Shown: positions 1-43,190 of the stretch, one piece after another | How positions within the stretch are numbered: the first letter of the stretch is position 1 | Layout of the letters: the number at the start of each line of letters is the position of its first letter | Source: Lysinibacillus sp. FJAT-14745 | GTDB lineage: Bacteria > Bacillota > Bacilli > Bacillales_A > Planococcaceae | Direction: 5' to 3' | Assembly (NCBI RefSeq): GCF_001275675.1 | Contig: NZ_LITM01000018.1 | Span: 1-43,190 of the forward strand | DNA length: 43,190 bases | Position numbers and translations under genes: made by a program | The notes under the pieces: generated by a model | What the model was told of the DNA's origin: nothing | The model's database searches: none | The model's input: only the letters and a program-made list of their open reading frames with translations

Positions 1-107
1 GCCGTATCTTTTTTAATACCAGGAATCGTCGTTAATAGCGCCAGTTCCTCTTGGTAATTTTGTAATAAGTCATCTATACGTGCTTCAATAGCCTTGTTAA
101 ATCACGG
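1..107 (-). pseudogene. IS110-family transposase fragment at window edge
   Basis: Read on the minus strand, this stretch encodes a helical segment running into LLTTIPGIKKDTA. That matches the start of the Transposase_20 domain (usually LLTTIPGIGxxTA) of IS110-type DEDD transposases. The reading frame has an in-frame TGA directly before the recognisable part, near position 108, so the N-terminal RuvC-like domain is missing. The fragment runs off the left edge of the window, so it cannot be judged whether the rest of the element is intact. The family call rests on one short motif. Confidence 0.55.
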
Positions 108-181
108 AGTTTCCGAAGCTGACTGATGAACAGGAGACTTTTCTGTTTGGAGGGAGGCTCGGGGTGTCCCTGCGGTCATTC

Positions 182-502
182 GCTCATCCATACTTTTCGT
201 AGAAGTGTAGAACAAATGAGAACCACAACGGAATCCTTCGTCGTTTCCTCCCTAAAGGACATGCGATTGAGTATTGTAGCCCGACGCACATTCGTATGAT
301 TGAACAACCTACCAAGAAAAATCTTTGCCTACAAGACACCAAATGAACTGTTTGAAGAGGAACTCAAGAAACTCAAATCAATTACCGCAGATAATGGTTC
401 TGAAATCGCTGGATTGTCAGAAATGTTTGGTGATAGGATAGATATCTATCAGACAGCAGATGCGTATTCACCGAATTCTTTGAGGACTGAAGAGAGTGTG
501 TA
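182..502 (+). pseudogene. IS30 transposase, C-terminal and middle pieces (inverted, frameshifted)
   Basis: Around 182-297 the sequence reads AHPY followed by a stop where the family has Trp, then NENHNGILRRFLPKGHAIE and THIRMI. From 300 another frame gives NNLPRKIFAYKTPNELFEEEL, the family C-terminus. The frame change fits loss of a few bases between two GAACAA repeats (inferred). The C-terminus then runs in frame into KSITADNGSEIAGLSEMFGDRIDIY, which belongs upstream of AHPY in an intact protein and carries the DDE-type TADNGSE motif. After about 450 the frame is antisense of the N-terminal piece and has no meaning. It cannot make a functional transposase. Confidence 0.75.
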
Positions 503-1209
503 GTTAACTGAATCGGCGTCCTTCCCGTCCATCTTTACGATGAATTCACGCCGGCTCAATCAAGGTTAGTAGCACATCATTCTCTTTATCCTTGTGCCCC
601 ACGACGGAGTCAATTTCAAAATGACCGAATTCTTCACGAAATTCAACACTATCAGGACGTTCTTCAATACTTTTACCTAGAATCGTCTTGTTTGGGCGTT
701 GCGTTTTCTTAGTCCCCTTGGTATTACGACGTACCTTTAAGAGAAGGTCACTGTTTCGGGTTTTCAGAAGACCAAGCGCGATATAATGATAGAGTGTCTT
801 TGTTGAGACCATTTCTTCCGGAGAAAACAACCCTTTGAGCTTCGAAAGACCAACAATCGTATCTGGAGACATGGTCTTTGTGCGATCAAGTAACAGTCCG
901 TCTGCGAACGCCAAAAATGCCTTCACGCGCTCAAACTTCAACGGTTTACAAGAACGGGCCACGTTTCGATTTGTTACAGCTTGACCTGTTTCCGCAAGAT
1001 ATTGCGTCGTATAGATAAATTTTCTTTACTTGAGTGGTCGTGCCACGAGCGAGTTCATTGTAGATTGTCCCGCGCGAAACCTTGAGTTTTCGCGCAAGTT
1101 CGCTCTTATTTGTAATTCCGGCGTTCAAGTAGCCTTGAAGTTCTCCAAGTTGAAACTGTATAAGGCGTGCTTTCTTATTCGGTATTTTTATGTTATTCTG
1201 TTCTAGCAT
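453..1209 (-). pseudogene. IS30 transposase, N-terminal and central piece (frameshifted)
   Basis: The first ORF (1209 to 946) starts with an IS30-type helix-turn-helix (ELARKLKVSRGTIYNELARG). A frameshift near 1005-1015 moves the reading into the frame that reads YLAETGQAVTNRN and then continues through 962-546. That part contains GHFEIDSVVGHKDKENDVLLTLIE, with the first catalytic Asp of the DDE domain. A second frame change near 560 leads to REFIVKMDGKDADSVNYTL and FGEYASAV, where the homology meets an inverted piece. There are at least two frameshifts and a missing C-terminus, so it is a pseudogene. Family recognition is firm; the exact frameshift bases are estimates. Confidence 0.75.
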
Positions 1210-1322
1210 CGTATTCGAAATCCCTTCTTATTGATTGGTGTTGGAGCCTCAATAATACACGATTTCGCGTACGATGTTTTTATTTTTCTAAAGTGTTCAA
1301 CTTGATCTAATATTCGCCGTTA

Positions 1323-2183
1323 CTAAACACTTAAGAAATCAACGATCATTTTCTTTTCACGCTCTGGCATCATATGCATGTGTCCGCACCCTTTTAGCAT
1401 ATGAACTGTGTTATTTGGTATGATTTTTTTTGCTCTGGGTAATACTTTCTTCGCTGGAAATAAACAATCTTTTTCTCCTGCCATAATAAGTGTCGGTGCT
1501 TTACACTGTTGCATTAATTTTTCACTCACATTGGAGGGCATCCCTACTTTTGTTTTTACATGATCAAAACTATCTTTCACCATATCCAAAGTATCTTGGT
1601 CAAGAATTTCTTCTTTAATAGCCATAAATAAAGCCGTTTCTTTTATATATTTTTCTATCTTTGTTAGTTTATATTTGAGTAATGGTATCATCATTTTCAC
1701 AGTACTGATTGGAAAGGTATTATTAATACCTGATGGCACAATTAATACGGATTTTCCTACTTTTTCTGGTGCGATACACATCAGTTTTGCCAAAACTCCG
1801 CCTCCAAACGAAACCCCAAAACAAGCTATTTTATCAAATCCAAGCCCTATAATAACGTCATTTGCCCACTTTCCATAATCATAATTTCTAGGAGAGAGGC
1901 TCACTTCATCACTTTTTCCAGGGTGACCAATAATATCAACCGCATAGATGTGAAAATCTTTAAGCAGGAACCTATATGTTAGTAAATTATAGGCAGTCGT
2001 ACTATTCCCGCCATGAAATACTAGCAATGGTTCACCCAATAGATTGCCAGTTTCAATGATATGAGTTCTTCCAAAACGAGTATGAACGTAAAGATCCTTA
2101 CATGAATAATCCAATTTCTTCAATTGAGCATCATAAAGCTTTAATGACATTTCTCTTCCAGATTGTGTTTTGTATACACTCAT
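1323..2183 (-). CDS. Alpha/beta-fold hydrolase
   Basis: The protein has 286 residues, the usual size for a single-domain alpha/beta hydrolase. Visible features are the oxyanion-hole segment LLVFHGGNST (about residues 53-62), the nucleophile elbow GVSFGGG with the likely nucleophile Ser125, the acid-loop segment MAGEKDCLFP, and the catalytic His in GCGHMHMMPE near the C-terminus. There is no signal peptide or lid domain that would point to lipase or haloperoxidase activity, so the substrate cannot be named. The start is supported by an AGGAG-type site (AGGAGAGGGCTAT, minus strand) just upstream. It is a lone gene between IS debris and the nitroreductase gene, which is also on the minus strand but separated by about 350 bp and a terminator-like hairpin. 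Confidence 0.85.
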   Translation of the reverse strand: MSVYKTQSGREMSLKLYDAQLKKLDYSCKDLYVHTRFGRTHIIETGNLLGEPLLVFHGGNSTTAYNLLTYRFLLKDFHIYAVDIIGHPGKSDEVSLSPRNYDYGKWANDVIIGLGFDKIACFGVSFGGGVLAKLMCIAPEKVGKSVLIVPSGINNTFPISTVKMMIPLLKYKLTKIEKYIKETALFMAIKEEILDQDTLDMVKDSFDHVKTKVGMPSNVSEKLMQQCKAPTLIMAGEKDCLFPAKKVLPRAKKIIPNNTVHMLKGCGHMHMMPEREKKMIVDFLSV

Positions 2184-2529
2184 ATAGCCCTCTCCTATAT
2201 CTATATTTTTCTATCAATTCCTATTTATATGATATCACCATTCATGGATATTGCATGGATTGAAGATTATACTACCTTACTTAATTTAGCCCATTAACAT
2301 AAAGGTAAATGTATCATCATCTAATGCGTGTGATTTTGTGCGGATGTTTTTATAGTTTTATAGATGATGTTGCTATTGCGACGATGATGAAATTGTTCCA
2401 ATTGGCTCGCACAGAAAAATTCCCTATAATGATACCTGAAACCGCTCATCGTACAATCTAATTAAACAAAATATAAAAAAGTGGAGTTACTATCATAAGA
2501 TAGTAACTCCACACAGCTTGTTGATGAAA
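2184..2529. other. Intergenic stretch with no convincing gene
   Basis: It holds the upstream region of the hydrolase gene and, at 2481-2512, the terminator of the nitroreductase gene. A 45-codon plus-strand ORF (2324-2461, ending IPETAHRTI) has no ribosome binding site and no recognised relative. It may be the tail of a decayed gene. Confidence 0.5.
2481..2512 (-). terminator. Rho-independent terminator of the nitroreductase gene
   Basis: A perfect 14-bp inverted repeat, GTGGAGTTACTATC / GATAGTAACTCCAC, has a 4-nt loop. On the minus strand it is followed by a run of six T. It lies 18 bp past the stop codon of the minus-strand gene at 2530-3261. Confidence 0.9.
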
Positions 2530-3261
2530 TTATTTCCAATTAAAACCTTTTTTTGCTAAGAAATCTTTGATATGAGGACGGCGTTGTTCAATTAAAAAAT
2601 CAGCCATTTGCTTTGTCCAGTTATCAATTTTTCGATTGGATGAGCGATTATTATAGTATGCTTCCATTGTGTCGTTGTACGCTGGTAAAAGCTCTTCATA
2701 TTTTTCTGTATTGTATTCATTTTCATGTAATACTGCTGCGACAGGTAATCGAGGTTTTACTTCGTTGCGACGAGTTGGAACCCCAATTGTTAAGCCGAAT
2801 AGTGGGAAAACATAGTCAGGTAGATTGAATAATTCGCTTATTTCCTCTAGCTTATTACGGACTCCTCCGATGTAACAAATTCCATATCCCATAGATTCTG
2901 CAGCAACGACAAAGTTTTGCGCGAATAATGATACATCGGCTACCCCAACAAGTACGTTTTCTGCCGAATCAGCTACAATGTCTACACCTTCTAATTTACC
3001 TGCTGTTTGAAGACGCTTGAAATCTACACAGAAGATAAAGGCACCGCCAGAAGTTTCGTATTGACGAGGATTACCAGAGAGCAATCCTAATTTTTCTTTT
3101 TTCTCCTCATCAGTTACCCAAATTACACTATAAGCTTGTACAAAATGAGATGTAGCAGCCATTTGTGCAGTAGCAATTAATTCTTCAATAATTTCTTTTG
3201 AAATCGGATTTCCATCATAAATACGAACTGAAGAGTGGTTCCGTAATAATTCTTTAACCAT
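2530..3261 (-). CDS. NADPH-dependent nitro/flavin reductase (NfrA/NfsA-like)
   Basis: The protein has 243 residues and belongs to the FMN-dependent nitroreductase superfamily, subgroup NfsA/NfrA. The N-terminus LRNHSSVRIYDGNPIS is the usual FMN-phosphate-binding start (HRSxRxF in relatives). SHFVQAYSVIWVTD, YGICYIGGVRNKL and FGLTIGVPTRRNEVKPRLP match the subgroup's conserved blocks in order. Known members reduce nitroaromatics, quinones or free FMN with NAD(P)H and act as cytosolic dimers. Here FMN or quinone reduction is inferred from family only. The start ATG (3261) is preceded on the minus strand by an AAAAGGAGATT site at good spacing. It is monocistronic, with its own terminator just downstream. 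Confidence 0.88.
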   Translation of the reverse strand: MVKELLRNHSSVRIYDGNPISKEIIEELIATAQMAATSHFVQAYSVIWVTDEEKKEKLGLLSGNPRQYETSGGAFIFCVDFKRLQTAGKLEGVDIVADSAENVLVGVADVSLFAQNFVVAAESMGYGICYIGGVRNKLEEISELFNLPDYVFPLFGLTIGVPTRRNEVKPRLPVAAVLHENEYNTEKYEELLPAYNDTMEAYYNNRSSNRKIDNWTKQMADFLIEQRRPHIKDFLAKKGFNWK

Positions 3262-3548
3262 TTATAAAATCTCCTTTTCCCCTATATATATATCAAGAGC
3301 ATATCACGCTTCGTCTTCAAAATCGAATTTTTTCGGTGTTGAAATTATTTTTAAATAATTTGCGAATGTATAAAATCTCTCGTAAAATAAAATATTTTGT
3401 TAGTTATAGATTAAAAATTCTAAATAGTTTAAAATTATGCATGAACGGTTTAATTGGTTGGATCTCTAATAATTGGATGACTATACCAGGAGATTAAACC
3501 GAGTAATTAGTTGAATAAAAATAAAGTGGGATGGAGGAGGAATAAGGA

Positions 3549-5069
3549 ATGGCAGAAAAGTTGGCGAAAAAGCTTCGTAATGAACAGCTGCGGAGCAAGG
3601 TTGTAACAGCAGAAGAAGCAGCATCTTGGATTAAGGACGGTATGGTACTTGGGATGAGCGGGTTTACCCGTGCTGGTGATGTTAAAGTGGTACCTCTTGC
3701 ACTTGTGGAGAAAGCTAAAAAAGAGAGCTTCAAGGTAGATGTATATACAGGTGCATCACTTGGCCCCGAGGTTGACCAATACTTAGCAGAAGCTGGCGTT
3801 ATTCGTAAGCGTGGACCTTTCCAAGCGGATGCCGGTATTCGTAATAAAATCAACAGTGGTGAAATTACATTTGTTGATGCGCATCTATCACATAATGCGG
3901 AGTTAGTACGTCAAGGTATTATTGGTCCTATTGATTTTGCGATTATTGAAGCAGCTGCTATTACAGAAGACGGCTTACTAATTCCTACAACTTCGGTTGG
4001 TAACTCTCCGATCTTTGTGCAAGAGGCAGACCAAATAATCATTGAGTTGAACGTAGCTCAGCTTGATGCATTAGAGGGTGTCCATGATATTTTTGTACCA
4101 GGACCACAAGGGAAACGTGATCCAATTCCATTGCAAAATGTATCCGATCGGCTTGGCACAATTGGTATACCACTAGATTTAGATAAAGTAAAAGGTATTG
4201 TGATTTCAGATATTTTAGATGCGCCATCAACGATCGTTCCTGCTGATGAAGAAACAGATATTATGGCCAAGCATTTATTAAACTTCCTACGTGAAGAAAT
4301 TAAAGTAGGTCGTTTAACAACAAGCCTAAGACCAATTCAATCAGGTGTAGGCTCAGTAGCAAATGCCGTTTTATTAGGCTTTAAAGATTCTGAGTTTGAG
4401 AACTTAGAAGTATATTCAGAAGTACTGCAAGACGCGGTATTCGAATTAATTGATGCAGGGAAGGTAAACTTTGCATCTGCTACTTCAATTACCCTTTCCG
4501 AGGAAGTTGGAAACCAAGTTTATGGTAATTTCGAAAAATATGCAGATAAACTAGTATTACGTCCACAAGAAATTTCTAACCAACCAGAAATTATTCGCCG
4601 ACTCGGGTTAATTTCTGTTAATACAGCACTCGAAGTAGATATTTATGGTAACGTGAATTCTACGCATGTTTCTGGCACAAAAATGATGAATGGAATCGGC
4701 GGCTCCGGGGACTTTGCACGTAATGCACGATTAGGTATTTTCGTCACAAAATCTTACGCGAAAGGCGGAAATATTTCTAGTATCGTTCCAATGGTTTCGC
4801 ATGTAGACCATACAGAGCATGATGTAGACGTAATCGTAACAGAGCAGGGAGTAGCAGATTTACGTGGGCTTGCTCCAAAAGAACGGGTTGGGCTCATTAT
4901 CGATAACTGTGCACACCCAGAATATCGAGAGCAATTATGGAAGTATTTTAACGATGCCAATGAAGCAACAGGTGGGCACCATACGCCGCACAATCTAGAA
5001 AAAGCGCTCTCCTGGCATGTGAATTACGCAAAAAATGGTACGATGAAGAACCCTGCTTTATCGAAATAA
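3549..5069 (+). CDS. Acetate/succinate CoA-transferase (acetyl-CoA hydrolase/transferase family)
   Basis: The protein has 506 residues, the normal length for the Cat1/AarC/ScpC group of CoA-transferases. Family marks include GMSGFTRAGDVKVVP at the N-terminus, VYTGASLGPEVD, the segment VYSEVLQD where the family carries its glutamate nucleophile, GIGGSGDFARNA (CoA-binding Gly-rich loop) and VTEQGVADLRG near the C-terminus. Such enzymes move CoA between succinyl- or acetyl-CoA and acetate or another short acid, in the cytosol. The true acceptor cannot be read from sequence. The start is clear: GGAGGAGGAATAAGG lies immediately upstream. The gene stands alone and ends in a strong terminator. Confidence 0.88.
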   Translation: MAEKLAKKLRNEQLRSKVVTAEEAASWIKDGMVLGMSGFTRAGDVKVVPLALVEKAKKESFKVDVYTGASLGPEVDQYLAEAGVIRKRGPFQADAGIRNKINSGEITFVDAHLSHNAELVRQGIIGPIDFAIIEAAAITEDGLLIPTTSVGNSPIFVQEADQIIIELNVAQLDALEGVHDIFVPGPQGKRDPIPLQNVSDRLGTIGIPLDLDKVKGIVISDILDAPSTIVPADEETDIMAKHLLNFLREEIKVGRLTTSLRPIQSGVGSVANAVLLGFKDSEFENLEVYSEVLQDAVFELIDAGKVNFASATSITLSEEVGNQVYGNFEKYADKLVLRPQEISNQPEIIRRLGLISVNTALEVDIYGNVNSTHVSGTKMMNGIGGSGDFARNARLGIFVTKSYAKGGNISSIVPMVSHVDHTEHDVDVIVTEQGVADLRGLAPKERVGLIIDNCAHPEYREQLWKYFNDANEATGGHHTPHNLEKALSWHVNYAKNGTMKNPALSK

Positions 5070-5078
5070 TAAAGTAAT

Positions 5079-5120
5079 AAAAGCCTTGAAGGACAGTTGG
5101 CTTGTTCCTTCAAGGCTTTT
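5079..5120 (+). terminator. Rho-independent terminator after the CoA-transferase
   Basis: The stem arms AAAAGCCTTGAAGGA and TCCTTCAAGGCTTTT are perfectly complementary around an 11-12 nt loop. A-rich flanks on one side and T-rich flanks on the other make it usable in both directions. It begins 10 bp after the stop codon. Confidence 0.9.
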
Positions 5121-5177
5121 AATTTGTTAAAAATGCAATCCAAAAAAGCATCCTCGAGAAGGATCGGGTTGGGCCAG

Positions 5178-5620
5178 GAAGTGATCAGGTAAGCCCGTGA
5201 AGTGATTGGGTAACCCGGAAAAGTGATCGGGTAAGCTCCCAGAGTGATCGGGTAATCCGGAAACTGATCGGGTAACCCGAAAAGTGATCAGGTAAGCCCG
5301 TGAAGTGATCGGGTAACCCGGAAAAGTGATCGGGTAGGGCCCAAAAGTGATCGGGTAACCCGGAAAAGTGATCGGGTAGTGCCCAAAAGTGATCAGGTAA
5401 CCCGGAAAAGTGATTAGGTAAGCCCGTGAAGTGATCGGGTAACCCGGAAAAGTGATCAGGTAAGCCTGGGAAGTGATCAGGTAAGCTGGAAAAGTGATCG
5501 GGTAAGCCCAAAAGTGATCAGGTAACCCGGAAAAGTGATCGGGTAGAGCCCCAAAGTAATCAGGTAACCCGGAAAAGTGATCGGGTAGTGCCCAAAAGTG
5601 ATCAGGTAACCCCTTCTGTA
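5178..5620. repeat. Minisatellite A: 21 tandem units of 21 bp
   Basis: The motif GTGATCGGGTAA (variants with TCAGG, TTGGG, TTAGG) starts at 5181, 5202, 5223, 5244, 5264, 5284, 5305 and so on to 5598. That is 21 units, 21 bp apart except for three 20-bp steps. The core is nearly constant. The 9-bp spacers are of three recurrent kinds (GCCCGTGAA, CCCGGAAAA, GxGCCCAAAA), so units look shuffled and duplicated in blocks. Because the period is a multiple of three, the minus strand stays open for 108 codons (PDHFSGL-type repeats), but there is no ribosome binding site or protein family match and I do not call this a gene. Confidence 0.95.
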
Positions 5621-5787
5621 ACCCATAGGATGACCGCGAATGCTAAGATAGCCAAAGCTCGTTGTCCAGCTACAGGTAAATCGCTGTTGTTAGGTAAAAA
5701 AGTAATGATGATTAATGAAGCGAAGGCCAATACGATCCATAGCGGCTTCAAATTACGTTTTGATTTTGCTTGTTCAGAAGTAGACAT
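5602..5787 (-). pseudogene. DASS/SLC13-type anion:sodium symporter, truncated after about 60 residues
   Basis: A good ribosome binding site (GGAAGGAGGAATATGT) and an ATG at 5787 start an ORF of 61 codons. It reads a polar N-tail, one hydrophobic helix (PLWIVLAFASLIIITFLP) and then LPVAGQRALAILAFAVILWVTEGV. This is the conserved beginning of divalent anion:Na+ symporters of dicarboxylate or sulfate type, which are normally around 450-550 residues. The ORF stops at once when it meets minisatellite A: the codons GGG GTT ACC of the gene coincide with the GGGTTACC of the repeat unit. No downstream part of the gene is present on the far side of the array. The gene is therefore broken; the substrate is unknown. 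Confidence 0.75.
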
Positions 5788-5970
5788 ACATATTCCTCCT
5801 TCCTACTACAATTTTCTATAACATCGGCTAGTAAAATGCTTTACTAAGAAAGTTAATTTGTCTAATTATTGTAAAAAAACTAGTATGTGAAATACCCTCT
5901 ATTTATAGAAATAAAGGGCAGTTACGAGAAAATATGTGGTCATAGAAAAGACAATAATATCCAGAAAATA

Positions 5971-6603
5971 TTATTTTTTCTTTTTGAATGCAGAAGTCAC
6001 TTTAGGCTCAGTTCCTATCATCAGTCGCTTAATATTTTCGATATGCAAAATGATGGCTATACCAAAAAGTAATAGGGCTATCATCGTTGGGCCAACCCCA
6101 GGAATCCATAAATAAGTGGCTATACAAAAAACGAGATAAAATTCAAGTACACCGACAATTAAATAGTTCGTTGCGAAAGATAAAATAACAAATAAAATGA
6201 GTGCAAATAAGCCAATTTTCCAATCAATCGCAAGTAATATCCCTATGATTGAAGCAGTTCCTTTTCCGCCATTGAAGCCCATATAAAATGGGAAATTATG
6301 ACCTAGAATGACACCAGCAGCTACGATATAGATAAAGAGCCAAACTTGTGCTTCTGTTAATTGTGTTATGTCAGCTAAATAGACATGTGCACCGATTATA
6401 GCTACAACGCCTTTACCGATATCGATCAGTGCAACTAATAGGCCGTATTTCCATCCAAGGGAAAGAGTAGCATTAGAGGCACCTGCATTGCCATGACCAG
6501 TCTTTTTTAAATCTACCCCGGATAAAAACTGTGCAACTTTAGAGCCGTGAATACAGCCAGTCAAATAACCAACAAGAAGAAAAATGATAACGGCTTTTAT
6601 CAT
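5971..6603 (-). CDS. plsY: Glycerol-3-phosphate acyltransferase, PlsY family
   Basis: With the ATG at 6603 the protein has 210 residues. I chose this start over the upstream ATG at 6621 because the upstream codons (GAAAGGAGG) are themselves the ribosome binding site. The family motifs are visible: GYLTGCIHGSK at the N-terminus, KKTGHGNAGASN (KxxGxGNxGATN in relatives), DIGKG, and GHNFPFYMGFNGGKGTAS. About five to six membrane helices are expected. PlsY uses acyl-phosphate from PlsX to acylate glycerol-3-phosphate in phospholipid synthesis. Substitutions in the second motif (Ala for Ile, Ser for Thr) suggest this may be a second, divergent paralogue rather than the housekeeping copy; that is inference. 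It is monocistronic. Confidence 0.8.
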   Translation of the reverse strand: MIKAVIIFLLVGYLTGCIHGSKVAQFLSGVDLKKTGHGNAGASNATLSLGWKYGLLVALIDIGKGVVAIIGAHVYLADITQLTEAQVWLFIYIVAAGVILGHNFPFYMGFNGGKGTASIIGILLAIDWKIGLFALILFVILSFATNYLIVGVLEFYLVFCIATYLWIPGVGPTMIALLLFGIAIILHIENIKRLMIGTEPKVTSAFKKKK

Positions 6604-6626
6604 AAAAGTCCTCCTTTCCAAATAAG

Positions 6627-6703
6627 CTCATCAGCATAGCGTGAGGTTGATTTCCATTCCTCTATTGCTAATCCCGAGAGTCGCCCAGTCTCACTCCAAT
6701 CAA
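6627..6703. repeat. Type-1 dispersed repeat, short copy
   Basis: Both ends of the type-1 element are present (CATAGCGTGAGGTTGATTTCC at the left, CACTCCAATCAAC at the right), but the middle, with its hairpin modules and GCGAAAGCG units, is missing. It lies directly upstream of the plsY start. Other copies are at 9378, 11727, 21076, 31975 and 35938. Confidence 0.75.
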
Positions 6704-6838
6704 CGATATAAAGACCTACACTTCAATAAATTGCATCCCTAACTTTTGGTGATATAAACAATAAATACTAAAATAGTGTATGCGTTCGTAATACGTAAAA
6801 AAGCAGACAGAAGTTTCGGAAAAAATAAAATTTTAGTG

Positions 6839-6867
6839 TTGACAGAAAAAAAGTCTATGTTTATACT
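6839..6867 (+). promoter_or_regulatory. SigA-type promoter of metY
   Basis: The -35 box TTGACA (6839-6844) and -10 box TATACT (6862-6867) are separated by exactly 17 bp. This places the transcription start about 20 bp upstream of the SAM riboswitch. Confidence 0.8.
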
Positions 6868-6895
6868 TTGTAACAACGATGGAAATTGAATCTCA

Positions 6896-7014
6896 TACTC
6901 TTATCAAGAGCGGCGGAGGGATAGGCCCTATGATGCCCGGCAACCAGTAAGTGACGAACTTGCTAAGGTGCTAATTCCTACAGATTCTTATTTGGATCTG
7001 GCAGATAAGGGGAG
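6896..7014 (+). ncRNA. SAM-I (S-box) riboswitch aptamer
   Basis: The closing helix pairs CTCTTATC (from 6898) with GATAAGGGGAG (7004-7014). Inside are the S-box signatures AGAGCGGCGGAGGGA, GGCCCTATGATGCCCGGCAACC and the AAGGTGCTAATTCC segment of P3/P4. This class binds S-adenosylmethionine and then favours the downstream terminator. It sits between a strong promoter and an O-acetylhomoserine sulfhydrylase gene, so it should shut that gene off when SAM is plentiful. Confidence 0.96.
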
Positions 7015-7030
7015 GAAAACTTGCAACCGC

Positions 7031-7059
7031 AACCCTCTTCTTAGCTGAAGAGGGTTTTT
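7031..7059 (+). terminator. Riboswitch expression-platform terminator
   Basis: AACCCTCTTC / GAAGAGGGTT form a 10-bp stem followed by TTTTT. It lies 17 nt after the aptamer and 70 bp before metY, in the usual position for the SAM-controlled terminator of an S-box. Confidence 0.92.
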
Positions 7060-7128
7060 GTTTTCTACTGAAAAAATCCTCCTCATCTCCGGTACCATCG
7101 TAAAAAAATAACCATTTGGAGGTATACA

Positions 7129-8430
7129 ATGACAAATTTTAAACCAGAAACATTGCTGTTACACGGTGGCCAAGAGCCAGACCCGGTAACAGGATCTCGT
7201 ACAGTACCCGTATATCGCTCAACGGCATTCGTTTTTAAAGACACTGCTCATGCGCAACGTCTTTTTGCCTTAGAGGAAGTTGGCAACATTTACACACGAA
7301 TTACAAACCCAACTGTAGATGTTTTTGAAAAACGCGTCGCTTTATTAGAAGGCGGTACAGCAGCAGTAGCACTTTCATCTGGTGCAGCAGCAATTGCGTT
7401 TTCCATTTTAAATCTTGCAGGTGCAGGGGATGAAATTGTCGCAGCAAGCTCTTTGTACGGAGGTACTTATAATTTATTTGCCAACACACTACCAAACTAC
7501 GGTATTAAAACAATTTTTGTAGACGAAACAAATCCAGATAATTTCCAAGCAGCTATTACTGATAAAACAAAAGCGGTGTTCGCTGAAATTTACGGTAACC
7601 CAAGTTTAAAGGTATTAGATATTGAAGCAGTAGCAAATATAGCACATGAAAACGGCTTGCCATTAATTATTGATAGCACATTTGCTTCACCATATGGCTC
7701 TACACCAATTGACTTTGGTGCAGATATCGTTGTTCATTCCGCAACAAAATGGATAGGCGGCCATGGCACAACTTTAGGTGGCGTTGTAGTAGATGCAGGG
7801 AAGTTTGACTGGACTCGTGGGCGTTTCCCAGGCTTTACTGAGCCAGATGCTTCTTATCACGGTTTGCGTTATGGTATTGACACAGCAGAGGCTGCATTTG
7901 CCACAAAACTGCGTGTGCAATTGTTACGCGACTTTGGACCAACATTAAGTGCCGATGCAGCATTTAATTTATTACAAGGTTTAGAAACGCTTCATTTGCG
8001 TATTCCTAAACACAATGAAAATGCATTAGCAGTAGCCGAATATTTGCGAAACCACCCATCTGTGGAATATGTAAATTACAATGGCTTAGAAGATTTTCCT
8101 ACCCACAATTTAGCTAAAAAATATTTGAAAAATGGCTTCGGTTCAGTACTTACATTTGGTATTAAAGGTGGACGTGAAGCAGGGCGTAAATTAATCGATA
8201 GTGTGAAATTATTCTCGCACGTAGCAAATGTAGGGGATGCCAAATCGTTAATTATTCATCCAGCATCTACTACACATCAGCAACTATCAGCTGAGGAGCT
8301 AATCCAAACTGGCGTAACCGAGTCGCTCATTCGCTTATCCATCGGTTTAGAGGCAGTAGAGGACATTATTGCAGATTTAGAACAAGCGATTGAACAAGTA
8401 ACAGCTTCACAACAAAAAGTAGAAGCTTAA
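7129..8430 (+). CDS. metY: O-acetyl-L-homoserine sulfhydrylase
   Basis: The protein has 433 residues, typical of MetY and longer than MetB/MetC-type lyases (about 380-400). It is a PLP enzyme of the Cys/Met metabolism family. It has the MetY-like start ([18 protein letters not shown]), [24 protein letters not shown], and the PLP lysine in [11 protein letters not shown] (about Lys207). [12 protein letters not shown] and [12 protein letters not shown] follow. It makes homocysteine from O-acetylhomoserine and sulfide, in the cytosol. Start: TTTGGAGGTATACA directly upstream of the ATG. The S-box leader places it under SAM control. No homoserine acetyltransferase gene follows, unlike many Bacillales loci; the substrate would come through homoserine, made by the hom gene 1.5 kb downstream. 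Confidence 0.93.
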
Positions 8431-8591
8431 TAAATAAAACATATTGGCTAATGTTGTAGCGTTTACGTATTTTCTCATTCGATAGGCCTCATTCGGTAAT
8501 GCGTCAAACGTTGCTGCATCATCCGTTCACCTCATTTGGTGATGTAACCGAAATCTTCTAAAATTAATACCTAGTAATTTTATAAGTATTA

Positions 8592-8620
8592 TTGACTTAC
8601 TTAATCCCGTGTTTTATACT
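8592..8620 (+). promoter_or_regulatory. SigA-type promoter of the small gene at 8776
   Basis: TTGACT (8592-8597), a 17-bp spacer, then TATACT (8615-8620). With a start near 8627 the mRNA would have an untranslated leader of about 150 nt. Confidence 0.7.
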
Positions 8621-8626
8621 AGAGAA

Positions 8627-8775
8627 TAAGAAAAGTGTTCGAAGGGCTACCAACCTAGAACCAATTAAATTAGTTTCATAAGTGCTCCCCCACTTTTGAA
8701 TATAGATGAAGAGGAGTAGTTGCTCAGCCAGTAGCTACTCTTATCTACAAAACTGATGATAAAGGAGTGTTTTAA
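8627..8775 (+). ncRNA. Long, possibly structured 5' leader, class not recognised
   Basis: Between the promoter and the gene, AAAAGTG (8631-8637) can pair with CACTTTT (8691-8697). An inner GGG/CCC pairing encloses a 40-nt internal region. A second hairpin, GAGTAG (from 8713) / CTACTC, follows near 8714-8742. I could not match it to S-box, T-box, purine, c-di-GMP, preQ1, yybP or fluoride classes. It may be an ordinary folded leader; pairing was judged by eye. Confidence 0.3.
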
Positions 8776-9162
8776 ATGGGAAATGTGTATAGTGCGCAAA
8801 ACATTGCATCTTATCTTATTTATGAGTTAAATGAAGGTCATGTGTTTGTGAACAACATGTCCATTCAAAACATACTTGCGTCAGTTGAGAGTAAATGGCA
8901 AGAGATCTTTAGACATTCTGCTTTTAAGGAAGTTGTTTATGTCAACGAGGAAGGCTATACAGTAAAAGAAGTTTTCGAAGCTTATGAATGCTATGGAACA
9001 AGTCATATTCCTCTACCTGCGACAGAGTATTATTTAAAATACGGCACATTCCAATTAGTTGAACGTACGTATGCAATACCAAATTTTACGCAGGAGGAAA
9101 TAAGACTGGTGCAACAAGCTTTAACACAATATCGTTATAAATTGCTAGCCAAAGCTAGTTAA
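8776..9162 (+). CDS. Small soluble protein, possibly divergent Panacea/DUF4065-like
   Basis: The protein has 128 residues with no membrane segment or signal peptide. It starts at an ATG preceded by AAAGGAGTG. The order of elements is a first helix NIASYLIYELNEG, then NMSIQNILASVESKW, a beta-like KEVVYVNEEGYTVKEVFEAYECYG, and a closing helix EEIRLVQQALTQYRYKLL. It faintly resembles the SocA/Panacea (DUF4065) layout (NIAxYxLxKxNE, LKLQKLL, GPVxxxVYxxYxxYG, EEIxxLxxVL). The key LKLQKLLYYAQ block is not conserved, so function cannot be claimed. Panacea proteins often act as antitoxins, but no toxin partner is next door. The gene is monocistronic, with its own promoter, a long leader and a terminator. 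Confidence 0.75.
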   Translation: MGNVYSAQNIASYLIYELNEGHVFVNNMSIQNILASVESKWQEIFRHSAFKEVVYVNEEGYTVKEVFEAYECYGTSHIPLPATEYYLKYGTFQLVERTYAIPNFTQEEIRLVQQALTQYRYKLLAKAS

Positions 9163-9182
9163 TTATCCCTCATATATTTGGG

Positions 9183-9216
9183 CTCATTCTCTGCTGCTAC
9201 AGGGAATGAGTTTTTT
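9183..9216 (+). terminator. Rho-independent terminator after the 128-aa gene
   Basis: CTCATTCTCTG pairs with CAGGGAATGAG (one mismatch/wobble region) and is followed by TTTTTT. It begins about 20 bp after the stop codon. Confidence 0.88.
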
Positions 9217-9377
9217 AATTAGATAAGGAAGATAGACCAGCATAATTGAAAAAAATTTTTAATTAATATATTTCAAAATATGAATGTATTTTACATACAT
9301 ATAATAGAAGAAAGGTATTTATTTTTGGATCATCACCAAAAGTTGTGGATGACATTTGTTAAAATTTATACCAAATA

Positions 9378-9532
9378 TAAGTTGATTGGAGTGGATGGTG
9401 GGCGCCCCCAGGAAGCTCTGCTCTGCGCGAAAGCGAAGCGTCAGCAACAAATGTTTTATCTGTGCGAAAGCGAAGCGTCAGCAACAAAGCGCCCAGCCGC
9501 AACGGAAATCAACCCCACGCTATGGTGATGAT
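9378..9532. repeat. Type-1 dispersed repeat with two GCGAAAGCGAAGCG units
   Basis: The ends are TAAGTTGATTGGAGTGGA (left) and CGGAAATCAACCCCACGCTA (right), the two termini seen in other copies. In between, the unit GCGAAAGCGAAGCGTCAGCAA occurs twice at a 37-bp spacing. Overlapping ORFs through it are repeat translations, not genes. The remaining gap to the homoserine dehydrogenase gene (9533-9940) is AT-rich and shows nothing recognisable apart from a degenerate GCGAAAGTGAAACGCC at about 9774. Confidence 0.85.
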
Positions 9533-9940
9533 CCTTATTTTTTTATAAAGAATCGTCAATATTTGTTCAATTATTATAGATCAAGTGAAAAATCATATAA
9601 TAAAGGAATGAAAACGATTTCCTTTGCACTTCTAGAGGAAACAAATGTCCATCCTAGAAAGATTTTTCTTGTGCAATGTTTGCATTTACGTTACAATTTT
9701 CTTTAAGTTGATTTTTGAATTATTTGAATTTGTTTGTTTCATAGTGTATCTTCATTCAGGATTTTTTTTTGTAGCGAAAGTGAAACGCCATGACTAAATA
9801 TCTGTCTGAAGATGAAGTGTTAGAAACACGGCAAACTGACCTGCTTTGTATAGTCGGCGCACAATTCAAAATCTGTAAGAATTAAGCTGAGACGAAATAA
9901 ATATAATGAAACTGCGGAATGTAAGTTGGAGGGAATAGGA

Positions 9941-10927
9941 ATGGCAACTATAAAGGCAGCTATATTAGGATTTGGAACGGTAGGTCAAGGAATTTACCAT
10001 ATATTAAACGAAAAGCGTGAAGAGCTTAAAAATAAATTAGGAATTGAGCTAGAAGTTGCAAAGATTTTAGTTACAGACACTAGCCGTGAACGTGTACCAG
10101 GCACAGCGCATTTAATGACAACTAGCATGGATGAAGTCTTAGCAGAACCAGGTATGCAGGTTGTTTTTGAGGCGATCGTCAATGAGGAGCCAGCATTTAC
10201 TTATTTAAAGCGCGCTGTTGAACATAAATGTCATGTCATTACAGCTAACAAAGTAATGTTTGCAAAACGAGGCTTGGAGCTACAGGATCTTGCAAAAGTA
10301 AACGGTGTTTTTGTAGGCTTTGAGGCAACGACTGCTGGCGGTGTACCAGTTATTAAAACGATGAAAAATATTTTGCTTGTCAATGATGTTAGTCGTATTC
10401 AGGGTGTTTTAAATGGGACATCCAACTATATTTTAACGAAAATGCGTTCACAGGGCTGGTCGTTCGAAACTGCTTTAAAAGAGGCGCAAAATTTAGGCTA
10501 TGCAGAGGCAGATCCATATAATGATATCTCAGGCCAGGACGCTTTTAAAAAATTAATGATTTTAAGTGCTTTGGCATTTGGTGAACAACCAGACTGGGCT
10601 GACGTTGATGTGGTTGGCATTGATAGTATTTCGGCAGAGCAAGTAAAAGAAGCTTGTGAAAAAGGCTTGCGTTACCGCCACGTTGCTGAGGTTGAGAAGC
10701 TAGCAGATGGTAAAGTGGTCGCAAAGGTTGGCCCACAGTTAGTTGATAAAGAACATCCGCTTTATCCAGTTGATGATGTTAATAACGCTGTGGCATTGGA
10801 TACAAATTATATTGGCACATTAACGTTAATTGGACCTGGGGCAGGTATGTATCCAACAGCTAGTGTCATGGTTGAGGATTATGCTGAAATTATCGGTAAG
10901 CGAGCTGGATTTGTCGTAACGATATAA
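9941..10927 (+). CDS. hom: Homoserine dehydrogenase, short form without ACT domain
   Basis: From the ATG at 9941 (TTGGAGGGAATAGG upstream) the protein has 328 residues. The TTG at 9926 overlaps the ribosome binding site and is rejected. The N-terminal Rossmann fold shows ILGFGTVGQG. HVITANKVM, then GVLNGTSNYILTKM and the signature GYAEADPYNDISGQDAFKKL (catalytic Asp/Lys region) follow. It reduces aspartate semialdehyde to homoserine for threonine and methionine. Most Bacillales Hom proteins are about 430 residues and end in an ACT domain for threonine feedback. This one stops right after the catalytic domain, so direct threonine inhibition is not expected (inference). It is not clustered with thrB/thrC. 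A long terminator follows. Confidence 0.9.
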   Translation: MATIKAAILGFGTVGQGIYHILNEKREELKNKLGIELEVAKILVTDTSRERVPGTAHLMTTSMDEVLAEPGMQVVFEAIVNEEPAFTYLKRAVEHKCHVITANKVMFAKRGLELQDLAKVNGVFVGFEATTAGGVPVIKTMKNILLVNDVSRIQGVLNGTSNYILTKMRSQGWSFETALKEAQNLGYAEADPYNDISGQDAFKKLMILSALAFGEQPDWADVDVVGIDSISAEQVKEACEKGLRYRHVAEVEKLADGKVVAKVGPQLVDKEHPLYPVDDVNNAVALDTNYIGTLTLIGPGAGMYPTASVMVEDYAEIIGKRAGFVVTI

Positions 10928-10940
10928 TTAGATAGATTAT

Positions 10941-10987
10941 GCCTATCATTCAACAATGTGCTAATTGTTTAATGATAGGCATTTTTT
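10941..10987 (+). terminator. Rho-independent terminator after hom
   Basis: GCCTATCATT / AATGATAGGC form the outer stem and AACAAT / ATTGTT an inner stem, followed by ATTTTTT. It lies between convergent genes; the T-run favours the plus-strand hom transcript. Confidence 0.92.
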
Positions 10988-11216
10988 AATCCTCATCTTT
11001 AACATCAATATCCTCAGGAATAGGTGTATTCCGCCAAATTTCAATTTCCTCTTTAATACGATCTAACTGCTCAAAATAAGTGCTGAATTGTCCGCTATTA
11101 ATCAGTATTTGATCACCGTCGTATACTGAACGGATACGGCCCTCGTAAACTAAGCGAAGTACTTGATCCTCTGGCATACCAAGTTCGATGGCTGTTTCTT
11201 CAATGGTTTTATACAT
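10986..11216 (-). CDS. Small excisionase/MerR-like helix-turn-helix protein
   Basis: The protein has 76 residues. The first half, TIEETAIELGMPEDQVLRLVYEGRIRSVYDGDQILI, has the layout of an HTH_17 (excisionase-type winged helix) domain: helix, turn, recognition helix, then a short beta wing. The second half is an acidic, probably helical tail (FSTYFEQLDRIKEEIEIWRN) ending PEDIDVKDED. An AAAGGAGCGAAATT ribosome binding site supports the ATG. No phage or integrase gene is nearby, so an excision role is unlikely. Host regulators of this size are common in Bacillales, mostly without known targets. It converges on hom. Confidence 0.75.
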   Translation of the reverse strand: MYKTIEETAIELGMPEDQVLRLVYEGRIRSVYDGDQILINSGQFSTYFEQLDRIKEEIEIWRNTPIPEDIDVKDED

Positions 11217-11396
11217 AAATTTCGCTCCTTTTGTTGTTTTTATTATAACCTCCCTTGAATAGAAAGCCTACTATGGGTTAATGATCAAAGAAAAAGGAAA
11301 ATGGTAATTGTTTGATTTTGGATAAATCTGTATTATTAATGTTAATGAGTGGTGACGGTCGAGGGGCAATAAATGATGATTAGCTATTACCATTTT

Positions 11397-11640
11397 GCTA
11401 TATAAAATGAGCTTTCTGAAATGGTCATGGAAATGGACAAGTTTAGCTGCTACGAGCATTGCGTTATTCCTAGGTCTTTTTTTCTCATCAATTCGTCTTA
11501 CAGGTGTAGCTATAGGAACAGTTGTAACGATAGGTAGCGCTCCTGTCTTTTCTGGTGCTTTAGAATGGATACTATGGAAATCACAGCCGACAAAGGTGTG
11601 GGGAATAGCAACTGTAATGGCAATTGGTTAATAATAGGGA
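11397..11640 (+). pseudogene. EamA/DMT-type transporter fragment
   Basis: The frame from about 11397 encodes two membrane-like helices with RLTGVAIGTVVTIGSAPVF and ALEWILWKSQPTKVWGIATVMAIG. These match one internal segment of EamA-family drug/metabolite transporters (the TGVAxGTVVxIGSAPVFAG region before the second repeat). Full proteins have ten helices and about 300 residues. There is no ribosome binding site at the first Met, and the reading stops after 78 codons without the second half. It is a decayed internal piece. An intact EamA gene is present elsewhere in the window (38467). Confidence 0.65.
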
Positions 11641-11726
11641 AGGGGCTGTCCATATAGGAGGGATTGGACTAGCCCTTTCTGCTGGTCTTCCCTTTGCACA
11701 TAAATGTCGAAACATATGCCCTGTAT

Positions 11727-11940
11727 ATAAGTTGATTGGAGTGGAGGCTAGGCGACTCCTTGGGGAATAGCGTCACAGATGAGACCCTGGAGCGAGCATC
11801 ATAGGGGAACGAAGGCTAAAACCATCACGTCCTGTGATAACGCCTTCGTGACCAACATCGTGTTGGCCCAAGCGGCTCATCGGACGCCCCCAGGAAAGCG
11901 CCTAGCTGGAACGGAAATCAACTCCACGTTAGGGTGATAA
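11727..11940. repeat. Type-1 dispersed repeat, fullest copy
   Basis: It runs from TAAGTTGATTGGAGTGGA to ACGGAAATCAACTCCACGTT. Inside are GGCGACTCCTTGGGGAATAG, a GAGACCCTGGAGCG block, the hairpin ATCAC-GTCCT-GTGAT (11824-11838), the hairpin CCAAC-ATCGT-GTTGG (11852-11866) and GGACGCCCCCAGGAAAGCGCC. It serves as the reference for the shorter or permuted copies elsewhere. It fills most of the gap before the two-component system; the rest of 11641-12034 shows no gene. Confidence 0.85.
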
Positions 11941-12034
11941 GATTCATTAAAACCTTAAGAAATTCTTCATTTTTATAATAACTGGTTTTTAAGATTTAAA
12001 AGGTACACTATTAATTGAGAGCGAGGTGTATATC

Positions 12035-12727
12035 ATGACGAAACTTACAGTTCTTGTTACAGACGATGATCAAGATATTCGTGATGGTATTGAAATCTAT
12101 TTAAAGAATGAAGGCTACAATGTCATTAAAGCTGCTGACGGCTTAGAGGCCCTCGAAAAATTAGAAAATAATGAAGTACATTTAATTATTTTAGATATTA
12201 TGATGCCAAATATGGATGGAATTACAGCGACGTTTAAAATTAGAGAAGACCGTAACATTCCAATTATAATGCTTAGTGCAAAGGCGGAGGATGGCGACAA
12301 AATTCATGGTTTGTCTGTAGGCGCAGATGATTACGTCACAAAGCCTTTTCATCCATTAGAGCTGTTGGCTCGAGTGAAATCTCAACTGCGACGTTATGTA
12401 CAACTTGGGACGTACAATGATGGAGCAGCAAAGGTAGAAATCAACGGACTTGTATTAGATGAAGATGCAAAGGAAATCAATTTAGAAGGAGAGCCTGTTC
12501 GATTAACACCAATCGAATATAAGATTACGGAATTATTAATGAAAAATGCAGGGCGTGTATTTTCGATAAGAGAGATTTATGAGCGTGTGTGGAATGAGGA
12601 AGCTTACAATGCGGAAAATATTGTGGCTGTACACATTCGAAAAATACGTGAAAAAATCGAAGCAGATCCGAAAAATCCACGTTATTTAAAGGTGGTGTGG
12701 GGCGTTGGCTATAAAATGGAAAAATAA
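12035..12727 (+). CDS. OmpR/PhoB-family response regulator
   Basis: From the ATG at 12035 (GAGCGAGGTG six bases upstream) it has 230 residues. The receiver domain occupies about residues 1-120: acidic pocket TDDD (10-12), phospho-acceptor Asp54 in LILDIMMPNMDG, Ser in MLSAK and the conserved Lys in DDYVTKPFHPLELLARV. A winged-helix trans_reg_C domain follows (VRLTPIEYKITELLMKNAGRVFS, YNAENIVAVHIRKIREKIE, YLKVVWGVGYKM). It is a DNA-binding regulator paired with the kinase just downstream. VanR-like by general feel; the stimulus and regulon are not visible. Its last 23 bases overlap a 51-codon ORF. Confidence 0.93.
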   Translation: MTKLTVLVTDDDQDIRDGIEIYLKNEGYNVIKAADGLEALEKLENNEVHLIILDIMMPNMDGITATFKIREDRNIPIIMLSAKAEDGDKIHGLSVGADDYVTKPFHPLELLARVKSQLRRYVQLGTYNDGAAKVEINGLVLDEDAKEINLEGEPVRLTPIEYKITELLMKNAGRVFSIREIYERVWNEEAYNAENIVAVHIRKIREKIEADPKNPRYLKVVWGVGYKMEK

Positions 12728-12860
12728 AATAGAGCAATATGCTACAATTGCAGGGTTTGTAGCAGGGGTTATTGGACTAATTTATTTTGGTGTGTACGCG
12801 TATCAGATAGTAACTTCACGCTCTTCGGGGATGTTACAATTGCTTGAGAGAATTTTTTAG
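12705..12860 (+). CDS. 51-residue membrane peptide between regulator and kinase
   Basis: It is too short for standard ORF lists. It starts at TTG (12705), 8-10 bases after AAAGGTGGTG, and overlaps the end of the response regulator in another frame. It reads a basic N-tail (AIKWKNKIEQY), one clear hydrophobic helix (ATIAGFVAGVIGLIYFGVYAY), then a short polar-amphipathic tail ending LLQLLERIF-like (QLLERIF). The kinase's own ribosome binding site (GAGAGGAG) follows its stop codon directly. The position, overlap and single helix suggest translational coupling and a role as a small kinase partner (inference). It could also be the degenerate start of a longer membrane protein. Confidence 0.6.
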   Translation: MAIKWKNKIEQYATIAGFVAGVIGLIYFGVYAYQIVTSRSSGMLQLLERIF

Positions 12861-12875
12861 AGAGGAGTTAAAAGT

Positions 12876-15071
12876 ATGTTAAAAAATTGGAAATCTCTTC
12901 TCGCTCTTATATGTTTAATCTGGGTAATTTTCGGTATATTTACGTTCTCTAAGGTCGGGTACAAATATATTGGAAAGTCGTATTTTCAATCTGAAAATTT
13001 CCAGCAAGAACTAGATAATTTTCAGTCAGAGTTAGGACCATTAGTGTTAAATTTACCAACAGCTGAGGATTTGAAAAGTAAAATTGTGGTTACACAAAGT
13101 GAGATAGAGGCACATCGTAATCGCTATGGAACATTAGGAGAACAGATAGATAGTATTAAAGTTCAATATGAAGATCGCATTAAAGATGCTACTAATGTAA
13201 ATGCAACGGACTTAAAAACAAAACTTGAAAAAGAGCGGGACGCAAAAATTAAAGATATTACGGCTAATTTTGAGGATGATGAGCATGTCCGTAAAAAAAT
13301 TCTAACTCAAAAGGAAGAGCTTGTTGATAAATATATAAAGGCAGCAAAAGAAGAAGCAAAGAGTTTTGTGAAAAATTATAATTACTGGTCTTATGAATTA
13401 ACGAACACTGAAACAGACAAAACATATCGTTCGGGTGATGTTTCAGGTAGTAATGCTTTCAAAATAAAGTTTACTGGGCAACATCCATTAACGACTACGA
13501 ATATCAGTAGTTCTTTAAACGATATTTTTTATCAAAATGAAATCAATGTGGATACAGATAATTTGAGGGAAACTTCGGATTACACTGGCATTATTACTAT
13601 CTCAAAAAAATCAGCACAAGCCGTAGACATCTTGGGAGGCTATGACCATTTTACACGTCATCAATACATGTTCTACTTTATATGGTTAACGAGTATTGTG
13701 GCAGCTATTTTTGCATGGAAAGGGCGTAAAGAAGTACTGCAGATGGTACAAGGTTTAAAGGAAAAAGAAGTTCTTGCAAAGATGAAAATTGATTACCCAA
13801 TTGGATTATTATTAATTAGTGCATTCATATATTTGGTAGCGTCTGAAATTGCTTTTGAAGCGATTGAGTTAATTAATTATCAATCCAACTATGTACAGTA
13901 TTTCACTAGTTTGCTGTTTAAAATAGGTACCTTAATCATTATTGCAATGCTGTTCTTTGTACAGCTAATTTGGTTGTATGATCGGGTGAATACAGCGCAG
14001 AAATTAGAGGAGAACCTAAAAGCTAGCTATTTATGGTCACTAGGTGGATCAATCACAGATTTAATTATAAATCGTTCCATTGCATTACATTCCATTGTGA
14101 TGATTGGGGCAGCATTTTTCGGTGGTGGAAGCCTTGTTGCTTCAATGATAGGAGGTGGCGGATTCCCCGTTCTAGTTTTGGGCATCTGCGCAATGATCGG
14201 TATACCAGCCATGATTCTCTTCCTTTCTAGAATGGGCTATTTAAACCGAATTATGAAGGATACAAAAGACATGGCAGAAGGGCGATTAAATCGTGATGTC
14301 AAGGTAAAGGGCAAATCATCACTCGCAGGACATGCAGAAAATCTTAATCATTTAAGAGAAGGCGTAAGCACGTCTATGCATGAGCAGGCAAAAAGTGAGC
14401 GTTTAAAAACAGAGCTTATTACGAATGTTAGTCACGACTTACGCACGCCGTTAACATCCATTATTACGTATACAGATTTACTAAAAAATCCTGATATTAC
14501 TGAGGAAGAACGTAAGCAATACATTCATATACTTGATAAAAAATCAGAGCGTCTAAAATTGCTGATTGAGGATCTTTTTGAAGTGTCTAAAATGGCGAGT
14601 GGTAATATGGAGCTTCATCGCAGTCGAGTGGATTTAACCCAGCTTGTACAGCAGGCGGTAGGGGAGCATGAGGAAGATTTAGCACAGGCGCATTTAGATT
14701 TACGCATGACAAAACCAGATGAACCAATTTACGCGTATGTGGATGGACAAAAATGGTGGAGAATGATCGATAATTTAATCGTTAATGTATTGAAATATGC
14801 ATTAGAGGGCACACGTGTTTATATAACATTGAAACGTACGGTAGAAGGTGATGCTGAATTCACGGTGAAGAATGTTGCGAAATATGAAATTAGCGAGGAT
14901 GCCGATGAATTATTTGAACGCTTTAAGCGAGCAGATTCTTCACGCCATACAGAGGGCTCAGGGCTAGGTTTAGCCATTGCACAATCCATTGTAGATTTGC
15001 ATGGTGCTCGTATGAGTATAGAGGTAGATGGAGATTTATTTAAGGTAATCGTTCGAATTCCAGCATCATAA
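12876..15071 (+). CDS. Multi-span sensor histidine kinase
   Basis: The protein has 731 residues and starts at an ATG after GAGAGGAGTTAAAAGT. TM1 is at about residues 7-25. A large extracytoplasmic region (about 30-260) with a charged coiled-coil-like part follows, then about five more membrane helices between 265 and 450. A HAMP-like linker (MKDTKDMAEGRLNRDVKVKG) leads to the HisKA box ELITNVSHDLRTPLTSIITY (His520), an N box MIDNLIVNVLKYAL and a G2 box EGSGLGLAIAQSIVDLHG. Catalytic motifs are intact, so it should autophosphorylate and signal to the adjacent regulator. The unusual multi-helix sensor suggests a membrane or envelope stimulus, but none can be named. It is followed by a terminator. 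Confidence 0.92.
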   Translation: MLKNWKSLLALICLIWVIFGIFTFSKVGYKYIGKSYFQSENFQQELDNFQSELGPLVLNLPTAEDLKSKIVVTQSEIEAHRNRYGTLGEQIDSIKVQYEDRIKDATNVNATDLKTKLEKERDAKIKDITANFEDDEHVRKKILTQKEELVDKYIKAAKEEAKSFVKNYNYWSYELTNTETDKTYRSGDVSGSNAFKIKFTGQHPLTTTNISSSLNDIFYQNEINVDTDNLRETSDYTGIITISKKSAQAVDILGGYDHFTRHQYMFYFIWLTSIVAAIFAWKGRKEVLQMVQGLKEKEVLAKMKIDYPIGLLLISAFIYLVASEIAFEAIELINYQSNYVQYFTSLLFKIGTLIIIAMLFFVQLIWLYDRVNTAQKLEENLKASYLWSLGGSITDLIINRSIALHSIVMIGAAFFGGGSLVASMIGGGGFPVLVLGICAMIGIPAMILFLSRMGYLNRIMKDTKDMAEGRLNRDVKVKGKSSLAGHAENLNHLREGVSTSMHEQAKSERLKTELITNVSHDLRTPLTSIITYTDLLKNPDITEEERKQYIHILDKKSERLKLLIEDLFEVSKMASGNMELHRSRVDLTQLVQQAVGEHEEDLAQAHLDLRMTKPDEPIYAYVDGQKWWRMIDNLIVNVLKYALEGTRVYITLKRTVEGDAEFTVKNVAKYEISEDADELFERFKRADSSRHTEGSGLGLAIAQSIVDLHGARMSIEVDGDLFKVIVRIPAS

Positions 15072-15078
15072 ACAAAAA

Positions 15079-15106
15079 ACAGCGGCAAAAGTTTTGCCGC
15101 TGTTTT
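15079..15106 (+). terminator. Rho-independent terminator after the two-component operon
   Basis: ACAGCGGCAAAA pairs with TTTTGCCGCTGT (tight loop) and is followed by TTTT. It starts 8 bp after the kinase stop codon. Confidence 0.9.
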
Positions 15107-15177
15107 CATTATGTTGAAAAATAAAATACGTGAGGAAATCCTTCATTTTGGCACTTTATTCGGTCGCTTTGGCGGGA

Positions 15178-15815
15178 GCATCTACGGTATTTGCAGTACT
15201 ATCCACGGTATTGGTAGTTCTATTCACGGAATTGGCGGTTCTATCCATGGTATTGGTAGTTCTATCCACGGAATTGACGTTTCTATCCACGGCAATGACG
15301 TTTCTATCCATGATATTGGTGGTTCTATCCACGACAATGACGTTTCTATCCGTAGTATTGGCAGTACTATCCATGGCAATGACGTTTCTATCCACGATAT
15401 TGGTGGTTCTATCCACGGAATTGACGTTTCTATCCATGGTATTGGTAGTTCTATCCGCGGAATTGACGTTTCTATCCACGAAATTGGCGGTTCTATCCAC
15501 GGCAAGGACGTTTCTATCCACGAAATTGGCAGCACTATCCATGGAATTGACGTTTCTATCCATGATATTGGTAGTTCTATCCACGGCAAGGACGTTTCTA
15601 TCCATGGTATTGGTAGTTCTATCCGCGGAATTGACGTTTCTATCCATGACAATGACGTTTCTATCCATCACTTCGGCCCTACATACCGTCGCTTAGGCTT
15701 CAATCCGTCGTTCCAGCCCTACATACCGTTGCTTAGGCTAATCAATCTGTCGTTCCGGCTCTTCCTTCCGTCGTTTCAGCCCATCTATCCGTCACTTCGG
15801 CCTCTCATTTTGCCG
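15178..15815. repeat. Minisatellite B: 23 exact-period 21-bp units plus a degenerate tail
   Basis: CTATCCACGG-type cores start at 15199, 15220, 15241, 15262, 15283, 15304 and so on, with the last at 15661. That is 23 units at precisely 21 bp without a slip. Units combine the core with spacers such as GGAATTGAC, GGCAATGAC and GGTATTGGT. From about 15686 a diverged array with core CCGTCGTT continues with 21-bp steps (15705, 15726, 15747, 15768, 15789). At least four of six frames remain open across the array because 21 is a multiple of three. I see no start signals or protein family and treat the ORFs as by-products. The flanks (15107-15177 and 15816-15875) carry nothing else. Confidence 0.95.
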
Positions 15816-15875
15816 AAGAGCTATACTTTAATCAATATCACACCTTAATTTCATTGGTATAATAGTTTTCCTTAG

Positions 15876-17024
15876 TTATAACCCTAAATTCTTGGCAATA
15901 ATCACTTTCATGACTTCGTTGGTACCTGCATAAATGGACATGACAGGAATATCTCGATATCTTCTAGCAATCTTGTATTCCTCCATATAACCGTAGCCAC
16001 CATGTAACTGCATACACTGGACAGCAAGCTCACGTGCATTTTCCGTTATCCAGTATTTTGCCATTGAAACTTTTGTTACGACATCATTTCCTGCGATATG
16101 TTCCTCTATTAGAGATTCTAAAAATGATTTGCCAAGTTCGATTTTTGTCGCCATTTCGGCTATTTTAAATTGCGTATTTTGGAAGTCGCTAATGGATTTT
16201 CCGAAAGCTTGACGTGATTTTACATAATCAATTGTTAAAGAAAGCATGTCCTCAGCTGCCGTTTGTGCGGCGATGGCTACTGCTAAACGCTCTTGTTGCA
16301 GCTTTTGCATCATATAAATAAAGCCGTTACCTTCTTCACCAAGGAGATTTTCTACAGGTACGCGACAATCCTCAAAATATAGCTCGGCTGTGTCCTGTGC
16401 GTGCATGCCAACTTTTTCGAGTTTGCGACCTTTTGTGAAGCCTGGTGTCCCGTCTTCAATGACAAGGAGGCTAATGCCACGATGCTTTTTTTCTGCCTGA
16501 GGATTTGTTTTTACAGCAACGACCGCTAAATTTGTATGAATACCATTTGTAATAAATGTTTTTTGTCCGTTGACGATATAGTGATCACCATCACGAATAG
16601 CAGTTGTTTGGATGTTTGCCAAATCTGAACCTGTGCCTGGCTCCGTCATAGCAATTGCTGTAATATGTTCGCCTGTAACACATTTCGGTAGCCAGCGTGA
16701 TTTTTGCTTATTTGAGCCGTATGCCTCAATATAAGGCACAACAATATCGTTATGCAGACCAACGCCAATAAGGCTCGAACCTACGCGCTCTAGCTCTTCT
16801 TGAATAATAACGCCAAAACTAAAATCTAATCCGAGACCGCCGTATTGCTCTTCTACTTGGGGGCATAGATAGCCCATTTCCCCAAGCTTACGCCAAAATT
16901 CAAGTGGAATAAGATGATCTTTCTCCCATTGTGGATAGTGTGGCTCGGCTTCTTCTGCTAAAAACTTGCGTAAGGTTTTACGAAATAACTCATGCTCTGT
17001 TGATTCGAATTTATATCTTGTCAT
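15876..17024 (-). CDS. Acyl-CoA dehydrogenase, long-chain-like
   Basis: With the ATG at 17024 the protein has 382 residues, the family norm. The upstream in-frame ATG (17054) would add a tail and lies upstream of the AAAGGGG site. Family marks: AMTEPGTGSDLANIQT (FAD/substrate site), YIVNGQKTFITNG, YVKSRQAFGKSISDFQNTQ, and QLHGGYGYMEEY near the end. The usual catalytic Glu of short/medium-chain enzymes (IYEGT) is replaced: the sequence is IYAGTNEVMK. LQQERLAVA supplies a Glu at the place used by long-chain and isovaleryl types. It oxidises acyl-CoA to enoyl-CoA with ETF as acceptor; chain length is inferred. It stands alone, downstream of minisatellite B. Confidence 0.88.
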   Translation of the reverse strand: MTRYKFESTEHELFRKTLRKFLAEEAEPHYPQWEKDHLIPLEFWRKLGEMGYLCPQVEEQYGGLGLDFSFGVIIQEELERVGSSLIGVGLHNDIVVPYIEAYGSNKQKSRWLPKCVTGEHITAIAMTEPGTGSDLANIQTTAIRDGDHYIVNGQKTFITNGIHTNLAVVAVKTNPQAEKKHRGISLLVIEDGTPGFTKGRKLEKVGMHAQDTAELYFEDCRVPVENLLGEEGNGFIYMMQKLQQERLAVAIAAQTAAEDMLSLTIDYVKSRQAFGKSISDFQNTQFKIAEMATKIELGKSFLESLIEEHIAGNDVVTKVSMAKYWITENARELAVQCMQLHGGYGYMEEYKIARRYRDIPVMSIYAGTNEVMKVIIAKNLGL

Positions 17025-17441
17025 ATGAACAACGCCCCTTTTTCCCTCATACATGCGTAAATTTTCTCTTGCAATTACAATGTTACTTAAATATTCAGAA
17101 AAATTAAAGTATATTATTCAAAGATTTTTTACATAATTTTATAATAGATTGAAGAGTAAAGGGGATCTAACATAATATAGGTTCGATTTCGTAGGCGATG
17201 AGCACTCTAGCTATGTGCTGTAAACGACTTTGTGTAATCCCTTAGATTACGATATTGTCACTTTCCTAATGAGATTGTCATGTAAATAAAACGATTAAAT
17301 TACAAGGGAAATGTACACTTGATATAATGAGCGGATTGGTAGCCCTTTTACACTTACTTTCTATTAGAAATACGTAATGCAAATGTAAATGTTAAGCATA
17401 ATGTATAATCAACTAATACTATATGAAAGTAGGGAACTGAA
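17025..17441. other. Intergenic region between divergent genes, nothing recognised
   Basis: About 410 bp, AT-rich, between the acyl-CoA dehydrogenase and the phosphoesterase, which point away from each other. It must contain both promoters. I saw no repeat copy, no hairpin with a T-run and no ORF with a ribosome binding site. Confidence 0.5.
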
Positions 17442-18521
17442 ATGCCTAAAGTAATCGGTGGAATTCTTTTATTAAGTATATATAGTGCATTAACTTTTTA
17501 CTTAGGATGGGGATTGAGACATTGGCTTGTGGCGATGGGATGGTTCCGTTATCCAATTTTATATTGGTTAGTGCTGTATATCATTGCATTTAGTATTATT
17601 ATTAGTAGATTGCATGAGTCTTTACGAATGTTTTCAATAATCCATAATTATTGGATGTTTATTTTTGAATACGGATTACTGCTTTGTTTGGCAGCACACT
17701 TGATTCTTTGGCTAAGTCCTTTTAAAAGTGTACAGATAATTGGTAGTATTGCAATTGCTACTTTGTTTGTACTAAGTTTTGTGGGCACTTATTTAGCGTA
17801 TTCACCTGTTGTTCGGCATTTAGAAATAACGATGGATAAAAAGAGTAGTGAGCTAGAATCGATGAGAGTTGTAGTTGCATCAGATTTTCATTTAGGTGTT
17901 CTATCACATAAAAAACATTTACAGCGCTTTGTTACGTTATCGAATGAAGCAAAACCGGACATCGTCTTTTTAGCTGGGGATATTGTGGATGACGACCCTA
18001 AATGGTTTGTTAACGATGGAATGGCAGATGTGATGAAACAATTAACATCTACATATGGAGTGTACGGTGTACTGGGCAATCACGAGTACTATGGCAAGCA
18101 AATCCCTGAATTTATTAAAGAGATGGAAAATGCTAATGTAAAAGTTTTGTGTGATGAAACTATTAGAATCGATAATGTGATAGTATTAACGGGGCAAGAG
18201 GATATTACAAACAAGGATAGAAAGCAATTAGATGCATTGAAGACAGCAGATGACTTGCCTTGGTTTGTCATGAATCATACCCCAAATGATTTAAATACGC
18301 CTGCAAAAATGGGTGTAGACTTCCATATGTCAGGACATACACATAAAGGTCAACTATGGCCTAATCAGTATATAACAGCTCGTGTATTTGAGCTCGATCA
18401 TGGTTATAAGATGAAGGAGAAAATGCATACACTTGTTTCATCAGGTTTTGGCTTTTGGGGTCCTCCAATGCGAATAGGCAGCCGTTCTGAATTATGGGTT
18501 GTGGATATAAATTTTCGTTAG
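17442..18521 (+). CDS. Membrane-anchored metallophosphoesterase
   Basis: The protein has 359 residues. The first ~130 form four membrane helices. The rest is a calcineurin-type phosphoesterase domain with the full metal-site set in order: ASDFHLG, LAGDIVDDDP, GNHEYYG, MNHTPND and SGHTHKGQLWP. This is the YkuE/YpbG-like arrangement of Bacillales membrane phosphoesterases, acting at the membrane; whether the catalytic domain faces the cytosol or outside is not certain. Substrates in the family range from nucleotides to lipid phosphates and cannot be assigned. Start: GTAGGGAACTGAA before the ATG. It is a single gene. Confidence 0.88.
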   Translation: MPKVIGGILLLSIYSALTFYLGWGLRHWLVAMGWFRYPILYWLVLYIIAFSIIISRLHESLRMFSIIHNYWMFIFEYGLLLCLAAHLILWLSPFKSVQIIGSIAIATLFVLSFVGTYLAYSPVVRHLEITMDKKSSELESMRVVVASDFHLGVLSHKKHLQRFVTLSNEAKPDIVFLAGDIVDDDPKWFVNDGMADVMKQLTSTYGVYGVLGNHEYYGKQIPEFIKEMENANVKVLCDETIRIDNVIVLTGQEDITNKDRKQLDALKTADDLPWFVMNHTPNDLNTPAKMGVDFHMSGHTHKGQLWPNQYITARVFELDHGYKMKEKMHTLVSSGFGFWGPPMRIGSRSELWVVDINFR

Positions 18522-18535
18522 TTGGTAAATTGGGC

Positions 18536-18572
18536 ATGTGGCTCAAAATAACCCCACGTTATGGTGATGAGG
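18536..18572. repeat. Type-1 dispersed repeat, terminal scrap
   Basis: Only the AAATAACCCCACGTTATGGTGATGAG end of the type-1 element remains, between the phosphoesterase and uppP. Confidence 0.6.
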
Positions 18573-18667
18573 CAGGCTACTCATAACTAAATGTCATAGT
18601 CATAGTATATGAAAAAGTGTATTTTATAATATGTTGGCATTTAATTAACAAAAGGTAAGGTGAAAAC

Positions 18668-19501
18668 GTGGATATTATTGAATTATTAAAGGCGCTTATA
18701 TTAGGCATGGTCGAAGGGCTGACAGAGTTTGCACCAGTGTCATCGACAGGTCATATGATTATTGTGGACGATATGTGGCTAAAGACAGAGGAGTTTTTAG
18801 GGATGTATCCCGCCAATACATTTAAAATTGTTGTTCAACTAGGTTCTATATTAGCCGTAGTCGTTGTGATGTGGAAACGAATGTTGAGCTTAGTAGGGCT
18901 ATATAGAATCGAAGGACAATCTACTTCGATGAAAGGTCGCTTCAACTTAATGCATGTTATTGTGGGCATGTTGCCAGCAACTGTATTAGGTTTTGCATTT
19001 AAAGACTTTATCGATGATCATTTATTTAAAGTAGAGCATGTTATTTATGCTTTAGTAGCTGGGGCAATTTTAATGATTATTGCAGATAAATTTGCGCCGA
19101 AAAAACCAAAAGTGGATTCACTAGATAAGATTTCTTATGGTTTAGCATTTAAAGTAGGTTTAGTACAATGTTTATCGCTTTGGCCAGGGTTCTCTCGTTC
19201 AGGTGCAACAATATCTGGTGGTGTACTATGTGGTATGAGTTACCGTGTGGCCGCAGATTTTACTTTCATTATGGCAGTACCAATTATGGCGGGTGCTAGT
19301 TTAGTATCTGTACTGAAAAACTGGGATACGCTATCTATGGATTATTTTAGCTTCTATGTAGTGGGCTTCATTAGTTCATTTATTTTTGCATTACTTTCTA
19401 TTAAATTCTTTGTAGCACTTGTTTCAAAAGTGAAATTAATGCCATTTGCTATTTATCGTTTAGTACTAGCTGCTGTACTAGCTGTTATTATCTTTATGTA
19501 A
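18668..19501 (+). CDS. uppP: Undecaprenyl-diphosphatase UppP (BacA)
   Basis: The protein has 277 residues, the usual length, and starts at GTG after AAAGGTAAGGTG. Both active-site signatures are present: EGLTEFAPVSSTGHM near residue 16-30 and LWPGFSRSGATISGG near 175. About eight membrane helices are visible. It removes one phosphate from undecaprenyl diphosphate to recycle the lipid carrier of peptidoglycan and teichoic acid synthesis, and its loss sensitises cells to bacitracin (known for the family). It is monocistronic with its own terminator. Confidence 0.96.
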   Translation: MDIIELLKALILGMVEGLTEFAPVSSTGHMIIVDDMWLKTEEFLGMYPANTFKIVVQLGSILAVVVVMWKRMLSLVGLYRIEGQSTSMKGRFNLMHVIVGMLPATVLGFAFKDFIDDHLFKVEHVIYALVAGAILMIIADKFAPKKPKVDSLDKISYGLAFKVGLVQCLSLWPGFSRSGATISGGVLCGMSYRVAADFTFIMAVPIMAGASLVSVLKNWDTLSMDYFSFYVVGFISSFIFALLSIKFFVALVSKVKLMPFAIYRLVLAAVLAVIIFM

Positions 19502-19507
19502 TTAATA

Positions 19508-19544
19508 AAGTCACTCTTCTGGTTCAGAATGAGTGGCTTTTTTT
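19508..19544 (+). terminator. Rho-independent terminator after uppP
   Basis: AAGTCACTC pairs with GAGTGGCTT (one G-T) followed by seven T. It begins 7 bp after the stop codon. Confidence 0.88.
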
Positions 19545-19749
19545 AGCGTTTTTATCTTGTTTTAGGTAAAATTAAGTGGTTAATGAGTATTGTTTATAAG
19601 TAAGGTGGCTCAATCCTTGTTGCGAAAACAGATATTTTTTACCTATATATTGTCATTTTAATTGTTTGGAACTTATAATTGATTCGGAGAGTTTTTTGTT
19701 TTCGGATAATATCTAGTAGAATAGACATAGACACAGTGAGGTGGATAAA

Positions 19750-21042
19750 TTGTTTCAAATTGGAAATAGACCGAAGAAAAATACAGTTGAAATAAGTGAT
19801 GAATCAAGCATAGGGGTTATTATTCAAGATCAGGAACGTTTATTACAGTTAAATCTAGTAAATTTAACTAAAGAAGATTTGCAGTTGATCAGAAGTTTAA
19901 AACCGTATATTGAACGACATGTCTTAGAGGTAGTAGCGGCATTTTATCATGCAATTGAAAGTGTGCCAGTTTTACGTGATGTTATTGAAAAGTATAGCTC
20001 TAGTGAGCGTTTACGCCAAACATTACGCCATCATATTATAGAAATGTTCGAAGGGCGTATAGACGATGCATTTTTGGAGAAGAGAAGGCGAGTAGCGAAA
20101 ATGCATGTGAAGATTAACTTGTATCCTAAGTGGTATTTAGCAGCCTTTCAAAATCTTGAAAAATTTTTAAGAAAGATTGTTTATAAGCTTCAATTACCGA
20201 GGGACGAAGAAGAGAAGTTTTGTGATGCCATCAGTAAAATCTGTAATTTCGAACAACAGATTGTCCTAGAGGAATATGATAATTATGCTAATACATTAAT
20301 TGAGAAGCAACAGGATAGTGTTCGAGCACATGTAAAGGAAATTATAGGTGGGATATCTACGCAACTAGAGACTCAATCTCATAGTACTAATGAAACAGTG
20401 ACCGAACTTGTTTATAACGCCAAGGAAGTGAATGAATACTTGAAGGAAAGTATCGATGAGGCAAAAACAATGCAAAAGGTATCGTCTGAAGGTTATTCTA
20501 AAATTACATTAATTAATGAGCAAACAGGAAAAATTCATCATAAGACAGTTGAAATGTCGGGTATGGTGGAGCAATTAGATCAATCTTCTTCAAAAATCAA
20601 TGCTGTTATCGAAATAGTGAAAAGTATTTCTGGCCAAACAAATTTACTAGCATTAAATTCGGCTATTGAGGCTGCACGTGCAGGAGAGCATGGAAAAGGC
20701 TTTGCTGTCGTGGCGAGCGAAGTTCGTAAGCTTGCAGATCAAACGAAAAGTTCGGTTGAACAAATCGCGGATCTCATAACAATGTCTAATGGAATTACAA
20801 ACCAAGTTGTTCAAGCAATTCATGAAATCCAAGAGTTGGTGAACAATAGTATTGAGCAAAACGCAGAATCTTTAAAAGCATTCGATGCAATATCTGGCTC
20901 AGTAGACGGTTCTATCTCAAACTTCCAAAACGTCGGACTGAAAATAACGGAATTATCAGGAATTATAGAATCAATTGGAGAATCTTCCGAGGAATTAAAA
21001 CAAGCCGCCAATCGTTTAGATACAACAATCAGAGATTTTTAA
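19750..21042 (+). CDS. hemAT: Heme-based aerotaxis transducer HemAT (globin-coupled MCP)
   Basis: I place the start at TTG 19750, six bases after GAGGTG; the in-frame GTG at 19741 lies inside that site. The protein then has 430 residues. Residues ~30-180 form a globin sensor domain with the proximal heme His in [21 protein letters not shown] (about His119). The rest is a soluble methyl-accepting domain with the hairpin tip [21 protein letters not shown] and [17 protein letters not shown]. There are no membrane helices. In Bacillus subtilis HemAT binds O2 and signals through CheA/CheW for aerotaxis. The gene is not near other chemotaxis genes, as usual for this protein. Confidence 0.93.
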
Positions 21043-21074
21043 AAACTATGCATAAAGCCTATGCATAGTTTTTT
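21041..21074 (+). terminator. Rho-independent terminator after hemAT
   Basis: AACTATGCATA / TATGCATAGTT form a perfect 11-bp stem with a 5-nt loop, followed by TTTT. It overlaps the region just past the stop codon. Confidence 0.92.
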
Positions 21075-21075
21075 G

Positions 21076-21325
21076 TTATCACCTTAACGTGTGGTTGATT
21101 TCCGTTCCGACTGGATGTTTTCCTGGGGGCGTCGGGCTAACAGGTGTTTTTTGTGCGAAAGCGTAGCGACAGCAAAAGGGTTTTATCTGCGCGAAAGCGA
21201 AGCGGCAGCGGCAACAGCACGGAGTTACGAAGGCGTTATTACAGGACTTGATGCTTTTAGTCTTCGTTCCTCTATTGCTGATCTCCAAAGAGTCGCCGAG
21301 TTTTCACTCCAATTAACTTATCCTC
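21076..21325. repeat. Type-1 dispersed repeat, reverse orientation
   Basis: It is read in the orientation opposite to the 11727 copy: it starts CACCTTAACGTGTGGTTGATT, then TTTCCTGGGGGCGTCGG, two GCGAAAGCG units (21156-21210), a degenerate hairpin around ATTACAGGACTTGAT, CTTCGTTCC, AGAGTCGCC and ends CACTCCAATTAACTTA. It fills most of the gap between hemAT and the hydroxyacid dehydrogenase. The remainder (21326-21564) is AT-rich and shows only a weak GGATGA periodicity. Confidence 0.82.
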
Positions 21326-21564
21326 ATGAACCAACTGTTTAAACAAAATGTTATTCTCAATTTTCAGTGATAAGCCTAGGTTTATTTTTCGTAAATAATA
21401 GGACAAAATCGCTTATCTGAAGGATGAAACAACAAATAGACGGATGAAGTTTGTAGACTGATAAAAAGGACTAGCGATTACATATATAAGGATAAGAAAT
21501 TCCTAGAAAATGAGCGTTCTAAGTGTTACGCTATAGGCGAATTGAGTAGAGGGGTGTTCGGAAT

Positions 21565-22527
21565 ATGAAAAAGAAATTATTTATTACACGAAAGTTCCCA
21601 GCGCATATAGTTGAGCCGTTGAAAGAGTATTATGATATTAAACAATGGGAGGAAGAGGAAATTGTTATACCACGGGAAAAACTATTGGCAGCTGTTGCAG
21701 ATTGTGAAGTATTGTGGGTAACGATTGCTGACCAAGTCGATGAAGAGTTATTATTACATGCACCCAATTTAAAACTCGTGACTAATTTAGCAGTCGGATA
21801 TAATAATATTGATGTCAAAGCTTTGCGTAAGCGTGGAATAATGGCGACTAATACTCCAGGAGTTTTAACAAATACGACTGCAGATTTAGTATGGGGATTA
21901 TTGCTTGCGACTGCTCGAAGAATTCCAGAAAGCGAACGATATTTGCGTGAGGGTAAATGGAAAAGCTGGTATCCGATGCAATTAGTAGGTAAAGATGTTT
22001 CAGGATCCACTATAGGAATTATTGGTATGGGACGTATTGGTCAAGCGGTTGCAAGACGAGCAAAAGGTTTTGATATGAAAATTTTGTACAACAATCGTAG
22101 ACGTCGCCATGAGGTAGAAGAAATGTATGGCTTTCAATATGTGTCGTTGGAGGATCTTTTAAAACAATCGGATTTTGTTGTTATTATGACACCTTTTAAC
22201 AATGATACTGTAGGACTTATAGGAGCAGAGGAACTTGCTTTAATGAAGGATGACGCGGTATTAATTAACGCATCACGTGGTGGCATTATCGATGAGAATG
22301 CACTGTATGATACGTTAAAAAACGGTAAGCTGTGGGCAGCAGGGCTGGATGTCTTTGAACAAGAGCCTATTGCGTTGGATCATCCATTATTGACGCTTCC
22401 AAATGTTGTAGCACTTCCACATATCGGTAGTGCCTCGCTTCAAACTAGAACTGCCATGCTGATGTTGAACGTTAAAGAGCTTACCGCATATGGGCAGGGC
22501 AAGGCTGTAACGAATCGAATAGATTAA
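21565..22527 (+). CDS. D-isomer 2-hydroxyacid dehydrogenase (glyoxylate/hydroxypyruvate reductase-like)
   Basis: The protein has 320 residues. Its split substrate domain surrounds a Rossmann NAD(P) domain with GIIGMGRIGQAVARRAKGF. Catalytic residues are the Arg in INASRGGIIDENAL, the Glu in DVFEQEPI and the His in ALPHIGSAS. NLAVGYNNIDVKALRKRGI and TNTPGVLTNTTADL are typical of the GyaR/glycerate dehydrogenase branch. It likely interconverts glyoxylate/glycolate or hydroxypyruvate/glycerate; the cofactor choice (NNRRRRHE after the second strand, basic) hints at NADPH. Start: GAGTAGAGGGGTGTTCGGAAT before the ATG. It is a single gene. Confidence 0.88.
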   Translation: MKKKLFITRKFPAHIVEPLKEYYDIKQWEEEEIVIPREKLLAAVADCEVLWVTIADQVDEELLLHAPNLKLVTNLAVGYNNIDVKALRKRGIMATNTPGVLTNTTADLVWGLLLATARRIPESERYLREGKWKSWYPMQLVGKDVSGSTIGIIGMGRIGQAVARRAKGFDMKILYNNRRRRHEVEEMYGFQYVSLEDLLKQSDFVVIMTPFNNDTVGLIGAEELALMKDDAVLINASRGGIIDENALYDTLKNGKLWAAGLDVFEQEPIALDHPLLTLPNVVALPHIGSASLQTRTAMLMLNVKELTAYGQGKAVTNRID

Positions 22528-22627
22528 TTGCACCGAAGATAACAGAAGTAGGAGTAATTTTTACGACAAAGCGGCTAAGCTCCGTCCACAGTGGAAATAT
22601 AGGGTATAATTCAACTGAATTTATAAG

Positions 22628-22661
22628 AAAAGGAGCACATCGTAATTAGATGTGCTCCTTT
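22628..22661 (+). terminator. Hairpin terminator after the hydroxyacid dehydrogenase
   Basis: AAAGGAGCACATC pairs perfectly with GATGTGCTCCTTT around a 7-nt loop. The T-run is short (TTT), and the stem lies about 100 bp from the stop codon. Confidence 0.75.
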
Positions 22662-22663
22662 AG

Positions 22664-22742
22664 CTAATTTCAAAGGTGTTCAAACATCCGCTGAAATTAG
22701 TAAAGCCTCCGAAGGCAATTATGCCGAGACATAATTGATTAA
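22664..22742. repeat. Type-2 dispersed repeat
   Basis: The hairpin arms CTAATTTCA (22664-22672) and TGAAATTAG (22692-22700) flank GGTGTTCAAACATCC. TAAAGCCTCCGAAGG and the small hairpin CAATTATG / CATAATTG follow. The same order occurs at 34274-34583, where the arms have a different but again complementary sequence. Confidence 0.75.
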
Positions 22743-22752
22743 AAAGCGTCCA

Positions 22753-23553
22753 TTATCTATTAAACATATCAAACAAACCGCCAATGCCACCTTCGCCTTT
22801 AGATTGACCGCCACCGCCTTGAGAAATTGGTGCTGCAGCAAAGACGCGGCTTGCTAAGCGGCTAAATGGTAATGATTGAATCCATACTTTACCCGGACCC
22901 TTTAAAGTAGCGAAGAAGATACCTTCACCGCCAAATAATGCAGTTTTTACGCCTCCAACCATTTCGATATTGTAATCCACATCAGATGTCATAGCAACTA
23001 AACAGCCTGTATCAACACGTAATACTTCGCCAGGTTGTAGAGTTTTTTCGTGAATAGCTCCACTTGCATGTACAAAAGCCATGCCGTCTCCTTCAAGCTT
23101 TTGCATAATGAAGCCTTCACCACCGAAGAAGCCAACACCGATTTTTTTCTGGAATTCAACACCTATTGAAACTCCTTTAGCAGCAGCTAAAAATGCATCT
23201 TTTTGACAAATAATCTTTCCGTTCAATTGGCTTAAATCCATTGGAATAATCTTACCAGGGTATGGAGAAGCAAAATACACATGACGTTTACCTGAACCAA
23301 CGTTCGTAAATGTCGTCATGAATAAACTTTCACCCGTAATTAGACGTTTTCCAGCTCCAAATAATTTACCCATAATACCACTTTCTTGGCTTCCTCTTGA
23401 ACCATCGCCAAAGACAGTTTCCATATGGATAGAATCATCCATCATCATTAAAGCTCCAGCTTCAGCTACTACTGTTTCTTGAGGGTCAAGCTCAACTTGC
23501 ACGTATTGCATATCATCGCCATATAATTTGTAGTCAATTTCATGATTATTCAT
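22753..23553 (-). CDS. AIM24/TIGR00266-family protein
   Basis: The protein has 266 residues. Its repeated short beta-strands and glycine-rich turns are typical of the AIM24 (DUF124) beta-roll: VELDPQETVVAEAGALMMMDD near the N-terminus, GLITGESLFMTTFTN-type block (KRLITGESLFMTTFTNVGSG), GGEGFIMQKLEGDG, VDTGCLVAMTSDVDYNIEMVGG and FGGEGIFFATLKGPGKVWIQSLPFSRLA. The C-terminus is Gly-rich, then IGGLFDMFNR. The family is widespread in bacteria and its yeast relative is mitochondrial, but the bacterial role is unknown. TTTTGGAGGAATCCCTTT before the ATG supports the start. It is monocistronic. Confidence 0.88.
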   Translation of the reverse strand: MNNHEIDYKLYGDDMQYVQVELDPQETVVAEAGALMMMDDSIHMETVFGDGSRGSQESGIMGKLFGAGKRLITGESLFMTTFTNVGSGKRHVYFASPYPGKIIPMDLSQLNGKIICQKDAFLAAAKGVSIGVEFQKKIGVGFFGGEGFIMQKLEGDGMAFVHASGAIHEKTLQPGEVLRVDTGCLVAMTSDVDYNIEMVGGVKTALFGGEGIFFATLKGPGKVWIQSLPFSRLASRVFAAAPISQGGGGQSKGEGGIGGLFDMFNR

Positions 23554-23727
23554 AAAGGGATTCCTCCAAAAATAGTTTTGTTATTGTATACGATTATAAG
23601 TTGTTTTAGTTTCAATGCATAATTAATTATTTTAGGAAAAAAGGGAATAAGCTAGTGAATGTCGAATATAAACAACTAGAATGAGTATTTTTTATTTTCA
23701 CCTAGCTGAAAATTGGTGATTGTTTTA

Positions 23728-23900
23728 ACTTCTTTTTGTGGGTGTCAAACATCCGCTGAAATAGAGGGACTCAGTCTAAGAACGCCACGTCCTGTGGCAA
23801 TGACTGAGTGACCAACATCATGTTGCTGCCGCTGCGTTAGCACTACGCTTTCGCACAAAAAACATCTGTTGGCCCAAAGCCTCCGGCGGATTACTCACAA
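23728..23900. repeat. Composite of type-2 and type-1 repeat modules
   Basis: A type-2 hairpin (TAACTTCTTT...GGGTGTCAAACATCC) starts at 23728. It is followed by the hairpin GCCAC-GTCCT-GTGGC (23784-23798), CCAACATCATGTTGCTGCC, a reverse-orientation CGCTTTCGCACAAAAAACATC piece, and GCCTCCGGCGGAT. The rest of 23554-24138 contains only the promoter for the downstream operon. Confidence 0.75.
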
Positions 23901-24026
23901 AAGACTTTCATCCGTAACTGACAACAATGTTCAGCTAAAAGAAAATAAAGCCTCTGACGATTGTCACCGATGTTATTAATCCAAAAGAATGCTCTTCAGA
24001 TCTCTATATATTAAAAATTCGGAATT

Positions 24027-24055
24027 TTGACATATCTATTTTTATATACTATAGA
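24027..24055 (+). promoter_or_regulatory. Probable SigA promoter of the lysine-catabolism cluster
   Basis: TTGACA (24027-24032) and TATAGA (24050-24055) are 17 bp apart. The leader to the first gene would be about 75 nt. No SigL (GGCAC-N5-TTGCA) element was seen. Confidence 0.5.
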
Positions 24056-24138
24056 GTAATAGATAATATCTGTCTGAAAGCAATGCAATTGGTAACAATG
24101 AGGCAGAGGCAACATAGATTGTTTAGGGGGTGTTTGTA

Positions 24139-25617
24139 GTGGAAATTAAAAACTATATCGGCGGTGAATGGGTAACACATTCACATTTACAAAGTATAGT
24201 AGTGACCAACCCTGCTAATGGGGAGCAGCTAGCTACAATACCGCGTTCTACTGCAAGTGAGGTAGATGAAGCGGTAGCGGTTGCAAAACAAGCACAAAAA
24301 ACCTGGGCATTAGTACCTGCGCCTAAACGTGCTGACTATTTATATGCCATCGGTCAAAAAATGAAAGAGAAAAAGGAACATTTAGCGACCGTTTTAACAA
24401 AAGAGATGGGCAAGGTTATTGAAGAAGCTCGAGGTGAAGTACAGGAAGGGATAGACATGGCCTATTATATGGCTGGTGAAGGGCGACGGTTATTTGGGGA
24501 GACAACACCGTCAGAGCTGGCTAATAAATTTGCTATGAGTGTACGAGCACCTATTGGCGTTGTAGGTTTAATAACTCCGTGGAATTTCCCTGTGGCTATT
24601 GCTACTTGGAAGTCATTCCCTGCAATTGTTGCTGGTAATACGTTCATTTGGAAGCCATCGAATGAGACACCAATGATGGCGTATGAAATGGGCAAAATTT
24701 TTGAAGAGGTTGGTTTACCAGGCGGAGTGGCAAATATCGTCTTTGGTACGGGGCCAACAGTTGGAACAGCATTGATTGAACATCCAGATGTTAAGGTCAT
24801 TTCATTTACCGGCTCTACAACAACAGGAAGTAAGGTAGCAGAGCTAGGTGGTAAACACCTGAAAAAGATTTCATTAGAGATGGGTGGGAAAAATGCAGTC
24901 ATAGTTATGGATGATGCCGATTTACAGCTAGCCACTGAAGGCATTTTATGGAGTGCATTTGGCACTGCTGGTCAAAGATGTACAGCATGTAGTCGGGTGA
25001 TCGTGCATAAAGATGTAAGAGAAGAACTAGAAAAACGTCTATTAGACGAAATGCAAAAGCTAACAATTGGGGACGGCCTAGATGACGGTGTGAAAATCGG
25101 ACCTGTGATTAATAAAGCCGCATTAGAAAAGATTAATCACTATGTGCAAATCGGCAAACAGGAAGGGGCGACGTTGTTAGCTGGAGGTAGAATTTTATCT
25201 GAGCCTCCTTATGATAAAGGGTTTTATTATGAGCCTACACTATTTACCAACGTGAAGCCTGACATGATTATTGCACAGGAAGAAATCTTTGGTCCGGTCG
25301 TTTCTCTAATTGAAGTAGCAAGTTTGGATGAAGCAATCGAAGTAAACAATGGCGTAAAATTTGGCTTATCCAGTTCAATTTTCTCACAAGATGTGAATAC
25401 GATTTTCCGCGCACAACGAGATTTAGATACAGGTATTGTTTATGTGAATGCTGGCACAACGGGTGCTGAAATCCATTTACCATTTGGCGGCACAAAGGGC
25501 ACGGGGAATGGTCACCGCGACTCGGGTGTAGCTGCCTTAGATGTCTATACAGAATGGAAAAGTATTTATGTAGACTATAGCGGTAAATTACAAAGAGCAC
25601 AAATCGATACAGAATAA
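24139..25617 (+). CDS. Aldehyde dehydrogenase, probable aminoadipate-semialdehyde dehydrogenase
   Basis: The start GTG at 24139 is six bases after AGGGGGTG; the upstream GTG (24130) is part of that site. It has 492 residues, normal for the NAD(P)-dependent ALDH superfamily. Motifs: LITPWNFPVAIATWK, KPSNETP, FTGSTTTG, the general-base Glu in SLEMGGKN, the catalytic Cys in GTAGQRCTACSR, EEIFGPVV and LPFGGTKGTGNGHRD near the C-terminus. The last block is shared with alpha-aminoadipic semialdehyde (ALDH7-like) and related enzymes. Next door is L-lysine 6-dehydrogenase, whose product is aminoadipate semialdehyde/piperideine-6-carboxylate, so oxidation of that product to 2-aminoadipate is the best guess. 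The spacing to the next gene is 24 bp, suggesting an operon. Confidence 0.85.
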   Translation: MEIKNYIGGEWVTHSHLQSIVVTNPANGEQLATIPRSTASEVDEAVAVAKQAQKTWALVPAPKRADYLYAIGQKMKEKKEHLATVLTKEMGKVIEEARGEVQEGIDMAYYMAGEGRRLFGETTPSELANKFAMSVRAPIGVVGLITPWNFPVAIATWKSFPAIVAGNTFIWKPSNETPMMAYEMGKIFEEVGLPGGVANIVFGTGPTVGTALIEHPDVKVISFTGSTTTGSKVAELGGKHLKKISLEMGGKNAVIVMDDADLQLATEGILWSAFGTAGQRCTACSRVIVHKDVREELEKRLLDEMQKLTIGDGLDDGVKIGPVINKAALEKINHYVQIGKQEGATLLAGGRILSEPPYDKGFYYEPTLFTNVKPDMIIAQEEIFGPVVSLIEVASLDEAIEVNNGVKFGLSSSIFSQDVNTIFRAQRDLDTGIVYVNAGTTGAEIHLPFGGTKGTGNGHRDSGVAALDVYTEWKSIYVDYSGKLQRAQIDTE

Positions 25618-25643
25618 CAGATCAATGAAAGGGGATGTTCTTG

Positions 25644-26816
25644 ATGAAAGTTGTTGTATTAGGTGCAGGTTTAATGGGGAAAGAGGTAGCTCGTGATTTA
25701 ATAAAAAATAGCAAAGTGGAGCGTGTATTTTTAGGGGATATAGACGTGAATTTAGCGCAGAACTTTGTGGACTCGTTAAATACAGATAAGATTGAGGTTG
25801 TAGAACTTCATGCTGAGCGCGATGACTCGTTAATGGAGGTTATCTCAAAAGGCAATGTAGTCGTTAATGCATTATTCTATTCCTTTAATGAGCGTGTAGC
25901 AAGAGCGGCAATCGCGGCTGGTGTTCATTCCGTCGATTTAGGTGGTCATATTGGCGGTGTAACAGAAAAAATATTAGATCTAGACGAAGAGGCAAAAGCA
26001 AAAGGTGTAACAATTATTCCAGACTTGGGTGTTGCTCCAGGTATGGTCAACATTTTAGCGGGCTACGGTGCTTCGAAATTAGATGAGGTAGAATCTATTA
26101 AACTATTTGTAGGCGGTATTCCTACAGAGCCGAAGCCACCTCTTCACTATACGCGAGTATTTTCTCTAGATGGTGTCTTTGATCATTATACGGAGCCATC
26201 AAAAGTGATTCAAAAAGGTAAACTTCAAGAAGTTCCATCGTTATCAGGTGTTGAACCTATTTATTTCAAAGATTTTGGTGTGCTTGAGGCATTTTATACA
26301 TCTGGCGGTATATCGACATTGTATAAGACATTCCCAAATGTCCAAACATTAGAATATAAAACGATTCGTTATAAAGGACATGCAGAGAAATTTAAGCTAT
26401 TAGCAGATTTAGGATTCCTCGATGCTAGTAATAAGGTAGAGCTAGAAAATCAGGAGGTTTCTGTACGTCCAGTTGTTCGTGAGGCACTTAAAAAGAAACT
26501 TGAGCTTGGTACAAAACCAGATGCAGTGCTACTGCGCGTAATTGTAGCGGGTGAAAAAGCGCAACAACAAGTGACGTATGAGTACGAAATGGTCGTGCGT
26601 AAAGATATGACGATTAATGAAACGGCTATGGCTCGTGCAACAGCAAATACAATTTCTGTCGTTGCTCAAATGATTGGGGAAAATAAAATTACAGAGCGCG
26701 GTGTATTTGCACCTGAATCAGTTGTACCTGGCGATACTTATATTGAAGAAATGGCTAAACGTGGTGTTGTCATTAAGGAGACGTCTCATACATCTGCAAT
26801 GATTGTGAAATGGTAG
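25644..26816 (+). CDS. lysDH: L-lysine 6-dehydrogenase (saccharopine dehydrogenase family)
   Basis: From the ATG at 25644 (GAAAGGGGATG upstream; the in-frame ATG 9 bases earlier overlaps that site) it has about 390 residues. The N-terminal Rossmann motif is VVLGAGLMGKEVARDL. DLGGHIGGVTEKILDLDEEA, IIPDLGVAPGMVNILAGYGA, VFSLDGVFDHYTEPS and EYKTIRYKGHAEKFKLLADL follow. These match the Geobacillus stearothermophilus L-lysine 6-dehydrogenase closely as I remember it. The enzyme deaminates lysine at the epsilon position with NAD+, giving 2-aminoadipate 6-semialdehyde and ammonia, without saccharopine. Flanking ALDH and acyl-CoA dehydrogenase genes fit the next steps. Only about 10 bp separate it from the third gene. 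Confidence 0.85.
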   Translation: MKVVVLGAGLMGKEVARDLIKNSKVERVFLGDIDVNLAQNFVDSLNTDKIEVVELHAERDDSLMEVISKGNVVVNALFYSFNERVARAAIAAGVHSVDLGGHIGGVTEKILDLDEEAKAKGVTIIPDLGVAPGMVNILAGYGASKLDEVESIKLFVGGIPTEPKPPLHYTRVFSLDGVFDHYTEPSKVIQKGKLQEVPSLSGVEPIYFKDFGVLEAFYTSGGISTLYKTFPNVQTLEYKTIRYKGHAEKFKLLADLGFLDASNKVELENQEVSVRPVVREALKKKLELGTKPDAVLLRVIVAGEKAQQQVTYEYEMVVRKDMTINETAMARATANTISVVAQMIGENKITERGVFAPESVVPGDTYIEEMAKRGVVIKETSHTSAMIVKW

Positions 26817-26826
26817 GTGCTTGGTC

Positions 26827-28020
26827 ATGAATTTCGAATTTACCACTGAGCAGGAAATGTTACGTAAAACAGTGCGGCAGTTTGTGGATGCCGAGATACT
26901 TCCACATATTGCGAAGTGGGATGCTGAGGGCGGCTTCAATCCGAAGATTTGGTCAAGACTTGCTGAGCTAGGCTTAATGGGTGTTTGTGTACCAGAACAA
27001 TACGGTGGTAGTGGGATGGATTACAATGCACTCGCCATCGTTTGTGAAGAGCTTGAACGTGGAGATACAGCGTTTCGCACAGCTGTTTCTGTTCATACAG
27101 GCCTGAATAGCATGACCTTAATGCAATGGGGAACAGAGGCTCAAAAACAGCAGTACCTTGTTCCACAGGCAAAAGGAGTTCGGATTGGGGCATTTGGTTT
27201 AACAGAGCCCGGAGCAGGGTCAGATGTAGCCGCAATGTCTACCACCGCTGTAAGGGATGGAGATTTTTACGTGTTAAATGGACAAAAAACATGGATTTCC
27301 TTATGTGATATAGCTGACCATTTTATCGTTTTTGCCTACACTGATAAATCGAAAAAGCATCATGGCATTAGTGCATTTATCGTAGAGCGTTCCATGGCGG
27401 GCTTTACATCGAAGGCCATTAAAGGTAAATACGGTATTCGTGCTGGTAATACGGGTGAGCTCTTTTTTGAAGATCTACGTATACCTGTAGAGAATCGCCT
27501 TGGAGAAGAGGGAGAAGGCTTTAAAATTGCGATGTCTGCGTTAGATAATGGTCGTTTTACAGTAGCTGCAGGCGCTGTCGGTCTTATTCAAGCGTGTCTC
27601 GAGGCGAGCGTGAAATACTGTCATGAACGCGAAACATTTGGTAAACCTATTGGTGAGCACCAGCTAGTAGGGCAAATGATTGCCAAAATGGAAGCGGGCT
27701 ATCAAATGAGTCGCCTACTTGTATATCGTGTTGGAGAGTTGAAAAACAAAGGTGTACGTAATACGCGCGAGACATCATTAGCAAAGTGGCAGGCTTGTGA
27801 TTTTGCCAATAAAGCTGCGGATGATGCTGTACAAATTCATGGAGCATATGGTTATTCGGATGAATATCCAGTCGCTCGTTATTTACGTAACTCGAAAGCA
27901 CCGGTTATCTACGAAGGCACGCGGGAAATTCATACAATTATGCAGGCTGACTATGTATTAGGAAAACGTCAAGATAAGCCATTAACAAAAATGCTACCAA
28001 AATGGCCATTTGAAGAATAA
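26827..28020 (+). CDS. Acyl-CoA dehydrogenase, glutaryl-CoA-dehydrogenase-like
   Basis: The start ATG at 26827 follows GTAGGTGCTTGGTC; it gives 397 residues. FAD-enzyme motifs: GLTEPGAGSDVAAMST, YVLNGQKTWIS, CHERETFGKPIGEHQ, and QIHGAYGYSDEYPVARYLRNSK. The catalytic Glu is in the standard place (VIYEGTREIHTIM). The EGTREIH ending resembles the glutaryl-CoA dehydrogenase branch (EGTHDIH in mammals). If so it would convert glutaryl-CoA to crotonyl-CoA, the late step after aminoadipate. A general short-chain acyl-CoA dehydrogenase cannot be excluded. It is translationally close to lysDH (10-bp gap), the last gene of the cluster. Confidence 0.85.
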   Translation: MNFEFTTEQEMLRKTVRQFVDAEILPHIAKWDAEGGFNPKIWSRLAELGLMGVCVPEQYGGSGMDYNALAIVCEELERGDTAFRTAVSVHTGLNSMTLMQWGTEAQKQQYLVPQAKGVRIGAFGLTEPGAGSDVAAMSTTAVRDGDFYVLNGQKTWISLCDIADHFIVFAYTDKSKKHHGISAFIVERSMAGFTSKAIKGKYGIRAGNTGELFFEDLRIPVENRLGEEGEGFKIAMSALDNGRFTVAAGAVGLIQACLEASVKYCHERETFGKPIGEHQLVGQMIAKMEAGYQMSRLLVYRVGELKNKGVRNTRETSLAKWQACDFANKAADDAVQIHGAYGYSDEYPVARYLRNSKAPVIYEGTREIHTIMQADYVLGKRQDKPLTKMLPKWPFEE

Positions 28021-28069
28021 GCCAGCTTTTATCAATGTATCTAAAGGAATAAAGAAAAAATACCAAATA

Positions 28070-28097
28070 AAAAACAATGTTGCGATTGTTTGTTTTT
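28070..28097 (+). terminator. Weak terminator after the lysine cluster
   Basis: AAACAAT pairs with ATTGTTT around a 6-nt loop and is followed by GTTTTT. AT-rich and short, but rightly placed 50 bp past the stop codon. Confidence 0.6.
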
Positions 28098-28187
28098 AGA
28101 CTAATAGGGGCACAATCACATGCCCATCAAGCTTACCAAGTAAATTACTAGACACGAAAGATCCTTGTTTCAAATCTAGCAAGTGAT

Positions 28188-28220
28188 AAAAAAATAGGCA
28201 TGCTAAAGAAGCCTATTTAA
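28188..28220 (-). terminator. Minus-strand terminator hairpin
   Basis: AAATAGGC / GCCTATTT form an 8-bp stem; on the minus strand it is followed by seven T. It lies just past the stop codon (28235) of a short minus-strand ORF, suggesting a minus-strand gene once ended here. Confidence 0.65.
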
Positions 28221-28234
28221 ACGCGATTTTTTCT

Positions 28235-28360
28235 TTAGGCAGCATGTCTATGCTTCACCGTCGTTTTATACACCATCTCTAGAATATCAAAGACGGTCAA
28301 CTTCTTATATCTATGACATTTACATTTGAGCAGCTGAGACTTGTAAGGAAACAACTCTCT
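28235..28360 (-). pseudogene. Minus-strand gene tail, about 40 codons, not recognised
   Basis: On the minus strand an open frame ends ...LLKCKCHRYKKLTVFDILEM then a basic tail ending KHRHAA and TAA, followed by a terminator hairpin. Upstream the frame is closed after about 42 codons, with no ribosome binding site. It is probably the C-terminal remnant of a lost gene. I recognise no family. The rest of 28021-28623 has only a perfect hairpin, CCAGTCTA-ACTA-TAGACTGG (28398-28417). Confidence 0.35.
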
Positions 28361-28623
28361 ATTCTAGAATCAATAGAAAAGGTATTTACAGGTGGGCCAG
28401 TCTAACTATAGACTGGTCTATTTATAGTTTTTATTTAATCATTAAGGCTGAATTGTAACAAACGATCTGAAAATTCGGATAAATACGAACGGAGGTAAGG
28501 GTAAATGTTTGACAAAGCTTCGCTATAATGCAAGAATAATTTTTCTTGTAAAAATTTAAGATGAAATGATGGATGAATAGTTGGTTGAATGAAATGATAT
28601 TAAAATAAATTAGGAGGAATCGT

Positions 28624-29313
28624 ATGATACATAATAGAGTTATAGCCTTATTATTTAGAATGGGTAGCCTTATTTTTATATTATATGGTCTATTATTACG
28701 TATGGGCATCCTATCGGGCGAAATGAATTTTAAGATCTTTATGTACTATACTATCCAAAGCAATTTTTTAGCATTGATCTTGTTTAGTATACTTACTATA
28801 CGTACAGTTAAGGGATTGATAAATGATGGGAAGACGGGAAGTGCTGGCTATTTTTCACGTTTTGAAATGATATGTGTAATTGATTTACTTTTAACACTTA
28901 TCGTTTATTGGATGTTGCTAGCTCCTACTACCTTTACAATGGGTGGGAGTTTTTATCTTTGGAAATTTGATAATCTTGCAGTACATTTGATTACACCTAT
29001 TCTTTGCCTTGTAGATTATTTTCTATTTACAGAATCTAATCATTTAAAATACCGAGATGTATATTATGTTTTGATATACCCACTCTCATATGTGGCATTT
29101 GCTACTATCACAGGTCTAATGGGATATGTGTACAGTATATCGCCAATTGATGGGAAACCAGTACATTACGCTTACTTTTTCTTTGACTACGACAGAGTAG
29201 GAGCAAAATCCCTTGTCTACATCGGTGGCCTTATAGTATTTTTCTTGGTACTTAGCCATATTATGTATTTGTTTGACAAGAAAGTTAATAAACCTTTAGT
29301 TGTAAGCAAATAA
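28624..29313 (+). CDS. Pr6Pr-family membrane protein
   Basis: The protein has 229 residues with six predicted membrane helices. YYTIQSNFLALILF, the HLITPILCLVDYFLF block, YVLIYPLSYVAFA and the aromatic VHYAYFFFDYD motif match the Pr6Pr family of Firmicutes and actinobacteria (FTxQSN, HxxxPxxxxxD, YPxxY, YPYxFxD). No function is established for bacterial members. The ATG follows TTAGGAGGAATCGT. It is a single gene. Confidence 0.8.
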   Translation: MIHNRVIALLFRMGSLIFILYGLLLRMGILSGEMNFKIFMYYTIQSNFLALILFSILTIRTVKGLINDGKTGSAGYFSRFEMICVIDLLLTLIVYWMLLAPTTFTMGGSFYLWKFDNLAVHLITPILCLVDYFLFTESNHLKYRDVYYVLIYPLSYVAFATITGLMGYVYSISPIDGKPVHYAYFFFDYDRVGAKSLVYIGGLIVFFLVLSHIMYLFDKKVNKPLVVSK

Positions 29314-29397
29314 TGTTATCCATAGCCAATGATCTTTTGGTTGGTTATTATGTTTTTGTAGTGATTACATCATAACTATAAAAAAGGGTCATTGCTT

Positions 29398-29646
29398 AGA
29401 ATGATACGGATGTATACATATTCGATGTTACGTCTCCAAAAGAAATAGATATTTCTGTCGTAAATGAAAATCAAATTGGAATCATGGGTGCTTCTTCATG
29501 AGTCTGATATGCAAAATTGCGCATTTTATGGACAGGAAGATGGTAATATTATAGAAGGTAAATTTACTGCGGAACCAGGAAAGTATTATTTATATATTTA
29601 TAAATTTGATAATGAAGACGGGACATATACAGTAAAAGTACAATAA
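29398..29646 (+). pseudogene. Frameshifted remnant of a secreted beta-rich protein
   Basis: One frame (from about 29399) reads NDTDVYIFDVTSPKEIDISV and NENQIGI, then hits a stop. The next frame, from about 29485, continues sensibly as SWVLLHESDMQNCAFYGQ, IEGKFTAEPGKYYLYIYKFD and EDGTYTVKV. Joining the two gives a beta-sandwich-like C-terminus seen in Bacillales secreted or lipoprotein domains, so a one-base frameshift broke it. The N-terminus and signal sequence are absent. A proper terminator still follows it. Confidence 0.6.
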
Positions 29647-29669
29647 CATAAAAAAGCAGTAACAAACGT

Positions 29670-29701
29670 AACGAGAGGGATTCAGTTTCTCTCGTTTTTT
29701 A
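29670..29701 (+). terminator. Rho-independent terminator
   Basis: ACGAGAG / CTCTCGT stem (29671-29677 with 29689-29695) followed by TTTTTT. It serves the broken gene just upstream. Confidence 0.85.
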
Positions 29702-29785
29702 CTGAGGAAAAATTCGGAATAATGTAACTTTTTAATTCTTTGGAAGTCTAATTAATAAACAAATTTACGAAAGGTAGGTAAATTG

Positions 29786-31879
29786 ATGAAAAATAAATGG
29801 AGAGCAATTTTACTCATCACCGCACTAGCTATTTTGCCAGGAATTTTTATGTTGATGTCGGCCCCAAAAGTAGAGGCACAGACTACGAGTGCGAGTATGA
29901 CAACTCATAGCTGGAAAGTTTCCTTTACTAAGGCACTAAAGGAAAGCAAAATAACGGAAGACAATGTTTACGTAACAAATAGCAAAGGTCAAAAGGTAAC
30001 AGCAACAGTAACAGTGGGAGAAGATAAAAAGACAATAATCGTAAGCGATTTAGTACCTGGTAGTTATAAATTACATGTGAATAAAGAAGCGTTTGTACTA
30101 GATGGAACTAAAATGACATCGCAAGAAATAGCATTTACCATCATTGAAAAGCTTGAACCTGTAAAATCGGAAAAAGAGCTACAACAATATTTTGAATCAC
30201 TTTTAGCTAATTCACATAAAGAACTGGAATATGAAGCAACCACGGAAATGGCAAAGAGCGATGACAAAGCGAGTGCAGACAACTCCTCTACAACGAATAA
30301 TCAAGTCGAAGGAGTGGAAGAAGGGGATATTGTTGTTGTCAAAGATGGCTTTATTTATGCTGTAAAAGATCAAGGCATTAATGTAGTTGATGCGAAAGAT
30401 CCGAAAAATTTAAAGTTAACGACAACAATCAAGCTGAAAGAATCACAATATATTTCAAAACTAGCATTATATGATCATTTATTAATAGTGATTGGGGGTG
30501 AATATCTAGAAAAAGTAGGCACAAGCATGTCGACAGCTACTTTGTATGATATTTCAAATCCAAAAAATCCGAAGCTTATACGTGAAATGGGGCAAGAGGG
30601 ATATTTACAAGATATTCGAATTACAAATGACACATTATACTTAATCGGTAATATGTATCCGAATTATTGGATGCTAAGAGAGCAAAAAGTGCCGGATTTA
30701 AAACCGAAAACATTTGATAGTGTAGAAGGAAAAGAGTACAAAAGTTTACCTCTAGAGAAAATTTCTATTTTACCTAATACAATGGATGGAACATATAGTT
30801 TAATTACAGCAGTGGATTTAAAAAATGGTGCAAAAACAAAAGCGAATACTAAGGGATACTTAGGTGGTAGTAGTGGAATGTATATGTCGGAGAATGCACT
30901 TTATTTAACAACACCTATTTATGATGGAAATCCAGTGCCTGCTGCTGGTCGTATTATGGATATGATCTGGATGCCAAGAATAACGGATACACAAGTTTTT
31001 AAATGGGATGTTGATGGAACTGCCATGAATTTTGTAGGTACTACGGAAGTAAAAGGATCAGCGTTAAATCAATATTCAATGGATGAATATAAAGGTAATT
31101 TCCGCATCGTTACAACTGAAGGAAGTACATGGGATGAACAAGAAATATCACGAAACCACCTATTTATTTTAGATGAAAATTTACAAGAGCTTGGTGCAGT
31201 AAAAGATTTAGCTCCTGGTGAAAAAGTGTATTCTGCACGCTTTATGGGCGAAAAAGCATATGTGGTAACATTTAAGCAAGTGGATCCACTGTTTGTTATT
31301 GATGTGGCAGATCCGAAAAAGCCAACCGTGCTAGGTGAGCTAAAGATTCCAGGCTTTAGTAACTATTTACATCCATTAGACGATACACATTTAATCGGCA
31401 TTGGCTATGATACCGAGCAACGCTATGATGCATATTCGAAGCGTAATTTTACGGTTACAACAAATATGAAAATGTCATTGTTTGATGTTTCAGATTTCAA
31501 AAATCCAAAGGAACAATCAACAGTAAAAATCGGTGGAGAAGGCTCGTACTCCGAAGTTCAATACAATCCTAAAGCGCTATTCCGTAATAAGGAATACCAT
31601 TACTTTGGTTTCCCAGTTGTCCTTTATGATGCAGGGAAGGGGGATGAAATCGTCTACAAAGGTCAAGGCGCACAAATCTATGAAATCACTGCAGATAAAG
31701 GAATCGTACTTAAAGGAAATATTGTGAATAAAAGCATTGGCGATCAGTATGAAAGTTGGGAGCAGCGTGTACAGCGAGTAGTCTATATAGATGACGCTCT
31801 TTACACAGTAGCTAACAATGAAGTGAAGAGCTATCAGCTAAAAGACTTCACTCCACTTGATACATTAACTATAAAATAA
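29786..31879 (+). CDS. Secreted beta-propeller protein (PF09826-like)
   Basis: From the ATG at 29786 (AAAGGTAGGT upstream) it has 697 residues. Residues 1-32 are a signal peptide (KNKWRAILLITALAILPG, cut around VEAQ). A Big-like domain follows (about 40-110; SWKVSFTKALKESKITEDNV). A low-complexity linker comes next, and then the beta-propeller from the family's typical NNQVEGVEEGDIVVVKDGFIY onward. Blades carry YDISNPKNPKLIRE, FVIDVADPKKPTVLGELKIPG and SLFDVSDFKNPKE repeats. PF09826 proteins are secreted propellers of unknown function in bacteria and archaea. No anchor or lipobox is visible. It has its own strong terminator, and nothing in the neighbours suggests a partner. Confidence 0.88.
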   Translation: MKNKWRAILLITALAILPGIFMLMSAPKVEAQTTSASMTTHSWKVSFTKALKESKITEDNVYVTNSKGQKVTATVTVGEDKKTIIVSDLVPGSYKLHVNKEAFVLDGTKMTSQEIAFTIIEKLEPVKSEKELQQYFESLLANSHKELEYEATTEMAKSDDKASADNSSTTNNQVEGVEEGDIVVVKDGFIYAVKDQGINVVDAKDPKNLKLTTTIKLKESQYISKLALYDHLLIVIGGEYLEKVGTSMSTATLYDISNPKNPKLIREMGQEGYLQDIRITNDTLYLIGNMYPNYWMLREQKVPDLKPKTFDSVEGKEYKSLPLEKISILPNTMDGTYSLITAVDLKNGAKTKANTKGYLGGSSGMYMSENALYLTTPIYDGNPVPAAGRIMDMIWMPRITDTQVFKWDVDGTAMNFVGTTEVKGSALNQYSMDEYKGNFRIVTTEGSTWDEQEISRNHLFILDENLQELGAVKDLAPGEKVYSARFMGEKAYVVTFKQVDPLFVIDVADPKKPTVLGELKIPGFSNYLHPLDDTHLIGIGYDTEQRYDAYSKRNFTVTTNMKMSLFDVSDFKNPKEQSTVKIGGEGSYSEVQYNPKALFRNKEYHYFGFPVVLYDAGKGDEIVYKGQGAQIYEITADKGIVLKGNIVNKSIGDQYESWEQRVQRVVYIDDALYTVANNEVKSYQLKDFTPLDTLTIK

Positions 31880-31883
31880 AAAG

Positions 31884-31922
31884 AAAGTCCAATAAACTCA
31901 ATCTTGAGTTTATTGGACTTTT
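31884..31922 (+). terminator. Rho-independent terminator after the propeller gene
   Basis: AAAGTCCAATAAACTCAA pairs perfectly with TTGAGTTTATTGGACTTT around a 2-3 nt loop, ending in TTTT. The stem is unusually long (18 bp). Confidence 0.92.
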
Positions 31923-31974
31923 CGTGTTGTTGAAAAACTATTGTGTCAATGCGTCTTATTAAAAAAGACGATTC

Positions 31975-32097
31975 TGCAAAGCGAGGGGTTGGTTTCCGTT
32001 CCGACTGGGCGGAGCCGCATTTGTTGTTGCTGTCGCTTCGCTTTCGCATAGACAACTTCTGCTTCGCTGCAGGGTCTCGTCTGTGGCGATGATCCCT
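31975..32097. repeat. Type-1 dispersed repeat, first part
   Basis: GCGAGGGGTTGGTTTCCGTTCC, GACTGGGCGG, a GCTGTCGCTTCGCTTTCGCA unit and GCAGGGTCTCGTCTGTGGCGATGATCC follow in the reverse orientation. It is separated from a second part (32236-32445) by minisatellite C. Confidence 0.75.
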
Positions 32098-32130
32098 AAG
32101 TAGTTGCCCATAGTAGAGAAAAACAGGAAT

Positions 32131-32214
32131 TGTTCCGATAAAAGCTAAAATTGTTCCGATAAAACGAGAAAATGTTCCGATAAAATGAGATGTTGTTCCG
32201 ATAAATCTTCAAAG
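32131..32214 (+). repeat. Minisatellite C: four 21-bp units
   Basis: GTTCCGATAAA occurs at 32132, 32153, 32174 and 32195, exactly 21 bp apart, with diverged spacers. In the frame of GAT it reads SDK-type repeats (CSDKTRKCSDKM). No gene. Confidence 0.9.
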
Positions 32215-32235
32215 TATTCATATAAAAATGAATTA

Positions 32236-32445
32236 ACTGCGCTTTGTTGCTGCCGCTTCGCTTTCGCACAGTTAAAACATTGTCGCTGCAGGGTCTCGGG
32301 GCAACAGGTGTTTTTTGTGCGAAAGCGTAGTACAAACGCAGCAGCAGCGACAGGATGTTGGTCACGAAGGCGTTATCACAGGACGTGATGGTTTTAGCCT
32401 TCGTTATCCCCGAGGAGTCACCCAGTCGTAACGAAGAACAACTTA
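32236..32445. repeat. Type-1 dispersed repeat, second part
   Basis: It contains CTGCCGCTTCGCTTTCGCA, GCAGGGTCTCGGGGCAACAGG, GTGCGAAAGCGTAGT, CAGGATGTTGGTCACGAAGG and the hairpin ATCAC-AGGAC-GTGAT (32374-32388), then CCTTCGTTATCCCCGAGGAG. GCGAAAGCG units occur in both orientations, so it is a composite. Confidence 0.75.
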
Positions 32446-32479
32446 TCCGCATGACATACGTTTTAATAAAATGTCACCC

Positions 32480-32546
32480 AACTTTTAAATTTTATCGACA
32501 AACTTTCCTGTTTTATCAACTAACTTTTAATTTTTATCGACATCCA
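32480..32546 (-). repeat. Minisatellite D: three 21-bp units, inverted relative to C
   Basis: TTATCGAC or TTATCAAC at 32492, 32513 and 32534, exactly 21 bp apart. On the minus strand the units read GTCGATAAAA with VDK-type codons (KLVDKTGKFVDKI). Together with C it brackets the repeat at 32236-32445. Confidence 0.85.
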
Positions 32547-32630
32547 CCTTCCGAAGAGCAAAAAGGATTCACACACAAAACTGTGCGTGAATCCTTTTAC
32601 TTTATTGCGTTCATTGGACTTTTTCTTTGG

Positions 32631-34037
32631 TTATTTTTGACGATATGGAAGAATTTCCGATACTGTCACGAATTCATAGCCTTGCCCTTGTAAATAAGCA
32701 AGCACGGCATCAAGACCATCAGCAGTCGATTGATGAATATCATGCATTAAGACAATGGCGTTATTGTGTAAATTGTTTTTGATATTAGGTAGTAACTTTT
32801 GTGCATTGCGATACTTCCAGTCTAACGTATCGATCGTCCATAAAACAACAGGAACTGAAATTTGAGCGTTAATCGTATCGTTTGTTGCACCGTATGGCGG
32901 TCTAAATACAGTTGGCTTTTGATTAATGGCCTTTTCTATCTCCGCAACTGTAGATGTGTATTGCTTCACTGCTGACTCTAGTGACAGTTTTGTTAATACA
33001 GGATGGTTCCATGAATGATTACCTATTTCATGTCCTCGTGCAAGTACGTCTCTTGCGATATCAGGGTAATATTTAACACGACTACCGAGCATAAAGAAGG
33101 TAGCTTTTGCATGATATTTATCGAGCGTATTTAAAATCTGTTCTGTAACCTTTGGATGTGGGCCATCATCAAAAGTTAAGGCAATACGTTTTTTGTTTGG
33201 ATCACCTGTATTAATTGGCTTCGTCGGCTTTTCCATAGCGATTTGGAAATCTGAGGCTAACAACGGATTGATTAGTGAAAGGGGAAGCTTCACAATTGGT
33301 GAACCAGCTGCTCCGCTAGCAATCTCATACTCATCAAAATAGAATTGTAACGAATCATCAACGATAGCAAAGCGATTGAAATTAGACCACTTCGGTTCAG
33401 TTGACTTTATTAAATCATCCTTGAAAAGCTCATCCTTTAACTTGAGATTTTGTTGTAAGTCATTACGTACATTAGTAGCTAATGCCGATAAGTTGTTTTC
33501 ATCGTTGTTCAACAATGTTTTAATGGAAATTAGTTTACCAGTTTCATGATTGATGAAGAATGTTTTTGTTGAAACCTCAGGATTGGCTCCGCCTGTATAC
33601 AGCATTTTTGTTAGTACAAAAGAATAGTAATGTTTTTGATATGGGAAAGTTTCCAAACTAATATTAAGCTCACCCATTACCTCTTTATCTTTATTTTCTT
33701 TCATAGATGACAGATAGTTTTCTTTTGAATCCTTTATGTACTGTAATACAGCATCATTAAAAGCTTTATTATCTGTTTCTGGATAGTGAATAGCAAAAGG
33801 AGTTCGCTTATCATTAGAAACATCTGTTACAATACGTATACCTGGAAACGCAGAGCTTTCTGTGGATAAATTACTCTTTATTGAATCTGAAGTTGTCTCT
33901 TTAGAGGCACTAATTTTTTGAAACTTAAAGTCATCCTTTGATAGGATAATGACTAAAATAATAGTTGTTAATGTAATAATGAGGCCAATTAATAGGAAAT
34001 CAATCATTGGGCCGCGTCTTTTTCTGCGTTCCGGCAT
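32631..34037 (-). CDS. PdaC-like polysaccharide (peptidoglycan) deacetylase
   Basis: I start at the ATG 34037 (about 468 residues); AAGGAG lies 13-14 bases upstream, a little far, and the ATG at 34061 is the alternative. A basic N-tail (PERRKRRG) precedes one membrane anchor (MIDFLLIGLIITLTTIILVIIL). An extracellular DUF4163/DUF3298 region (about 60-240) is followed by a NodB deacetylase domain: ALTFDDGPHP (metal Asp), HEIGNHSWNHP (metal His pair), FRPPYGATND, LWTIDTLDWK and IVLMHDIH. The same architecture is found in B. subtilis PdaC, which deacetylates MurNAc in peptidoglycan and confers lysozyme resistance. It should act outside the membrane. The active site looks complete. It is monocistronic. 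Confidence 0.88.
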   Translation of the reverse strand: MPERRKRRGPMIDFLLIGLIITLTTIILVIILSKDDFKFQKISASKETTSDSIKSNLSTESSAFPGIRIVTDVSNDKRTPFAIHYPETDNKAFNDAVLQYIKDSKENYLSSMKENKDKEVMGELNISLETFPYQKHYYSFVLTKMLYTGGANPEVSTKTFFINHETGKLISIKTLLNNDENNLSALATNVRNDLQQNLKLKDELFKDDLIKSTEPKWSNFNRFAIVDDSLQFYFDEYEIASGAAGSPIVKLPLSLINPLLASDFQIAMEKPTKPINTGDPNKKRIALTFDDGPHPKVTEQILNTLDKYHAKATFFMLGSRVKYYPDIARDVLARGHEIGNHSWNHPVLTKLSLESAVKQYTSTVAEIEKAINQKPTVFRPPYGATNDTINAQISVPVVLWTIDTLDWKYRNAQKLLPNIKNNLHNNAIVLMHDIHQSTADGLDAVLAYLQGQGYEFVTVSEILPYRQK

Positions 34038-34273
34038 TTTGATGGATACGCTCCTTTCCATATTTATTTTTCTATACAATAAGACGTGTTAGTCATTGAA
34101 AAAGTTATACGAATCTACGATGTTTTGCTATCAATTTATGGGAAACCAATCTTCATAAATAAATTACCCATTAGCTTACCATTTCTAACTTATGTAAGCC
34201 AAAGTACTTTTGTTAAAAGTTAAAATTTTTTGTTGAGTTTTTATTTGCAGTTCGATACTATTGGCAAGGAACC

Positions 34274-34583
34274 TTAACTTCTTTCAGCGGGTGCCAAACA
34301 CCCGGTGAAAGAAGTTAAAGCCTCCGGCGGATGTCATGGAATCGGAAAGGAGTTCTAAAAGGATGTTAGCCTAAAATCATCGCATCCATGCGATAACGGC
34401 TAACTGACCTGCATCGGTAAAAACGCCACGTCCTGTGGCATTACTGAAATGACCGACATCGTGTCGGCCCTCGGTAAAAACGCCACGTCCTGTGGCATTA
34501 CCGAAATGACCAACATCGTGTTGGCCCTCACGCAGGCCTAAGCACAAAGCCGATTCCAGACGCAATTATGCCGAGGCATAATT
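34274..34583. repeat. Type-2 dispersed repeat with a 57-bp tandem hairpin duplication
   Basis: It starts with the hairpin TTAACTTCTTTCA (34274-34286) / TGAAAGAAGTTAA (34306-34318). GCCTCCGGCGGATGTCATGG and the hairpin ATCGCA-TCCA-TGCGAT (34379-34394) come next. Then two 57-bp units (from 34415 and 34472) each carry GCCAC-GTCCT-GTGGC and a CCRAC-ATCGT-GTYGG hairpin. It ends with CAATTATGCC-GA-GGCATAATTG (34562-34583), 20 bp before the next gene start. No gene lies in 34080-34603. Confidence 0.85.
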
Positions 34584-34603
34584 GAGGGAGGTAGATAACT
34601 GTA

Positions 34604-35356
34604 ATGGTTTTACATGAAGTGGATAATGAATTTACGATTGACTGTTTATTGCTTGCAGGGCGAATTATGATTGAAAGTGGTGCGGAAACATATCGTGTGG
34701 AGGATACAATGCTACGCATGGCACATTCTCAAAATATGCTGGACGCGCAATGTTATGCCACACCTACAGGAATCATTTTTTCGTTAGGCAAGACACAGCC
34801 GACAAGAATTACATCGATTTCCAATAGGGTAACAGATTTACAAAAAATAGCCTTGGTAAATTCAGTATCTCGGAGACTCACATCTCACATGATAACACTA
34901 GAAGACGCTTATGACGAGCTAAAGTCGATACAAAAAACAAATTATTTTTTACCAACATATATTCAAGTAATAGCATCGGCTCTTGCGAGTGGTTGTTTCC
35001 TTATAATGTTTAAGGGGGGATGGTCTGATTTCCTTTTTGCCTGTTTGGCAGGGGGGCTAGGCTTCCTAGTGCTTTTATTGATAAATGACTTAACAAAAGT
35101 AAAATTTTTCTCAGAATTTACGGCTTCATTAGTAGTAGGATCTATTGCTGTCTTTTCAGTGAAATATGGCCATGGTATGGAACTAGATAAAATTATAATT
35201 AGCTCCGTTATGCCACTGGTACCAGGTATTTTGATCACGAATGCAGTTCGGGATTTAATGGCAGGTCATTTTATGTCAGGGATGGCAAAGGGCGTAGAGG
35301 CCTTTTTAACAGCTTTTGCAATTGGTGCAGCTATTGCCGTCACTCTATCGTTTTAG
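34604..35356 (+). CDS. Threonine/serine exporter, N-terminal subunit (ThrE/DUF1212)
   Basis: The protein has 250 residues. A cytoplasmic N-terminal domain (about 1-110; LLAGRIMIESGAETYRVEDTMLRMA is the DUF1212 signature) precedes about five membrane helices, with SSVMPLVPGILITNAVRDLMAGHFMSGMAKG, the conserved LxPGxxxTNAxRD loop. In actinobacteria ThrE is one protein; in Bacillales the two halves are separate genes, as here. It probably exports threonine or other small molecules; the substrate in Bacillales is not established. Start: GAGGGAGGTAG upstream. The stop codon is 12 bp before the partner gene. Confidence 0.88.
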   Translation: MVLHEVDNEFTIDCLLLAGRIMIESGAETYRVEDTMLRMAHSQNMLDAQCYATPTGIIFSLGKTQPTRITSISNRVTDLQKIALVNSVSRRLTSHMITLEDAYDELKSIQKTNYFLPTYIQVIASALASGCFLIMFKGGWSDFLFACLAGGLGFLVLLLINDLTKVKFFSEFTASLVVGSIAVFSVKYGHGMELDKIIISSVMPLVPGILITNAVRDLMAGHFMSGMAKGVEAFLTAFAIGAAIAVTLSF

Positions 35357-35368
35357 GAGGCAGATGAC

Positions 35369-35836
35369 ATGGACTATATCATACAGTTGATTCTTAGCTT
35401 TTTTGCGACTGCTGGTATCGCAATTATTTTTAACGTACCTAGAAAAACCCTCATTTATTGTGGTTTTGTTGGGGTAGTAGGCTGGATGATTTACTTCGTC
35501 CTAACAGAGCATGGTATGGATGTAGTAAATGCCTCATTCTTTAGCTCTTTCGTAATTGCTATCGTTTCTCATTTGTATGCTCGACGCTTCAAAATGCCGA
35601 TGATTATTTTTATTGTTGGTGGTATTATCCCGTTAGTTCCGGGAGGCATGGCTTATAATGCAATGAGAAATGTTGTAGAGGATGATTATGTACAAGGGCT
35701 ACAGTATGGATTAAAGGCATTTTTAATTACAGGTGCCATCGTTATAGGACTTGTATTTGCAGAGGTGCTTATACAGCTTATTTTCCGTTCTGTACGTACC
35801 GGTAAGGCGAAATTCCAACAGGTCTACAAGAAATAA
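35369..35836 (+). CDS. Threonine/serine exporter, C-terminal subunit (ThrE_2/DUF3815)
   Basis: The protein has 155 residues with four to five membrane helices. VPRKTLIYCGFVGVVGWMIY, SHLYARRFKMPMIIF and GGIIPLVPGGMAYNAMRN match the ThrE_2 domain that forms the second half of one-piece ThrE proteins. It starts 12 bp after the upstream half with its own TAGGAGGCAGATGAC ribosome binding site, so the two form an operon and presumably one complex. Confidence 0.88.
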   Translation: MDYIIQLILSFFATAGIAIIFNVPRKTLIYCGFVGVVGWMIYFVLTEHGMDVVNASFFSSFVIAIVSHLYARRFKMPMIIFIVGGIIPLVPGGMAYNAMRNVVEDDYVQGLQYGLKAFLITGAIVIGLVFAEVLIQLIFRSVRTGKAKFQQVYKK

Positions 35837-35890
35837 GGCTTTTGGCATTGCGGATGGAAAAGCCAAAACGGTGGACAGAACAAATATAAA

Positions 35891-35924
35891 GAAGGAGGTT
35901 ACGCTCTTAAGTGTAACCTCCTTT
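35891..35924 (+). terminator. Hairpin terminator after the ThrE pair (twin 1)
   Basis: GGAGGTTACGCT-CTTA-AGTGTAACCTCC gives a 12-bp stem with one G-T, followed by TTTATAAT. It is nearly the same as the hairpin at 36219-36252 on the other side of the repeat block. Confidence 0.8.
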
Positions 35925-35937
35925 ATAATGTTAAAAG

Positions 35938-36192
35938 AGCCTTCGCGCAAAAGACATCTGTTGGCCCGAGACCCTGCAGCAAAGCGGATGTTTTCTGTGC
36001 GAAAGCGTAGTGCGAAAGCGAAGCGACAGCAACAATATTTTGTCTGTGCGAAAGCGAAGCGACAGCAACAATATTTTGTCTGTGCGAAAGTGAAGCGGCA
36101 GCAACAATGTTTTAACTGTGCGAAAGCAAAGCGGCAGCTACAAAGCGCCAGTCGGAACGGAAATCAACCCCTCGCTTTGCGTAAGAGCCATA
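35938..36192. repeat. Type-1 dispersed repeat with four 36-bp units
   Basis: GACATCTGTTGGCCCGAGACCC is followed by TGCGAAAGCGAAGCG units at 36011, 36047, 36083 and 36119, exactly 36 bp apart. It ends GCGCCAGTCGGAACGGAAATCAACCCC-type sequence. The open frame through it (CAKAKRQQQYFV repeats) is a by-product of the 36-bp period. Confidence 0.88.
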
Positions 36193-36218
36193 CTTTATTT
36201 AGACTTTCATTAATAACA

Positions 36219-36252
36219 AGAAGGAGGTTACGTTCTTAAACGTAACCTCCTA
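36219..36252 (-). terminator. Hairpin terminator after the EAL gene (twin 2)
   Basis: GGAGGTTACGTT-CTTA-AACGTAACCTCC is a perfect 12-bp stem. It lies just past the stop codon (36259) of the minus-strand gene. On the minus strand it is followed by TTCTTGTTATT, a weak T-rich stretch. Confidence 0.7.
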
Positions 36253-36258
36253 AATTAA

Positions 36259-38280
36259 CTATTTAACTAGTAGTGCTTCAATTTCCTCGGCATGAATTGG
36301 TTTACTAATATAGTAACCTTGAATTGCATCACAGCCATAAGAAATCAAAAGATCTGCTTGTTCAGCAGTTTCGACACCTTCTGCTACAACTTTAAGTTCC
36401 ATAGATTTTCCGAGTTGCACCATACCGTTCATTAGCTTTTGGGTTTTTTCAGATTTTAATAAAGAACTTGTAAATGCTTTATCGATTTTCAATGTATCTA
36501 TTGGTAGAATTTGCATATATCTAAATGAACCATATCCGGTACCGAAATCATCTAGTATAAAGGCGATACCTTCATTTTCAAGCTTACGCATTTGCTGTGT
36601 GATAAAGGTAGCAGCTTCTGCTTCTAGGGCAAATTTCTCTGTAATTTCGATTTGAATAAGGTTTGCTGGGCAGCCAGTTTTCGCTAACGTTTCAAGAATT
36701 GACTTTGCCATGTTTTTATCACGGAATTCGCGTACGGAAGAGTTAATAGATACTTTTAAATCAAGACCAGCTTTTTTCCAGATTAGTACCTGTTCACAAG
36801 CTTTTTCTAACATAAAGGAACCGATATTATTAATGAGACCAGTTTCCTCAGCAATTGGAATAAGCTCATCTGGTGAGACAACGCCTATTACTTCATCTTC
36901 CCAACGAACTAGTGCTTCTACAGCTGTGATTTTACCTGAAGTAACATCAATTTGTGGCTGATAGAGAACTTTTAGGTTTTTTTGGTCAAGAGCTTGAAGT
37001 AAACGTTTTTCAATTAAAGCTTTACGATTTAATGCCTTATGTGTTGCTTTTGATAGTGAGACGATTTTATCGCCACCTGCTTCACGGACAGTTGTAATAG
37101 TAGCAATGGATGCCTTCATTAGTTGGGAGAATGTAGTTTGATCCTCTGGATAACGTGTAATTCCGCCACTAATAGAAATAGGGACCGCAACATTACTGTT
37201 ATAAATTGGATGTTGTTGTAAGTAAGATAGGAAGCCTTGAATAAACCATTCACTTAATGGTGTAATCACGACAAAATCATTTTCGTTAATACGTGCCATT
37301 GTGCTATCTTGGAAGTACATTTTTATACGATTGGTAAACTCTACAATAAGACTTTGATCGATTTGCTGATCATGTAACTCTTTTAACGTATAAAATTTAT
37401 CTATACTTAAATAGACAAAAGAGAAGTTTCTTTCTTCCTCAATCATTTGGGAAATCACTTTTTCGAGTCGGTGTGCATTCATGAGGCCTGTTTCTGTATC
37501 GATATAAGCGATTTTTTCAAGCTGGTGTTGTATGTTCTTGGACTTGGTGATATCCTTTTCGATTAATAAAAATTGTTGCTCATTCGTTTCAAGATTAAAT
37601 GTTGGGATAGCTGTTAGTAGTACCCAATAAGATTGGCCTGTTTTTGTAACTTTTTCGACTTCACCTTGCCACGTTTGGCCATTGTTTAAATTACGCCAGA
37701 TAGTAGTTGTGATCTTTTCACTTTCTTTATTTTCAGGGAATAGCTGCCAAAACGTTTTACCAATAACGCGTTTCGGTGTCCATTGACTCGTTTTTAGATA
37801 TTCAGCATTACATTCTAAAATGAACCCATCATAATCAAGTGTTATTGTCATAAATGTCGAGTCTAATCCTTGTTTTAAGTCTACGAGAGTGCTGCTACTT
37901 GAGACAAAATTAATCATTAATTCTGGTAGCATAAACATCATAAGAATGAAACGCTCTCCTTGTTCAGTAAATGGATTAGCTAGCAGCGCTGTTGTAATTT
38001 CTTCATTTGTATATGTGCTCAGTTGAATTTGATTGATATACGTACTGTCATCATTTTGTAAAAGGGTTTGATACTTTTCTAACGAAAGCTGACGTAGTAA
38101 ATTTTCGTGAATAAATGAAGCTGTATGTTCGTTAATAGTAGTAGCTGAAAAACCAAATAGCTGTTCAGCAAGCTTTCCCAATTTTATAGCCTGTCCATCT
38201 TGATTCATAACAATTGCAGGAAAAGGGAGTGAATTTAAATAATGTTCATCGATCGTAAATGATTTATGCATATGACTCAT
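36259..38280 (-). CDS. PAS-PAS-GGDEF-EAL protein, probable c-di-GMP phosphodiesterase
   Basis: The protein has 673 residues with no membrane helices. Two PAS domains (about 10-120 and 135-255; RVIGKTFWQLFPENKES, WQGEVEKVTKTGQSYW) precede a degenerate GGDEF domain whose signature reads RINENDF, so cyclase activity is unlikely. The EAL domain (about 425-670) looks active: YQPQIDVTSGKITAVEALVRW, INSSVREF, EITEKFALEAE, LDDFGTGYGSFRYMQ, LKIDKAF, VVAEGVET and GYYISKP. It probably hydrolyses c-di-GMP in the cytosol in response to a PAS-bound signal. The ATG at 38280 follows AAGGAGATCG. It is monocistronic. Confidence 0.9.
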   Translation of the reverse strand: MSHMHKSFTIDEHYLNSLPFPAIVMNQDGQAIKLGKLAEQLFGFSATTINEHTASFIHENLLRQLSLEKYQTLLQNDDSTYINQIQLSTYTNEEITTALLANPFTEQGERFILMMFMLPELMINFVSSSSTLVDLKQGLDSTFMTITLDYDGFILECNAEYLKTSQWTPKRVIGKTFWQLFPENKESEKITTTIWRNLNNGQTWQGEVEKVTKTGQSYWVLLTAIPTFNLETNEQQFLLIEKDITKSKNIQHQLEKIAYIDTETGLMNAHRLEKVISQMIEEERNFSFVYLSIDKFYTLKELHDQQIDQSLIVEFTNRIKMYFQDSTMARINENDFVVITPLSEWFIQGFLSYLQQHPIYNSNVAVPISISGGITRYPEDQTTFSQLMKASIATITTVREAGGDKIVSLSKATHKALNRKALIEKRLLQALDQKNLKVLYQPQIDVTSGKITAVEALVRWEDEVIGVVSPDELIPIAEETGLINNIGSFMLEKACEQVLIWKKAGLDLKVSINSSVREFRDKNMAKSILETLAKTGCPANLIQIEITEKFALEAEAATFITQQMRKLENEGIAFILDDFGTGYGSFRYMQILPIDTLKIDKAFTSSLLKSEKTQKLMNGMVQLGKSMELKVVAEGVETAEQADLLISYGCDAIQGYYISKPIHAEEIEALLVK

Positions 38281-38466
38281 GATTATTCGATCTCCTTGAG
38301 TAATCTATATATACTATTATTATAGTTAATTATCGGGAATTAGTCATTATGAATATGATTGTAAAAATTTGATAATTAATAATCCCGGGACTTTTTTAGC
38401 GGAATATAAGGAAAGAATTGAAGAAAAATAACATTTTTTAGTATTTATATAGGAAGTGAGAATTGT

Positions 38467-39360
38467 ATGAAACGATTAAAAGGAATAGTATTTATCGTCT
38501 CCGGTGCGATGTTATGGGGGGCAACTGGCCCTTTGATGGAGTGGTTACTCAACTATACACCATTGACAGTTTCCTTTATGTTAACAATTCGTTTATCGGT
38601 TGCTGGTATTATATTACTTACATATTTATTGTTAACTAGAAAAGATATTTTCGGTATTTGGAAACAAAAACTATGGAGTAGACAACTCCTAGTGTTCGGG
38701 GTAGCAGGGATGCTGGGTGTACAGTTTGCTTTCGTGGCGGCAATCAACGAAAGTAATGCTGTATTTGCTACCTTATTACAGTTTTTAGCACCGATATTTG
38801 TTGTTGCTTATGTCTCTCTTAGTTTAAAGAAATGGCCACCGAAATATCAAGTATTAGGGATTATTGGTACACTAATAGGTCTTTTCCTCCTACTAACGAA
38901 CGCTTCATTTGACGCTTTGTTAGTTAGTAGCAAAGCCTTATTGTGGGGCGTAGCTGTTGGTCTTACGTTTGCCTTCTACACATTGTACCCTGCACGTTTG
39001 ATGAAAGAATGGAGTGTACTACTTGTTGTCGGTTGGGGAATGCTTATAGGAGGATTTACATTAGGCGTTATTAGTCGAATTTGGCAGTCAAATTTGTTGC
39101 TAGTTTTCACGGATTTTAAGGTTACATGCTTTATGATTGCTTTAATATTCTTCGGTACTGTGGCTTTCGTGCTTTTTTTAAGTAGCATGAAATACATTAC
39201 AGCAGTTGAGACAAGTATCCTCTCTAGTATTGAACCGCTAACAGCAATGATTATTTCAGTAATTGTGTTTGGTACATCTTTAGGTTTTTGGCAATTAGTT
39301 GGTGTCTTCGTTATGCTTGTTTGTGTAACGTGGCTTTCTATAGGTGGAGGAAAAGCATAA
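38467..39360 (+). CDS. EamA-family (DMT) transporter
   Basis: The protein has 297 residues with ten membrane helices, made of two EamA repeats. GAMLWGATGPLMEWLL at the N-terminus, FAAINESNAVFATLLQFLAPIF-like helix 4 and SSIEPLTAMIISVIVFGTSLGFWQLVG in the second repeat are family-typical. These carriers export amino acids or metabolites; the substrate is unknown. Start: ATAGGAAGTGAGAATTGT before the ATG. About 80 bp before the ABC genes; possibly co-transcribed with them, since no terminator hairpin is visible in between. Confidence 0.88.
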   Translation: MKRLKGIVFIVSGAMLWGATGPLMEWLLNYTPLTVSFMLTIRLSVAGIILLTYLLLTRKDIFGIWKQKLWSRQLLVFGVAGMLGVQFAFVAAINESNAVFATLLQFLAPIFVVAYVSLSLKKWPPKYQVLGIIGTLIGLFLLLTNASFDALLVSSKALLWGVAVGLTFAFYTLYPARLMKEWSVLLVVGWGMLIGGFTLGVISRIWQSNLLLVFTDFKVTCFMIALIFFGTVAFVLFLSSMKYITAVETSILSSIEPLTAMIISVIVFGTSLGFWQLVGVFVMLVCVTWLSIGGGKA

Positions 39361-39438
39361 AAATACTATCTACATAGGAGTTCTTTACTATATTTGAATT
39401 TTATGGGACTTTTTTCACTAAGAACAAGGGGGAAGAAT

Positions 39439-41160
39439 ATGAAAGAAATTTTTTCCTATGTAAAGCCTTATAAATGGACTGCATTGATTGCGTTTTGTTT
39501 AATGCTAGTGGAATTGTTTGTGGAGCTCGCTCAGCCACTTATCATGGCTAAAATCATAGATAATGGAGTACGAGCTCAAAATCAAGGGATGATTTGGCAA
39601 TGGGGAATTGTTTTACTTGGCTTATCCTTCGTAGCCTTTATAGCCGGTGTCGTTAATTCATATTTTTCATCACATACAGCACAGAGCTTTTCCTATGATT
39701 TACGAAATGCATTATTTGAAAAAATACAATCCTTTACATTAGCTACTTATCAAAAATTCTCAACGGCATCCCTTATAACAAGGTTAACGAATGATGTGAC
39801 GCAAGTTCAGACGGTACTGTTTATGAGTTTGCGTATTATGCTTCGTGCACCACTTGCCGTTGTTGGTAGCATCGTTATGGCTTTTGTTGTAAATGCTAAA
39901 CTAGCGTTGTTTTTAGTTATTGGCGCACCAATTATTTTTATTTTTCTTATTTTTATGGTGGCAAAAGGCGTGTCTTATTTTGGACTTGTGCAAAAGAGAA
40001 TGGATCGTTTGAATCGTGTACTACAGGAAAATCTACAGGCTATTCGATTAGTGAAGGCTTATTTTCGCGGTGCATATGAAGCCTCTCGTTTTGATGAAGT
40101 TGCCTCACGCTTGAAGATAGATACTGTAAAGGCTCTACGCACAATGGAGTATATTATGCCTGTACTGTTATTTATTATGAATATGAGTTTACTTGCAGTG
40201 CTGTGGTTTGGAACGAAGCAAATAGCTACAGGTACAACACCGCTTGGAGATGTTGTAGCCATTATCAATTATGCAATGCGCATGACAGGCTCGTTCTCGA
40301 TGTTTGCCTTTATTATTATTTTTTATGCGCGTGCAAAAGCCTCAGCAGAGCGTATGGCAGAAGTCCTTTCAACTGAAAATGACATTGAGCTACCATCATC
40401 CTCAGAGAAAACATCTAATGGCATGAGTTTTGGAGAATTAGCTTTTGATCATGTGAGCTTTACTTATCCTGGGGAAGACTCGCCTGTTCTCTCCGATGTA
40501 AGCTTTCGAGTGAAGTCTGGTGAAAAGCTAGCCATTATGGGAGCAACAGGTGCAGGGAAATCTACGTTGCTACAGCTTATTCCTCGTTTCTACGATGTCA
40601 CAGAAGGAAAAATAGTAGTAGAGGGGAAAGATGTACAGCAATGGGATTTACAAGAACTGCGCGAAATCATCGGCTATGTTCCACAACAATCCTTATTGTT
40701 TACAGGAAGCATTGCAGATAATGTTCGTTGGGGCGATGTAGAGGCTGAAATGGATGCAGTGTTACACGCTACAATGCAAGCGCAAATCCATGCTTCTGTG
40801 GAGGATTTCCCGAATGGTTACGAGACAAGAGTCGGTCAGAAGGGTGTCAATCTTTCAGGCGGTCAAAAACAAAGATTATCGATTGCGAGAGCATTATTAA
40901 GAAAAGGGCATATATTAATGCTCGATGATAGTACAAGTGCGCTTGATGTTAAAACGGAGCAGGCATTATGGGAGGCATTGAGTGAAGAACAAGCAACGAT
41001 GTTAGTGGTCACTCAAAAGATTCGGACAGCTAGAGGTGCAGATCGTATCTTACTCATTGATGCAGGGAAAGTGGTAGCATATGGGACGCATGAAGAGCTT
41101 TTGCAAACTTCAGCGCTCTATAAAAAAATCGCAATCTCCCAACAGGAGGTGGAGGAATAA
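39439..41160 (+). CDS. ABC exporter half, degenerate-site subunit (YfiB-type)
   Basis: From the ATG at 39439 (AAGGGGGAAGAAT upstream) it has 573 residues; a 15-codon in-frame extension from TTG 39394 is less likely. Six membrane helices (about 1-310) precede the nucleotide-binding domain: Walker A GATGAGKSTLLQL, Q loop YVPQQSLLF, signature LSGGQKQRLSIARAL. The Walker B is MLDDSTSALD, with Asp in place of the catalytic Glu, and the H loop reads VVTQKIRTA with Gln for His. This half therefore supplies a non-hydrolysing site, as in heterodimeric exporters such as BmrCD. Its stop codon (TAA) overlaps the next ATG (TAATG), so the two are translationally coupled. Probably drug or lipid efflux. Confidence 0.92.
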   Translation: MKEIFSYVKPYKWTALIAFCLMLVELFVELAQPLIMAKIIDNGVRAQNQGMIWQWGIVLLGLSFVAFIAGVVNSYFSSHTAQSFSYDLRNALFEKIQSFTLATYQKFSTASLITRLTNDVTQVQTVLFMSLRIMLRAPLAVVGSIVMAFVVNAKLALFLVIGAPIIFIFLIFMVAKGVSYFGLVQKRMDRLNRVLQENLQAIRLVKAYFRGAYEASRFDEVASRLKIDTVKALRTMEYIMPVLLFIMNMSLLAVLWFGTKQIATGTTPLGDVVAIINYAMRMTGSFSMFAFIIIFYARAKASAERMAEVLSTENDIELPSSSEKTSNGMSFGELAFDHVSFTYPGEDSPVLSDVSFRVKSGEKLAIMGATGAGKSTLLQLIPRFYDVTEGKIVVEGKDVQQWDLQELREIIGYVPQQSLLFTGSIADNVRWGDVEAEMDAVLHATMQAQIHASVEDFPNGYETRVGQKGVNLSGGQKQRLSIARALLRKGHILMLDDSTSALDVKTEQALWEALSEEQATMLVVTQKIRTARGADRILLIDAGKVVAYGTHEELLQTSALYKKIAISQQEVEE

Positions 41161-42992
41161 TGGGATTTTTCCAAAAACCTTTTGGCTATGAGCCGATTTT
41201 GACGAAAGATGATGTGAAGCAGGCTGTTAAGAAAAAGAAGGGACCTCGTGCGACAAATTGGAAAAGTACACTAATACGTTTATGGAAAATAGTTGATGAA
41301 CAACGTGTACTATTAATTATTGTACTGTTACTTGTCTTGGCGAGTTCCCTTTTGGCTCTCCTTGGTCCGTATTTAATCGGTAAAATGATTGATATGTACG
41401 TAACGCATGGAGAGCTTGCAGGACTAGAGAAGGGAATTATGCTGTTAATCGGCATTTATGCGCTATTAGCAGTATCTTTATTTTTGCAAAACTATTGGAT
41501 GATTGGTATTGCGCAACAAACCATTTATAGATTACGAACGAGTGTATTTGCTCATTTCCAAAGACTACCGATTGCCTTTTTCGATCGCCGTCAACATGGG
41601 GAATTAATGAGTCGGATGACGAACGATATTGAAGCAGTTAGCTCAACGTTAAATAGCTCCTTTATCCAAGTGTTTTCTAGTGTAGTAACATTGACGGGAA
41701 CAGTGATCATCATGCTAAGTTTAAGTCCTTTACTAACAGTAATAACGATGACGATTATACCGATTATGTTTTGGGCGATGCGTTGGATCACGCGGAGAAC
41801 CGCACCGTTATTTAAAGAGCAGCAAGCGGCTATAGGGGCTCTTAATGGCATGATTGAAGAAACAATTTCGGGCCAGAGAATAGTGAAAGCTTTCTCACAA
41901 GAGGAACGAATGAAAGAGGAGTTTCGCGAAAAAAGTTTACGATTAAAAAGAACCGGCTTTTGGGCACAGACATACTCGGGATATATTCCAAAGGTCATGA
42001 ACTTTTTAAACAATATGAGCTTTACAATTGTGGCTGGTATTGGCGGCGTACTTGCTCTTTATGGTCATGTGTCGATTGGAGTCATTGTTATTTTCACAGA
42101 ATATGCAAGGCAATTTACACGACCGTTAAATGATTTGGCCAATCAATTTAATACCGTGCTGTCAGCGATTGCTGGTGCTGAGCGTGTATTTACGTTACTG
42201 GATGAACAGTCCGAAGAGGAAGCAGCTTCTGCGCAGAAGCACAAACTATTAGGTCAGGTGAGCTTTCAACATGTGTACTTTAAATATGAGCAAGGAGAAG
42301 AAGCTTACACTTTGAAGGACATTAATTTTAACGTAGAGTCCGGACAAACGGTAGCTCTTGTTGGGGCAACTGGGGCAGGAAAAACAACTATCTTACAGCT
42401 TATTGCAAGATTTTATGAGGTAACAAAGGGTGAGATTTTATTTGATGGTGTAAACGTTCAGCAAATAGAACGACAAGCATTGCGCGCACAAATGGCCTTT
42501 GTGTTACAGGATCCATTTTTGTTTGAAGCATCTGTACGTGAAAATATTCGTTATGGTCGATTAGATGCTAGTGATGAAGAGATAGAAGAAGCAGCGAAGC
42601 GTGCAAATGCACATGACTTTATCATGTCGCTAAAGGATGGCTATGACACAGTACTTGCCGCAGATGGCAGTGGTATTTCGCAAGGTCAAAAGCAGTTACT
42701 GTCCATTGCAAGAGCATTGATTGCTGACCCGAAAATTTTGTTGTTGGATGAGGCGACAAGTAGTATTGATACTGTTACGGAGCTTGCGATTCAAGAGGCC
42801 CTTGATGTGTTAATGCAGGGACGTACAAGCTTTGTGATTGCTCACCGTTTAAATACAGTGCACAATGCCGATATAGTGCTTGTTATGCACAAGGGTGTGT
42901 TAGTCGAAGCAGGCCCACAACAGAAATTAATGGAATCCGGCGGCATCTATGCGCAGATGTTACAATCTTCATCGCATCATCTTGATGAGTAA
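41160..42992 (+). CDS. ABC exporter half, catalytic subunit (YfiC-type)
   Basis: The protein has 610 residues. An N-terminal ~35-residue basic tail (KKKKGPRATNWK) precedes six membrane helices and an ATP-binding domain with canonical Walker A GATGAGKTTILQL, Walker B LLLDEATSSID with the catalytic Glu, and H loop VIAHRLNTV. The signature is ISQGQKQLLSIARALI, a departure from LSGGQ. It contributes the competent Walker site, completed by the partner's intact LSGGQ, while its own altered signature faces the partner's degenerate Walker site. The pair thus has one active and one inactive ATP site. AGGAGGTGGAGGA just upstream drives the overlapping start. Confidence 0.92.
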   Translation: MGFFQKPFGYEPILTKDDVKQAVKKKKGPRATNWKSTLIRLWKIVDEQRVLLIIVLLLVLASSLLALLGPYLIGKMIDMYVTHGELAGLEKGIMLLIGIYALLAVSLFLQNYWMIGIAQQTIYRLRTSVFAHFQRLPIAFFDRRQHGELMSRMTNDIEAVSSTLNSSFIQVFSSVVTLTGTVIIMLSLSPLLTVITMTIIPIMFWAMRWITRRTAPLFKEQQAAIGALNGMIEETISGQRIVKAFSQEERMKEEFREKSLRLKRTGFWAQTYSGYIPKVMNFLNNMSFTIVAGIGGVLALYGHVSIGVIVIFTEYARQFTRPLNDLANQFNTVLSAIAGAERVFTLLDEQSEEEAASAQKHKLLGQVSFQHVYFKYEQGEEAYTLKDINFNVESGQTVALVGATGAGKTTILQLIARFYEVTKGEILFDGVNVQQIERQALRAQMAFVLQDPFLFEASVRENIRYGRLDASDEEIEEAAKRANAHDFIMSLKDGYDTVLAADGSGISQGQKQLLSIARALIADPKILLLDEATSSIDTVTELAIQEALDVLMQGRTSFVIAHRLNTVHNADIVLVMHKGVLVEAGPQQKLMESGGIYAQMLQSSSHHLDE

Positions 42993-43038
42993 GTTGAGAG
43001 TAACGATGTAAGTGTCAATCACATTCTTCAAACATAAG

Positions 43039-43076
43039 AAAGAGCATTTTCAAAATTCTTGGGATTGCTCTTTTTT
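43039..43076 (+). terminator. Rho-independent terminator after the ABC operon
   Basis: AAAGAGCA pairs with TGCTCTTT around a loop that can form a small inner stem, followed by TTTTT. It lies about 50 bp past the stop codon. Confidence 0.85.
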
Positions 43077-43116
43077 GTTGAAACATTGACTTTTATCTCA
43101 TAAATGTAATTTTTTT

Positions 43117-43158
43117 GGCTCATCACCATAACTTGTGGTTGATTTTCTATCAATTCAA
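43117..43158. repeat. Type-1 dispersed repeat, end fragment
   Basis: GGCTCATCACCATAACTTGT followed by GGTTGATTTTCTATC is the left end of the reverse-orientation type-1 repeat. The sequence then departs from the family before the window ends. Confidence 0.6.
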
Positions 43159-43190
43159 TAATTTTACATTTTACTATAGAAGAAAAGCGA

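Follow-up and report, generated by a model that had tools for sequence, protein, structure and literature searches.

Intergenic 21-bp tandem arrays with a GAT core in Lysinibacillus are mostly oriented with replication and may be directional DNA sites

Non-coding tandem repeats of 20–21 nt were described in Bacillus by Subirana and Messeguer in 2021 as having a constant size and a function that is not known (PMC8161180). The portions of that paper drawn on here report several families per genome and a short sequence that is retained within a given species, and describe the families as species-specific (with the exception of B. simplex and B. muralis) and without sequence conservation. Protein binding is discussed there alongside the two helical turns to which such a unit corresponds, so that the same remark in the initial annotation of our locus was already published; an analysis of orientation or gene placement was not found in those portions. 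Satellites of 52 nt in Bacillus (PMC8161180, PMC8625621, in the parts consulted) are likewise constant in size and variable in sequence, corresponding to about five helical turns, but differ from 21-bp arrays in size and species. REP/BIME sequences and IS200/IS605 elements are, like the arrays reported here, dispersed and non-coding, but in the part of the source used (PMC6006769) they are associated with a Y1 transposase and have ends that are palindromic or form hairpins, whereas our arrays are direct 21-bp repeats. A CRISPR identity is unlikely, as the units run head to tail without spacers.

We analysed a 43,190-nt stretch of the Lysinibacillus sp. FJAT-14745 genome (contig NZ_LITM01000018.1; hereafter the window). 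Tandem Repeats Finder (TRF) confirmed the four 21-bp arrays of the initial annotation, A to D, each with GAT once per unit and in register. Arrays A, B and C share the length and the minimum of at least four copies of the Bacillus repeats described in the consulted portions of PMC8161180, whereas D has only three; all appear non-coding, as those repeats in general are. The strand of array A is given as that of GGGTAA because its GATC is a palindrome, which also places GAT on both strands of the array.

Table 1. Repeat arrays and neighbouring features in the window
Feature	Coordinates	Strand	Description	Basis
Array A	5158..5613	+	~22 units (21.9 copies), GTGATCRGGTAA family	TRF period 21
Terminator-like hairpin 3' of kinase gene	15072..15110	.		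Sequence, judged by eye
Array B	15180..15667	-	~22 units (22.2 copies), GGATAGAA family	TRF period 21
Array B degenerate continuation	15676..15793	-		TRF period 42; read from sequence
Array C	32120..32205	+	Four units (4.1 copies), TTCCGATAAA family	TRF period 21
Bacillaceae-1 RNA match	32347..32413	-	RF01690, 61.2 bits	Rfam
Array D	32480..32542	-	Three units (3.0 copies), GTTGG-type GTCGATAAAA family	TRF period 21

The exact period claimed for all four arrays held for most steps and failed in array A, which mixes 20- and 21-bp units: its 21 plus-strand GATs mostly follow one another at 21 bp (16 steps), with three steps of 20 and one of 42. Array B comprised 23 minus-strand GATs (21 steps of 21, one of 42), with TRF assigning period 21 up to 15646 and longer periods up to 15667. 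Arrays C and D contained four and three GATs in register (the latter on the minus strand), each with one off register. Nor was the proposal that all four are unrelated supported, since C and D are parts of one dispersed composite element, which also houses the Bacillaceae-1 RNA match, and B belongs to the GGATAG family found in many genomes. The arrays themselves had no match in Rfam. Array A lies between a plus-strand gene (3549–5069) and a 61-aa minus-strand gene remnant, and array B between a plus-strand histidine kinase gene and a minus-strand acyl-CoA dehydrogenase gene (Pfam). In nine species lacking an array at locus B, the entire gap consists of little more than the terminator-like hairpin.

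Searches for five GATs at 21-bp steps returned 98 plus 140 matches in the genome containing the window and 3,041 overlapping matches (summed table, a long array yielding many) in 32 Lysinibacillus genomes, 31 of which were positive; the same pattern at 24-bp steps gave 32 matches in 11 of the 32. GAT at 21-bp steps is thus far beyond chance, and the predicted excess of such arrays in gene gaps proved strong in Lysinibacillus and its relatives. The backward pattern, five TAGs at 21 bp, gave 1,145 summed matches in the same genomes, indicating that 21-bp periodicity is general, albeit that GATAG arrays themselves contain TAG. Since one genome (G027) had no matches and some species are nearly array-free, the genus can do without the element. 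Period 21 accounted for four of seven repeat clusters in the window; among 17 clusters elsewhere in the same genome (20 samples of 20 kb), the shortest period was 21 in four and 35–37 in eight, so that two periods predominate there, with 21 bp the less frequent. The initial annotation had named as refutation either 21 bp being one period among many or a GAT core no commoner than chance; a 35–37-bp repeat is indeed roughly as common, but the core far exceeds chance, so that the refutation holds only partially. Some 21-bp families lack GAT, so the core is not common to all, although the clusters yielding these families adjoin arrays already searched for and the sample is biased accordingly.

Families were named from their tail bases (GATAG, CGCT, GTTGG, with variable tails, TTCC and GATC, plus those without GAT). 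Several families of one size per genome is the situation described in the consulted portions of PMC8161180, and a short characteristic sequence also exists here, GATARA, present in most repeats and absent from some 21-bp families. The unit consists of GATA, a variable middle of approximately 5–8 bases, an A-rich block and a family-specific tail. Within-array entropy was 0.10–0.56 at columns 5–6 versus 0.90–1.82 at columns 8–11 in every family, conservation of columns 1–4 being partly an effect of finding arrays by GATA. Measurements in two genomes from a single other genus gave a similarly unequal plan, and the same families recur in several Lysinibacillus genomes, partly at orthologous loci. 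The species-specificity reported in those portions of PMC8161180 therefore does not extend to these arrays, whose families and GATA plan cross Lysinibacillus species and, in part, a genus boundary. Comparison between genomes, as the initial annotation suggested, showed that unit number varies at orthologous loci, some of which keep array family and strand.

Two readings of the unit itself were evaluated. Translation into heptapeptide repeats, considered initially and compatible with 21 bp being seven codons, is extremely improbable. The GAT frame was open in 17 of 42 GGATAG, 14 of 33 CGCT and 5 of 6 TTTC arrays, but in GGATAG and CGCT the complement frames were open at least as frequently, and the GAT frame was nearly always closed in GTTGG (2/32 open) and TTCC (0/14). 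Array A mixes unit lengths, the L119 ortholog of B combines periods of 21, 41 and 62 such that no reading frame is kept, and the reading frame across array B (P0001) had no Pfam match. As most families lack a frame that is selectively open, the codon reading was not supported. Intrinsic curvature, with A-blocks in helical phase, has only slightly better prospects and was rejected as a general explanation. A-rich blocks lie about one turn apart within the unit, the CGCT, TTCC and TTTC families score highly for AA/TT power at 10.5 bp, and modelled bending (wedge model) reached 21.5 degrees in TTCC and 20.9 degrees in TTTC, where 95 % of random genomic DNA falls below 19.4. Against this, no family bent clearly more than its column-permuted counterparts (mean z −0.58 to +0.86), and the 10.5 degrees of the GGATAG arrays fell below the 13.1 of random DNA.

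Placement and orientation were scored for 132 arrays in nine genomes, each array having four GATAs in a row; three arrays mostly within a called gene and two not flanked by called genes on either side as required were dropped beforehand. Genomes G004, G019, G022, G023, G024, G028 and G030 were chosen as array-rich, and their arrays were taken, irrespective of strand, from among the matches listed. Convergent genes flanked 53 of the 132 arrays, compared with 85 of the 559 gaps that lack an array, which is an odds ratio of 3.7. The GATA strand was the leading strand in 106 arrays and the lagging strand in 21, with five unclear; merging arrays that share a homologous neighbour left 72:20 loci (leading:lagging, as throughout), and gene-neutral loci gave 35:7. 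A lean to the leading strand is already present for single GATAs in intergenic DNA free of arrays (412:276), and the leading excess at array loci differs from it (p 6e-4). By family, ratios were 40:1 for GGATAG, 26:5 for CGCT and 5:0 for TTTC (pooled 71:6 in the 81-row count), and weaker for GTTGG (23:8) and TTCC (10:4; pooled 33:12). A control 36-bp repeat from the same stretches gave 10:7 and the non-GAT family CGCTAA 2:3. In G024 (one contig, 5.49 Mb), arrays of at least 10 units are on the plus strand at 12 places up to 2.36 Mb and beyond that on the minus strand at five and the plus strand at one, with the sign of the GC skew switching in line. The genome containing the window gave 16:7 plus 2:1, and the window itself 2:2 by local skew (A and C leading, B and D lagging). 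Mixed arrays fall outside the 132, among them L083, another GGAT-type locus lacking four GATAs in a row, and the orthologs of B, all of these being lagging; with the wider pattern GGAT[AT]GA the ratio was 16:7, the lagging rows being four orthologs of B, B itself and two of L083.

This orientation follows replication whatever the gene direction. Convergent gaps gave 45:6 and divergent gaps 15:2, and all five scorable arrays between tandem lagging-strand genes were antisense and hence leading. A rule that arrays lie sense to their gene, hinted at by the window, was discarded, as antisense and divergent cases among the 132 arrays track replication instead. The same cases weigh against an RNA-level role, in which arrays would act as parts of transcript 3' ends or as small RNAs and which we regard as unlikely even though arrays are placed behind genes, 41 were sense and 13 antisense beside tandem leading-strand genes, array B sits between the dehydrogenase stop and a terminator-like hairpin, and the 52-nt satellites of Bacillus coagulans are transcribed according to the consulted part of PMC8625621. 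A terminator preceded the array in 18 of 34 convergent CGCT, GGATAG and TTTC arrays and followed it in 13 of 34, as called by an insensitive finder (59/300 genes; 14/300 on the start side), leaving terminator replacement with a mixed result. Folding of the first 168 bases of up to 14 arrays per family was no better than that of column-permuted arrays in five families, at variance with the hairpin or palindromic units of REP or IS200/IS605 type (PMC6006769, in the part used); RNA structure was mildly supported for array A alone, whose plus strand showed some excess folding (GGGTAACCC), at −55.8 versus −43.8 when permuted (sd 4.6). A terminus signal was also rejected: a dense block in G225 (1.43–1.52 Mb) flips strand near 1.455 Mb while the GC skew keeps its sign and sampled genes are ordinary. 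Judged from their positions in G001 and G024, arrays do not evidently become denser on approach to the terminus.

The leading-strand orientation hints that the arrays either take part in replication or originate from it. KOPS, SRS and Chi are directional, replichore-polar motifs that also favour the leading strand, but they are numerous single short sites, whereas these are clustered arrays that are scarce in some species. Our tentative preference, held with somewhat less than even confidence, is that the arrays are non-coding directional DNA sites for a putative protein and are maintained or generated in the orientation of replication. They would form a DNA-level element in which a directional 21-bp recognition unit is repeated in tandem, the putative protein would bind one unit per two helical turns on one DNA face, and arrays would be retained or made mainly in the orientation suiting the passing fork. 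Gaps at transcription-unit ends may be where arrays disturb promoters least, and slippage or unequal recombination would alter unit number, frequently by 42 bp at a time.

It is possible, though doubtful, that the arrays are instead a by-product of replication with little or no function, arising and spreading when the lagging-strand template undergoes slippage or is copied as a single strand. Orientation would follow because only one strand is that template, on which IS200/IS605 elements act in a manner that could set orientation (PMC6006769, in the part used). Consistent with such an origin are the tracking of replication rather than genes, the turnover of unit number at orthologous loci, the 42-bp super-units and the scarcity of CTA/TTA trinucleotides on the GATA strand (0.07–0.58 per unit versus 0.46–1.16 in column-permuted arrays). 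Given the site specificity of primase, one may speculate that this scarcity is a primase-site trace. By itself, however, a by-product leaves the unequal column conservation, single period and cross-genus plan unexplained, and in the main families unit number is similar whether arrays are leading or lagging (median 12 versus 11, p 0.93). With still more reserve than for directional sites as such, we suggest that the arrays could represent widespread bacterial satellites whose direction is set by replication, with a factor at the fork recognising or depositing directional 21-bp GATA units, which would be kept leading in gaps in more than one genus.

Repeats of this kind are already published, and what is added here is the column pattern, the enrichment in convergent gaps and the leading-strand orientation. 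The abundance of fixed-size satellites in some bacteria is an open question in the literature, and the shared core, convergent placement and replication-tied orientation make it directly testable. If orientation stems from how arrays form, they would allow the birth and spread of satellites to be followed in a simple system.

The 21-bp step proposed for the four arrays of the window was borne out by Tandem Repeats Finder, which gave a period of 21 at all four places. Array A carries 21 GATs on the forward strand (16 steps of 21 bp, three of 20 and one of 42) and array B 23 on the reverse strand (21 steps of 21 bp and one of 42), with four in-register GATs in C and three in D. The initial annotation had also called the arrays unrelated, which is only partly right: A and B belong to different families, but C and D lie within one composite stretch, where they flank a Bacillaceae-1 RNA match. 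That stretch has 96 partial matches in the source genome, and a fixed left flank ending GGATGTC is common to many D-type arrays. Some 21-bp families lack GAT (CGCCGCTAA, AATACCCGCG). The 43 kb window also holds six Bacillaceae-1 RNA matches, two of which adjoin each other, and a SAM riboswitch.

Features of the window and their positions
Feature	Position	Strand	Description
Array A	5158-5613	+	GATCRGGTAA family
61-aa remnant	5604-5787	-	N-terminal, symporter-like
SAM riboswitch	6898-7011		upstream of + gene at 7129
RF01690 (Bacillaceae-1 RNA)	11800, 21211, 23760, 32347, 34355, 34459		last two adjoining (34355-34524)
Array B	15180-15667	-	GGATAGAA family (GGATAG)
Array C	32120-32205	+	TTCCGATAAA
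Array D	32480-32542	-	GTCGATAAAA (GTTGG-type)
35-37-bp repeat	36010-36143		GTGCGAAAGCG...

Five GATs at 21-bp spacing gave 238 matches in the source genome and 3,041 in the Lysinibacillus genomes (at least one in 31/32), against 32 matches in 11/32 genomes at a control spacing of 24 bp; these are overlapping matches, so that a single long array counts repeatedly. The reversed (backward) pattern, TAG at 21 bp, matched 1,145 times in the 32 genomes, partly in the same GATAG arrays. In 20 stretches of 20 kb chosen blind to repeats, the shortest period was 21 in 4/17 repeat clusters and 35-37 in 8/17 (in the window, 21 in 4/7), making 21 bp one of two main periods. A dispersed 35-37-bp tandem repeat, found in the window and elsewhere, matches or exceeds the 21-bp repeat in abundance. 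In an order-level search, 126 of 261 genomes, from 12 of 19 genera, had five GATAs spaced 21 bp apart. The backward control far exceeded the GATA pattern in a few genomes, e.g. G197 (364 + 110), so other 21-bp cores exist; ATAG at 21 bp was very common in G193, G197 and G230, species of another genus. Among 4,029 tandem repeats from 176 Bacillus genomes, 781 were 20-21 nt and 1,886 were 51-53; that report describes constant size, variable sequence and a function unknown to its authors, and discusses nucleoid binding, small RNAs and two helical turns (PMC8161180). Transcription of the 52-nt repeats is reported in another (PMC8625621). In the open-licence literature covered, we did not find replication orientation, convergent placement or Lysinibacillus occurrence of such repeats, which does not prove absence.

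Aligning units on GATA and pooling by family yielded five consensuses: GATAGAAnnnYSAAARTGRYG, GATAAAnnnnnRARAATCGCT, GATAAAWYnnAAAAGTTnGKY, GATAAAWnnnRAAAWYRTTCC and GATAAAnnnnnAWWnWGTTTC. Mean within-array entropy was 0.10-0.56 bits in columns 5-6 (conserved), 0.32-1.16 in columns 13-16 (intermediate) and 0.90-1.82 in columns 8-11 (variable); conservation of columns 1-4 is owed partly to the GATA-based search. CGCT and TTTC conserve their tails, from which families are named; GGATAG and TTCC do so to a lesser degree, and GTTGG tails are variable (1.04-1.21). Two genomes of another genus, G225 and G178 (248 and 80 units), have A in column 14 (0.80 and 0.80), T in column 17 (0.83 and 0.76) and G in column 18 (0.88 and 0.69); the Lysinibacillus GGATAG values (n=1,022 units) are 0.71, 0.66 and 0.63. 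By eye, G174 of that genus shares AA alone with the unit; in G250, which belongs to a third genus, GATA is present but the A-rich block is not. In all five families, CTA/TTA trinucleotides are rarer on the GATA strand than in column-permuted arrays, and the opposite strand carries at least one per unit.

Placement was scored for 132 arrays from nine genomes, some picked as array-rich. Convergent gaps held 53, tandem 62 and divergent 17. Gaps without an array (150 bp or longer, same stretches) numbered 85, 335 and 139, respectively, giving an odds ratio of 3.7 for convergent placement (p 2e-9). All four window arrays lie in convergent gaps, C and D sharing one. The right-hand partner of A is a remnant reading directly into the array; its match to a sodium:sulfate symporter is weak (Pfam 20.2 bits vs a curated cut-off of 27), and the remaining part of such a gene was not found adjoining it. 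Some arrays, by eye, begin directly after the T-run of a terminator-like hairpin. Of 19 stretches orthologous to the B locus, 13 lack any array within 3 kb, and in nine of them the gap, 40-58 bp long, is essentially a terminator-like hairpin. An array with the orientation of B occurs in five species; L. piscis (L133) carries one in the opposite orientation, the next called gene there being on the forward strand. At other loci, family and strand are retained over several genomes whilst unit number, which the initial annotation had proposed comparing, differs (e.g. 5, 13, 16, 5).

The leading strand was taken to be the one on which local GC skew is positive, after masking each array and its 100-bp flanks; GATA lay on it in 106 arrays and on the lagging strand in 21, with five unclear. 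By family, leading:lagging counts were 40:1 (GGATAG), 26:5 (CGCT), 5:0 (TTTC), 23:8 (GTTGG), 10:4 (TTCC) and 2:3 (others). Gene direction does not account for this: convergent gaps gave 45:6 and divergent gaps 15:2, and between tandem lagging-strand genes 5/5 scorable arrays are antisense and therefore leading. In gaps between tandem leading-strand genes there are 41 sense and 13 antisense arrays. When arrays with a homologous neighbour in common were merged across genomes, 72:20 loci and one mixed locus remained (35:7 for gene-neutral loci). Isolated GATAs in the sample's intergenic DNA lacking arrays already stand at 412:276, so composition explains part of the excess; the merged loci differ from this background (p 6e-4). 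The 36-bp repeat, our control, has no replication orientation (10:7). In G024, a single contig of 5.49 Mb, all 12 places with arrays of at least 10 units in the first 2.36 Mb have them on the forward strand, against one of the six places beyond it, the other five being on the reverse strand; local skew is positive before this point and negative after. Contrary to the pattern, the window is split 2:2 (A and C leading, B and D lagging), B being the lone lagging GGATAG array, with its orthologs and locus L083 likewise lagging; the source genome is also weaker (16:7 plus 2:1). G225 gave 24:6, strongly clustered locally, with six arrays opposed to skew at 1.43-1.45 Mb. Separately, across about 50 kb of G225 (L203-L205, 1.46-1.52 Mb), arrays mostly of 3-12 units occupy many neighbouring gene gaps on a single strand regardless of gene direction, some paired about 230-260 bp apart and the first unit often near-constant.

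The data show the spacing of the arrays, the unequal conservation of their columns, where they lie, their persistence and their orientation. In the main rival reading, which is possible but somewhat less likely than the one we favour, orientation would record array production on the lagging-strand template; this accounts for orientation and turnover but leaves the constrained columns and single period unexplained. Readings at the RNA level, as coding sequence or through curvature are weaker. We tentatively favour, at somewhat less than even confidence, protein binding with a link to replication, in which a protein would read one unit per two helical turns and the arrays may be tied to replication.
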